From: Hysterium pulicare CBS 123377
Taxonomy: Eukaryota > Ascomycota > Dothideomycetes > Hysteriales > Hysteriaceae
NCBI GenBank assembly: GCA_000467715.1
Contig: AJFK01000385.1
Span: forward strand, 62,001-126,000
Length of the DNA stretch: 64,000 nt
Direction of reading: 5' to 3'
The notes under the pieces: model-generated
Databases searched by the model: none
Seen by the model: the letters and a program-made list of their open reading frames with translations, nothing else
What the model was told of the DNA's origin: nothing
Position numbers and translations under genes: made by a program
In this document: in pieces, positions 1-64,000 of the stretch
Layout of the letters: each line of letters begins with the position of its first letter
Numbering within the stretch: the first letter of the stretch is position 1

Positions 1-1242
1 TGGCCGTGTTGAACCGACACGGACCGTGAAGGTATTCTCACGCGCCAGCGTCGCCTGTCCTCTCAAACGCCACTCGCAACACACACCGCACGAGATTCGA
101 CTCGATGGCAGCGTCATCCGGGATAGAGGCAATGGATCCCCAATTTACATCGAATGCAACGATGCAGCACATGCCGCCGCCAAGGGTAAGCATGCACTTG
201 AGCATCCAAATGGCGGTCATTAACACGATTGCAGACGAGTTTTACAACGACACAGTTGCTAGAACGGATTCTCGAGATCCCTCGGATTCAGTTCAGGGTT
301 TATCGAGAATTGGCATACCCATTGGCAATCACACGCGTTACGAAGTCCGAGATGAGCTACACGGTTGAGGACCCTTTCGACGTTTACGACGTCGATACTG
401 ACCCCCGATTCTATTCTCACGAACCGGGAATTGTGCATCTTTTGCCGGACAACCTCCTCCCTGAAGATCGAGAGCCTTTGCTTTACTGAAACGCGTGTGA
501 CGATTTCGCCCGCTACTTCCAGAAAGTTGAAGCGGAATTGTTTGAAGGTATGTTGACCCAGCGCTGAGAGACCCCGAAGTCATCGTCTAACCAGATGAAA
601 GGCAGTCGACATATAAAATGTTACTGGGAGAAAGCTCCAGTGGTCCCGAAGAGAGTCCAAAAGTATAGCGACGATGACGAGGTACCTCGAATGATGCACT
701 CATTCATACGCATCACAGCCACAAACCTCCGCACCGGCCCTCCAAAATGGGAATGGATTTTCGATCCTACCGGAATACAATTTCGGTTCCCCGAGACATT
801 GGTATGGTCGACGACCTACAGATCGACGCGAATAGACTGGGACGCAGGGGAACTTTTCCCAGTCGACCAAAACGAGGAGCGACGGGAGTTAGAGGAAGTG
901 GGTGCATACGGCCATTACATCGATTCCATCTGGGAAATGGCTGCATGGGCCTTGAGGGAGTGGAAAATGTTTCTGGGTTGCCGCTTGCCCATTCTGATCA
1001 GACTCCCCGAGCCTGAGTACAGGATGCTATTGGAGGATTTGGAAGTGAGAACGAGATCATGGATCCAGGGATATTTAGACAGTTCTGGAACTTGTGTTTT
1101 CAAAGATGGAGTTCAGTTTAGTGGTCCCAGATGTCCGGTTCCTGTGTCAGTCTGGAATTCAAGCTGGGTGTGTACAGCGGAAAAGGCGTTTGGAAGGCTT
1201 CTCAATCGCCAAGGTTGCGTTATCTGGCGGCAAGATGCATAG
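1..1242 (+). pseudogene. MYND / Cys-His-Asp family, copy 1 (5' cut by window edge, one in-frame stop)
   Basis: The function is unknown. The frame entering from the left edge (about 2-185) resembles the MYND fingers of copies 4 and 5, but some metal ligands are lost. Codons 490-547 continue the family core with the conserved Cys at 496-498. A phase-1 intron is inferred at 548-601. The last exon (602-1242) has the conserved His (697-699) and Asp (763-765) in WIFDPTGIQF. An in-frame TGA at 487-489 interrupts the frame where copy 3 has Trp. The first intron, between the finger and the core, is unclear (donor 186; acceptor 262 gives the best frame). The frame matches paralogues on both sides of the TGA, so this is either a young pseudogene or a read-through gene. 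It sits head-to-tail with copies 2 and 3. Confidence 0.6.
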
Positions 1243-1978
1243 AAGTGTGCACTGCATAGAGGGTGTTTCCGGCGCTTTTGCTCTTTTGGCGTTGGTCAAT
1301 CAGATCAGTCTGCCTGCATGGAGCGTTGTTAATGTAGCACCTGTCCTCTAGTTGAAGTTCTCTGCCTATTATTTCTTCTGTAGATGTAGGCTCTTGATGT
1401 GGCTTCCGGCAAGCCAAACAATTATCCTAAAATGTGAACCAGCATGCCGCTTTCCTGTGCAACATAGCTGCGAGTTGGGAACAAGTTGGTAAGGAAGCAT
1501 GATAGAATGCTACCCCGCCAGATGGCAGGACTAAAGAAGCGTGCCTGAATGTAGCGGCCAAGTGTTTGAGGCTCGTGCGTGATGGTTTTCCTACTGCGAT
1601 GAACAACACACTCGTTAGATTTCAGTTTCAAACTCACCTATATATATTTAATAATTTGCTCGAACTTTCGTCTGGGGACCAAGCCCTTATGGCTCCAGCC
1701 CTTATGGCTCCCTGGACACGTAGATAGTTGCTTTTCCGCGCTGCTGCATTTCGTTCGTTTCGCACAACTGAGTAGGTACTACGCTAATGAGTGTGTAGGG
1801 CTTCATACCCAGGGTTCGAGCTAGCCTCCCCGCCTTTTTTTTGCATTTTTTGATTTTAATTTTTCTTATTGCTTTTCCTGTCAGGGAAATGGGGCTTGGG
1901 GGACACGACCACACTCAGCACAAACCACCAATCCTAGCGTCATAGACTCAGCAGTGACAACACACAACATCGGAGCCC
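1243..1978. other. Intergenic, no gene seen
   Basis: No convincing coding frame. It holds an A/T-rich stretch around 1637-1655, a 15-bp tandem duplication at 1682-1711 and T-rich tracts at about 1833-1870. Confidence 0.5.
1682..1711. repeat. Perfect 15-bp tandem duplication
   Basis: The unit AGCCCTTATGGCTCC occurs twice head-to-tail without mismatch. It lies in noncoding DNA between copies 1 and 2. Confidence 0.9.
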
Positions 1979-3040
1979 ATGGCGCGCATCATCTCCAGCA
2001 TGGTATGTAATGCACGCTCGATACTGTAGAGCATCTCTGACATGTCACAGCATTCGAAGCGGCCACCGCAGACCCCGCCGCGCCTCAGCGCTTCTCGAAT
2101 GGCGGATGTTAGGCGGCTGATGGCAGTCCCTTTCCTACTCCAAAGGCGATTGCGCGAGGCTACATTCCATCGGCCCTTTGCTAGTGTGGTCGAGGTCGAG
2201 ACAGACAGCAATGGATGCAAGATACTTGAATATACCCTGCGCAACATCCCAGCGGACCTTGGGTCGAGATTCCCTTTGCCACGCCGTATGCCTAGCGACA
2301 TCAAGGACGCCGTCTTAGGGTATATGCAGTGTGACAGCGCTGCATTCTTGCTATTCGAGATCGAGGACATTCTTCGGAAAGGTAGGCGTGTCCTCCTCGC
2401 TGGACATGGCAATTTCTGAATAAAGTCGACAGACAACCCCAACATCCAGTACGTTAGATGGCTGAGGGTACCCCCTCGTGCCAAACTGGTTCTGCAGCCG
2501 GCTGGTCAGCGAGAAAAATTGCCCTGGCATTCCGTCATTTTAATCAAATTAACGGATCGCACCAAGTGGGTGCTCGACATGACGAGAGCACAGTTCGGAT
2601 TTAAGTCATTTTTCATACCCCTCAAGCAATTTATCAAGGCGCGAGTGGCCGAAGGGTACAAACCGTACATCGTGGACCCCGAAGATCAAGATTCCATGGT
2701 AAAGAGGGATAACCCCGAATTTCATTCGTTTCGCCAGACGATGAGGAGCAGAGTCAGGAGATTGGTATCGAGATGGGTGCACTGGCTAGAGAGTCACGGA
2801 ATAACACTATCGAAGCTCGGGAACTTGTCAAGGAACTCCTTTGACTTTATCATGGCAAGGCTTCTTATGAAGGTTGAACCCATGCTAGAACCATGGATGA
2901 GGGACGTGCGGCGACAAGAGAGACGGCGAAGAAGGCTGAGAGAGGCTAAAGAAGCAAGAGACGCCATTATTGACAGGGCGGCTGGGTTGCTTTTTGATTC
3001 ATGGCAAGAAAGCGGTGTCTCCACGGACAACGCTTCTTAG
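1979..3040 (+). CDS. Cys-His-Asp family protein, copy 2 (no MYND finger)
   Basis: Proposed exons are 1979-2002, 2051-2381 and 2433-3040, giving 320 residues. Intron 1 (48 nt, GTATGT, CTGAC branch, CACAG) is phase 0. Intron 2 (51 nt) is phase 1 and sits where all other copies have one. The core has Cys102 (QCDSAAFLLF), His151 (WHSVILIKL) and Asp167 (KWVLDMTRAQFG). The His-Asp spacing of 16 matches copies 3 and 4. The C-terminal part is helical and very basic (RRQERRRRRLREAKEAR). There is no MYND finger; the first exon encodes only eight residues. If the first intron is not used, an ATG at 2042 gives an alternative start. No enzyme activity is established; the resemblance to transglutaminase-like triads is inference. 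Confidence 0.72.
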
Positions 3041-3480
3041 AGAGAAAGGAGGGATGAGGCACGGGATCCTGGCGGAGGTTAGAAGCATCAGGGTATCAAT
3101 CTTCAGGCGTTCATGTTCTTTTCCAGTTGGATACGCAGTCTATCCGGCTTCTGTGTACCGATCAAAAAGCTGAATGCATCTCTATGCAGCTGTACCAGTT
3201 GTTTCATGCTTCTTTCTTATTCAACGCGCCCTGGGCTATAATCTCCGTATGTAGCAGAAGATTAGATGTCAGAATAGAGGCTGTCGTGCCTCCATGTCCA
3301 TATCTCCTGTTTTCGCTGGAGGCTTTGACCATGTAGGCTTGCACGGGTGTCTGTGCTTGATGCTGTGGTTGACTTAGTTCGACCGACCCAGTCGGGTAAG
3401 GGGTGAATGCTAGCAGGGCGGTTTGCCTTAAAGAATTTCGCCCACCAAACCCAGCAGCCACACCATCCTCATCGTACGGT
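3041..3480. other. Intergenic between copies 2 and 3
   Basis: No supported gene. It presumably holds the 3' region of copy 2 and the promoter of copy 3. No sharp motif was seen. Confidence 0.4.
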
Positions 3481-4299
3481 ATGGCGACGACGCAGCCATC
3501 GAGTGCTTCCACAGCGGTAAGTCGCCAAAGGCATCAGTCGCGAAAACTTCTAAAAGTGTCGTAGGAAGAGATCCTTAGCCCGGAGATGGAACACGTCTTA
3601 CAACTGCTTTCCGTTCCCGTAGATCACTGGATACATGTCCAGAAGCGGACGTTGAGGTGGGACATAGCAGAAATCACCGCTTGGGAGAACTCTAACCCAT
3701 CGGGGGAGAGGCATTACGAGATCCATTGTTCTGGAAACCCACCCGATCGAGCCAAGTTAGAGGAGTTCCTTGACGGTCAGAGTGAAGATATGCAGAAAGC
3801 TGTTTTGACGTGGTCGAGCTGCGATCACGCCAATCTATATTTCTTCCGCATCTATTCGAAATTGCTCAAAGGTATGAGATTCAATGTAAGCGGTAGCGCA
3901 ATCTCTGACAAGATCATAGGCATGAAGCTAGCTCAAAAGCCCCTATGGCTGCACTTCACACCCCGGCCGCGGATCGTCCTGAAGATGGCTGACCAGGGCC
4001 GATTTAATGCCCCACTCTCGCATTCTGCAATCCTATTGACGATGGAGTCAGGAGAACAGTGGGTTTTCGATATCACTGGCAGTCAATTTGGATACCACAG
4101 AATCCTGATTCGCTATCCGGAGTACAAGGCAACGGCCATGAATATTGAGGAGCCTATCCGAGAGTCGACCTTGGACTACGAGCTCCGTAGGATCAAAGAA
4201 TCAACCAAGAAGCAGATAGAAAATGGAGGAACTACTCTTGAAGTTTGCACGCTCTTCCGACTCATCTACGAGGAGGCCGCATCAGCGTTCCACGATTGA
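3481..4299 (+). CDS. Cys-His-Asp family protein, copy 3 (shortened by an in-frame TGA)
   Basis: Exons 3481-3516, 3565-3871 and 3932-4299 give 236 residues. Intron 1 is 48 nt, phase 0, after a 12-codon first exon, as in copy 2. Intron 2 is 60 nt, phase 1, and has no stop in frame, so its retention would simply add 20 residues. The core has Cys98 (SSCDHANLYFF), His145 (SHSAILLTM) and Asp161 (QWVFDITGSQFG). The frame ends at TGA 4297-4299 but then stays open for 43 codons to TAG 4429-4431. The read-through part (VNTLEGRGITL) matches WVHWLESHGITL of copy 2, so the TGA replaces a Trp. This is a recent truncation, or a read-through product of about 280 residues. No MYND finger is present. Confidence 0.7.
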
Positions 4300-4431
4300 G
4301 TGAACACACTGGAGGGAAGGGGCATCACATTGCAGGACTCCGAGGCCATTACTCCGGAGGAGCTGAAGGTGTTAAAATCCCTGACGGACAGCAGGCTGGA
4401 AGTGCTGATCCCAAACCATGGGCAGGACTAG
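4300..4431 (+). other. Open continuation of copy 3 after its TGA
   Basis: In the same frame as copy 3 there are 43 sense codons, then TAG. They align to copy 2 downstream of its WVHW motif and contain ITPEELKVLKSL, an ordinary helical family tail. This shows the TGA is a recent change or is suppressed. Confidence 0.65.
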
Positions 4432-5151
4432 GTTAACATAAGTGACGAGAGGGTGTTCGGAGCAGCAAGCTCAAGTTAGTAGCAGTGCATCCAAGATTCC
4501 AAGTACGCTCAGGCACATCGGGAGATTTTGGTAGGAGGATCTCTTGAGTCTGGCGTTGTCTTCATTCCCATGACGCAGCTGTCATAATGATAGGACGACC
4601 TGCATGCGGGCGATTACATGTCTCTGTAGCTGTCTCGATGTCTCAAACCTAGATATATTCGAAGGCGTTCGGCGCATGCAAAGCCATCTTTGCTGCATTG
4701 CAGCCAAGGCTTTAGATGATTGTGCCTCATATGGACGATGTAGGTCGTGAAATACTACAGTGTACCAGTCGTAAAATCCCACCCATTGACGAATTCAATA
4801 AGGCCTCCAGATGTTGTGGCGGGGCCCAGAGTTTGTTCGCGTGGCCCAAGCTTGCTGAAGCAAACCTCAACACCAAACTCCAACATCGTGAACATCGCGC
4901 CTTAGGACTTTCGCAAGCCAACGTCGTCATCATCAACGTCCTATCAAAGGCTCTCACGAGAATGAATCGCTGTTGTCATCGGATTTAGGACTCCTGAAGG
5001 TTTCGAAATCGCATCGCATCCCCATGCTCGACAGAGGCGTCCGCGGTAGCGATTGAGATGCAGCTCGCTCTTGGATGGACTCCAGGGGTGCCCTGAATGG
5101 TCGCTGTTGCCTTTGGAGGACTGCAGATGACAATATAGGCGCTCGGAGTCC
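4432..5151. other. Intergenic, no gene seen
   Basis: Only short overlapping frames on both strands without family features. Nothing recognised. Confidence 0.4.
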
Positions 5152-5593
5152 TATTCGATGGCGACCTCGATGCCACTAAGGCCACGCTCGATTCACACGA
5201 CCCGCACTTCGCGACAACGAACAACATCAACGAAGGAATGATCCCGAAGCCCAGTACGCGAACCTTACAGGCTGTCGCAACACCCTCTGAGAGCCTGAGA
5301 TCACATTTCACGATGCACGACGAAGGGGAAAGTCCGCCTTCGGGTATCTACAGCCACCACTTCTAGAGAGCTTTCGGGGATGGAATCACACGCCGCACAT
5401 TCGATGAACTACCAGCGAACTTCGAAGACCCGGTGTCGAAATCATACGAAGTGTTAGCTTTAAACAGCGCTCGCCTCATTCTGTTCGATTGTGAGAAGGC
5501 GAAACATTGTCAGCTACACCAGCGACAGCTTCACGAACCCCGCAAGCCCACTCCCCGTCGCATTTTCTCAGAGGGATTGGAGCAAGCCGAGTA
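5152..5593 (+). pseudogene. Long degenerate coding frame, unrecognised
   Basis: One plus frame is open from about 5152 to 5593 except for a single TAG near 5365. It reads like real protein on both sides, for example PPSGIYSHHF before the stop and RAFGDGITRRTFDELPANF then SARLILFDCEKAKHCQ after it. No start codon context or intron was settled. I do not recognise the family. It could be a decayed host gene or a piece of a mobile element. The next 700 bases include further protein-like patches, so the gene may once have been longer. Confidence 0.35.
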
Positions 5594-6181
5594 ACGACCA
5601 TGATCGCGAGGACGAAAAGTTGGTGGCAGCAAGCTTCGCAGTCAAAAGCCTTCGTCGAACATATCGACGGCTGTCAATGACGTTATCAAGAAACTGCGGT
5701 GACCTTCTTGACCCAAGAACAACAACAACCGGAAGAGCGAAGATCCTTGACGCGTCGACAGTACGATACTGCAGCTCCTGGGATAATCTTCCGCTACTCT
5801 CTTCGATGATGTGCGCGAATGGCAACCGATTCCCATCGAGATTGCAGGACTTTTAGGAGCACAGCTTGAGTCCTCCGAACAGCGCTAACAAGCCTTGCGA
5901 ATTACAACAGACCCTCTCAAGAACGAACGACGACATTCGGCCATTGACAAGCAAGAGAAGGCACGCTTCTGTTGTGGGTGATGGGTTTGGTGCATCGGAG
6001 AGTGATGGATCTCAATCCACCTACGACTTCCAAGGCTCCATCGACGGCACCGAGGGTCAAGGGCACGGGAGATATCTGTTTGCTCAAGGGAAACACGATA
6101 GAAATAATCGCTTCACGAAGAATCTCTTCCTTTCGATATGCGGCAGAGATGCTGAGTAGCAAACTTCGAGCAACCACTCGC

Positions 6182-6385
6182 GATGCACCTTCACGAGACC
6201 AGGAGCTCGCATTGGGCCTCCCTATAGTGCAGTACATTAATCTAGCAGCAACTTCAGCCTCATCATCTTGACAGCGAAGGCTAATAGTTCGTACCGTGCA
6301 ACTGGTACTTCAACCACTTGAGATACACCTTCACGAGAACACGAGCTCGCAACAGGCACAACCACATCACAGTACATCAATCTAG
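6182..6385. repeat. Diverged direct repeat pair (about 65 bp)
   Basis: 6182-6247 and 6318-6385 share CACCTTCACGAGA, GAGCTCGCA and CAGTACAT-AATCTAGC in the same order and spacing, so one is a diverged copy of the other with a start-to-start distance of about 136 bp. Confidence 0.7.
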
Positions 6386-6474
6386 CTTTTCATGTCAGAC
6401 AGATCTTCTGGACATCAAAGACGAATGGGTCATACCGTACAAGAAGCACTTCCACAGTTGCATATCTTTCAATC

Positions 6475-6566
6475 AGGTCCAGGTCCAGGTCCAAAGGCCA
6501 GATCCAATCCAGGAGGTCCAGTTCCAGTTCCAGTTCCAGGTCCAGGTCCGGGTCCGGGTCCAGGAA
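6475..6566. repeat. (GTCCAG)n-type hexanucleotide microsatellite
   Basis: Imperfect hexamer repeat with variants GTCCAG, TTCCAG and GTCCGG, broken by about 20 irregular bases near 6494-6514. All frames translate as two-residue repeats, which makes short artificial ORFs here. Confidence 0.9.
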
Positions 6567-7078
6567 GGTCCTCCATGGGAAATCCAAGGAATCCAATTTG
6601 GCGGCTGCCATCTTCTTCCTCAACATCTCACACACACTTCATTTCCACCACCACTTCAACATCTTAACTTGCTATACAGCTCTTGACGTTCTCCCTTCTT
6701 TTTTTTTTGTGGGATCATGGCTGATTGAATGAAATGACAGATACGTTGAGTGACGCCACAACACTCGAATGACTGGATAGAGACCATAACGAGACCAAGA
6801 CTCAAGACGAACGAGAAGATACGAGAGAAAGGCGATACGAGACATAGAAGATTGCATGAGACCGAGACAGTATGAGAGAGAGCCGAGACGAGATCAAGAC
6901 GATTAGAAAGGAATGCGATGTCAAACATGCCATGGTATATCGAAACAAGAATGATGTAAAGGAATGATACGAAGAGGGGCATTGCCCATTCGAAAAGTCA
7001 AGACAGGTTAGCAGATGTGAGCGAGAGATGGAAACGATAAAGACGAGAACACATGCATGACGATACGAATACTTCGTA

Positions 7079-7640
7079 CTCCATCGGAGGCCGGATAAAG
7101 AGGCGTCAATACCGAAGGACATTGAAAAGAAACAGGATACATCGCGCTCTATGGAAGGCGGGATAAAAAGACGTGGACATCAAGGGACGATGACAAGAAT
7201 CAAGATACATCGCTCTTCATCGGAAGCGGGATGAAAAGGCATGGAGACCGAGGAACGATGACAAGAAGCAGGATACATCGCACTCCATCAGAGGCGGAAC
7301 GAAGAGGCATGGACAGAGGGGGACAAATCACGATGACAAAAGGCAAGATACGTCGCTCTCCATTGGAGGCGGAATAAAGAAACGTGAAAACAGAGATGAT
7401 ACATAAAGCAAGGTACATCGCTCTCCATCGGAGGTGGGACGAGGGAGTACGGAGATCGAGGGACGATGACAACAACCAAGCTACGTCGCACTCCATCGGA
7501 GGCGGGATGAAGAGACGTGGATATCGAGGAACCATGACAGGAGAACGTCGCGCTCCATCGGAGGCGGGATAAAGAGCCATTGATGCATCGGAAGATATCG
7601 AGAGGAATGATACATCGTGCTCCATTGGAGACGGGAAAGT
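7079..7640. repeat. Minisatellite, period about 61-75 bp, about nine units
   Basis: A core like CTCCATCGGAGGCGGGAT recurs near 7079, 7147, 7213, 7282, 7357, 7422, 7492, 7553 and 7619, each followed by AAGAG-rich DNA and often GACGATGACAA. One stray unit lies near 7990. Units differ by substitutions and small indels, so the array is old. Confidence 0.85.
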
Positions 7641-8293
7641 AAAAGGAGAGTGGACAACTGGAAGTATGAGATTACACCGCGATCCTTAGGACCTGGCTAA
7701 CGCATTGAGAAGGAAAGACCGACGGTTCCTACCTTCCCTAAACGGCCGAGCTCGACCACGCATATAAGCCCAAGCACTTAGCGGCCCAGCCTAATGGGAG
7801 ATGATATAGTACTCGCAAAACTATACAAGGAGCATGAAGGAACTACGACAAAGGATTGATACGAAGAGGGGCATGGCCCATTCGATAAGTTGAGAGACGT
7901 TTAAGACCTTGAGAGCATTTACTGACTTCACAACAAGGAAAGGAAATTATGGATCAAAACCGACACTAAGATCATGATACGCCGTTCTCCATCGGAGTGC
8001 GATTATCTTGAAGTTAGGAAAAGAGATCGAAGACTGATGGACACGAAACAGAGTTGAGAACACACCACGGTCTATAGGACTAGGCTAAAACATTGGACAG
8101 GAAAGACTCACGATATCCTACTTGACAAGACTAACCTCGATGACACGCGAGTTCTTACATGTTATAATCCACAACTGATCTATGATGGACCATCAAGACT
8201 CCGGTGCAACGGGCGACGTGTCTTTACTAACGCTAAGGAAAACAAGACACATAAACGGTTAAGGGGAGTGGCGATGGAAATGACTTTGCTCAA

Positions 8294-8905
8294 GAACTAT
8301 CACACAAAGACTTGCCCTATCCTATATGCTATGATAAAGAATTTTGCTAATTGAACGACAGCATAGAACTTTGAGGCGAAAATGACGTCGAAAATGACTG
8401 GTAAGCAACTATCGCGCAAAGACCTACCTTTCCTCTATGTTATTGCGAAAGACTTATGCTGACTGAAAGAACGCATAGGAAATTTAGAAGAGAATGAGTC
8501 TAGTAAGAAACTATCGCACAAAGACTTACCTTATCCTATATGCTAACTTATACTAATTGAACGACAGCATAGGGAATTTAGGAGAGAATGACGTTAGAAA
8601 TGAGTCTAGTAAGAAACTATCACACCAAGACTTACTTTCCTATATGTTATTACGAAAGACTTATGCTAACTGAAAGAACGTATAGAGATCCAGGGGGAGA
8701 ACGACTTTGACAATGACTCTAGTAAGAAACTATCGCGAAAACACATACCTTTCCTATACGTTACGATGAAAGACTTGTGCTAATTAGAAGATGGCATATG
8801 ATATCTAGTAGCCAAGGACGTTGCAAATGACTTCAGTAGGAAGCTATCGCGCAAGTACCTACCTTTCCCTATACGATGAAACGGAACGATTATGCTAATT
8901 CTTAG
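8294..8905. repeat. Minisatellite, period about 102-114 bp, six units
   Basis: Units begin with (A)ACTATCGCGCAAAGAC near 8294, 8406, 8508, 8613, 8727 and 8841, followed by CTTACCT-TCCTATA, then GACTTATGCTAA-TGAA, then GCATAG. The last unit is partial. Confidence 0.85.
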
Positions 8906-9204
8906 ATGACCAAGTCAAAAACCAAAGCATATCTCAGGGAGGTATTCAACCTTACCATCCATCGGACGGGCCTGGAAGGAAAAACGAAAGGAAAGTTTAG
9001 AACGGAGAGTTGAGATAATGTTAGGAGATGGATAGGTTGAACCGCATAGCGGAAACCGGTAAGAAGATGTTGACGACTCAAGGACTCTTGCTGACAGATA
9101 CGATAGAAAACAAGATGAGCACGAGGAATCAACTTACCTTGGAAGGTTAACCTACCGTTAGAAATCCTCCTAAGTCGATGTCCAAGTCGGCGCACTATGG
9201 CGAA

Positions 9205-9360
9205 TACTCCTCCGCTTACACCACAAGTTACGAATTCCGAATGTTCCTCCGTTTATACCAAAAGTTACGAAGTCGAATACTGCTCCGCTTACACTAGAAG
9301 TCCCCGAGTCCAACACTCCTCCGCCTACGCACCAAGTTCTCCTCCGCCTATACCATAAGA
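9205..9360. repeat. Short tandem repeat, period about 40-50 bp
   Basis: The motif CTCCTCCGCTTACACC or a close variant followed by AAGTTACGAA-TCGAA recurs four to five times with drift. Confidence 0.7.
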
Positions 9361-10209
9361 ACCATGGTTTAACACGGCCTAGCGGCGTCCAGCAATAGAG
9401 TGTGCTGATACAGAACCGATGGTGGCATTACTGTATGCCGAGAAGAGAAGAGGCCCGAGGGATGCTACATGCCTTCGTTGAATGCCGACGTTAAGAACGA
9501 TTGGACTCTCGCCGGGGGAAAGATATCATCCTCTATTCTATTACCCCCGAGAGACTCTTCCGCTTATGCCTTACAGGTCGAAGGTTCCGATCAGGAAAGG
9601 TACGAATAACGATAGGTTAAGATATCCAAGAGGTCCACTTGAAAAGATATCCTTACTTTTAACGTCTTCAGAGGCACGAAAAAGCTTCTCGGGCGTACCC
9701 CCTGAACAAGAATGCCGACTTCATATCATTATTGACTTGGGAGATGACGTTTGGAAAAGAGTACACGGGATGCCATGGGCACCCGGTGATATTCGACGGC
9801 AAGAAGAAGTACGAGGCTGCCGACCCATGAAATGTGGCAGACCAGCCGATGTCATCAATGCGAGATCGAAGGATGACTATGACGAAACATGATGAAAAAA
9901 TTGAAGAGATCCTAGTCCGAAGAGGAGTTGATGAAGAGCTATGAGAAAGAGATAGGAGATAGGACTATGCGAAAGAGCAATGGAAGGAATATGAAGACAG
10001 GTAAGAGACTGATCATACTATGAATATGAATACTGACTGATGAAATGAAGAGTCGGTTTTAAAAGGATGCGAAAATTTTCGAAAACCTCGGGATAACTTC
10101 GGCAGAATCTTGTCATCCATAGGATGCGGCATTGGATGGCTGAAATGAAAGAGACGGATTGAATAAGGAGATGAGTAGACTGTTGGCTGAGGAATGAAAC
10201 TATACTGAG

Positions 10210-10452
10210 AGAAAGAAGAAATTATACGGACCTGAAAGGAACTATACGGACCTACCTTCGCAAATGTTATAGGACTTACCGTTGACCGGACTATAGGACT
10301 TACCGTTGACCGAACTATAGGACTTACCATTGATCAAGCTATAGGACTTACCGTTGACCGGACTATAGAACCTACCGTTAAGGAAGTATATTAACCTACC
10401 GTCATGAAGCTATACTACCCACCGTTGAATGAAATACTAACTTACCGTTTCA
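10210..10452. repeat. 24-bp minisatellite, about ten units
   Basis: The unit TAGGACTTACCGTTGACCGG plus ACTA is near perfect in the centre and decays toward both ends. Because 24 is a multiple of three, the minus strand reads as an eight-residue repeat (SPIVRSTV), an artificial ORF. Confidence 0.9.
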
Positions 10453-10706
10453 GGTCCGGGCTATACAGGAAGAACTTCTTCCAAGTTCCTCAACCCTGAA
10501 GAAACGGGTTGATGCTAGGCACTCCTAGACTAATAAGTATTGACCAAAGGCCACAATGTTCCGATGCTATGTGCACGCTCGAACTTGCCCGAAGGCTACG
10601 GCGTGTGTAAGATACGATTGGTCGACTATATCACTATATACCGGACAAGTATGTTATGTTGAGAGATATTCCGGCAAGTCGATCCATTATTCGCGCGTTA
10701 TCGATG

Positions 10707-12230
10707 CTAGTTGGCACTAACTTGTTCGACTTCGACGTTGTTGAAGCCCTTTACTTTTCCGAATTCGCTATGAGCGAACTCTTCCAAGCTGAGACCTTTG
10801 GTCTTCCGGATTATGAAGAAAGTACCGATGGCTATGAGAGCGTCGGCGAGGCCCCAGAAGAGGAATATTCTCCAGTCGAAGTTGGTAATCATGCAGGGGA
10901 TGGCGGTTGAGTAGACGAAGTTGAAGAGCCATTGGGATGATACTCCTCAGCGATACCGGTTCTCGAACATTAATAGGGAAGATCCTATGGCATGTTAGTA
11001 AGCCCCACTTCCATTCCTATCATCAGGCTCACATTGACTTCCTCAGATACGTATCGCCACGACAAAGGACCCCAGCTGAAGTTATATACAACGACGAACC
11101 GGTATATCATCGCAACAGTAGTGATGCCGCTCGATTGTGTGTTACCCTTCTTCAGTTCCGGCATATTCTTAACTATAGCTGCTGTTACGATCTGGAATAT
11201 TGTTATGGCCGCGGCATTCCATAGCAGAACCTGTCGATGGCCCACACGTTCCGAAAGAATGAAGATGAGGAAGCCGCACGCAGCAACCTTCGCCACACCG
11301 AATATGGCCGTCAACAAGATATCTTCATCGCCTGTCCCTACGAGCAGGGCGAAGTATTGCGGTCCGAAAATCGAAAGCCGTGGCGCCCCTGCTATGCGGA
11401 GATGTGAGGACGGCGAAGGCAAGGAATATTCGCTTGAAGTTCTCCCGTTCGAAGAGTTCTATGTGGTCCATCAGTAAACAGGTCAATGCTGTGCTCTGTC
11501 TCAGACGTACCTTTGACTTGACACCCTCCTGTTTCCCGCTCCTCTATTTCCACGCCGGTACGGATCTCAGCCATTTCACCAACGGTATCCTGGAACTCGC
11601 CTGCGCAAACCCATTTCAGAGTCTTCTAGGTTTCTTGGTGGCGACCCTTTTTTGCAACCATCGAGTGGACTCCTTGAGTGTGAATATGCCAAGGCCGAGG
11701 ATCGCCGTGGGAATGGGCTGCAGACCGATGAAGATTTGCCATTGCTCGGACTTGTGGTTGGAGATTCGTTTGTTGACTGCAAAGTCGACCTAACATGAGC
11801 AGAAGATTCGCTGTCAGTATCTATCTCTCAACCTTGCTGTGGCTATCCGCTGTTGCGGAGTTAAGCGGGGGTGACATGAGAGAGCGACTCACCAATCGTC
11901 AACAGCAACTGGAAGAAGGAGCAGAGTTGCTTGTGAGGGTCTTTCGGAGTCATCTCGCTGTTGAACTTTGGCACAGCTACCGAGGCCGATCCCAAACCAA
12001 TACCTGCTGCTGGCATAGCAGGCGTTCATGGAGTGGGTGTCGATTGTCTGGATCAGGGCGCCGATGCAGAAGGTCGCCGAAGACAGCACCAGCAACTTTG
12101 TCCGACCGAGTCTATCTATGACGGGCCTGACGATGAAGCAAGCTGCGAAGGCTCCGGCTTGCTGCAGGCTCACAGCTAGAGAGTTGACTCGTGCTGCATG
12201 GTTAGTAGAGCAAGCGGTCGTCGCCCACAA
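10707..12230 (-). pseudogene. MFS sugar/quinate-type transporter, decayed
   Basis: Membrane carrier of the major facilitator sugar-porter family, read on the minus strand in pieces. The N-terminal piece (11889-12230) has PVIDRLGRTKLLVL, the D-R-x-G-R loop of the family. Near 11960-11880 the neighbouring frame gives FNSEMTPK and SFFQLL, so the frame shifts there. An intron probably lies at about 11795-11890 (GTGAGT to TTAG). A middle piece has FIGLQPIPTAILGLGIF (about 11700-11760). Then come WGPLSWRYVSEEV (10985-11422) and a C-terminal RKTKGLSLEE (10707-10892), the usual end of sugar transporters. The order is correct, but at least one frameshift and several stops remain after allowing for introns, so I judge it inactive. 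The substrate cannot be told. Confidence 0.75.
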
Positions 12231-12259
12231 AGCTCTTCAGCGTGAAGACGACTGCTAGG

Positions 12260-14611
12260 GGGTATTAGCCAGCCGGTAGGGGTTTGCGAGCTCGAGAGCT
12301 ACACGTACCCACGCTGACGAGGCCTGTCAACTCACGTTCTGTGGATGAAGGGAGTGTTGCTGTTGGTGAGAGGGTGAGAGGGTGAGGGGGTTGGAGTTGT
12401 TGAAGGAGCTCGAAACTTTGGAGGCCCGAGCTCCACTCCGCGTAGCAGGGGCAGGAGCTACCCACAGAGCTCCAACTCCTCGCACAGCTCCAAAGCCACC
12501 AGAGCGACGAGAAGGGGACATCCTGCTTGCATTCCGCTGTCATCGGAGGTCGCTAGCCATTCGGAGATTGCGAGCCCGAGAGCCTGCAAAGGGGCAGGCG
12601 GCGATCAGTCGGGACTGCTTCCAAGGCGTCTTCATCAACCTAGCCCTCAGGGTGCCGAGCGTCGAGTTGCGCATCTTGATGCGATTAGAAACGAGGTTTC
12701 GCAGCTTTGCAGCGGAATTCACAAGCTCTCCCACATCTAGGGTAGTAGGGTGCAAATGCATACCCAGAGTCGGGCAAGAATCATCACGCAACTTGAGACC
12801 TAGCTTGAGTGATTGGCACTAGACCAGGTAAGTACTTCCTCGTCTACAATACTAATTACGCAGTCTACAGATGGGTGCTTCCGCAAAATTCAACGCAACG
12901 GAGATACTATTGCCAACACCAAGCGCGGGGTGTGGGAAAGGACCAACGAGATAACGAGAATGCATCGCGGAAGCAAACTTGAGCAGGAGGGATATCGTGG
13001 TCAAACGGTAAGACGTCGTGCTCCCAGGCGGATGGCTTCCTGCGTCGAGATTGCCTGCAGGACCGGCATTTGACAGCTTCCCTACTACGGTGTAGGTTCG
13101 CGGGCACTACGACAGGTATTGAAGGTATTTTCATCGAGAAAGGCTGAGGTATTGACTGTTTAGGACGGATTCACAACTACTCTATCACCAAAAAGGGGGT
13201 TTCCTACTTTCTTCCACCTTCACGAGGTCCGACAATGAATTCCGCCTCGAGCGAAGAACCACAACCACAAACTCCAACCGCAATAGACGGACCACAACCC
13301 TCGAAACAACAACATATGCTCCAATCGGTGCGCATAGCGCAAAAACCGGCCCTCGAAGAACAAAACGAGAATCAATACCGAAACCTAACACCACGCTTCT
13401 CCCATTCTCATAATGGGCCCTTCAGAAGCGCCAAGTGGGATTTGGAGACCGGGGCCGGTGGGTAAAGCTCACGAGAAAGCTCTACAGAGCTTGTCGGGTT
13501 CGTACACAGAGATTCGGTATCCAGAGGACGGAGAAAAGGGATTTTGGATAACTACAACGGGTTTGGGCATTTCTTAGACACCTATGCCTGTTTGAATCTA
13601 CTTTGACTTTATTTTTGGTCTTCCTGCGGCAATTTGAGATATCAAGGTTTCCCGACATTGCCGAGTAGAAGTGAGTTGAGAGCCCGACCACAACTCACCT
13701 ACGGAGACTTCTTGAAAGTATTCACCAAATTCCCAGTTTTCGGCAGGACTTGAGGCTTTTCAGCTTTTCGCAGTGGTAACTACGAACAAACGGCCCCCCT
13801 CCCTCGTTGTCTTAGCGGACGACCTGAAATTCAGCGCTATCGCCGCCAAGCGGCGAAATTCGAACACCAGATCTTAATAAAATGAGTATATTTCTAGATA
13901 CTCGAAGCTTTGGAGGAATCTTGGAATGCCAAATCCTTGTAGATGGCGCCCGCGAGTAATCGAAATCAACGTTTCCATTTTTTTCGGCTTCGAAAGCAAC
14001 ACAGCAAACATCGCAACCCAAATTTCCGTTCTCAAGCAGCATAACCCTCGGCTTGCGTTTCTCACATACAAAGCCCACTCAACCGTAAACTCCTCCGTTA
14101 GAAACTCTCCTTCCGTTCTTCTTTCAGCCTCTCCTGGCCCTTTTACCATCCCTGCGAACCTGCCTTTTCCCCGGTTCTCCCTTTCCACATCCATGCCGAC
14201 CGTCTAACTCCTCCCAACTCACCATCCAGGGCCTCCGCTTCACAGATTTCCACGTAGTAGTGTGAACAAGGAAAGGGAAGATTCACGGCCTGGTTGGAGA
14301 AGGTAATAGCATTTCTGGACGTGCGAGATGAAATATGGGCAATGGGGAATCAGGAGTCGTTGCGGTGGCTCAATACCATAGCCGTGGGTTGAGGATGCCG
14401 TTTAAGCATAATTTCATCCACGTCCCAACGCCATGAATTGAGATATTAACGGTGCAAGTCCTCAACACTTTCGGAACATCATAAATCATGGTTCTATCCT
14501 TTACCTTACTCTTCTCCATCTCCTCCTCCTCTAAACTTCCCTCTGGTTACTCAAGACCTTAATCCCATACCTCTTAAACTCTTTCATACTGACCCCACTC
14601 CAATCACCTAC
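12260..14611. other. No gene supported
   Basis: Several frames of 60-146 codons overlap on both strands without recognisable motifs. One intron-like GTAAGT...ACTAAT...CTACAG signal lies at about 12827-12870 but no coding frame joins across it. Confidence 0.4.
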
Positions 14612-14844
14612 TCAAAAACTCCGTCCCAAACGCACTACTCCACGGCATATCGACCTGCCACGGCGCCGTCGCATCCAGCATACTCGGCACATGATGCGTG
14701 ATCGCCAGAATCTGCCTCTCTGGCTCTGCGGCATGACTGACACCCACAAACCGCCTATTAGCCTCGACTTCGGATTTCAGCCATTGGATGTCGGAGGAGT
14801 GTGCCTTATGGAGAGCCGTTTCATTACGAGATTACGGAACGAGA
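14612..14844 (-). pseudogene. C-terminal fragment of a calcineurin-like metallophosphoesterase
   Basis: A minus-strand frame ending at TGA 14612-14614 reads SSDIQWLKSEVEANRRF, then PERQILAITHHVPSM, then a short WSSAFGTEF end. The W-L-x-x-x-V ... R-x-I-L-x-I-T-H-H-x-P pattern is the C-terminal part of fungal metallophosphoesterase-like proteins, where the paired His residues bind metal. The catalytic N-terminal part is not found upstream; the frame meets a stop about 75 codons back. I read it as an orphan remnant. It has no visible partner genes. Confidence 0.5.
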
Positions 14845-16175
14845 TGTAGAGGGCCTATTAGTAGAGGAAAAAAGTACAGAAGAATGTAGGGTTCAAATCG
14901 AGTTAAATTGCTGATGGCATTTGCCGCCTTGCCGCCTGATAAGACCCAAAACTCGAATAGAGATAGGGCTGCAAGGACTTACGGTTTTTGAAAATGGGTA
15001 GAGAAGAAATATGCAAAGTGATCATGGAAACCCCGCAGGGGGGAATCTTGAAAATCGCTAACCTTAACTAGCTTAGCTCATATAGTGCTTATTCAACCTT
15101 TGTCCGGCGACGCACTTTTTCCGACTCCGTCATCACGTCGTTGCATTCATTCATTCACTTCAACAGATGGCAGGCTTTCACCCTTGCTTTCCATGCACTG
15201 CCCTTCCTCATGCACAATCACAATTGATGCATTAATAGTGGGCTACAATGTCATTCCCCACCTTACACGCTCAGACCGCCGCGCTTTTCTTCGGCTGAAG
15301 GAAAGGGTGCACGCTCCTTCGTGCAATCCTTTCCCACCAACTATCTCGATACTGTCTTCCTCCAATGAAGAGATTAATCTCTGGTCACAGTTGACTTCAT
15401 CAAAAATGCGTCACCATTCTCAGTGGATACGAAATGAAAAAAAAAGCGTTGAGATCACGGAGGCCCGAGTGGGTTGCTACCAACAAATATGAGAACGGCT
15501 ACCTTTCAAACAGAATATTACTCGCCCTCCAAGCTGTGAGATGTGGTGATTTTGCGCAAAGAGATCGCCCTGTTCCAGCCTCAGGCCCTCGATGCGGACC
15601 ATAGTAATACGGAGCAGTCATAAATTATTGACCCTTTTAGGCACGGATCCTATCAGGTACTCCAATCCATAATTGGACAGGTACATCTCCGTTGGTCATT
15701 TCCAGTGGTCCCAAGCTTCTGGGCGTGCATGCACGCTCCCAGGTTCATGGCTCCCACTGAAGTCCGAACCTGGTGGAGTTTTCAGTGCACCGTATCCACA
15801 TCAATGATGAAAGAGCTTTCGATTCTTTGTGCTCGAGACGTTCCGACCTCGTGTTTTGTTTCATCATCTCACCAATTTTAGTTTCTCACCGACGCGCAAA
15901 TAAAGTGGATGAACGAGCAGGTGAGGCCTACGAAGTGACCAAGTATTGCTGACCGTGGTGAAAGTTTAGGCTGGTACTGGAAGCAAGTACTCCACCATCA
16001 TTGGGCACCCACAATCTGGACTTGAACCTAACACCGGGAAGAGTGTGAATCCAGTTGCGCCAATACGAGGCGGAAAGATAAGGCTCTATTCCGAACGCAT
16101 CAAACCGACCAATTGATTGCCGTCCATTTTCCCCTCTGATCTCGTATATCATATCTCTTCGGCGAGGACATCAAT
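14845..16175. other. No gene supported
   Basis: A 135-codon plus frame (15085-15492) without a standard ATG and a 74-codon minus frame are the longest. Neither is recognised. Confidence 0.4.
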
Positions 16176-17247
16176 TTGGAACACTGTGAAACCCTCTGTC
16201 ATAACGTTCCAGATTGGGTTTTAATGATCAGCAAAATCCAGGATGCAGCGCTGAGACCGGTAGTGGCTCTTGAAATTCAACGGAACATCTGGACGGGGCA
16301 CCAAATACGCTCGCGGGGCCGTTCGTCTAGGCTTCCACGATGCGGCAGTATGGTCAACCTCAACTTCTTACGGAGGCGCTGACGGTAGCATCCTTCTCTC
16401 CGACGAAATGAGTCGCTCCGACAACAATGGTCTTTCGCCTGTCGCAGACCAGATGACTGCCTGGTACGGCAAATTTCACCAATACGGAGTGGGCATGGCC
16501 GATCTTATTCAGATGGGCGCCAACATTGCAACGGTCGTCTATCCACTTGGTCCGCGTCTCCGCTCCTTCATTGGTCGAAATGATAATTGACCAACAGGTC
16601 TCCTCCCGGACGTCAACGACTCCGCGGACAATTTGATCAATCTTTTCAAGGCCAAGACCATCGATACAACGGACGTGGTAGCTCTCCTAGGGGCGCACAC
16701 TACGATTCAGCACCATTTCGTCAACACCACTCGCGATGGAGATCATCAGGATTCCACGCCAGGAGAGTGGGACGTCGCATTCTACGGTCAAACGACGAAA
16801 AGCGTGCCACCACGGATCTTCAAGTTCCCAAGCGATGTCAAGCTATCTCAAGACTCCCAAACGAAACCTGATTGGACGAAGTCTACCGGAAATCAAGGGA
16901 GATGGAATGCGGTAAGCGCTGGCTTCCTCAAACTAACTTCCTAGTGTATAGGCTGACCTTTCGATTCCCAGGTACACTCGCAGGCATACACGAGACTCAG
17001 CTTACTCGGCGTGAATAATACAAACGATTTGAAGGAGTGTACCAAAGTTCTTCCGCCGGCGCGAACCTCGTTCGTGAGCCAGGATCAGGCTGTCTTGGAT
17101 CTGTGGTTGCAGGGTCAATTTGATCGGCTAAATAACTTTGTGGATGAGGCTCAGATGCTCACGGGGCTCACTGGGACTACTTGCGTTAATGGTTTTTTAT
17201 TAATAGTAGAAATGATTCCTGACTTCCTATCTCATAGTATCCATTAG
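16176..17247 (+). pseudogene. Class II haem peroxidase (AA2, lignin-peroxidase-like), interrupted
   Basis: The family oxidises aromatic substrates with hydrogen peroxide outside the cell. The frame from 16270 shows the distal haem pocket RLGFHDAAVW, the calcium-site region GGADGSILLS, then ADLIQMGANIATVVYPLGPR and, after 16600, the proximal-His segment VALLGAHTTIQHHFVN. The C-terminal exon follows a 60-nt intron at 16912-16971. An in-frame TGA at 16588-16590 splits the two halves where relatives continue straight into GLLPDVNDSAD. The N-terminal signal peptide exon is missing or in another frame (possible piece 16176-16270). The catalytic residues are intact in the readable parts. This is probably a recent pseudogene, although only one stop is certain. 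Confidence 0.75.
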
Positions 17248-17630
17248 ATATCTTGAAACGCTATAGAACGTTCCAGGAAGGAAACCCGCCCATGAGCCAT
17301 GGGACGAGCGCCAAGATCAACCAGGAACGATAAAAGCTTATTCAGATGTCCTGTATTCATATAGATAGAGAGAATATTAGTAGATCGAAGACGTTCATCT
17401 TTCCGATCCCTACCTGAACAGTATGCAAATCTGGTCTCCTTTTTCACAGGCCCCGGGTACACATTCGGAGTAGCCGTCCTTTTACACAAAACGAACGGCC
17501 TATGGGAACATAGATACATCTAGTTCCCATCTGTATCACTAGTTTCCATCCTACTACTCTTGATATTGTGATATGAGGCCGTAGGGAAAGTGTTTCAGGT
17601 TACAACTACTATATTTACAACTATAATCTA

Positions 17631-18743
17631 CTAGAAGTACTGTTCTACTGTATCCGCAAAAGCCTGCTCCAGCCACTCAAGCAGCGGTTCTATCACCGAC
17701 GCCAGCTCATCACTACTCATCATTTCCATTTGCTTGATCTTAACCTCGTCCTCCCCAAACCATTGCTCTAGCTCCGTCTCCAGGGTATCCGCCATGAAGT
17801 CATGCAGCTGCCTCTCATCGTATTCATCCTCCGCATTACTCAGCAGCCCTAACACCTCCGCGAACCCCTCATCAGTAGGCTCTTTTTCCGCTACACGCTG
17901 TTTCAGACCCTCTACTTCCTCCCTAGACTCTTGTAGGCGCTGGGGGTACATAGATCGGTGATTCCCTAGCGCCAAACGGGAAACTTCCACCTCTTTAACT
18001 ACATTATCTTCGAACTCGGGGAAAGGAGAAAGGGTTCGGAAGCCTATCTGTGGAGCGGTAGGATCCAGCACCCATTGTTCGCCGTTTTCGAGGGTGATGA
18101 CGAAGACATAGTGGCTCGTATGGTCGGAATTAGGAGATTCGGCGCAATTTGCAAACGTTATCTTTAGTTTGGGTCTCACGTGAAACTCGGCCTCTTCTAC
18201 TCTCTCGATGTATTCTATTTCCGGTTAGCTTTGACTATAAATGCTACGTATGAAGAGATCTATCTTACTCGCGAGCCTTCCGCTACAGACTTTCTTGACC
18301 ATAGCAGCCATGACCGCGATTGCCGTTTCACATTGCAGATGATTCACAATTGCCAGTAGATGTTCTGCTTCAATGCTCTCCGGAAACTCTCGCTTCACCC
18401 ATGGCTCCATCATGCTATCCCAATCCAGCTCAACTATGAGTTCGGTGCCATGCATGGCGCTTGCAACGGCTGGCCAGCGTGAGAATCTGCGGATGTAGGC
18501 GTGCCAGACTTTGTCGATGACGAAGCTCCAGCGTGAGAGTAGGATTCTGGCCCACCGGGTTTCACATTCTTCTTTATGTGCGGCGAGATTCGCTTGCTGG
18601 CAGTCGGGAGTGCAGTAGTAGGTGGGTTCTGTAGGTGAAGTGGAATCGTAGCTGGGTGCTTCGGAGCAGCTGCAAGCGGCTGTTGCGGGCTGACTGCAGA
18701 CGACGCAACGAGGGCTGACTTGTGAAGGTGACTCCGATGCCAT
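17631..18743 (-). CDS. MYND zinc-finger / Cys-His-Asp family protein, copy 4
   Basis: Two exons (18743-18269 and 18214-17631) with a 54-nt phase-1 intron give 352 residues. I start at the ATG at 18743 because it lies just before the finger; the frame is open further upstream. The MYND finger is complete: C13, C16, C24, C26, Y-C44, C48, H56, C60. MYND fingers bind proline-rich partner proteins. The core then has Cys138 (LQCETAIAV), His193 (SHYVFVITL) and Asp209 (QWVLDPTAPQIGF). The C-terminal part is acidic and helical. The Cys-His-Asp order and the W-V-L-D-P-T motif recall transglutaminase-like domains, which is inference. The gene is intact and is the best reference copy in the window. Confidence 0.85.
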
Positions 18744-19208
18744 TGTGATTGAAGGTGGTGATTTGGTCGGAGGTGGAGAGATGGACTTGGTTGAAAGCGT
18801 AGTGGGGAGACTGTGGTGTTGAGCGTAGGTGTTGTTGTGGTGGTGGTTCCCTAGGCTCCGACTGTCTACTCCTTTCATGCCCATGAGCTCACAATGGTGA
18901 TGCGTCTGCCCCCACCAAACATTATGCCAGCTGTCTTCACAGACAACCTGAACTCGGCGAAGCGCACACATCCACTCCGGCTCTTAGAAAATCTGAACAT
19001 CTGTACGGTTTCGTATGTTTGACCTGTCAGTTTGGTGAGGTGCGAAATGTTCCAGCATGTGGGCTCCCACATCGTAATTTGCACTTTGGATCGCATTACA
19101 AGGCCGTCCAGCGGTCATTGCCATGGCAGGAAATGCTTACGGCTCTTCAATTGGTCCACTAGCACCTACGCAAAGAGCTTGTAACCAAAGAATGGATTCG
19201 CTTCTGGG

Positions 19209-19800
19209 TCAGTTCGGCATACACCACCATCCTTTTCGGCCTTTGAGTCGGGCTGTGATATCTCGCGGATCTCCGCCTATATGCGGAGTAAAGGTATAGA
19301 CAAGCTGTGAGAACTCTTTATACTTAGCTTGATGAAGCCAGCTATGCATGTCTACACCGGAGAGATAAAGGTAACACGTCCCGGAGACTGTTTTCATGAC
19401 CACATGATAGGACAAGTCGTTATGTTCAGGCACTTCCCGTCCTGTTGTTGTCCCATGACGACGAAATTGCCTTGCAAGGGGGAGAGAGTGTACTCCGCCA
19501 TCTTCGAATCGAGGCCTGATGCATGGAGGATCAGCTGATCCATCTCCGCTGGGTTCATCAATTCTGGATAGTAAAATGGTTTTGACGGGAGTGGTTCCTT
19601 CTGGCCATCCATATTGACAGCGGGAACCATTCGTCAATATCCTGACATAATGCTTCATCTAGGACATGGCCATAAGAGTCGTACGTTTTGAGTTCTCGCG
19701 GTTTAGGTCCTCTATAACTCCTTTTTCATGGATCTGCATTCCCCGGACACGTATTGCTTGGATGGAAGCTTCCATGAGTCTTACTGACATACCTATATCT
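19209..19800 (-). pseudogene. Possible sixth, heavily decayed family member
   Basis: A minus-strand frame (19658-19209) contains SRCQYGWPEGTTPVKTIL, which lines up with SHYQYNWPNGTETLKSFL of copy 5 just after its catalytic-type Asp. The residues before it do not match well and the frame has a stop immediately upstream. The similarity is short and judged by eye, so this may be chance. Confidence 0.3.
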
Positions 19801-21750
19801 CAATTAGTAAGTTCTTTCTCAAGTATGAACGCAAAAGCCAGATGTTTAGTATCAAAGACCCTCATAGGAGCCAAATACTTTGCGAAGTTGTTGCCTTTTT
19901 TATACATCACGGCTCGCTCCTATCATAAGGTCATTCCTTTCGGCTGATGGGGTTCCGCCCATCAATCTATCGAGCCTTTTTGCTTATAGTCTTAACACGT
20001 TATCACTCTCATTGGAATCGTCGACCCAGGTGTTGCAAATCTTTCTGAGGTTGGTCAAAAACACTTGCTCCACAACGTTCCGAGCAAAAGAGTCATCTTT
20101 GGAGTAGTATATTGGCACACAGCAGACCGTACTGTAGTAATTGTTCTTGTAGGTGTTTCTTCTACATTGCCCAATCGCAGCTCGGAATATCTCTGTTATG
20201 GGTTCTTGGAGGCAGCTTCCTGGGAAAGATCTCGACAATGGACAGCATGAGAGGTCTTGCTTGGAACAACAGTCGATCTGACATAGATGAGACGATTCAG
20301 TCATGCTGCGTATGACCCGTTACTTGAATGACAGCTGATTGCTCTCTGAGCAGGGTGTTACCGATCTTGAGATCGCAGACACCGGACTAGGTGAGAGCCG
20401 AGTACGATAACGATAGCGTTCAGATCATCAAGCGAGGAAAATGGCTGGTGCCTTTACTGAGCAGATGATCCTTTTAATAATGCTGGGTTTCCTCAACGTA
20501 CCGTATGATCAGACATGGTAACAAACGCATGGGTAGGCAATCCATGTAAACATAAACCATGTTCTCACGGACCCTGGAGAATACCTGGACTATCAAAAAC
20601 TAATTTTCCGCCTCCCATCCGTAAGAGTATCCGTCAGGCATGATGAGGATTTAGAGCGCTGTGAGGCTGCTCGAGTGACTGGTCGCACTGAACCTGGACC
20701 CATTCAATTGGGTGTTGGATGGTTATCAAAAGGTACCAAACACAAGACAAGGTCTCGGATCATCTGGTTACTTCCATCAATTTCATGGAGCTCCCGGCAA
20801 ATTATCTGTGGTCAGCGGAATGCCAGATTTGCCAAAAGAGACTTCGCCAGCAATTGGACTATGAGCGATCGAATGCCGTCGGAATCGGAAGCGTGATCGT
20901 TGCGCACAGTCAGGACATGATACATGTTCATGAGGTGGACGGCTATGCTCAGAATCTCTATGCATTTCATTTTCTCCTTTCGCGAGTCCAGGATGGCTGC
21001 TTTCCGAAATCATTGGCTGCTACCCGTACGATCAACTATTGTAGATGAGGCGTGCGCATCGTCTTCGTGGCTGCTTCCACACGGTGGGTATGATATATCC
21101 TGCTGGAGTCATCGCATTTCTTTGGGGTTTGGACGTTATGGTACTTTCGTATCCTCGGCGGCTTTACGAAATCTGTTTCAAATAAGTTGAAAGAAGCATC
21201 CTTCGTATGGTTTCCAATTACCTTGCAGTACAAAAGTAAAGATAGGCTCTGCCGTATCACCGCTATAGCATAGCCCCTTCATAATGTCGCTGCGACCATC
21301 GCCAATCTTGGCAGGTAGTTGTTGGGAAGTGGAGTGTAGGTTGTATGCGAACTGTTCTGCATGAGTGAAGTTTGCTTTGAGCTGTTTGATTCTTTATGGG
21401 TAGGTGTACTTTTGTTTGGCGACATAACGCGCAGGATACCGAACATCTTCCAAAGCTAGGCATGCAATCTGGTACGTTGTTTTCTCCTGGCCTTGGTAAC
21501 AGTATCGGTTTGTTCACAAGGCCATTGCCATCATCCTGTTTCGAGCCAATATCTTCGAGCATGTCACCGAGGAGGAGGAAACTTAGCAGCGGCTTGCAGT
21601 GGACAGTCGCAGATTCAATGCGGTCGTGGATCTGGTATGGAAGTAGGAATTGAAGGACATTGCGAGAATGAAATGAATCGTACAGATGTCGGTTGATGCA
21701 ATTACTGCTGAGCCGGTCCAATAATAAGGTATAGGGTGCTGACTGGGATA
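19801..21750. other. No gene supported
   Basis: Frames of 60-194 codons occur on both strands (longest: minus 21847-21263) without recognised motifs. A protein-like minus stretch near 20110-19984 may be a remnant linked to the decayed family copy. Confidence 0.35.
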
Positions 21751-22291
21751 ATGGAAGCTGTTGCTGCTGCCGGCTTCGGCGAAGGCACAGCTCAAAATGT
21801 GCATCTAGCCGAAGCTCGCGGGCCGGAGATGAATGTTTCTTTTGCACAAGCGCCGCACGTCACAGCCCCTCCAGAGTCTGAAAGACGTCTATTAACCCCC
21901 CCTTCAATCTGAGGGCGTATACGAACCTGAGCATAACTGTGGAGGAAATACATGTTTACGAACAGTCTTGAACAGCCTCCGTCATTTTGCACAGTGGAGT
22001 GGTAAGATCTTGACATGTTTTTCTGCATGTACCAGAACGTTTCTGGCTGACATTTACAACCTAGATATCTACTACCTCACACCGACAAATCCATTCATCC
22101 CCTACGAGCAGATTCAGCGAAACCTTAACCCTTATTCTCTTTGCCTAGCGTAAGCTACCATCCTATTCAAGACACATTTGGCTTGTGGGCTGATTCATAG
22201 TTTTAGAATCGAATCCGTCATCGCTGAGCAGCCCAATCGAACCTACTCTACAAAAGGTTTCCGGATAAACGCAGCACTCGATCCTAAATAG
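21751..22291 (+). CDS. Candidate small spliced gene, unrecognised, with a frame break at a C7 run
   Basis: From ATG 21751 the frame reads MEAVAAAGFGEGTAQNVHL and onward in ordinary protein composition up to a run of seven C at about 21896-21902. Past it the next frame continues (SEGVYEPEHNCGGNTCL). Two introns then fit perfectly: 22002-22064 (phase 1, GTAAGA, CTGAC) and 22150-22206 (phase 2, GTAAGC, CTGAT), giving IYYLTPTNPFIPYEQ, then SVIAEQPNRTYSTK and a stop at 22289-22291. Correct phases at both junctions argue that the 3' half is real. The C7 break may be a frameshift mutation, a sequencing error, or a sign that the start lies elsewhere. I do not recognise the protein. Confidence 0.42.
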
Positions 22292-22327
22292 CTCAAACGA
22301 GAGCACCCTCTTCTATCTACGTCCACA

Positions 22328-22924
22328 ATGTCAAACGCGCTGACAACGCCAGCAGCCGTAGCTCCCGGTACGTCATTCAATGACCAGATTGACCTCCGAA
22401 AATTAACCTTCATGCTAGAAAAAGGCATACTGGTTCTTTACGGTAGCGGAGCATCGGTCCGCTTAATATCAGTATCCAACACCGTCTTGGCCACGACTGT
22501 CCCGGCCACCTACAATGCCTATATCAAAGCTGCAGTGCTACGCTACAACCTCCCCGCCGATATACTCGCCCCATATATTGTGGCCTGGATGAACAATGGT
22601 TTCTTCCGTCTCATAGAACCAATCAGAGAATATTCATTGAATCTTTTGACACTCATATACGGCGCCTCAAGGTCCTGGGGCATTGTGGGTTTCGAGAATG
22701 CGTGCTTGAACGAATTGGACCGTTTGCATCAAGGAGAACGACTGATTCCCGGACTCCTAGGACGGTCGGTAGCCTTTATGACTCTACAGAATGTACATGA
22801 TACCCATTATTTGCTACCGTACACGCGTCGCCTCGCCGCTGGGGATGTCGTTTCGAGACTTTGCGACTATCATAATCATCCTACTCCGGCTCACCGAGCA
22901 CAATGTCTGTCCCGTCATCTTTGA
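22328..22924 (+). CDS. Hypothetical protein, possibly BTB/POZ-like
   Basis: A single exon of 198 codons starts only 37 bases after the preceding gene, with a good context (CCACAATGTC). The sequence moves from ILVLYGSGASVRLISVSNTVL through YNLPADILAPYIVAWMNNGFF to LLTLIYGASRSWGIVGFENAC. A strand-like start, a short alpha/beta middle and a helix with L-L-x-L-Y-x-x-x...F-x-N-A are how fungal BTB-domain proteins usually end their domain, so a diverged BTB fold is a reasonable guess. Such proteins mediate dimerisation or recruit cullin-3. No other domain fits in this length. The C-terminal end may be truncated, because a second frame stays open across it to about 23000. Confidence 0.5.
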   Translation: MSNALTTPAAVAPGTSFNDQIDLRKLTFMLEKGILVLYGSGASVRLISVSNTVLATTVPATYNAYIKAAVLRYNLPADILAPYIVAWMNNGFFRLIEPIREYSLNLLTLIYGASRSWGIVGFENACLNELDRLHQGERLIPGLLGRSVAFMTLQNVHDTHYLLPYTRRLAAGDVVSRLCDYHNHPTPAHRAQCLSRHL

Positions 22925-23612
22925 AGGCTGGGCAACTGCATCAACTATGATGAGCTGGATATCACAGAGAAGGGTGGAGGTTATTTCCAATGTATTATAG
23001 AGCATAATGAAGACTCTTAACTCTTACTATTATCCTCTCCGTGACGCAAACGAGATTTCATCTCTCTCCCAAAGCACGATCGTACAGCGTCTACGTCCCC
23101 TTTTCCAAAATGCTTCCTCTCCCCACTCATCCATAATCCAATATCCTAATCCTAAATCCCGCAGTGTTGTTCAAAAATCGAGATCTATAGCTATAGAGAG
23201 TAGCTGGACTAGAATAGCGTGCTCTAACTTAATTAGTGGAAGATAAAGCCTATTTCTATGGTATCTGATAGCTGAAGTATCTTCCTAGCATTCCTTATTC
23301 ATGCTGTCCGTGATGTCTACGCCTTTTTGTACCGTTCCCATTGACGAATGGTATAGATCATCCGGATGGATTACCAGCAGGCTTTTGGGGGATCATTCCT
23401 GTTATTTCAAGGGTATCCATCTAGCAACTATAAAGCACATAAGAGGGCTAATTAATAGAGCCCTCTATCTTAAAGGAAAGTCTATCTCTTTTCTATTCTA
23501 TTAGATAATAGAGCTCGTGCTCTATGATCCTACGCCAAAGTCACACTGATGGGAACTTGATTTGGTTCATATCTCACAACACAACTAATCACTGTATTCC
23601 TATCTAATGCCA
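22925..23612. other. Intergenic, A/T-rich, no gene seen
   Basis: Contains A/T-rich patches with repeated CTATAG/TCTATC words (23180-23520). This is the 3' side of both neighbouring genes. Confidence 0.4.
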
Positions 23613-24837
23613 CTATGCCTCCCTCTCCAACGCCGCCTTAAACTCATTATACGCGGCATAATCCTCCATCTTCCTCCTACTCTCCAGGTATTCGGACGGG
23701 TCCCCATACCCATCAATCTCATCCTGCAACTCCTCCACAATGCTCCTCGCCCTCTCCAAGAAGTCTTCAACCCTCTGTACAAAGCCCGAATGGGCTTCGT
23801 TAAACAACAGTTCAGTCAGATCTGCCTCGGTGAAGGTCTCGGAGAATGCTTGAAAGATGTGCGCCATCATTCTATCCCTAGCCAAATAGTGGGGCCTCCT
23901 ATCCTCCAAACCAGCTTCCTCGGACTCGTCCTCGTCATGGGGCACCAGCCAGTTCAAAATACGGTTATGGGAGTCGAAGAGCTTGCCTAGCGGCCGGATT
24001 TGTTTAGGGATGCCAAGGGCTTTACTCTCAAGGAAGGATTTGAGGGTCTCGGTGCCGTTAGGCCAGTTGTATTGGTAGTGAGAGCTGTCCAGCACGACGG
24101 TCCACTCCTGAGTGTTCTCTAGGGTATCCGTATGGAGCGGTTGGATTAGAATGACGACGTGGTCGGGAATTTCATCGTTCCTTCCTTTGTCTGGGTCGAT
24201 TTCTATGGTGCGTTTCAGGGGTTTGGCGGCGAGGAAGGCTTCGGAGAGGGTTACGGGCATATCTAAAATACCATGAGTTTACTATGTGTGAATGATCAGG
24301 GGACTGTAAGTACATACCCTTTGTTAGGAATGCAACCAGGGGACTCGTGATAGCGGCCGCTGTGATGCATGTATTCAGGCACTTAGCAGCCAGCGCCAAC
24401 TCCCCACTCGTCTCTTCCGGGATCTCGTATTTTTGGTCCGGAGGGAATGAAGAATCGGCTAAATATACGAGAACTTCCGTCTCCGTCTCCTCAATCTTGT
24501 AGACTAATCTCGTGTAGATAGCCTCCAGCATGACGAGGAAGATCTTTTCAGCGATATGTCCGATCCGGAAGAGGGCGCGGAGAAGGTTCAGTTTGTCACA
24601 CAGGGGCTTATGAGATTGTAGATCTGCCTCCTGGTGCTCTTTGCTACAGTAGTCTACCGGATATGTATATGGATGTAGGTCTGCATTGCCATCGAGCATT
24701 CTGGGCGGGATTTCGGAGCATCGAAGGCAGGAGATAGTAGCAGGAAGGCCGCAGTCTTTCAGCTGGCATTTTCGGGGAGAGGAAGCATCCATTGCTTGGA
24801 GATTGATAGAGGAGAGATCCGTCAATAATGAGTCCAT
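23613..24837 (-). CDS. MYND zinc-finger / Cys-His-Asp family protein, copy 5
   Basis: Two exons (24837-24318 and 24262-23613) with a 55-nt phase-1 intron give 389 residues. The MYND finger is C24, C29, C37, C40, Y-C64, H68 in place of Cys, H76 and C80. The core has Cys157 (NTCITAAAI), His208 (DHVVILIQP) and Asp232 (WTVVLDSSHYQYNW). The His-Asp loop is eight residues longer than in copies 2-4. The tail is acidic and helical. An in-frame Met at codon 16 is an alternative start closer to the finger. The gene is intact, on the same strand as copy 4 and opposite to copies 1-3. The role is unknown; protein-protein contact through the MYND finger plus a possible cysteine-enzyme core is inference. 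Confidence 0.85.
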
Positions 24838-25976
24838 AGTGAGTTAGGAAGTCTGAAATCTAGGAAGACTGTTCGTTCAGACTGTGAATGGTTGGGTGGA
24901 CGCGATGTGGGGGCGCCGCATATGCCTAACAAACATAACAGATGCCAGGGCACAGACCACTTCCCTATGCGCTGGTTCACTTGCAATTCACCACTCACCG
25001 CTCTAAGCATTACGAATACCATTCCCGCGCCCATATCTCGCCCGATTATAACACGATGCTCGCCGCAGACGGGATGAGAACGAGGCTATGGGAGTGTAAT
25101 TAGATATATTTCACGTCCCGATGAGGATTATACTGGTTCTACTCTAGTGTTGGCATCAATCAACGTAAACAAGAAATGCGCATATGATGAAATCGGCGGA
25201 ATACGGCTTGGAATGGTGGCATCTGTGATCCATCAACTTTCAAGCAGCGCTCTCTCAACCAGAGCTTAAATATCACGGAGGTTAAAGCAAAAAGTCTTGA
25301 ACAACTGGGAAAAGATGTATGTGACCAACTTGAAAATGTTGAGCACGAACATATATTCACATCGACCAATTAGAATGCTGCATGCCAAAATGCTGCCAAA
25401 CATAGTTTAGCGAGATCGAATCAACGTTCTTCCGCACCGAAGTCTTTACACTTCACCTCCCCTCGAGGCACCAACACCATGCGTGATAGAACGGCTTTCG
25501 AATCACGTTAAAAATGGCTAGGAAGCTCAGGAATCATCGATGACTTTCAACTGTCTTCGTCGAAAACTTTTATGTGACTACCCTTTCTAGCAGAGCGATT
25601 TATTGTTCAATCTTGGTGGACGAGTTGAACAAAGTCATTTAAATTGAATTCATTATTGGCGCCATTTCAATGTGTGATTGATAGCTGTGTGATCCTTTCG
25701 ACAGTTTAACATCAATGCATGTACCGCAGTATCATGATATCACCTTTCCTGAGGGTGTTTGTGTTGTAGCAAGCAACATGTTTGAAGTTGCACTGTGAAT
25801 AGTGCTGTGAATGCATATAGATTATGCTAATGGCAGCTAAGATGTCTAATATACTCCGTAAAATTCCCTTATCCTGCGAATATCCCACATAACACCCTCA
25901 ATTATATATCAGCTGAATGAAAGGTAGCTTAACTACATTCTTACCCCCACTTGGCCAGTACTGACCATATAATCTC
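24838..25976. other. Intergenic, no gene seen
   Basis: A/T-rich with only short frames. It includes the promoter side of copy 5 and the 3' side of the chitin-binding gene. Confidence 0.4.
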
Positions 25977-28911
25977 TTACTTACAGTTATTCGCTCCATA
26001 GAAAAGCCCCAAATTCAGAATATCGCTCCCAGTCGTCACCGCAGAGTTATTACTAGCCTGCAAAATAGGATTAACACCTGTCCGCCTAAACACAGTCCAC
26101 GTATACGACGGACTCTGCGCTTGGCATTGCAACGTATCAACCTGAAACCCGCTTGCGCTCGCCGGCACAACCTGGCAGTACTCCACGGCGTACGAGTTAG
26201 GCGCCGCGGCGAGCGTGGCGGCGCTAATCGGACGAATGTTCGAGGTGGCACTGGTGGGCTGTATGACTACTGAAATGAGACCGGTCGCCGTGGTAAGGCG
26301 GCCCGTCGAGTCTAGCGTGAAGTTCGCAATGGGATAAGTGGTGGTGCCTGGGGCCTCGATGACGTAGTTCGTGCCGGCGCCGACGCTGGCGATGAGGTAA
26401 TTTGATAGGGCTATGTTGGGCGTCACCACTCTGAGACAGAAGTATACGGGTTGTGGGGTGCCGGTGCTGGTTGATGAGGATGCGGTGGAGCTTTGGCTGG
26501 ATAGGATGGTCAATGAGGGCGCGGACGTGGTGGCAGCTGCGCTAGTTGACGACTGAGTGGAGCTTTCGCTAGATATAGTTGTCGACGAGGATTGGGGCGT
26601 GGTAACAGTGTCGCTTGTTGACGATGCTGTACTGGAAACGATTGTCGAGGACAAATCGAAAGTACTGCTAGACTCGCTTGCCGACGATGACGACGCCGGT
26701 GCAATTGTTGAATCGCTCGTTGATGATGCGGTGGACGTATCGCTGGAAAACGTTGTCAAGGATGACTGGGAAGCTGAAGACTCGCTTGATGTGAGAGAGC
26801 TGCTTGATAGCGTGGGAGAGCTTATCACGATTGATGTCGTCGAGCTGGAGCTAGATGAGTCCGATGCTAACGACGATGTTGAAGACAGAACTGCCGAGAT
26901 GAAGCTGGAAGAGCTCAGTACGAGTGAGAATGTTGACGACGGAGATTCTGAACTAGAGCTCGGAGAATCTATTGCTGATGATGTTGACGGCGATTCCGAG
27001 CTGGAGCTGGAAGTGCTTAGTTCAGCCGCGCTCGACGAGGTGCTGAGAACACTAGAGCTGTCCGAGCTCGAAGAAGAAACTACGCTCGATGTGCTGAGCA
27101 CGCTGGAGCTGTCCGAGCTAGAAGAAGGCACCACGCTCGATGTTGTGCTCAGAAGGCTGGAGACCATGCTGGATGAGGTAATAAGACCACTGGAGCTGCC
27201 CGAGCTCGAAGAAGGCGCTGCGCTCGATGTGCTGATCACGCTTGAGCTCTCTGAGCTGGAAGAAGGCACCGCGCCCGATGTAACGCTGGAGACCGTGCTT
27301 GATGATGTGCTGACAACGCTTGAGCTATATGAGCTCGGAGAGAGTACCGGGCTCGACGACGTGCTGGCAACGCTAGAGCTTGAAGAAGGCACGACACTGG
27401 ATGAAGACGATTGCCCCGTCGATGAAGAACTCAGAACCGTCGAAGATCCCGAGCCGACGAAAGTAGACGAGCTTGTGAGCGTGAGTGATGTGGAAGAGGT
27501 GCTTGAAATCCCCACACTCGTAGTGGACGAGATCCTACAAGCCGACCCGCTGACATGCACCGTATTCGTCACGAGCGTCGTCGTTGTCGTGCTCGTCTGG
27601 GTCGCAGCCTTCGGCGGGAATGTATAATCCGGGCCGGCGCCGCTGAGTTGTCGCTTGGCGTGGTTAGAGTCGACGTCGATCGAGGAACGCTTGCTGGAGC
27701 TGCAAATGCCGAAGCCTGGCTGGCAGCCAGTTTTGCAATATGCGGTAGTCGATCCGCAATCTGAAATGTGTTCAGTAGTTTGTAGAGTCAATCACCGATT
27801 GTATAGCTACTTACATCCATATTGACTGCAGCAGTCTCCAAACGCAGAGTTTTTACATGTCTGTTGTGTAGAGCCTCCGCAACGGGCATCTTTGGAAACC
27901 TTAAGAGTAGAGGCAGGTGCCGCGCTAGACGAGACAGAGGTTGCTACGCGGACTGTCGAAGATGAAGATCGGAAAGAGGAAGAGGATGCGCGTGTCGTCG
28001 TCGAAAAAGTAGAGGCCGACGAGCCGCAGCTACCAAAGGACGGTTGACAGCCTCCTCCACAGTAGTTCGATGTGCTTCCACACCATCCATATTGACTAAT
28101 GGACGATTAGCTAAATTATTGACGTTGCGGCATTCTTAAACTTCACCTGCAGCAATCTCCAAATATTGAGCCACGGCATCCGTAGCCAAATCCACACTTT
28201 CCGTCCTGGGAAACTTTCAATGTCGGGGTCGCTAATACGCTGCTGGAAACCCGGGTGCTGGATGACGCCGATTGAACAACACTGGAGGACGGACTGCTTA
28301 AAGCCTGCGTACTGGACGAAGTCGATTGAACAGCGCTTGATAATAGAGTGCTTGAAACCTTTGTGCTGGATGAAGCAAACGACGAGCAAAAATCCGTAAC
28401 CGTTTGGTCAGTATACGCCGTTGCAGTAGTCTGCACAATCTGGGCCACGAAATCCGTGACATGAGTTGGTGAGGCTATAACGAAGACCTGGTTATCCAAG
28501 ATCGGGGCACCCAGGACGACGGCCGTCTGACGGAATTGTAGGGTATAAGTGCCGGGCGCAAATTTATTATTCGTGATGCTGGGACAAGCGATGCTGGTGT
28601 AGACAGTGGATCCCGCCAAAGGGTTGCAGTCTGTTCGTTTTCCATTGCTGGCGATATATGGAGTGACGGCAAAGGGAGATGTTCGCGGACCCTGGACATA
28701 TGCTGTTGGGAACGGGCAGATACCACCTGGATCTTTATTTAATTAGTATTTTGCATCCATGTTTATAGGATAAATACATACTTCTTTCGGTAGTGAAACT
28801 TCCTATCAACCCGAAGTAATTAGTATTAGTAGTATCGAAGGCAAACGTCGGGCGGGCGGCACCAGCAACCGATGTCGCAAGTGCTGGGGAGTCGAAACGA
28901 CAGACGGCCAT
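25977..28911 (-). CDS. Large mucin-like protein with two CBM18 (hevein-type) chitin-binding modules
   Basis: Four exons (28911-28782, 28732-28147, 28095-27815, 27760-25977) with introns of 49, 51 and 54 nt join in phase to 926 residues. An N-terminal domain (about 1-150) is unknown. Two CBM18 modules follow (about 220-260 and 312-352), each with FGDCCSQYG and then C-G-S-T-x-x-Y-C-x-x-x-C-Q-P-x-F-G. An intron cuts each module at the CC-S-QYG turn. Then comes a Ser/Thr-rich stretch of some 400 residues, probably heavily O-glycosylated, and a 157-residue C-terminal domain starting at VYFCLRVVTP. Such proteins bind chitin in the wall. No signal peptide is visible at the ATG I used, so a further 5' exon is likely missing. 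No GPI signal is seen. Confidence 0.75.
26470..27560 (-). repeat. Ser/Thr-rich coding repeat inside the chitin-binding gene
   Basis: The coding strand repeats short Ser-rich phrases such as SSSDSSSVLSTSS with local near-duplicates around 27020-27400. The antisense strand is open for 356 codons only because of this composition. Confidence 0.8.
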
Positions 28912-30413
28912 ATTGGCGAAGGGCTCAGGAAGATGGCCTATGGATGAAACGAATGACTGCAGGCGTAGATACCTAGATCTGCTTGCTGAAGAACAGAACC
29001 ATGGCGAGAAACGCTCACAACCCCAGGGGCGATCAGGATCCATATATCACAGCGCTTCAAATTTCGATTTGAATTGCCTCTCGCTTCCAGGGGGTCCAGA
29101 AGTCTCGCGTGGCGTTTGTAGTCAATAGTTGATTTTCAGCCGCGGGCAGCTAAAGAGCGACAGCAGAGACTGTGATTAGCTGGATTTCACATGCCAAGAC
29201 GCCACAAATGCTTGATTGCGAGGATTGGTTGGAAGAAGCTTTGGCGACTCTTTCTGGGTTCAGCCACCAGGGATTGCTTCTACTTACGGACCAGATTGGC
29301 ATGGTGTCTCCATCGACGTGTCTGATTCGGCATTTCTGTGGGTCCGACGTCGACGCGCTGCACAAGATCGAGGCTGCACTGGGCTGTCGGGTCTCCACGG
29401 TGGACAGCAACAAGGCGTTTGAAGCCGCTGGCACAATACTAGTCGACCATGGATTTCTGGGAATCGTGAAATGCGCGTAGGGCGAGCACAGTAGCAATGG
29501 GAGAAAGAATTTTGCGGATCACGATACGCGACGAGTGCGGCGGCGCCACCGGACCATTCTGGGCAAAGTCAGGGGTTAGCCATCTTGCTTTGGTGAACAT
29601 GAGGCTTGTAGCACATGGCATTCAAAAAAACGAGGGCGACCGTTTCTTCAAGGGTAGTTGGAGATCTTGGGCTTTGGTGCATGTACTGCTTTGCCTTGCC
29701 CGCTGTCAAATTAAGTCTAAAATGTTGATTGTACCTAGTGGCTTGGCGTCACGCATCAGTCTCGGCCATCGTGGAACGATCACATGACAAGTCAAAAATA
29801 GAGGTAGATATTGCTGGACATAATATTACTTCTGAGGCTATGAAGTAATAGGCGGTTATGAAATGCTGGGTTAAGCTTGAATGCTCCCCTATCCCCGCTA
29901 CGTAAGTGAGCAGGTTTGTTGCTCTGGCGTTGTGTATACCAGATTGTAAAAGACGGCGGATCGTATTTCCCACTACTCGTCCAATTTATCTGTCCCGTAC
30001 CCACTGAGTTCATCTTAGCATGGTCTTTTAAAACCGGACTACTAGTCCTCAGCACTAGGTAGAAGTGCGCACTCATCGCTAAAGTCCCTCTTGCCAGGCC
30101 AATTGTTCATCCAGAAGCTCGCCCTCCCTTCCTAATCTCCTGCGTTCCTTCCTGCCGAGGAGGTGTTTTAGCCGGGTCCCGATTGATCGTCTAATGAAGG
30201 GAGTTATAGGAGCAGGAGGTGGGGTTTGTGGCATGGTAGAAAGCACAGATGTGAATGGCTCACCGCGAGGAGTCTAGGAGGATTGTTGGTTTGGCAGAAG
30301 GCGGGTAGTGTCCGCGGCGGTGGCTGCTTACTGTAGTGTCTGCATGGCCTAAACATGTCAAATCCTTTCGCAATGTTTAATGTTTCCTCAAGTCCGAGGC
30401 AAGTTTGTACCTC
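28912..30413. other. No gene supported
   Basis: Opposed frames of about 100-115 codons overlap at 29150-29497, and a 60-codon minus frame at 29621-29439 follows in another phase. The patch looks like old coding sequence but no family is recognised. It may also hold the missing 5' exon of the chitin-binding gene. Confidence 0.35.
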
Positions 30414-30557
30414 TCAAAAGCGGTCCTCGCGCCAAAAGTGGTATATCCAGATCACAAAGAAACCAGGCCAGACGACCCAGTGGTGTCCGTCGACAAGGTA
30501 TTGAATGAGGAAGGCGATGAGCATCGCGAAGAGGAAATCTTGGAACATTGAAGGCAT
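30414..30557 (-). CDS. Small membrane peptide candidate (47 residues)
   Basis: From ATG 30557 the frame reads MPSMFQDFLFAMLIAFLIQYL and then a second hydrophobic stretch HWVVWPGFFVIWIYHFW ending in charged residues. Two short membrane segments separated by a polar turn are visible. The frame is open further 5' but less protein-like there. No homologue is recognised and the length is within chance range, so this is a weak call. Confidence 0.35.
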   Translation of the reverse strand: MPSMFQDFLFAMLIAFLIQYLVDGHHWVVWPGFFVIWIYHFWREDRF

Positions 30558-33200
30558 CTTTGGCTGTATTGGCTGTATGGAAAAGAGGAGCGAGATAGTT
30601 TTCGTGTGATGGATTGCATGAATGGAAAGCTCCGATAGAGGGCTTAGTGCGTCAGGGTCTAAAACTCGTTGAGCCCTATCACATGCCGACCTGAACATAT
30701 CCTGCAGTCAGCCAGAATGGAACACCAATTATGGATCTTTATGGTCGGTTTACGAGGTATGATTGAACTCTAAGCCAGCATTGAAATACGGGTCGCTACA
30801 GGGAGATTGAAGGCTTCTTAAATACTCCTATCATCCTGAAATCGGGTCAGGTTCTACTCTTTTACCTTTATGTTCTTCAATTCAAGATGAGTCTTTCAAG
30901 CCTCTTCTAGATCTCTTTGCGCTCATAAACATGGGCCTTCCTAGACCAGCTCCAGAGATCATTCATGAAGAAGAGAGAAGAAGAGTTTCATAAAGCTCAA
31001 CCACGCGTAAGGCGCTGGTTATCATTAAAGCTCTCATTTATGGTTGATTTCAATGAATGAGGTAACGTTGTTACTTTGATTTTGCTTTGAGGTCTCATTG
31101 ATTTTGTCTCTTTGGTTCTGCTAGGCTATCGTCACCGTTGGCGACAAAAAGAATCGATGATAAAGAAGACAGCTATTTGACAACTTCCGCAAGCGATGGT
31201 CCTGAGGTTCGATCAATTTTGTATCCATTTACTTAGCACGACTTCGAACTCCCCTCGTGGCTTTCCTTTATCTGTCAAACCTCAAGCACATGACTATCCC
31301 TTCAAGCCTCCTCGTCGGCTCCACATCAAGCCTTGTCATGAAAAGTAATGACGCGTAGCTGTTCCATGATCCGAACATCATATCGAGGTTTTCCGAGCCA
31401 ACTCATCTATCACATAGTCGCCGAACATAGCTTTTCCTTTCGCATCATTCGGCACGTAGACACCACTTTCACCATAGTCTGTTCAGTAAAGACGTCCGAA
31501 ATCTCCGCCAAACCATTCTTCAAGCTTTGAAAAATGTGCGGGTATTTCAGGAGTTTCGCCTGCTGTCGAGAAGTATGCACCTTACTTCTTCATGCTCCCA
31601 CGCTACGGTGTTGGCCGTGAGAGTGGTGGGCATTTGGGAGAAACATGGTATTGGGACTGCGTGCATGCACTTGGGGCTGCTGCAAAGAGCTTGTGAGGGT
31701 AAGGTTCAGGCAATTGTAGAAACGTCGACAGAACGGGCAAAGTTCGTGCTTTGGTGATGGTAGGGATTCAAGATCGTTCCCCAAGGTCTGTAGTACTCGT
31801 ATCTACGTTGATGCTGAAGTCAAGTGTTTCTTCGTTCTGTGTCTTCCGCAACCGTTAGCTTCTCGGCTCCGCAGCATGCTAAATACCCCTTACTGGAGGA
31901 GACACAGCACATGGTGCCGGCTTACAGCAAGTAGTGGATGCCAAGTATTCTTTCGGCAAAAGGTCTCTTATAGCATGTACCCTGCTGCATGTGATTATAT
32001 GTCAAATAACGCCTGAACTAAAATTGTTGAGATACTCATCCTACCTGTATTGCGCTTGCCAGTGTCGATCGTGCGGAACTTTGATTGTTTGGAAAGTGGG
32101 GGTGCGAACGAAGAAGGACTCGTCGAGAGCGTAGTAGAGCGTTTTGGAGCGTAAAGTGGAACGTATGAGGAAGTGGAAGCTTGAAGGAAATGATAATGCC
32201 TAGGATGTCGGAAAAAAAGTCAATGCTGACGGAACAAAATATGTTATACCATTCTCCAAACAGGCCTTGTATCAAAAACTAACCCACCAACTTTCTCACA
32301 ATACAAGATTTTCTTGCTCCCTTGCAATTCAATAGCTGTTGTGTCAAAACGTGTCCTCCTCGCTTTCTCCAGCTTGGTAGACAGGCAAGCTCGGTTCGTA
32401 ACGCAGTTTGAGAATAGGTAGAGCTAAATTGGCTGCTGTATCAGTGACGGCACAATCAGGGTTGCGGTATTACCTCCAGCACCTAGCGCATCCTGTCCTT
32501 AGAATTTGCAAGCCCTTCCAGTTGCTTTGAGTGGCCGCTAATGTTTTCTTGTTCTCGGTCGTGCTGGCTTCGAAGTGCGCATCCCTGCATTTCCTTGACT
32601 CAGACGACAAACTTGAGCAAAGCGTTGTGGCGACATCATCAATCGTAATTTTAGTTTCCATGCCGAAAACTAATTCCTCCCGATTTCTGTAAGAGCCGTT
32701 GTGGGATCAGTCTCGATTTTGTAAGTCCCGACACAAACGCTTTGGACAAGGTCTTAAGTGCTTAGTCGAGAGCAAGCGTTGGGAATATGCTCCTTGTAAC
32801 CATCGTTGAAGGTGTGTGAGCTGACTCTTTACGAAGAGGTCGTGGGTATACTGATCCAGTGACAGCTGGCTAGGGACAAGGGGTGGAGACTTGTTTCACA
32901 CTCTAGCAGGAGATGTCCGAGGAGGAAGCAAAGCAGATTGCGGAGGACTTTAACGCAAAAAGAGTCTTGAATTAGAAAGCACTGTGTGAACGTTGGAATA
33001 ATATGATGGCATATTGCTCATCCTGGCAAAACAAGCCCGCCAAGAGGGACACTGCAGTGCTCAGACCACCCATGCACATACACGTGATTGCAACAATCAA
33101 GACCGAAGGCTGCAGCCTTGGAATATCAGACTAGTCTGATCCAGGAAGCTTTTAGGATTAGTCAGAAGGTTGATCCGGCCTGCCCGCTAGCTCCCTGTAA
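30558..33200. other. Intergenic, no gene seen
   Basis: Only frames under 80 codons. No repeats or RNA genes were noticed. Confidence 0.4.
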
Positions 33201-33203
33201 ACA

Positions 33204-33211
33204 TATAAATA
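33204..33211 (+). promoter_or_regulatory. TATA box of the orphan spliced transcript
   Basis: TATAAATA, followed by a C/T-rich tract at about 33211-33250, a common start-site context in filamentous fungi. It lies about 45 bases before a clean intron donor. Confidence 0.6.
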
Positions 33212-33234
33212 CCTCCTCCTCCCCTCGACTCTCC

Positions 33235-33720
33235 TTCTTTTCTTCTTCATACTCGTAAGTTCCACCCCAACCACCACCCCAACTTTCAACTCATACTAAC
33301 ATTTTTCAGACCTCGTTGGGATCATTCGTGCTCATGAATACGATTGATCTATCAGTCCCTGCATTGCACAGCGCGGTGGACCACTGATATGAATCTCCTT
33401 CGGGGGCGTCACCGGCGTAATTTTTGATGGCAACCTACCTTTTTTTCGTTGATCTCGTCGCCTTGTGCGATGGGTTGAGGAAGAAAATCTTCTTGTCTTG
33501 CCTTCACTTGGAAGTTCGAACTTGATTTATGAGCTTCGTTGCTCGCCCTTCATGTTTTGGAAGATAATCATAACAAGTGCATCTCATCTACAATGTCAAA
33601 TTTAAGCCGCCTTATTTACTGCTGATAACTTTGTGAAAAGATATCGTAATCTAACTGCGGTTTGGTGAGTAAATCTTGTAGAACAGAGTCACTGTTTGCT
33701 ATGTTGCCGTTGTGTGATGA
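33235..33720 (+). ncRNA. Putative spliced transcript without a long ORF
   Basis: After the TATA box and pyrimidine tract comes a textbook intron at 33255-33309: GTAAGT donor, ACTAAC branch nine bases before the end, and TTTTTCAG acceptor. The downstream exon has only a 17-codon ORF (33334-33387), then a 12-codon ORF starting at 33390. It may be a noncoding RNA, a micropeptide gene, or the 5' leader of a gene with much smaller exons than I can join. The 3' end is not defined; the end given is nominal. Confidence 0.4.
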
Positions 33721-36700
33721 TTGATCAAATTGCATTCCGGATGTAAACAAAGCCTGTCTGGAGTCCAGCTAGCTTTCATATTTTCAAGGTTGTTGTGGTT
33801 GTTGAACTTGGTGTTGAGCTTCGGTGTTTGCCCTCCACACTCGCATGCTGAGAAAATTTCCACGCCTCCAGCTGAGTTTGGTAGTCCTTGTTCCGGTCTA
33901 TTGAGACCACGAGCTTAAGCTCCGCATTCTTTGAACAGTTTCACATCATTCAAATAATGGTGCAGGTCTCCCTGTCCAATATCGTAGACATTAGGGTGGC
34001 TTGGGTTGAGGGTGCGGAGGCCATACAGCCAAGCACCGCGCTGCTCAGAGACAGGGATTCAAGCTGACGTTGAGCACCGTGTATTTCATGAGTTATTCAC
34101 ACGTTTTGATTAGCGGCAATAGATACCTGCTGTCTTTTGTAGCTACAATAGGACGTGAAGTAACTTGGAGACAAAACAGCAGCCAGGTCTACGGGCTGCA
34201 CCGGGGTCCCTTCGGCTTTTCCGGCGGTCTACGCAATTTTATTAGGCTGAGAGACTTAAATTCATGTGCTGGTAGGCTACTCGAGCGCTGGCCAGGAACG
34301 GCTATCTTCGAGCTGATATCTTTTTATCAGTTCACTTTGTGTCATGCAGAAAAAATGCCCACTCGAGCGACTACCAAACCTCGAGGTATACTGCACATAC
34401 AGCCTGACATTTAACAGGTGACTATGGATAAGTACTCTCCCTCTTCAACGTGTCTCCTACTGATCTCGCATATACCACAGCTTGGTGTTGCAATCCGACG
34501 CAAGCATTTCGGCAACTCACATTCTAAGGCACTCCTCTTGACTCTACGTTTAGGCCTTGCACTTCCAAGTTCCTTCTAGAGCTCCACGAGACAACACGCT
34601 CCAACGATACATAAAATCAATTTGCTCACGCAACAATCCTGCAAAGTCCAGCACGTACAATCCTCCGTCAGCCCAACTCCGCATCACCTAGACATCTTAT
34701 CAATTGCAGAAAATTTCACAACGTCATACCTTTATGACTTGGAGTCACTTCATGAAGATGAAATGAGGATACTGGAGACATCCAAATGACGGAGACATAA
34801 TCGTGCACGCTACCACCTAAGTTTGTAACCATGCGCTTGAGCGAGAAGACTCTGAAGGGCCTGCTAGTTCTGACACCAGACAATCTCTCCGATCCATTTG
34901 AAGGAATCAAAAATGGAATACACAGATCTGGGAAAGTTTCTACGCATTGTGCGAGCCGTAATCGAGGCAAGCAGGTTGCAATATCCAGGAGGCAAGCTAT
35001 AGCGAAACACCGGCTCTTCACGCTCAAGCTTCATACTGACTGTCCTCTTGACAGAGATGAGAGTTGGCTTCTGGAAAGGCTCCAGATTCCTAGCCGCGGA
35101 ATATTGGGTCCAGACGAATGTAGAAAACCATTGAGCAGGACAGTCTAGCTACCGTCGATTCCGCCTTGACATGTACATAACAGCGGCTGGATAGACCCTT
35201 ATCCTACCTCACAACTCGAGCGACAATCTACGAATGGAAATATTGGAATGAATATTTCAGGAGAAACAGCACCTCCTTAGCAGCTTTTAATTGATCCTCT
35301 AAGGTCCAGCACACCATATGATCACGGATGGATTGCAGGAGAGGTAGGAGCATCTGAGGACCACGAAAACATGTCGGAAATAATTGGAGTCGGCGACAGT
35401 GTAGGGATGAGGATGTGTTTTGGCTCAGAACCACGCAGTATAAGGAATGGCGTATACAGGTAAGCTCCATCCACCCTGGTACCTATTTCTTCAACTCTTA
35501 CAATCTATATCCTGTCATGGTGTGCAAGACCAAGGAATTGCAAAGGCAAAGAAGTAATCCCATTTTTACTCCTTGACATTGACGGGAGAACGTGCCAGGC
35601 CTCCAGCAAAGTACAATTGACTACGTACAGACGACAGTAACCACAGCGAGATACGAGTATACGAAAGCGCGACTAAAGTCAGTCAAAACCTACACCACAC
35701 ACCAAATCCCCGATCACGATCAACTCCAAGCTGGCAGAAGCCACGAGATATACAAGATTACCTCCGGTCACCGAAGCATCGTCATCATTATCAAGCTCTA
35801 GAAGCAAGCCTAAAGAGGGTGCTTAACATTCGATCGATGTGAAATGAGAACCGAGCTTGAAGGGCAGGCAAATCGAGCCGCCTTTCAAATAAGAGCTACC
35901 AAGGCTTCACAACGCCACCTAGAGAGTGCTGGAACTCGAATACTGTATAGATAACAAATACTGCTCAAGGTTTTGCGCCCGTGAACCATTCAAACCACTA
36001 CAATTCTTCAGAGCTGAAAAGTACACCCTTTAACCTCCTCGTCGTCTAGACTCTTGGAGAAAGGGAGCATACAAGCTCTCAAGATATTAACTTCAACTGA
36101 CTAGTTTGAAGAAGTATAGTTCCCTTATCCCGCACACTAGCCACACTTCCCGTTCATCTTCCGACCCTCTCCTCGTGTCTCCTTACTCCACCCAACCATT
36201 CGAGCTTCGTCTCAGCTGCAAAATCCAGTTCACCACCTCAAGAACTATTACCTACTACCGGCAGCAGTACGCTCTCTTTTCTACCCAGTTACCAAATAAT
36301 ATAACCCGCCAATCCTTCGAGAGCCACCGGTCCCCTTTCAGAAAGACCATGAGAGGCCTCTGAACCTTCGGCATCAAAGTCAGGATCAGGTTAAGGATTT
36401 AGATAGGATTTAGATAAGGAGTGATATGCAGCCGAAGCATGAGACCTCGCCGCGGTATTCTTTAATGAGGCTTGGCATGAATGCCCCCATCTCTCGTCAT
36501 AACTCGAGGACATCATTGGCGGTCACAAAGCAGTCGCTGCTGAAGGAAAACATACAATAGGTGGAGAGAGTGAAATAGGCGTAAAGGAACACGGCACGAA
36601 GCCTGGGGAAGGAGGCTGAAGCAATGGAGATGGAGAAATCGATGTCTTGGTTGGGTCCGCATCTCTTCAATACGAAAGAAAGAAAGACCAACTCTATCGA

Positions 36701-38400
36701 TGGACCAACTCCTCCTAGCTATTTGCTCGAACGTTAGATTTTACCGCACAATGGGCCTATTTTCGGCTGCCCCAACGCTAACGGAGCCTTCAGACTCATA
36801 AAAGATTCAATTTCATAGTATGACAACGACCAGCTACAACATCTTACAATGGCTAGTGGTATGAAGTCACATTATCTTGGTCAGCCACCACTTATCCGGA
36901 ACTTTGTGAGGCTGAGGAATCCATCCAACCCTTTTTCAGAACGATGTGGGCTGGCTTGACACAGCAATGAAACGTTAATTTTGGAAGTCAAGATCTAGAG
37001 AGCCGTAGGTCTATCTCTGGGCAGGCATGACACACGCTTTTTAACTCATCGCATGCTTCGTCGCAGAGATAATATTTGACACACTTGCAGGAGACTCGAT
37101 CGCAACAACTGATTTTCAGAAAGAGGCATAAAGAAGAACTACCTGTACACCCCAAATACGGATTGTGCGATATTAATTACACGCTTAAGTAACAGCCACC
37201 CATACTTTCAGTCCATCTTGAGCACCTCCGCACTGACTCTACCAAGGACGTACACCCTACGTTTCCTCAGTGACCTCCCTGTTTCCGATACATTACATTT
37301 CCATCACTACCTCCCCACCTCCAACGCCTCCTTGCTATTCAACAGGAACACCCAGCCAGCAAGCAATTCTCACCGTCCTAGCCAATTACTGAATCCTCTA
37401 CGAGACCCAACCCTTCGCTTATCCTTCAACCCTCTCTACCCCTTCGACTTCGCCGCCACAAAATCTCCATACCCGGGGTTCAGGTTCTATCTTATCAGAA
37501 AAGCTGTCTTAACCTGCTCCGAGTTATGCCTTCAGTGGGTCCGAATCTCACATAAAGCTTCTCAATCCCCTAGCTCTTTCACCCACGGTTTCCGCAACCG
37601 CAGTCTCTACTATCCAAAGCAACACCTCTGGAAATCAAGGATCCCAGCATACTAAACTCGTCATGTCGCAGGACGGTACAAGACTGAACCCGCCTCCACT
37701 GCTCCTGCTCTTGCATAATAGGCTCTGCACCTCCGACTCCTCCCTTTAGATCACAACACAAGGCCACCGTTGCAAGTCAAATCGAGGATATACATACACT
37801 AGTTATTGGTAAGGAAGATGAAGGAATTCAAACGGCTAGGCTCGTTGAGGTGGAGATGATGGGGTTCCTTTCGCAGGATATCCTGGATTGAGGGAGGTAG
37901 GGAGGGAGGGGGAGAGATCGAAGTAGGGCGGTACAGTCAGAAATACTGTAGGGACTAGAATGGGCGAAGGACTAAGATGGTCCGGTGGGGCATAGGAGGG
38001 ACTAAGAGCAGAATTCTGGAAAAGTGACATGTCATATCACTTTTCTTCGTTAAATCGTATAACTATCATATGACTCGAAATATATCATTCGCAAAAAAAC
38101 GCACATTTGAGTTTTGAAACATAATGAAAGTCCTTTGCTTTTTGACCAATTTGTCGACAGTTGAAAATGAGATCCTCAGCATTTCCCCCCCAACTATGAA
38201 TGGAGCCTTTGCAATATACCCGGTCTATTTTCCAAATACCCAAAATGTCTCGTGCACTTTTCCACAATCCTAGATATCCCCCTCATTGTACTCAAAATCT
38301 CCAAGAGTACATTCGGTGCCTCCTTCAGCGTAAAGTCTCTCCGCTCTCCGGGGTCCAATGGGATAGATTTGAGAGGACGAGAGAAGCTCCGAAATAGCCT
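33721..38400. other. Long gene-poor stretch
   Basis: The longest frame is 145 codons (37218-37655, plus), Ser/Pro/Leu-rich, without an ATG at its start and not recognised. Other frames are under 115 codons. Nothing else is supported. Confidence 0.4.
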
Positions 38401-38459
38401 GTAGACTGCTGTTGTTTGAGGGTGTACATAATGGAGGGTATTCGCCCTCAAGGCATCTG

Positions 38460-38820
38460 GAAGACGCTCTTAAGGACGGGAACTGGATTTATAGACGGGA
38501 ACAAAGCTCAATTGCTTTCGGTAGAGCGACGAGAAAGAATTGGAGGGTTGGAAGACGAGGGCGTGCGTTGTTGAGATCGTGGACTAGGTGGTTCGTACCT
38601 CTAGTAATTAGTTAGTAGAATCTACACCAATTAGGGTATATATACTCTCTTCTTTCTTAGCCTTTCGTTAAATGGAGGAAGGGGAAGTATCTATTTTCTG
38701 CCTCTAGGCAAGAATAGAGGTATAGACTTGGGGACTATGGATAGAGCTCTCGCGGACGCGAACTGGATTTCCTCAGTGGAGCAAAGGCCTAATGCATGCG
38801 GGATAGCGATGGGACCTGTC
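38460..38820. repeat. Diverged tandem duplication, offset about 280 bp
   Basis: The stretch beginning GACGGGAACTGGATTT near 38474 recurs near 38754 as GACGCGAACTGGATTT, and both continue with GGA-CAAAG, then AATGC or ATTGC, then GG-TAG-GCGA. The flanks also look alike, so this is an old duplication of a noncoding unit. Confidence 0.6.
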
Positions 38821-39040
38821 TAGAGAGGTGGAAGTGGATCCAGATGGTTAGAGCCTGCAACTATTTAGTTGAGGGGTCCAGGAAATGGAACAGGATTTAA
38901 TATGCGAGCGGAGGCAAGCTGCAAGCCGTAGATACCACGAGAACAAAGTCGAACAAGAGGTATTGACATAGGGAATTCAACAATGACTTTTAATCTGTTT
39001 ACCAGCTAGACTACATACCAACATCCTTCCATTGCCCTAC

Positions 39041-41254
39041 TCAAAGAGTAGCACGCCCAACACCCTTCCCAAACCCTCCTCCCCTGGCTCCCCTACCCCC
39101 ACCGCGTCCCCTATCATCGCGATGAAACTTGGCCCTAGCATTAGCGCCCTCAGGCGACCTGCTAGCCTTGCGTCGCCTGCCCCGATTGGACTTATTGCCA
39201 GCCCAAGTGATCCTATCTTCCAACGAGAGAGAATCCTGATGGGGACGATGTAACTCTCGACCGCGACGGGAGGTAGAGGCATTGCGATTGGAGTTCATGC
39301 CTCCACGGGAGGGATCCGTGGACCCTCGTACCGTGCCAAAGCCACCACGAGGGATGGCCGAACTGCCTCTGCCGCGGATTTGAGTGCCACGAGCAGGCGT
39401 ATCATCGCCCTCAGTCCCCGAATCAAGATCAGCATGACTGAGCGGATTCCTCGACTCAGTCGCAGGGAACCGCGCTCGATCCTCCAGCGTCCTCCCCTCA
39501 TCCACTCGAGCAGGGGTATATCTATCCGCGATCAACTCCCGAACTGGAGTATCGCGTCGACGCTGCCCAGCCCCTTGCATATCGCGAATCTGACCTCGAA
39601 GCTCTTCGTTGTGCCTGCCCAGCGTGACCAAAACCGTCTGCATAGCCTCAACCTCACGATGCAGCTCCTCGATCTTGCGAGCAGCTTGCTCGGCTTTATC
39701 GAGTGTCTGGCGATTAGCGGCATGTTCGGCTTCGAGCTGGCCGAGAGCTTGACGGTGGCGGTGGCGCTGCGTTTCGACGTCTTGGGCTGCGGTTGCGAGA
39801 CGGTCGCGCATCTCGACGATCTCGTCTTCGCGGGCGTGATAGCCTTGGACTGCGGTGTTGGCGGTTTGGCTTGCGTCTGTGATGTTGGAGCGGAGGAAGG
39901 TGATTTCGTCGTCCTTTACGATGCAGTTTTGACAGGGAGGCGGAGGGATTGAGGGTGTTGTTGGGGTTTTCCCGAACCGCAGATTTGGGTTGGCGAGAGA
40001 TTCCATAGTTGAGACTGGAGCTGGTTTGATGGGATCGACTTTCTTGGGTTGTGCACCTCCGTCTGTTTGAGCTTGTTCATGGCTGTTTACGGTGGACGTT
40101 GGTGGTTTGGGAGGGTGTGAGGTTGGACGTGTTGGAGTAGCTGGACCTTGGGGCGTCTGTTCATTCGCCTTGACTTCTTTGCTTGTCCTAGCTTCTGTAG
40201 TCATCTTGGCTTGATCAGTCTTCTCGACTTCTCCAGACTTGTCAATCTCCTCGGTGCTATTGACGACTTCAGACTCCTTGACCGTACCTCCACTCGCAGG
40301 TAGCTGTCCAACTAGCTGACTAGTGGCCCTAAGTGCAGCAAGCCGTGCATGCAGCCTTGCATTGATAGCCTGAGCCTTCGTATTCGGAGATATTTCTTCC
40401 GGCGTCTTCGTCGAAGCTTCTTTCATCTTCTCAGTCGATGGGTTATTTTTCTCCGTCGCCGCAACCGTATTCGCAGCAGAGTTCTGGACACGAGGCGTGT
40501 TCATAGATGACTTGGCGCTCTTGATAGTAGTCACTGCACTTTGAGAGGGTGTGGCTGTGCCGAACTTGTGACCGTTGAATGGAGCGTGCCATTCCTGTGT
40601 ACCGACAAGAGGACGCCCACTCAGATGAGAAGGCATGACGACCGAGGGAGCAGCTACCATCCAAGCTGGTGGTGGTGGATGCTGTAAACGTGGAGTCGGC
40701 GGATGCTGAAATAGAGTAAGTGACGAAGTAGCGTCTAGCTCAGTGATAATCTCCACATCACTGTCTTCATCCGAGATATCCATATCACTTCCTTCATCCT
40801 CATCCTCCTGTGACCGTTCAACCTGATCATCAGCACGGAAGGACGCCGGACCAGAAAAATAAGTCGACACAGAAGCCTCCTCCTCAGATCCTTCAGGCCC
40901 CTCAGAGGACTCCGCAGTGACCAAACCATCAGTCCTGGAATTGACACCCCTCAGCATCTCTCCCGCCAAACCACCCAGCTCGTCAGTATTCGCGTGCTGT
41001 ATATCATGCAATAACTGCCCTACTGTATGATCAGGCGGAGTAACAGCATTCTCGCCACCACTGGCCTCTTCACCGCCCTCCACGCGAGCAGTTGAAGAGT
41101 CACCGCTACCGTGGCGAGCATTAACGAGCGTCAATCCTGGAATACGTGGCGTATGGTTGGTGCCATTACCCGGAGAAGGTGTCTCTGCATCGGGATTATG
41201 CACCATGGTCAAGTCTTTGATGACGGGTTTGTTGGGGAACATGTTCCGCTGCAT
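39041..41254 (-). CDS. Hypothetical coiled-coil protein with RGG-rich C-terminus
   Basis: A single open frame of 737 codons from ATG 41254 (the frame is open to 41416; an ATG at 41206 is also possible). The order along the chain is: a disordered Ser/Thr/Pro N-terminal half with an acidic patch (EDEDEGSDMDISDEDSD), a short CQNC motif near residue 470, a coiled coil of about 130 residues rich in Glu, Arg and Ala, then a basic tail with RGRGSS, RRGR and GRGGGRGARGGG boxes. RGG boxes usually bind RNA or are arginine-methylated. An RNA-binding or granule role is inference only. It lies just 3' of BBC1 on the same strand. Family not recognised. Confidence 0.75.
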   Translation of the reverse strand: MQRNMFPNKPVIKDLTMVHNPDAETPSPGNGTNHTPRIPGLTLVNARHGSGDSSTARVEGGEEASGGENAVTPPDHTVGQLLHDIQHANTDELGGLAGEMLRGVNSRTDGLVTAESSEGPEGSEEEASVSTYFSGPASFRADDQVERSQEDEDEGSDMDISDEDSDVEIITELDATSSLTLFQHPPTPRLQHPPPPAWMVAAPSVVMPSHLSGRPLVGTQEWHAPFNGHKFGTATPSQSAVTTIKSAKSSMNTPRVQNSAANTVAATEKNNPSTEKMKEASTKTPEEISPNTKAQAINARLHARLAALRATSQLVGQLPASGGTVKESEVVNSTEEIDKSGEVEKTDQAKMTTEARTSKEVKANEQTPQGPATPTRPTSHPPKPPTSTVNSHEQAQTDGGAQPKKVDPIKPAPVSTMESLANPNLRFGKTPTTPSIPPPPCQNCIVKDDEITFLRSNITDASQTANTAVQGYHAREDEIVEMRDRLATAAQDVETQRHRHRQALGQLEAEHAANRQTLDKAEQAARKIEELHREVEAMQTVLVTLGRHNEELRGQIRDMQGAGQRRRDTPVRELIADRYTPARVDEGRTLEDRARFPATESRNPLSHADLDSGTEGDDTPARGTQIRGRGSSAIPRGGFGTVRGSTDPSRGGMNSNRNASTSRRGRELHRPHQDSLSLEDRITWAGNKSNRGRRRKASRSPEGANARAKFHRDDRGRGGGRGARGGGFGKGVGRATL

Positions 41255-41779
41255 GGTGCGGAGGGTAAGTTGGCCTGTATTCGGGTAGGTTAGAAATCTG
41301 GATTGGAGATTGGATGAAGAAGGAGATGCGCTGAATCGGTGGTGGAGAAAAGCAGGGAAGAGGAGGCGTGAGGTTTTTGTAAAATTGGACTGGGGCCAAG
41401 GAGTGATTTTACGCACTGACCCGTTCGTGATATAGTCAGGTTAGCGAGAGCCAGTGTCTGGTAAATATAACGTGTGAATATAAAAAGTGTGGTAGAGCAC
41501 TGGAATGAAACGAGACGAGTCACGAAAAATTGAAGTCGCCAGTAATATAGAGACTGTATGCAGAGATGATAAGATGTAGATTGAATTCGTTCCATTTACA
41601 ACTCGAGATAAGAATGAAGGAAATTTGAGTAGGAGCTCAAAGAATGCCATCTACGACGAATACCTACAGCCGTCAAGATCGCACTACACGCCAACGATTC
41701 ATGCACTGCTTCGTCCATCACGGTAAGTCTAACAGCTCACTCCTGACCAAACTCACAAACAACTTCCGCGGGTCACTTC

Positions 41780-44700
41780 TCAATTACCACCACCCCAACC
41801 AACCCACTCCCTCCCCATAACTCTCCAAACTCTCACCTCACCACTCCTTAAGTCTTCCATCTTAAAACTCCCAACCTTAACCTTCTTGCTTTCTCTGCCT
41901 TGCTCCCAAGCCCGGACCTTCTTCTTCGTCCCATCCCAATCAACTACAACACCGACATGATCCGGTTTTCCGACATCAATCGCATACTTGGCATGCATGG
42001 CGCCATGCTTGCCCTGGAACTTGGCATTTCGGAAACTGATAATGTCGCCGGCGCGGATCTCGTCGTATTGTTGTGTGGACGCATTGGCGAGGTTGGCGTA
42101 GACGAGGGCGCCGAAGGATCGCGTCGAGATGGGTTTAAGAGCTGTAGTGTACGGGCGAAGAAGTTCTTGGATAAGAGCTTGTGGCGAGCCATCGCCCACG
42201 ACAGTGTTTTGCTTGCCATCAATATCCTTAGCAATGCGAAGTCCAAAGCTCTCGTGGGCGGCTTCAAGCTGGTCTTGACGGAGACGGTTTGGTGGTGGCT
42301 CGTGACGCTGTTGAAGCTGCACGTCGGAGACATTGTGGGTATCGAAAGCCGCGGTGATGATAGTTTGAGAGTAATCCAAGTATAGAACGTATATCACCTT
42401 TTCTATCGAACTGCCATCCCGTGACTCGTCTAGTTCAGTGAGGACGTCTTTTCGAGATTGCAATGAGGGTGGGAGCATGTTAGGTTGGGTCCACCAATGC
42501 GAAGAAGTGCCCAAGTCAACATCGCTGGCAATACAGTCAGAGACAGATGGGCGCGGCTGATCCGTGGAAGGACGAGATTGCTGTGCGATCCGATTCACAT
42601 CTAGCGACTTTCGAGGAGTAGGTCGAGGAGTAGAAGTTGGTTCCGATGGTGGAGGCGGAGGTACTGGTCTATCGTGCGATGGAGGTGGTGGTACAGGCCT
42701 TTCATGGGGCGGAGGTGGCGGGGCTTGTCTATCCTGCGGAGGTGGTGGAGGTCGTTGTTGATGCGGAGGAGCTTGAGGCGGCGGAGGTGGAGGTCTATCG
42801 TGAGATTTTCGTGGAGGCGGACTTGCATACAACTCATCTTCTTCTGATGACTCAGCAGCTTCTTGTTGTGGAATTTGGGGAGGCATTGGCGGTGGCGGCC
42901 TATTTTGAGGCGGAGGAGGAGCAGCTTGATGTTGGGGTGGAGGTGGAACAGCCCGGGATGAAGTACCAATATAACGGTAAGGATCATAGTCGTCGTCGTC
43001 TTCGGGAATATCGCGAGTTGGTGGAATTGGAGGAGGCGCATTCCTGGGAGCATCCATGGACTTTCTGCTATTTGGTGGCTGCTGAGGCGGAGGCGGAGGT
43101 ACAGCACGAGGAGCAGCGGACGGCGGAAGAGGAGGCGGACCTGTCGAAATTGGAGACCGAACTGGAGGCGTGTCATCAGCTATTGTGCTATCATCCTGAC
43201 TTGATTCTCTAGCATGTGCTTTTAATGCATCCTTGTGCGTTGCTCCAGGTGCAATGTCTGTGTCATAGTCGCCTTCGTATTCGGTCTCTTCCTCACTGCG
43301 ATCCCCAGTTGTGGGCCGTCTCGGAATACTTTCCATAGTATGCTGACGAGAGGGAGGGGCGCCAGTTGGCGGAGGGGGAGGAGGTGGTCGAGACTGTGTT
43401 GGTGACATTGTCGGACTAGCCAAGGGAATTGGTGGAACCCTTCTCTCCGGCAGGGTGCCAGCTGAGTCTTGCGACATTTCATCAGAAGCCAGATAAGAGC
43501 TCCGCTTAGATGAAGGTCGATTTGGAATCCGCGGGGAAGTAGGTGGAGGTGGCTCACGCATAGGAAGTTCACTTGTACTGCCAGTCATTTCATCGCCAGA
43601 CTCTGAGCCCGGACTTGGAGATCGGATTGCAGCAGGGTGCGGCGCGGGCCGAGCTAAGCGATCGTTAGTCATAACACTTTAAGGGATAACGACGGAGTTT
43701 GCATACAAGCCGATGGAACTGGAGGTGGTGCAGCTCGTTCCGTAGGCGACATTGGAGGAGGCACGGCTCGTTCTAGGGTTACTCAGCAACGACTTTATGA
43801 GGTGGGGAACGGAAAGGTAATCTTGTTGTATGCTTCGTAAACCTACTCGTAACCCAAACAGTCATCACGTACTCGGAGGTTCCGTCATAGGCCACACAAG
43901 TCCTTGAGACGGAAGTTCCAGAGGGCGCAGACTGATGGATTGCAAGATTGTCGCGAAACAAAATATCAAGCGGTTTTCGGGGAATGATGAACTTACGTTG
44001 GGTTGGCGGCGGTGGAGGGGCACCACGCTCTCCTGTTTGTGTCCTCTGTAGTCGCTGTGGTCTGACATCCTCAACGTCGGGAACCTCATCCGCCGCACGT
44101 TCATTGGTGATGGAATAAGATTCATTGTCTTCTTTCTCGACAGCCAGAGGTGTATCTTCTGGATCCGGACTCCTGACTGTTGACATTCCAGGAACGGGTA
44201 TCATTGGCACTCGCGGAGCAGGGCTAGCATAGCCTTCAGATTCCCCCGTGGTCTTCTTTTCGGGCACAGGCTGCTTTTTCTTTGGTGGTAGACCACCCAT
44301 CGGCAAGCCGCCGCCAAACATGCCTGCCATGCCCATACCACCGCTCATCTTAGCCATGCGCTCCCGGAGTTCTAATCGGCGTCTCGTCTCTGCATCCATC
44401 TCATCCTCTTCATCTTCCTCCTGCTCCTCTTCGGCACCCTCCTCATCTCCAACATCAGGCTCTTTCGCAGGAGCAGCTGGAGCTCTGTCCATAGAGACCC
44501 TAGGTCTTGGCCGAACTTCGTCCTCTTCGACACTGGTTGATGCTCCTTCGGCATCTTCCGTCTCGCCTGCTCCCGATTGATCTGCATCATTGGCGTCACT
44601 GAAAGGCTCCCGATTGTGAGGCATGATATCGGGAGACTTCATGCCATGAGAAGATCGTGGTGGTCGAATTTCGCGTGGCGCATCTACCGAAGTTCGCTCT

Positions 44701-45701
44701 GCTGTGTCTCCACTTTGTACTCTGTCAAGCTCTGCGCCTTCGGCTTCTGCGACTGGTCTGTTCTCGTGGGATTCGGTACGTTTCTTCATTGGTGGTTTCT
44801 TCGGCTTCTCTTTATGCGTGGCCGCCGCTCGTTGGGCTTGCTCCATCTGCTGCTTTTGAAGCAATGCAATGCGCTCTTTGAGGCTGGTTGGTTTTGGTTG
44901 TTCCTCGCCTTCCTCGGTAGGCGCAGCAACGGATGCGCCCGCCAAACCAGCCTTCTCTGCATTATCTTGATCTTGTGCATTTCGCTCCGCAATTTCAGGG
45001 TCCTCCTCGCGCCGGTAAGATTTTACCTGCGGAGCTTCACGTGGAGGCGGAACATATGCATTGCGACTCGGAGGAGGGGCTACGAACGGCTTCTTAATGA
45101 AAGTGCTCGGCGGCCCACCGCCAGGCTTAAATGGAGCAATTGGAGCTGCTGCGGGCTGGTTGAAAGCAGCGATGCGGTCCCGGAAAGAACTTGGCTTTGC
45201 AACCACAGGCGGCGGCGACTTGGTAGCGGGGGCAGCCGGTGCAGGCTTCGGTGCCGGAGGAGGCTTCTGCGGCACTTCAGAAAATCTGGCACTGGTTGCT
45301 GATGGAGGAGATGTTGGCGAGACCTGGGATTTAGCCGCAGCGGGTATCTCTACCGGGGGAGCTGCGGGCTTTGGGGTTTCGGCTTCTTCATGCACAGCAG
45401 GAGCGGCTTCCTGCTGGGGGATCTCTGGTGTGGGGGGCTCAGGCTGAGGAGCAGGTGTCTCCAAAGGCTTGTGTCGGGAAGCCCTATTTGGCCGCGGTGG
45501 AGGCTCCGGCTCATACTTTTCGACGAAATTCCTGGGGAACAAGCCCTCTTGCTTGGCCCCACTGTCATCAGTATATTCGCCCACATACCAATCCGCATCT
45601 TCCTCCTCTGTGACTGTTATAATTTGGCCCAAGGGGAAGCTGAGATCATCCTCATGCGGCGAGGAGTAATCGTAGACGGCCTTGACCTTGAAGTTAGGCA
45701 T
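41780..45701 (-). CDS. BBC1: SH3-domain protein BBC1/MTI1 (myosin-I tail-interacting, actin patch)
   Basis: Yeast Bbc1 (Mti1) binds type-I myosin tails and Las17 at cortical actin patches and restrains Arp2/3-driven actin assembly during endocytosis. Exons 45701-43997, 43772-43707 and 43653-41780, with introns of 224 and 53 nt in correct phase, give 1214 residues, the usual size. An SH3 domain lies at residues 4-62 (VKAVYDYSSPHEDDLSF, ADWYVGEY, GLFPRNFVEKY). Then come long disordered proline-rich parts with many PPPPPP ligand sites, an acidic patch, and the conserved C-terminal domain (LDYSQTIITAAFD, RHEPPPNRLRQDQLE, GALVYANLANAS, KPDHVGVVVDWDGTKKKVR, WRVMGREWVGWG). It shares its upstream region with RTR1. 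Intact; the intron-1 length is unusual but the join keeps the proline run. Confidence 0.93.
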
Positions 45702-46350
45702 GGCGTGGAAGGATCGTGCAGAAGAGGGAAGAAGGCCTGCTGCACAATCTCCCAGCTGGAGGATGTTGAATAAGCCAGTGAATGTAAGGTAGCCGACTCT
45801 CTTAAGTGGTGTTTTGTAGGAAGCGGATGGTGATGGATGGAATTACGTATATCTGCAGGATCGAGCCCAGGATCAGCAAGAAGCTCGGCAGAGGGCGGAG
45901 GGAGCTGTTGGACAGTACCTAGGTCAAACAAATCGCCATGCAGCACGAAAAATGAGGTCAGCGATCACCGGTGGTGAATGTGATGGTGTTTTGCTTGAGG
46001 GAGTCTTTGGAGGTGGTAAGTAGCAGAGTGGGCGGATCCACAACGCAACCTCTGCCATGCCGAAACGAAACGAGGCGGGGGTGGAAAGCTCCGAGCTTCG
46101 CCCATCTTCACATTCACCACCTCCACCCAAAACTATGCTACCAAGCTGGTCTCGGTCTCATGGTATCTAGAATAAAGTTTGGTACCATTTTCCTAAAAGC
46201 GTCCCCTAGAGGATAACACCAAGCGCTCTCAGGTTCATCTAGGAACAAAGCTTCAGGACGCTCCGCGCAGGCGAAATCGTCTCTGTTACAAGGGGTAATT
46301 ACCCTACACTGGCGAAGCTACCCTAGGACACCACTTTACCTGCACTCACG
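45702..46350. promoter_or_regulatory. Shared divergent promoter region of BBC1 and RTR1
   Basis: About 650 bases between the opposed start codons. A/T content is not remarkable and no clear TATA box was seen, as expected for housekeeping genes. Confidence 0.5.
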
Positions 46351-47244
46351 ATGGCGCCGCGATCCATTCTAAAGAACTCAACGCCTTCGAATTCTAAGCC
46401 CGTGAACGAACGCCACCGAGAAGTCGCCCTCCACCATGCGAACATCATACAAAGCCGGAAGGATGTCGAAGAACAAATTTTACAGTCGACTATGACCCTT
46501 ATGGATTTCCCTAGCGCTTGCGACGCAGACCCAGCTCGACCATCTCAAGACGATGCCTCACACTTCCGATCTCTCCTGATCTCATTCCAACCAACCGACT
46601 ACGACTCCCTCGTTGAAGAGCGGAACATCGCAGAAAAATGCGGCTATGCGCTATGTCCTCGACCACCTAAACGAGCACCTTTGGCTGGTAAACATCAGTT
46701 TGTTGATACGAAGGAAGGCGTGAAGATTGTAGACAGAAAAACGTTGGAGGTTTGGTGTTCGGATGACTGCGCTCGGCGAGCTCTGTACGTCAAAGTTCAA
46801 TTGAGTGAGGAGCCGGCATGGCTAAGGCGAGGGGGTATTGGAGACAACATTGATATTTTGGTGGAGAATGTCGGGGAACAGCATGAGGCCTTACCGATTA
46901 GACCGAAGCCGAAAGCGGTTGGACAGACTTACGATGTAAAGAAGCAGCAGGATGAGGAAAATGAGGAGGAACAGGCTTGGGCTTTGAGGGATGAAGCTCT
47001 AGCTGAATTGGCGACGGAGCGAGGAGAGAAGCCTAATGGACCGAGCAAGGCGAACAAGGAGCTTCTCAAAGCTAAGATAGAAGAGCGGGTGACAGCCAAA
47101 GCACCTAAAGCACCGTCTTCTGGTAACTCCACGTCGAATTCGCATATGGCCATTGAAGGGCATGTTCCGAAGGCTGACACCAAGGCGAATGGAAAAATGG
47201 GGGATGAGGAGGATGAGGAGGACGATAATGATTGGGATGATTGA
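46351..47244 (+). CDS. RTR1: RNA polymerase II CTD phosphatase RTR1/RPAP2 family
   Basis: Rtr1/RPAP2 removes phosphate from the Rpb1 C-terminal repeat (Ser5) during the change from initiation to elongation and helps import of polymerase II. A single exon encodes 297 residues. The family zinc site is present: C97-x4-C102 (EKCGYALCP) and C136-x3-C140 (EVWCSDDCARRALYVK), followed by LSEEPAWLR, the usual end of the domain. The preceding helical region (RHREVALHHANIIQSRKDVE) is also typical. The C-terminal part is charged and ends in a run of Glu and Asp. It starts with a Met 24 bases after a C/A-rich leader. Intact and divergent from BBC1; MRP51 follows on the same strand. Confidence 0.9.
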   Translation: MAPRSILKNSTPSNSKPVNERHREVALHHANIIQSRKDVEEQILQSTMTLMDFPSACDADPARPSQDDASHFRSLLISFQPTDYDSLVEERNIAEKCGYALCPRPPKRAPLAGKHQFVDTKEGVKIVDRKTLEVWCSDDCARRALYVKVQLSEEPAWLRRGGIGDNIDILVENVGEQHEALPIRPKPKAVGQTYDVKKQQDEENEEEQAWALRDEALAELATERGEKPNGPSKANKELLKAKIEERVTAKAPKAPSSGNSTSNSHMAIEGHVPKADTKANGKMGDEEDEEDDNDWDD

Positions 47245-47864
47245 GCAAGTCGAGGTTGACATCAAGCCTTTGCATCCTCACCGGGCTATAGACCGGATAG
47301 CCTTGTGAAAGAAAATTCGCCCACCTCAGCACATCATCTCAGATCCGTCGCTGAAAGCAACGAGCTAGAACGTCGCAGAACGGATGCGTGGATACGAGAG
47401 TGCTCGCAGGTGTCCTGGGCGTCGATTAACCACCAGTCAGCCAAAATGTGCGACGTTGTCTTGAGTTGCGCCATAAAACACCAACGCGTATCGTCTTTCC
47501 ATGGTCGATTTATAACAGGACCAGTGAACATCTATCGACATGGCCTGCTGTGGAGAAGAGAAATGCCACGACAGTCTAGTTAGGCGGAGAATATCTATGT
47601 CAGCTCTGCTCCGACCAGGGATTCTGATGGAGAAGGGTAGCTAGTGATCGTCATGAGAAAGCTAAATCAAAAGGAATCAGTCGTCGTAGTGTTCAATTGC
47701 AGTCGTGATTCTTGAAGCGCGGCCTAAAATGGGAAGAGCTAAATCATGCCAAGACCGGCGTTCTACCGAGCCATCTTGAAGATTATTCGGGACATTCACC
47801 ATCCATCATTGTCGCATCGCTTCAGCTGCTTTACCCGCAGCTGTTGTGACCTTTATCTCCCACA
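47245..47864. other. Intergenic between RTR1 and MRP51
   Basis: Only frames under 95 codons on both strands. It presumably holds the RTR1 3' UTR and the MRP51 promoter. Confidence 0.5.
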
Positions 47865-49460
47865 ATGGCAGCAAGAAAGCATCTATCGCCCACCTCCACA
47901 CTCCTAAGAGGCTCCCGTCTCTTCTCCTTGCCGCCTCCACTCCCGCGCCCTGACATGGCTGCCGAAACCGGTGGAGGCCAATTAATATCCTCCAATACCG
48001 CAACCCTCCCATATCCAACTCATCAAGCCATTGCAACGACCCCGTCATCTCTCGGGAGAGGCGATTGGGGTTTGAAGCGGCCTCTACCACTCAAATCTAC
48101 GACGAACTCCACCACACCCGCCATTCGATTCACAGCCATCGACACGATAGAACATATCACGGACTTCGAGTCTGCGGCAGATCACACGTTGAACTTGAAA
48201 AAATGGCAGGAGATGCACTTTCCAGTAATGGCAACATCGCCCCAACAAAACGATCCTTCGAGTTACAAGACGCCGAAAAGTTCATTCGAGAGATATGCCG
48301 ATATCACCGACCCTAAAGATCCTATCCTCTCCAAAGACCCTGTTAAAGAGTACGCGAAAATGATCGAAAAGCTAGCCAAGGAGACAGCGGAAAGCTTGAC
48401 GGACGATATCGAGAAGGCGGAAATTCAAATGCCACACATACCACAAGGCGTAGGTGAACCTGCAAGATGGAGAGCCAAAGGCCCCTACCTCCCCAGCATC
48501 CAATCCAGCGAATTCGAGTCCTACCTCCGCGAAAAGGTATCTCGCCCCGACACGAAAGCCCGCTTCAAAGCATACATCCGCAACTACATCCAAATGCAAA
48601 TCTCGCGGCGCCGTCGCAAAGAAGCTCTCGACCGCGGCGAAACCATCCCCACGGACCCCAAAGACGTCCTGAAATTCGAATCCCTGTCCTCATCAGACAT
48701 CCAATCCGTAATAAACATCTTCCGCCAAAAATGCCTCCGCGACCCTCTCAACTGCGAACTCACCCAAAACATCATAATCCCCTTCCTAGACCTCCCTCCC
48801 ATCCCAATCACATCAACAGACTACTCCACCTACCGCCACAAGTCCAAACACATGATCAAACCCGGCTCCGAACCCAAATCAACCCATCCCTCGGCGGGAT
48901 TGAGCTATCTTCAATCCTCAGCTTACCTGACAAACCACCCCCTCCTCGGTCCCCAACGCAACCCACCTCCAATCCCAGCCCGCGTCCTCGAACCCCGCCA
49001 AACAGCCTACCAGACAAACGCGAACGCGAAACTGGGCGTAGCGGGCATTGTCGCCTTCGATAACGTCGTCGGATCTAAAGCCACGACCCAGAACGCCTCG
49101 TTCGCGGAACAAGGCGTGCAGACCCTCGATCTCGAAACGAAAGGTGGGAAGAAGGTCTGGGTTCATCCTAAACAGGCTAGTATTGGACCTGATGGCCGGA
49201 TTCAACTTGAGGTTGTGAGGGCGGATGGGGAGGCGAGGAGGGTTCGGGAGGGGGAGTTGGTGGATCGGGCGCCTGTGAGGGTGAATGCTAGGAGGGATGC
49301 TGCAAATACGGAGAGTTTGGTTGGGGGGTTGGGGGGGTTGGGGAAGGAGGGGGTGGAGAGTGGGAGTGGGAGTGGGAGTGGGAGGGTGAAGGGATTTGAT
49401 GTTGGGAATGAGGGTCTGGATACTGTTGAGTTTTTGAAGGCTTTTGCTTCGAGGGCGTGA
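47865..49460 (+). CDS. MRP51: Mitochondrial small-subunit ribosomal protein MRP51
   Basis: Mrp51 is a fungal mitoribosome 37S protein needed for translation of mitochondrial mRNAs. The single exon encodes 531 residues. The N-terminus is basic and Ser/Leu-rich, fit for mitochondrial import. The family signature follows: RGDWGLKRPLP (about 65-75), AIDTIEHITDFESAADH, LKKWQEMHFP, and later YIRNYIQMQISRRRRKEAL and HPSAGLSYLQSSAY, with the C-terminal AKLGVAGIVAF block. Near the end a (GGGAGT)n tract encodes Gly-Ser repeats; it looks like slippage in a tolerant loop. A later in-frame Met at residue 31 is less likely because it would remove the presequence. Intact. Confidence 0.9.
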   Translation: MAARKHLSPTSTLLRGSRLFSLPPPLPRPDMAAETGGGQLISSNTATLPYPTHQAIATTPSSLGRGDWGLKRPLPLKSTTNSTTPAIRFTAIDTIEHITDFESAADHTLNLKKWQEMHFPVMATSPQQNDPSSYKTPKSSFERYADITDPKDPILSKDPVKEYAKMIEKLAKETAESLTDDIEKAEIQMPHIPQGVGEPARWRAKGPYLPSIQSSEFESYLREKVSRPDTKARFKAYIRNYIQMQISRRRRKEALDRGETIPTDPKDVLKFESLSSSDIQSVINIFRQKCLRDPLNCELTQNIIIPFLDLPPIPITSTDYSTYRHKSKHMIKPGSEPKSTHPSAGLSYLQSSAYLTNHPLLGPQRNPPPIPARVLEPRQTAYQTNANAKLGVAGIVAFDNVVGSKATTQNASFAEQGVQTLDLETKGGKKVWVHPKQASIGPDGRIQLEVVRADGEARRVREGELVDRAPVRVNARRDAANTESLVGGLGGLGKEGVESGSGSGSGRVKGFDVGNEGLDTVEFLKAFASRA

Positions 49461-50008
49461 GAGGGGTGTGAAATAGGTGTGTTGTATGTATAAAACATGT
49501 GTATGAATCTGTTGATATTAGACATTTTAAGATAAGATACTTGAACACTTAGATACAGAATGTTCCCCCATCCCGCTCATTCCATTTGTAGGATAGCGAT
49601 ACGGTTACCAACATAAGAAAGTGTCTGAACAATGATTCCACCGCCATCCTCTCAAACTATCGATACTTAATCCCCCCCTTCAATCCCCAACAACCTTCTT
49701 CTCCGTTCTCACCAATCGCGTTCTCATCAATCGCGCTCTCATCTCCCCTTTTCACCCCCTTCAACCTGATCACATTCCCTTTCGCAACCTCCTCCCCCCT
49801 CTACTCCATCCATCCTCGCCCAAAGAGCTAAAACTCTCCCATCAAAGAACGATCTTAAAAAGCCAGAGCAGAGCGAACCAATAGGCTGGGTTGTAAGTGG
49901 TATACTAGAGTCGGCTTCGGGGGTTTGAGATGAGATGGAATGGGGTGGATGAAGGCGGAAGATTGGAGAGAAAGGAAAGGAGTGAGCGGTGTGGTTGAGT
50001 GTTGCGAG

Positions 50009-50046
<38 letters not shown>

Positions 50047-50350
50047 AAGGCAGGAATGATATGTGATTCTGGGGAATGGGCTGAGGGAGATGAGGCGGTA
50101 GTTCGAATGCTTCGAGAGATTATATACAAATGGCTTTAGGTGGTTGAGTAGAGTGGTGATATTCTTTGAGGGCTGGGAACTGGAAGGACAGTGAGGAGAA
50201 ATCCTATTCACGATGGCTATACTTCGTTGACACTTGTGGCGGTGCTTAGAGGATCCAAAAGATATTTTTTTAAAGAAATGGCTATCCAGGCTCCTCCACA
50301 CACTAACCATAGACTAACCGCTTCTTTTTTTCTTAACAGCTTATAATCTA
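49461..50350. other. Intergenic with a dinucleotide repeat
   Basis: The MRP51 3' region, then pyrimidine-rich DNA (49670-49850). No gene seen. Confidence 0.5.
50013..50042. repeat. (AG)15 microsatellite
   Basis: Uninterrupted AG repeat, 30 bases, probably length-variable between strains. Confidence 0.95.
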
Positions 50351-50355
50351 GTCAT

Positions 50356-50850
50356 CTAATTAGCCATCCATGTACCAACGGCGCGCTCGCCGACAGTGAA
50401 GCTTCCGCACCAAAACCAACCCACGCATAACCACCACGACGAAGGATCGAAAAGATCCATGTGATCCAGTGCCCTAGAGCGCAACCGCGTACGGCGTAGC
50501 ACCCTTGAATCCTTCCCCATATCGATAGGAAAGTTGGCTCTCTTGGGCCCTGATGCGCATGCGGCACAGCGATAAGAATATCGCTCCAAGACAAAGCCAG
50601 CATCCCGCGGCCAAAAAGTCCGCAAGGCTCCAGCAGTGCGGCATGCATGAAGGATCTTCTACCCAGCAGCCGTTCAGCTCGACATGGGTGTTTTGGCTGC
50701 AGGTGGTTGCGGCGGGTGAGAAGCTTGTCGGAGTTGTGGCGCACGGAAGGAAGGAGGGAGGGATCACAGATTGTGGCTGGTTTGGGTTTGGGTTGAATCT
50801 CGGAGTCCATGCGAAGTCGAGAAGGAAGGGGATATTTTGGGCTGTGGTGG
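50356..50850 (-). CDS. Weak candidate for a spliced small membrane protein
   Basis: Two minus-strand frames look protein-like in succession. The first has SFSPAATTCSQNTHVELNG, then a membrane-like segment LADFLAAGCWLCLGAIFLSL and a basic turn. The second ends with DLFDPSSWWLCVGWFWCG, then a stop near 50356. A third frame is open across the whole stretch (50810-50352) but has poorer composition. I could not place the intron that would join the first two. Unknown function, low certainty. Confidence 0.25.
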
Positions 50851-53660
50851 GGTTTGGTTTACCTGGTGTTCGGGGTAGGTAGTCATATGCTTAATTCTGA
50901 TCGCGCGCGATTTAGAGAGAATCTATGCGTGTACTGTATGAGTTTGTATCCGATCTTGCGTGGTAACTAACTGCGAGATGGGTAATGGAGAAAACAAAGA
51001 TAAACCCGTTTCTTCCACCAAGAAAGTCGCATTGCAGCTGTTGAACCCGTCTGTACAGCTCGTTGGTTCCACGTAGCACATCTATCCGATCCTCCCACGA
51101 CTCTCCTCGACATCCCTCAATCCCAGCGCAAGACCCCCTTCCTTCAGCTTTACATCTCCGCGACCAGAGCAAAGGGTGTCTCCGGTCGGGTTGCGAGTTC
51201 TCGTCGACACATCGGGCTTCTATATGGATCGGGACCAGTCTTAAGAGGGATATTTCGAGCGTCGGGATGAGGCTGAGTGAGACGGGTGCGTTTCATCTGG
51301 AGTGCTTGCGGCGCTTTCGGACTAATCCGAGTCGGGGGCTCGAGTTGTGCTTTTTGGGTTTAGTGGGAGGATGGGATGTGGCTGGTGACGGATGGGCAAC
51401 AGGGGCAGCTGTTTTTTTGCGAGTAGGTTTTACCGTGTGCTGGGGAGGTCGATGGTATATTTGTCGAGGCGATTGAATAGGATGGTTAAGCTTGTTTGCG
51501 AAAATAGACTGCATATTTCTTGGGTTTGTTGGTGGAGGATTGCTTGGCAAGAGGATTTGGGCTATCTTTGGAAGTGCTTGGAGACGAATCGAATCGATGC
51601 ATAACAGAAATGGGGTATACGTACCGTTGCCGCTTAGATAATGATTAATAGCTGCTCAATAATAATATCCCTTCATTGAATCATACGATGGTGTTGAAAT
51701 ACTCTGGTGCCACACATCTCGTGTTTCTCACAAAGCTTGTGGCTGCTGACAAGTGTGGCTGTGACTTCCGTCCATCTCGGTCTTGACATGGCCGGTCAAT
51801 GTTACTCACGAACCTCAGCTTTCAACGCGTCTTTCAGAATATGGAATGTCGTCCGTGAGAACAGACTCTTGGTAATCGGAAGATGGGATCGAGTTATTTT
51901 CAGCCCCCAGAATTCAGGAGAAAAGTTTTCAAGTCCAAGTTCAAGTTCAAGTTCAGCAAGGCGACGTAACCGCCGTGGCTTGCGAGGCGAGGCTGTGGCC
52001 TAACGTGGAACTTAACAGTTAGAGATGGACGCCTCTAAGCGTCTTCTGGATACTTCGGTTGGATAGCAGTGTGTCATAGTGATGGATAGCTGAGAAATGT
52101 CCATACCGAGCAGAGCAGATGAGAAGATGGGAGTTTGGGGGTTGGGTTTCGAGTTCACGACTTCGTATACTTTGGGTTGAAAGCCGAGCAAATGATGAGA
52201 ATGAGGGTGCTATGCGATGTCGGCCCAACCTACTCTTTATCCTGTATCTGGAGTTTGAAAGTTGGTGACGAGGGTCGTGGTCGGAGATCCACCACCGTGT
52301 TGCACGAAGTTCTGAAGAGCTACTGCTACCTACGAGGATTCTCTTTCCCCTCCGATATGCTCCGATCTCCAGGCAGCAAGATGGTTGATGGATTGAGAGT
52401 GGGATGATTCTTGCCACTCGTGCGACAGTAGACTTGTGATTTACTAAGCGGGTTTTCTTGGAGTGATGTTGAGGGTGTTCGGACAACGAAGTCAACCTCT
52501 CCGAAGTGCCCTCATGGTGGAGAGGCCAAAGACCGAATGGAAGAAAAGAACTACACTCTGCGAACTGTGCAGTATTCTCGACGACGGGCTGCATGGATTG
52601 TCGGCTCCATCCTTAGTGCCCGTCTTCTTACCGCATTTTGGCAGCGAATGGAGTGCAGAAATGGGCATGTCTTTTCCAAGACTTTCCAGGTCATCCATCT
52701 CCAGCCTCAATGCATAGCAGGGAAAGGTTGGGCATTGGTCGGGCGAGGAGCAAGGTGCCTGGCCTGGTGGCTAGAGAGCCAGGATGATCGGCTCCGCCTC
52801 CACATGAACACCACGGCCGGTCATCGCTCTCCTCAGCTGCGACAACTCTCCCACCAGACTCCCCGTTTGTGACCACCAGACGCGCAGAACTTTGTAAGCT
52901 TTCAGTACCCGTCGTCGCTGGAATGCGATTCTGCGCGCTTCCATCAACGGGCGAGCATAGGGCGCTGGCAAGGCGCTTTCGAGTCTGTCGCGGGCCGTCG
53001 TGGATGGGCGCGACATTCTGAGACACGGTGATGGCTCCGACTCGACCTCCCAAATGACCTCTAGGGCATCTATCCGGACTCAGTCCGCTAACAATTGCTT
53101 GCTAATAACTCCCCAATCATCCCGAGCCCGTCTCCCCTCAGGCTCCTTTACCGGTCGAGATGACAGGGGCAGGTCTGCGTGTGGCTTTGACCTGCCTCTT
53201 CACCCTCGGCGAGGCAGTGCGCACCTCAGTCTCCAAACACGCCCGACCCAAGTGGTGAGAAGATGGACCCCACCGCCCGGCCTTTCCATGCGTCGCATTG
53301 CCCTTCCGTCATTCCAAGCTGCGAAGGCCATCCTTTGCACTGAGGCGTTGTTCTACCCTAGCTGTGCAAGATCGGAGCTGGACCACTGGAAGCGGCCAAT
53401 TTCAGGCTGCACTTTCGCCCACCATACATATACCTCCCTCTGCCCCATAGGGCTATACGCCGTGCATGACTCTCCTGCATACCCTTCTGCACGACATTTC
53501 TTCTTCTTGACCAAACTCTTGACTTGCTTCTCATTGTTCCCCTTCTCAGACAATACAAAGTATTCTTCAAAGTTCCATTTATACGTTTGCGACCTGTTTC
53601 ACTTCCGATTGTCACCTGCTCCAAAACATCGTCACAACTACAAGCCTCAACAACACTCTT
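50851..53660. other. No gene supported
   Basis: Frames up to 191 codons (52594-52019, minus) overlap others on both strands without motifs. A short AAGTTC repeat lies at about 51925-51955. The last part is probably the promoter and leader of the 53974 gene. Confidence 0.4.
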
Positions 53661-53725
53661 GTAAGTCCACGCGGAAAAGAGTGATGACCAGCCGGTTTAA
53701 CACTGTGTAGTCACTTTCACTGCAG
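53661..53725 (+). other. Probable 5'-UTR intron of the 53974 gene
   Basis: GTAAGT donor, TTTAACAC branch-like site and CACTGCAG acceptor define 65 bases. It lies about 250 bases before the start codon in a C/A-rich leader, as is common in filamentous fungi. Confidence 0.45.
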
Positions 53726-53973
53726 TCATTCGTCCATCTCGTTCGAAACTATTTTCCCTGTCGCTTCCGATCTATCCAACCTTCTTACTCCTTGTCGGAC
53801 TTCGGGCGTAATCCCCATCAAAGCTCTGCATCAGTGCACAACGTCTCAAACACACCAATTTTGGAGCTTGCGATTCCTTTCCCGAGGGGTTGACGTGAGG
53901 AGCATTCGTTCCCGCGTTCAACAAAACCCACAGCAACCCAACTTCCACCCAGTCAACCCGCAACACCGCCACG

Positions 53974-55950
53974 ATGTGTATGATCGAAGAGAGGACGTAC
54001 ATCTCCTCAGATGGCAATCGCCAGATGATTGAAGTGCCTCATTTCTGCAAGTATTCTCACCACGGTCGATGTTGCTCCAAGACGAACAGAAGAACGACCG
54101 AGTACTACTCCGACCCTCCTTCGCTCGGGTCGCTGCGGGATGAAGCGCCGTCGCCGGTTTCCCTCAACCCACCGACTCCAAGTGATAGTGGCACCGTCTT
54201 AATCGAAACGCGCCGCCCTGCTGAAAGCCGACCATCCAGCCAGGATAGTGGTCGTAGACGCGATAGCGGCACTCGCTACATTAAGCCTGAAATCATCATC
54301 AACCTCGGCTCGAAGAAAGGCAAAGAGACGAAATATAAGCGCTCATCTCTAGGCGCTGTCTCGGTTGCATCGTCTAATGAAGTTCATATCGACTCCCCTG
54401 GCTCAGGCTACTCACCCATTCGCACTGGCTTTCCAGAAGCTCCACTGCCACCTCCCACGCATACGACAGGGTATACCAGAGTGCCTGCTTACCCCACGGG
54501 CCATGCCACGAACCCCAGCCACCACCGCCACACTTCTTCGACCTCATCTTACGCCGCCTCAACCCATGATCCCTCCATCTACAACGCTCCGTCCGAGCCG
54601 GCTTCCCCGGTCCGGCGGAACACGCGCAGCCAACGTCCAGTCTCTATTCATAACACGCTTCCTCCCATCAATACGTCCGTTGTCGCACCTTCCCCTATTA
54701 CGTCGCGCGCTCCTCCAAGTGCCGCTTATCGCACCACCACTGTTGCGCCTCGCCAAGCTGAATTTCCGCTTGACTATGAAGAGTTTCATACTACCCCTTC
54801 GTCTCACGCTCGTCCATCCTCCATTGATCATGCGCCAGAAATTCTAGATCGCGACTCCAGTCGGGAAAGACTTCGACGGAAGAACGCTGAAGAGGCGAGG
54901 AGACGGCAAGAAGAAGACGACCGACGACTCGCCGAGAAACTTGCAGCCGAGGAAGCACGCCAGGCGAAAATCGAGATGGGCCGTGCCCAGGGACGAGCCG
55001 AGTACAGGGCTGAGACGAAGTGGGCCGAGAATGAGAAAGACCGAGCGATGGAACGCGAAGAGTACAGGCGGCAAAAGAAAGAGGCGGATGACAGGGACGT
55101 GCGGGAGACAGAGAAGGAGAGGAGACACAGAGCTGACCGAGATGCTCGAGCGGATAAGCGTCAGGAGAAAAAGGAAACTTTAGCCGAGCAGGTGTCCAGG
55201 AGGAAGAAACAGTCCGAAGACGTGAAGCCAAAGACCACGTCCAAGACCACCCATTCCCGCGACAAGTCCGACAAGCGCACCTCCAAGAAACTCTCCGACG
55301 AGATCTCCAAACGCGAACGCGAGATCCTCCTCGCTGAAACCGAAGCCCAAATGGAACGAGAGCGTCTGGCTGCTGAACAACGCGAGCGCGACGAACGTAT
55401 CAACGATCTTCGCCGCCAGCAACAGCAGCCCGAATACTGGGATCCAAGAGGTGGCAATCGCTTCCCAGTTCCAAACGACGGTCCTCCCCCATCAACCATG
55501 CAACGACGCACCAGCGTCTCCTCGCAACGCCGCCCCAGCATCTCCACCGCCCCACTCGGCGGCATCAACAGGAGAGTCAGCATCCACCAACCCGCTCCAC
55601 CCACCACTCTCCCACCTCTAAACACGAACCCCCAAGCACCTCCTCCTCAAAACGCCTACTCAACCCGTCCTCCCTCATCACACGCTCGAACGCCTTCATC
55701 TCATTTCCCATCTAACCCCCTCTCGCCGAACGCAGCGTCGCTCCGTCAGCGCGGTGAACAAGTCATCGCGCAGGAGCAGGCGAGGGCAGAGGCGGAAGAG
55801 AGGACGAGGGTAGCAACTCGCGGTTTACGGCGTGCAACCCAAGACGACGAGCTTGAGAACGAAGAAGATCGTATTGCTGGGTTTGGGCCGAGGTTGGGGT
55901 TGGGGAGAAGAAATACTAACGGAGGGAAGAGGAGGAATGGGGGATACTAA
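53974..55950 (+). CDS. Conserved-looking fungal protein, Ser/Pro-rich with basic coiled coil, unknown role
   Basis: A single exon encodes 658 residues. The N-terminus has a compact Cys/His group (HFCKYSHHGRCC, residues about 23-34) that could bind metal or be lipid-modified. About 250 disordered Ser/Thr/Pro residues follow. Then comes a charged stretch from about residue 290 to 480, rich in Glu, Arg, Lys and Ala (RLRRKNAEEARRRQEEDDRR and similar), likely one long helix or coiled coil. The tail is Pro/Arg-rich and ends in GLGRRNTNGGKRRNGGY. I do not recognise a named domain. The layout resembles fungal cytoskeletal or wall-stress scaffold proteins, but that is only composition. The start has a good context (CCACGATGTG). 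Intact. Confidence 0.8.
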   Translation: MCMIEERTYISSDGNRQMIEVPHFCKYSHHGRCCSKTNRRTTEYYSDPPSLGSLRDEAPSPVSLNPPTPSDSGTVLIETRRPAESRPSSQDSGRRRDSGTRYIKPEIIINLGSKKGKETKYKRSSLGAVSVASSNEVHIDSPGSGYSPIRTGFPEAPLPPPTHTTGYTRVPAYPTGHATNPSHHRHTSSTSSYAASTHDPSIYNAPSEPASPVRRNTRSQRPVSIHNTLPPINTSVVAPSPITSRAPPSAAYRTTTVAPRQAEFPLDYEEFHTTPSSHARPSSIDHAPEILDRDSSRERLRRKNAEEARRRQEEDDRRLAEKLAAEEARQAKIEMGRAQGRAEYRAETKWAENEKDRAMEREEYRRQKKEADDRDVRETEKERRHRADRDARADKRQEKKETLAEQVSRRKKQSEDVKPKTTSKTTHSRDKSDKRTSKKLSDEISKREREILLAETEAQMERERLAAEQRERDERINDLRRQQQQPEYWDPRGGNRFPVPNDGPPPSTMQRRTSVSSQRRPSISTAPLGGINRRVSIHQPAPPTTLPPLNTNPQAPPPQNAYSTRPPSSHARTPSSHFPSNPLSPNAASLRQRGEQVIAQEQARAEAEERTRVATRGLRRATQDDELENEEDRIAGFGPRLGLGRRNTNGGKRRNGGY

Positions 55951-56469
55951 GGGGATGGTTCTTCCCTTCGGGTTTTGTACCATTATTTCTTTTGTTGTGG
56001 GTTTGGGAAGACGGTGTGGGTGTGCTTTGGGTTTTGGCTTTGGCGCTGGGACTTTTACTGGCGTATCTGAGTTGGGATGGGGGGGGTTCAACAACGGTAG
56101 AAATGGACACGGACATATGGATGGGACTGGGTATTGGGGAAATGTTAGACTCGGAAATTTGCTCACGCAATACCTGGCAGTCTTTTCTTTTTTCACATCT
56201 CGAAATCTGAGTTCTAAGTCTAGGCGTTCTTGCTTCTGAGTTCGTTCGATATAACACTATATACCCACACTTTTCATTTGTCACTACCTAGCATACATAG
56301 AGTAGTCAGTCCAGCCCCGCCTGCAAGTGGTCGGTTAAGCAATATCAGCGTCGTATCGTTTCAATGGGTTGAATTCTGCGTAGTTGTGTCACTGGATTCG
56401 GGCAGGCTTTCCCTGGCGCGGAAAGTCCTTTTCGGACTCTACGGTCTCTCGTCCTTTGATATAATGTAC
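55951..56469. other. 3' region of the 53974 gene, no other gene seen
   Basis: G/T-rich DNA without motifs, presumably UTR. The repeat array starts after it. Confidence 0.4.
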
Positions 56470-57080
56470 GTGATGTATGGTTAAGGAGGAGACTGGTAAT
56501 GATAGAAATCATCTAAACGCGATAACGATAAAGATCAACAGAAACCACCATCACCTCAACCTTACCCCTTCCATCAATCAAACTTCCTATCTCAAGCATC
56601 CTTACTTTCCGAAACCGTCTTCGAGGTACGCGGCATCCCCTCCCCTCCCCTTCCTTTCCTTCCCATAAACCCCACAACCACCCTCCTTCTCCATCCCCTC
56701 CTCACTCATACCCACAGACAACTTCTTCATGCACGCATCGATATGATGAGGAGGAAGAATACCATGGACCATGGTCCGAAAGCCGGTTGTAAGAAACAAG
56801 CATGTTTTGGCCAGACAAGTGGATCCTGATGAAGGATGCTGGGCTGGTGTGCGGGCGTGCGGTACGTCCCTGGATCCAGAACTCGCATGGTGGAGTTGGG
56901 GAGTTGGGAAGAAGATTCGACAAGGGGGGAATGGAGTGGTGGTGGTGGAGATGGTCGTTGGGTTGGATGAAGGTGATGAGTAGCGGCGTTGGAATGAGAG
57001 AGTGGTGACGAGTCTCTACGTGTTCTGCGGTTGTGAGGGCTTGGGCGCTACTGTAGCATGACCCTGACGTCGTGACACTT

Positions 57081-57113
57081 TCACGTGCTAAGTAGCCCTA
57101 GGATCTATATAAA
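57081..57113 (+). promoter_or_regulatory. CACGTG box plus TATA, array promoter
   Basis: TCACGTG at 57081-57087 and TATATAAA at 57106-57113, then a C/T-rich leader. No TATA box is seen on the opposite side. Confidence 0.6.
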
Positions 57114-57520
57114 TCCTGTCTTCCTCGTTCCCGAATCTCCTCCTCACTCCCGCGTTCTCTAAACTCCGCTCATATGCTATAGAGCAGTCGTACGATGGAC
57201 TGAAAAGTATGTCAAAATTCTCGTATGGTTTGGTTCAGAATGATAGAGCGAAGGCGATGGGAGTCCGACGCTGGGTTGGTAATTGCGAATGGTTGGTGCG
57301 GGACAAGCAACTTAGCGAACACTATGATGGTGGTGGACTTGGGAAACCGGCGAATGGAAGTCGAGAGGAGGTTGTGGGGAGTGAGTGGGGACAGCGATGG
57401 TGGTGATGATCGTTTGGGCTGAATGAAGGTGAAGATTAGTTGCATGAAACTAGAAACGCCGATGAAAAAGTACCACATCTTCCCTGGATGAGCTAGGGCT
57501 GGGATCGAATACGCATGGCC

Positions 57521-57566
57521 TCACGTGACGCTCTCTAGGAATTTGGTTTCAGTAAGGTCTATAAAA
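57521..57566 (+). promoter_or_regulatory. TCACGTGA palindrome plus TATA, array promoter
   Basis: TCACGTGA at 57521-57528 and TATAAAA at 57560-57566, followed by CCTTCCCTCTCC. One-sided. Confidence 0.6.
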
Positions 57567-59510
57567 CCTTCCCTCTCCCTCCTAAATCAGCTCCTCGCTC
57601 ACAACCGCTTGATCCTGCTCATCAATGAAGTAAAGGAACTCGCGATGGACCAGAAGCTCTCTGGTGTGGGGCGTCTAAACCTGTTAGTATAATGCCACCG
57701 ATGGGTCTTGGAGTGGATCTTCCAATACACACTGGGAGAATGTGAAGATGGATTGGGGTTCGGGAATGTGTGGCAGTGTATGTGCGGTGTTTGGGGGTTT
57801 GAGAGGGGATGGAGTGTTGGAAGTGATGGGAATGGGTATTGCGAAGGGGTGATGATACTCGTTAAGAGGGAAACTTGAATTACAGGAAGTAAGTGAGTAA
57901 GGGGGTGAAAAGCAAGCATTCGTGGCCATATCGACAGAGTACTCGATATCCCAAATCCCGCACAAAGAGACATGTTCCAGGCTGTGATGGCATTATGGTC
58001 CATCAGGCTGTCGTCCACTAGGAGTTGAAGCTCTGGAGTTCTTCCTCCGTTGGTGGTCCATCCCTTCGTGGTACTTCTTTAGTCTCTTAAGTATACACTA
58101 GGTGGGTTGTTGATGAAGCAGCACACATAATGCCTTACTCATCTTCTCTTCAATGTCTCCGTCCCACCATATATAGTGCCCATCTCTTCGCTACCACTTC
58201 CCTCCTCACGCTCAATTCATCTTCAACTCTACTTACAACTAGACGAAGATAGAACCAATGGCCCAGAAGCTGCGAATCGGACCAGCAATGTGTGGGACCA
58301 AACACCGCGAAAGAACAACTATATGGTGTCTGGTTTGCGCCTCTGGAGCTTGGTGCTTGTCCAAGAAGTGCTCAATAAAGACTATATGGTGGAGGGTGGA
58401 TTGGGAAGTTACGAAAGAAGACTCAGCGAGGGAGTGAGGGGAAGACGGCGGTGATGGAGATCGGTGTTAGGGTTCGATGATATTCGCGAGGATCATCCTA
58501 TGGAACGTTTAGCCACACATCGTTTACCAGCTCCACCGAATCGGCTTTTTTCCTTTTGACAAAACTCAATCGTTGATGGCGCGATATATGTGATCCTTCG
58601 CACGTGCTTCTTTACTTATCCGCTTCTTCAAAGTCGTCCTTCAACACCTACATGACCACCTTCCTGTCGTCTTACTCCTTCACCAGCAGATCAGGTTTCT
58701 GACTATCGCTTCCAGCTCCTTCGCCGTGCCGCCGGCAAAGACCTAGCCTCGGGTTACCAAACCCCATGCTCGCTCCCTGGCGCGGTCGGGGATTTCCTAC
58801 AACCCATTTTCAGCTTCAAATCGATCCATACGGATCCCAGCAACATAATGGACTTCGGGATCGGAATGAGTTTGTAAAGCTGAAGAGGTATCGCGAAATG
58901 CTGGATGTGGCCGAAATGATGACGAAGTTCGCCATCACTATTCGATACTACTCATCAGCCTTGCATCACAAAGGGTGTCATGATTGGCCTACCACCTTCT
59001 TTACCACTGGCGTACAAAGCCAAGCTCGACTTTGGGAAGAGCATAAAAGCAATTTGCCATCCATAAGAAAAGTCGGAATCAGTATATGGAATGGGATCTT
59101 CCAATCTTGTTCCGGCAAAAGAGTTCATAGTATCGACGAATGAGGGCACCCATTGTGCATATAATTATCATCAACCACCGCCATTGACGTTCAGTGTATC
59201 CACCATCTTCCCTTCCTCTTTCTCTCGTCTCACCAACCCAACCCATGCATTGGCTCGATTTCTGCTTGTTGGTTCCAAGACTCCCAGACCAGACCTGTGT
59301 ACCTCCTGTATTTCCTAGATGATCCCATTTCATGATCGCCAGTTCCTGAATTGGATGGACCACATCGAAACGGCGAGTCTCGACCTTTGGACTTTGAGCA
59401 AGTCCAACTCCAAGGAAGAGGAGCATTCATCTCTTGCCATCTCCATTTTGGATTCATAGAGAGGAAATGTTGCAATTTGGAAACGGAAAAGGGAGAGAGG
59501 AGCGCGGCCT

Positions 59511-59603
59511 TTTATATGCATAAACGTCATGCCAGAGTCGTCGGATCGCATGTGAAGAGCTTACCAATCTTCTCACTAGCGTTTTGCTCGGCACATACAT
59601 AAA
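59511..59603. promoter_or_regulatory. Degenerate bidirectional promoter, array
   Basis: CATGTGA (59549-59555) stands in for CACGTGA. A reverse TATA-like TTTATATG lies at 59511-59518 and a forward TACATAAA near 59597. Confidence 0.4.
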
Positions 59604-60259
59604 CTCCATTCACTTCCGTCAACCTCTCCACAAACTCCAGCTTGCCCATCGAATGCGGAAAAAGTCCATCCAACTGGTTGTTCTTCTGACTTTGCTCCAG
59701 AATGCTTCAAGCTTTGACCGCAATGTGTGCTGGATTCACCACGCGGACACAACCATCGAGAGGTTCTGTCTTTGCTCTGCCCTTTGGACTGGACGTCTTA
59801 TGCGGAGGTCCAAAATGTGGAAATGACGAGCTTAATAAGCATTGTGAATTTGGAAGGTTGGATACGATGCTGCGGTCGGAGAACGGAAATATTTCGTTGG
59901 TGATGGATGGATTTATTGTTTGCTGATTTTAAAGATCATCGATAAGCTGACGCAGTGGTCGAAACACTTTTTCTAATCGCGATGTAGAGCCCCAGAGCCA
60001 TTGCACATATTGTTTAATACGTATGATGGCGCTTCCGAACCTCTCATTTTTGTAATCTTCCCATGGTTATAGACTTCTAGTTCCCATTCGTGGAGAAGAT
60101 GCCGAAACTTTAGTATTCCCACAGTCCCACGAGAGGACCATTCAACGCGGGATACTCTATAAACTAGAGCCATGTTCAGATACGATTCCCATCATGTTAT
60201 GGTTACAAATTGGTTTGCGGAAGTGGCGGAGGTAGAGTGGAGGACGTAGGCGGAGCGTC

Positions 60260-60359
60260 TTTATACTCCTTCAAATCCTTGCGGAGGAAGGAGAGGGTGA
60301 TGAACAGCACGTGATTGCTAATCACTTTCCAACACTTCCTCTCGCAACCCCATATAAAA
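60260..60359. promoter_or_regulatory. Bidirectional promoter, array
   Basis: CACGTGA at 60308-60314, forward TATAAAA at 60353-60359, reverse TATAAA read from 60260-60265. Both sides continue into C/T-rich leaders on their own strand. Confidence 0.6.
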
Positions 60360-61020
60360 CCCCGTCTTCCCCTTCAAGCTCTTCACAACCCGCAACCTCT
60401 TTGCTAAGCGGCGACCCAGAAACACAATTTGCATCGACTAGTATGGTTCTTGTTCTTCCCTGCAGTTTGGGATTCGAGAACCCTCAGAGCGTGGGCGTGA
60501 CGGAAGTGTTGCGTTCCTCTGTTGAGAATGAAGAGCGCGATAGGATCAAGATGCCGCCTCTTCGACAGCCGATGGCGTTTAGTCAAAATCGTGCTACAAA
60601 TGCGGTTGATCAAAGTTCGAAAGATTGGGAGACTGCTTAGTGGATGGAGATCTTACGGGGGAGAGAAGGGTAGCTAGATGTGGCGATGATAGAAGGCTTT
60701 GTCGTTTGTTGCCTTTGAAGGTCATCATTACTTGCAGGATTGTAAGACGGCTTTGGGAATCAAAGTATACCCACTGAACCTCTTATGACCGGATGCCGTT
60801 GGAAGTGGAAAGCTCTCTGCCATGTTGTTCAATCGTTGTACGATTCCGATTTCGAGTTCCCCATGCTGGTGGAATAGGCAAAGTGTTGATCTTCCCACAG
60901 GAGCACATTTACCATTGGCTACTCAAAAATCTAGAGCCATATCATCAAGTTTCATCCTCATATGGTTGTGTATTGAATTGCGAAAGTGGTGGAGGTTGAA
61001 TGACGTGGTAGAGTGAGGCA

Positions 61021-61117
61021 TTTATATAGGTTGGAAGTAGAGCGGAGGAAGGTTTAGATAGCACGTGAAGCGCTTACCAACTCCTTCCCAAATTCCCCTT
61101 TCACAAACTTATATAAA
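61021..61117. promoter_or_regulatory. Bidirectional promoter, array (clearest)
   Basis: CACGTGA at 61062-61068, forward TATATAAA at 61110-61117 followed by TCCCTCACTC, and reverse TATATAAA (61021-61028) followed on the minus strand by TGCCTCACTC. The two arms are near mirror images. Confidence 0.7.
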
Positions 61118-61760
61118 TCCCTCACTCGCCACCTTCAGCGTTTTCATAAGGTTACAAACTCCGCCCTGCTCCAGGAGCGCAGTGGAAGGCTATCCAAAAC
61201 CTCAGATCCACTTCGCATAATGGCTCAGTCCTTCTCTCACCTTCCCAAAAATTTCCCGAAGGAGCACTTCTCATGGGGAGTGGTTGGTTCATCACCACAG
61301 TTCGAAGAACGCGATGGGACCAATGGCGATGACTGTGGCCCAACACGCTCAAACAGATGTCTTATGCGGAGGTCCAAAAGAGGAAAGCGGCGGTCCAAAT
61401 GGTTGTTGGGAGTCCAGACAGGTTTTGAGGTCGAAGATCTTGGTAGCTGGATGCGGTGGTGATGGACGCCTTCGTCGTTTGCTGGTTTCAAGGATCTTCA
61501 TCAATGTTGTATATGCAGCGACTAAGGAATCTTACTATGCATAAGGTCTACTCTACATTAAGTCACCCATGGTGCTGGATTTTGGGAACTTCCGAATCTG
61601 TATTCCCCATTCATCTCAAGGGCGGAAGGTTTTGGTCCTTTCCAGCAGGAGAACACGGCTCGCCTTTCCATCTATTCTGCACCCATGAGGCCGTGGACGT
61701 CCGCCTGGTGATTGTGGGTTGAATTGCGGAAGTGGTGGAGGTCGGAATACGTGGTAGTTG

Positions 61761-61870
61761 TTTATATACCCATGGGCTCCGCTGGGGAAAAGCCTTTTAA
61801 ACAGCACGTGAGGCTTGGAAATGAACGGATTAGTAATCCTACGAAAGATTGCTGAGGGACTGTATATAAA
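61761..61870. promoter_or_regulatory. Bidirectional promoter, array
   Basis: CACGTGA at 61805-61811, forward TATATAAA at 61863-61870, reverse TATATAAA at 61761-61768. Confidence 0.65.
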
Positions 61871-62910
61871 TCTTCCTTTTCTCTTTTCTTGATCTCCTCA
61901 CCAAGCCTAGCTTGTTCATAGGGCGCAGCGGGGCTGCGGGATTCCAAAAGTGTGTGTGAATGCTGAAGATGTTCTTCCTCGTTGTGAGGGATACGGCGTA
62001 GAAGGAGGGGAGTGAGGAAGGATTGGGCGGTGGGAGCGGTGATATATCAATTTTCAAGTCTCGCGAGAATGATGGAGCTTCTGTATTCGCTGGGTGTAGG
62101 TGAGTCGTTCTGGGAAGCGGGTTCGGCCGAAATCGATGCTGGGGGTGCTCTGTGGCAAGGAACCGTAATAATGCATGGTGATGAACATGGTGATCGTTTC
62201 TTCGGCGATCCAAGGCTCGGGCAATTTTTTCCCTTCGGTTTTTGGTCCTCTGGCATGGGCTCATTCTTCGCACTCACATGCATGTATGACGAGAACCGTT
62301 CGAACATTGACCCTAGCAAATTGCTTAGCCATTCTGAAATTTCGCCGGTACATAAAACCATCCTTTCTCTCTTCATCCTCTTCACAAACTCCAGCTCGCT
62401 CATTGAGAATGAGCGTAGTGGAGCTCAATTCAGAACAGCCTGCTCCCTCTTACCAATGGGTTTCTCCGCTGTTTCAGAACCAGAACTGTTCTCCCTGAGA
62501 GTTTCATGCTCCGCAGTACTCAGATTGAACGCAAAACCATGGGTTTCTGTGAGTGTGGTGGGTTCAGCACTGGGTATATATATTCGTTATGACACCAAAA
62601 ACAGCCTCGAGTGCAGTTGATGGATTTGGTGTGGAGCCGTAGGAGTTGGAATTGCAGAACTTAAGCTCGTGATGATATTCGACTCGTGGAGATCATCGTC
62701 AACGGTATAAGATTATGCTGTCGTCGGCTCAGCGAGTTTCGCGGTTTGCGGGAAGCCCAGAAAGACCCCGTTCTGTCCGAGTTCATATATTTTTGGTAGG
62801 TTCAGTTAACGAGCAGCGGCTCTTTAGCCATCGCGTCCTTCCCTATCATAACATGATTGAGGATCAGATTGCGAAAATGATGGAGGTCGAAAAGTTTCGG
62901 GGGGAGGTGT

Positions 62911-63028
62911 TAATATATTCGTGGACTCCGCCGCGGTGACGAAGAGAGAGGAGAGTTCTTGACACGTGAAATCTGGGAATTGAAATTAGTAAGCCTTTCA
63001 AGATCTCTTTGGGGAAACGAATATAGAA
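62911..63028. promoter_or_regulatory. Bidirectional promoter, array (weaker TATA boxes)
   Basis: CACGTGA at 62963-62969, reverse AATATATTA-type box at about 62911-62919, forward TATAGAA near 63022. The leader then has CCCTCACAAACTCCAGCTCG. Confidence 0.5.
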
Positions 63029-63633
63029 CCCCTCCGTCTTCTCATTTCGAATCCCTCACAAACTCCAGCTCGCTACTGAGGGCAGCGGAAGTCCATCCAA
63101 ACCAAGCAGCTTGAACTCCTATGGTTGTGGTTCCTTTCCGCTGTCTGAGCCAAACCATTTCTCCCTCCGAGCGAGATGCTCCGTCAACCGTGTAACCAGC
63201 CCAAACCAATGCGTTTCCTCGCTCCGGTCGCCTCAACACTGTCCGGGAAACAAGCAGGTGGAGCCAGAATCCAACAACGGCTCAAAGTATGTCTGGGTGC
63301 GGAGTGACTTGAGTTTCGAAGGATTCTGATTGTCGAAAGTGCCGTATGGATGATGACTTTCATCATCAAGTTCAACTGCAAAACAATGTTAGTAGAGTAG
63401 TTTCCATTCAAGCCCACACCGCATACGCCGCCATCCAATGCATTTTTGGCAGAGATGCGAAAATTTCTGGGCATGATAGATGCTGCGAGCGATGATCTAA
63501 AAGCTCACCTACAGAGTGTTCGACACCGATTCCGCTTATTCAGTGGTGTACTAAAAGTGGAAAAGCGTACTAGGGAAGGGGGAGAGGTTGCGGGAGTGGG
63601 AGTGGGAGAAGTTCGGGGAGTGGATTCAGGGGA

Positions 63634-63713
63634 TCACGTGACTATGCCAAGCCATGTCATTCCAAGGTTTTCGCTATCAGAAAAGGGGTACAAAAACGAG
63701 CGCTCTTATAAAA
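63634..63713 (+). promoter_or_regulatory. TCACGTGA palindrome plus TATA, array promoter
   Basis: TCACGTGA at 63634-63641 and TATAAAA at 63707-63713. A further CACGTGA stands at 63782-63788 close to the window end. Confidence 0.5.
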
Positions 63714-64000
63714 TTGAGCAGACATTTTTAAATTTCTGGTATCTTTGAGATTGAGAAGTTAATGGAATCGACAGAACTCAGCACGTGAGATTTGGAATGG
63801 TCCACCAAAAGCGGACTATAGCTAAATTCATAGATAAATTCCACGGGGCTTGGTACACTTTTGTTCGTCCCGCGGTGGACGGTCCCAGCTGTCTGCGGAG
63901 ATCGTTTGAGTGACGGAGGAGTTTAGAGGCGTAGACAACTGAAATCCAGGATGCCTCATGGCGGGAGCAGACCTGATGTCGGAAGGGTGGAAGCAAGTTC

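Follow-up and report, generated by a model that had tools for sequence, protein, structure and literature searches.

A cluster of divergent paralogues

The window, by which we mean the whole stretch of 64,000 nucleotides under analysis, probably derives from a filamentous ascomycete and carries four intact genes of one family, copies 2 to 5, together with a disrupted copy 1 and a relic. Copy 2 (1979..3040, + strand, 320 aa) is encoded by exons 1979-2002, 2051-2381 and 2433-3040, and copy 3 (3481..4299, + strand, 240 aa) by exons 3481-3516, 3565-3871 and 3920-4299, a short 5' exon being included in both gene models. Copies 4 (17631..18743, 352 aa, intron 18268-18215) and 5 (23613..24837, 389 aa, intron 24317-24263) lie on the - strand. 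For copy 4, a 33-nt intron was tried and dropped for one of 54 nt, which has a better donor and branch site. In all four intact models (4/4), a phase-1 intron of 48 to 55 nt occupies the same place, directly after the helix bearing the Cys described below. Copy 1 (238..1242, + strand) lies close to the window edge, has an ill-defined 5' part and survives in pieces of about 238-486, 490-546 and 595-1242, being broken by an in-frame TGA at 487-489 and by frame breaks.

Tblastn comparisons within the window, taken in their best direction, link copies 2 and 3 (E 1e-10), 3 and 4 (E 6e-7) and 4 and 5 (E 5e-9), while the last exon of copy 1 matches copy 4 at E 0.48, which alone is not significant. 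The first-pass annotation had described a local expansion of five paralogues, all of which carry Cys, His and Asp in the same sequence. The three residues are indeed invariant in copies 2 to 5 and their codons are present in copy 1; because the latter is disrupted and its last-exon match is not significant alone, 'all five' is better read as four plus one broken copy. Moreover, identity to copy 3, taken as reference, is only 20 to 24% over the whole protein and 22 to 32% in the core, so that the cluster does not represent a recent expansion.

A further open reading frame (19209..19658, - strand) appears to be a relic. At its start it is similar to copy 5 in the region that surrounds and follows the Asp, with N at the Asp column, and no Cys or His part is recognisable in it. 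A resemblance to copy 5 that would also take in the part before the Asp was rejected, 252 of 300 shuffles being as good.

An invariant Cys-His-Asp core

On the + strand, the triad consists of C102 (2330-2332), H151 (2528-2530) and D167 (2576-2578) in copy 2, and of C98 (3820-3822), H149 (4021-4023) and D165 (4069-4071) in copy 3; the corresponding codons of copy 1, also on this strand, are TGT (496-498), CAC (697-699) and GAT (763-765). On the - strand, it consists of C138 (18332-18330), H193 (18113-18111) and D209 (18065-18063) in copy 4, and of C157 (24369-24367), H208 (24161-24159) and D232 (24089-24087) in copy 5. The residue numbers proposed earlier for copies 4 and 5 were reproduced exactly, as were those of copy 2, given its short 5' exon, and the three codons of copy 1 lie at the bases named (496, 697 and 763). 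For copy 3, C98 stands, but His and Asp had been numbered H145 and D161, presumably because another intron boundary had been taken.

The four-row alignment of copies 2 to 5 shows A, C, A, P, H, W, V, D and Q as the columns of the core that never vary. Cys and His are separated by 49, 51, 55 and 51 residues in copies 2, 3, 4 and 5, respectively, and His and Asp by 16, 16, 16 and 24. Transglutaminase-like enzymes have spacings of roughly 35 to 60 (Cys-His) and 14 to 24 (His-Asp), and both the order and the spacing of the triad in copies 2 to 5 fall inside this range. Copy 5 differs from the others in its longer His-Asp gap, and reads D-S-S at the Asp.

How often would four related proteins of similar divergence share such a triad? 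As a control, four members of a family were drawn at similar identity and inspected for an invariant C..H..D at such spacing. Bacterial genomes supplied yardstick families. The triad was found in 84 of 200 draws from the transglutaminase family, in none of 200 from each of Nudix, GNAT and C39, and in none of 500 realigned row shuffles of the copies, the copies themselves contributing only four independent rows to this comparison. C39 is papain-like and yet scored 0/200; the test is therefore no general papain detector.

Comparison with transglutaminase-like and papain-like families

The profile of the copies was compared as query with family profiles using hhalign in local mode, with 200 column shuffles of the query per family as control. 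Shuffled queries equalled or exceeded the real score in 0 of 200 cases for PF01841 (Transglut_core; P 0.002 for the real query), 1 for PF13369 (Transglut_core2), 2 for PF13529 and 4 for PF00877. For the decoys PF00293, PF00583 and PF03061 the counts were 35, 77 and 190 of 200, and the reversed query gave P of at least 0.43 with each of the five families tried. When the columns of PF01841 were shuffled instead, 1 of 200 was as good, this top shuffle scoring 24.2 versus 19.4 for the real profile. Shuffled queries also reached up to 19.0 against Nudix, above the real scores of C39, PF13369 and NlpC (16 to 17.5). In global mode there was no signal: P ranged from 0.21 to 0.65, with GNAT lowest and transglutaminase at 0.4. 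A profile-profile check against transglutaminase, papain and NlpC-type families, which had been suggested earlier and was run here as hhalign, thus set these families above three decoys in local mode and gave nothing in global mode.

The local signal lies in the His-to-Asp half, for which no shuffle out of 200 was as good against transglutaminase, and in which Pro, His, Trp and Asp, all four invariant, align with their transglutaminase counterparts, as does a Thr, with low per-column confidence at the His. The confident stretch comprises about 15 columns around the Asp. Taken alone, the Cys half is without signal, 119 of 200 shuffles doing as well, and in its best alignment, not significant for this half alone, the Cys falls on the Cys of transglutaminase. 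In local mode, the profile of the core is closer to transglutaminase-like and papain-like families than to three unrelated ones. With PF01841 the copies share order and spacing of the triad, and their Pro, His, W and D-x-T line up with those of that core; they differ from it by a Q-[FIY]-[GN] after the Asp, by the intron after the Cys helix, and, in two copies, by a MYND finger. The alignment with PF13369 covers 49 columns, in which the His and the D-x-T region line up, at an hhalign probability of only 1.5%.

Sequence searches returned little. No match to PF01841 or a sister family was listed in Pfam up to E 10 (copies 1 and 2 being searched by their last exon only), nor one to PF09764, the NTAQ1 family, in a range where the HMMER filters drop most matches above about E 0.1. 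NCBIfam and PHROGs gave nothing useful for the copies, and PDB sequence searches no relevant match, the best being a release factor at E 0.0082. A consensus sequence, built from the copies with letters partly chosen by hand, matched PF15645, a papain-like-fold model of Pfam, at E 0.01, below the cut-off, which we treat as a lead only. No relative was found in viral contigs searched with part of copy 4, nor in genome contigs searched with copy 3. Among 199 genomes of the phylum of genome G003, 25 had a match to the copies profile at E ≤ 1 (best 0.008); by eye, these were chance or antisense matches in the 17 of 20 fetched loci that were read, three with a cut flank being left out. One of these loci resembles a trehalose synthase and another (L043) a C39 peptidase.

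The motif pattern retrieved from viral contigs one ORF of 124 aa at a contig end (L024), in which Cys and His are suitably spaced. No relative of it was found in phage or plasmid collections, viral contigs returned only L024 itself, and we set it aside as evidence because it was picked by motif and had no relative. Weak matches to it in 8 of 299 genomes of the phylum of genome G006 (E 0.0017 to 0.009) were judged unrelated by eye, two being Nudix-like. Elsewhere in the window, PF25459 is encoded, the fungal AIM3/BBC1 cysteine proteinase-fold domain, which is papain-like by its Pfam name and does not appear in the Pfam output for the copies.

Predicted structure of the core

An AlphaFold2 model of copy 3 (3586-4296) is of modest quality (pLDDT 62, pTM 0.65). 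In the numbering of this model, a helix (79-94) starts at Cys79, a strand (146-153) starts at His146, and another (158-161) ends just before Asp162; the model thus places, with modest confidence, Cys, His and Asp where papain-like folds would have them. A second model, of a copy 4 fragment, did not succeed (pLDDT 42, pTM 0.40). Foldseek gave no match at E ≤ 0.001. Its best match to the copy 3 model was NTAQ1 (E 0.23, TM 0.25, rmsd 14 A, non-significant), which occupies ranks 1 and 15 among the 50 rows listed, both rows being one protein, one of them as entry 3c9q. JOS clippases account for 5 of these 50 rows and gelsolin for 11.

The transglutaminase/papain-type core proposed by the first-pass annotation is favoured by local hhalign, by the four-sequence control and by residue places in one modest model, but not by global hhalign, database cut-offs or Foldseek. 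The three residues may instead be conserved by coincidence, as structural or zinc-binding positions for instance, within an alpha/beta domain of no relation, the likeness being a short W-x-x-D-x-T motif match. Such a coincidence would account for the narrow confident stretch around the Asp, the empty global mode, the Cys half that is not significant, the poor copy 4 model and a Foldseek output devoid of significant matches and containing gelsolin rows. It accounts less well for a His-to-Asp half that no shuffle equalled and in which His, Trp, Asp and Thr line up, for four papain-superfamily families that beat most shuffles where three decoys do not, and for the contrast between transglutaminase and the other families in the invariance control. 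We regard it as distinctly unlikely.

A MYND finger in two copies

The zinc-ligand pattern of MYND fingers, including C-x3-[CH]-x7-H-x3-C, is present in copies 4 (MYND-like finger at aa 13-60) and 5 (aa 24-80) only. Their scores with PF01753 (MYND), 20.5 to 21.8 bits for copy 4 and 21 to 22.4 bits for copy 5, are both under the Pfam cut-off of 22.7. A pattern check found no such ligands in copies 2 and 3, and none was recognised by eye in copy 1. The label 'MYND family' therefore applies to two copies out of five, and the proposed union of a MYND adaptor with a candidate cysteine enzyme is confined to the same two. Outside the SET-MYND group, the MYND proteins of fungi are, to our knowledge, mostly unexplained, and no architecture joining MYND to a transglutaminase-like domain appeared in the titles and abstract openings of the MYND literature matches listed.

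The MYND finger, together with the divergence of the clustered paralogues, the disrupted copy, the relic and the copies that lack the finger, could suggest a fungal allorecognition system, or a similar fast-turnover conflict system, in which the enzyme would be the effector. A precedent is HET-Va, a protein with SET plus MYND, described in PMC9262711 as the product of an allorecognition gene in Podospora anserina. However, no NLR or HET domain was found among the ten other window ORFs scanned, nothing ties HET-Va to the domain of the copies, and ordinary gene-family turnover explains the cluster equally well. Allorecognition, although compatible with an enzyme, appears very improbable to us.

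Possible activity of the domain

We consider that the domain shared by the copies is probably a divergent transglutaminase-like cysteine enzyme domain of the papain superfamily. The His would activate the Cys thiol, with the Asp orienting the His; the thiol would then attack a carboxamide or peptide carbonyl to form a thioester, whose release by water would amount to deamidation, amidohydrolysis or proteolysis, and by an amine to transamidation. Among these, an amidohydrolase or deamidase may be the likeliest activity, a weak preference made because the best fold match is NTAQ1, with a similar spacing. NTAQ1 is presented in PMC4214742 as a Cys-His-Asp N-terminal glutamine amidohydrolase, with the triad Cys28/His81/Asp97 and hence spacings of 53 and 16. 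The spacings in copies 2 to 4 are 49 to 55 and 16. We know of no MYND finger in NTAQ1.

Alternatively, the fold may be transglutaminase-like and serve for binding or as a scaffold, with a triad kept for structure and proteins that act as MYND-type adaptors. Rad4 is not known to be catalytic. PMC10318531 relates it closely to Transglut_core and assigns it to excision repair, which speaks for such a module. The D-S-S and the spacing of 24 instead of 16 in copy 5, together with the N at the Asp column of the relic, which is in keeping with an enzyme too, also fit a module that does without catalysis, but the retention of three catalytic-type residues in four intact copies so distant from copy 3 argues against it, and we hold it to be rather unlikely.

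If the C-terminal domain of these MYND proteins is a transglutaminase-like enzyme, as we prefer, they gain a testable chemistry and the papain superfamily one more family; the pairing of a zinc-finger adaptor with a cysteine acyl-transfer enzyme would be one not met in the MYND literature matches listed. By eye, no N-terminus resembles a signal peptide, and we therefore infer intracellular action. In copies 4 and 5, the MYND finger would dock the enzyme on partner proteins. Taken to its full extent, the proposal would be that of an intracellular fungal protein-modifying family (deamidase, amidohydrolase or transamidase), in which the MYND finger delivers the transglutaminase-like domain to chosen partners, with gene birth and death turnover as in allorecognition or immunity; in this complete form we see it as a long shot.

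A conserved Cys-His-Asp series in copies 2 to 5

The first-pass annotation, working from an alignment made by eye, had assigned Cys, His and Asp to all five paralogous copies. We judge that alignment good: the three residues are invariant in copies 2 to 5, whose core retains A, C, A, P, H, W, V, D and Q without variation. The assignment stands for these intact copies; copy 1 is disrupted by a TGA in frame at 487-489 and by frame breaks. The models of copy 2 (1979-3040, + strand), copy 3 (3481-4299, + strand), copy 4 (18743-17631, - strand) and copy 5 (24837-23613, - strand) are hand-made predictions from DNA alone, with GT..AG introns of 51, 48, 54 and 55 nt, respectively. From exon lengths these introns are of phase 1, and in all four copies they directly follow the Cys-bearing stretch; copies 2 and 3 are each also compatible with a short 5' exon and a 48-nt intron. 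Within the window, tblastn (best direction) relates copies 2 and 3 (E 1e-10), 3 and 4 (E 6e-7) and 4 and 5 (E 5e-9). A relic at 19658-19209 (- strand) resembles copy 5 around and after the Asp (score 59; 0/300 shuffles as good), with N in the Asp column; besides it, tblastn within the window gave no further copy at E below 0.1.

Cys-His spacing in copies 2 to 5 is 49, 51, 55 and 51, and His-Asp spacing 16, 16, 16 and 24. As a control, four random members of a known family were aligned (200 draws per family) and scored for an invariant C..H..D whose gaps measure 30-65 and 12-26 residues. Copies 2 to 5 show this pattern at a mean identity of 0.24. It appeared in 84/200 transglutaminase draws (36 members, mean pairwise identity 0.27), in 0/200 draws each for Nudix (25 members), GNAT (25 members) and C39 (12 members), and in none of 500 sets made by shuffling the rows of the copies and realigning them. 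Because C39 enzymes also have a catalytic Cys and His, the test detects transglutaminase spacing rather than every papain relative. A similar series, C..H..W-V-L-D-G-T-A-R-Q-F-G, occurs in a 124-aa ORF at the end of a viral contig (L024:1-375), which has no relatives in the phages, plasmids or viral contigs searched.

Profile comparison with papain-like families

The core shared by the copies resembles transglutaminase in local mode. Yardstick profiles were assembled from matches in bacterial genomes (4 sequences only for PF00877), and hhalign gave P values of 0.002 for transglutaminase, 0.016 for C39, 0.061 for NlpC/P60, 0.3 for Nudix and 0.37 for GNAT, the reversed query yielding at least 0.43 with each. 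Shuffling the query columns 200 times in local mode gave a score at least as high as the real one in 0/200 cases for PF01841, 1/200 for PF13369, 2/200 for PF13529 (C39) and 4/200 for PF00877; the counts were 35/200 for Nudix, 77/200 for GNAT and 190/200 for 4HBT. The transglutaminase score (21.4) exceeded every query shuffle tried, whereas the three lesser papain-like families, at 16-17.5, do not stand out across families, since shuffled queries reached 19.0 against Nudix. With the transglutaminase columns shuffled instead, 1/200 was as good (top 24.2 versus 19.4).

This signal resides in the His-to-Asp half, which alone scores 20.6 against transglutaminase (0/200 shuffles as good); in a permissive display its invariant Pro, His, Trp and Asp, and a Thr, fall on their transglutaminase counterparts, per-column confidence being low before the Trp. 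Taken by itself, the Cys half does not reach significance (119/200 shuffles as good), its best alignment still setting Cys on Cys. In global mode no family stands out (P values: transglutaminase 0.4, C39 0.65, NlpC/P60 0.53, Nudix 0.64, GNAT 0.21). Throughout, hhalign probabilities are low, 16% at most.

Predicted structure

In papain-like folds the Cys usually opens a helix, the His opens a strand and the Asp follows the next strand. Copy 3 (3586-4296, intron read through) was modelled with AlphaFold2 from six rows of the window; the best model has a mean pLDDT of 62 and a pTM of 0.65, the remaining four a pLDDT of 44-53. In the best model, helix 79-94 starts at Cys79, strand 146-153 starts at His146, and Asp162 lies just after strand 158-161. 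The modelled positions within the fold would thus be the usual ones of a papain-like triad. A fragment of copy 4 was modelled with low confidence (pLDDT 42, pTM 0.40).

Foldseek with the copy 3 model found no PDB match with E <= 0.001. Rank 1, itself non-significant, was human NTAQ1 (E 0.23, TM 0.25, rmsd 14 A); the best 50 rows include 15 of NTAQ1 (counting 3c9q, presumably the same protein), 11 of gelsolin and 5 of JOS clippases. A search against viral models returned nothing significant.

Taken with the local profile and the invariance control, the copy 3 model favours the transglutaminase/papain-like guess. The family nevertheless gives no PF01841 match above the Pfam cut-off, and is not to be counted as a PF01841 member. 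We consider a transglutaminase-like fold with a triad fairly probable, our confidence being kept lower by the global-mode and gelsolin results.

The MYND finger as an optional module

The description as a MYND family applies to copies 4 and 5, which have the zinc-ligand pattern and Pfam MYND scores of 20.5-22.4 bits, below the cut-off of 22.7, but not to copies 2 and 3, where the pattern is absent. The copies thus have the enzyme-like domain in common, with the finger as an optional addition. Among the matches listed from open-licence literature (titles and abstract starts), none combined MYND with such a domain; the MYND match in PMC10512319 was an author name only. The main text of PMC10318531, which classified papain-like proteinases in 2023, does not contain the word 'MYND'. 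In Podospora, one allorecognition gene, HET-Va, encodes a protein with both SET and MYND domains (PMC9262711); a role of MYND proteins in fungal conflict thus has a precedent, though this is no evidence on the present family.

Possible activity

The shared domain appears to work in the manner of transglutaminase-type enzymes; that it is an active one we predict with close to even confidence, leaning if anything to the doubtful side. The thiol-imidazole-carboxylate triad would attack a carboxamide or peptide bond to give an acyl-enzyme, which water or an amine would then release; the MYND finger might serve for docking. NTAQ1, which deamidates N-terminal glutamine, has the triad Cys28/His81/Asp97, common to transglutaminases (PMC4214742). 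We weakly prefer a deamidase over a protease or transamidase.

Neighbouring genes

The window encodes intron-bearing genes, among them those for mitochondrial ribosomal protein Mrp51, an RPAP2/Rtr1 protein and an AIM3/BBC1 homologue; together with the sizes of the introns, they suggest a filamentous ascomycete. The AIM3/BBC1 homologue (41783-43672, - strand) has a C-terminal 'cysteine proteinase-fold' domain (PF25459, E 8.6e-72) and adjoins an SH3 ORF (43782-45701, - strand), with which it may form a single BBC1-type gene. Two adjacent ORFs at 16270-16941 (+ strand) match successive parts of haem peroxidase (PF00141) and are probably exons of one gene; two others at 10988-12230 (- strand) correspond to pieces of a sugar transporter (PF00083), separated by introns or through decay. 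Between copies 3 and 4 (7069-7576 and 8581-10448) lies a stretch of tandem repeats of minisatellite type, their periods being 68, 114, 36 and 24. Finally, a highly serine-rich open frame of 604 aa (25977-27791, - strand), with a repeat of 51-nt period, is suggestive of a protein of the wall or surface.
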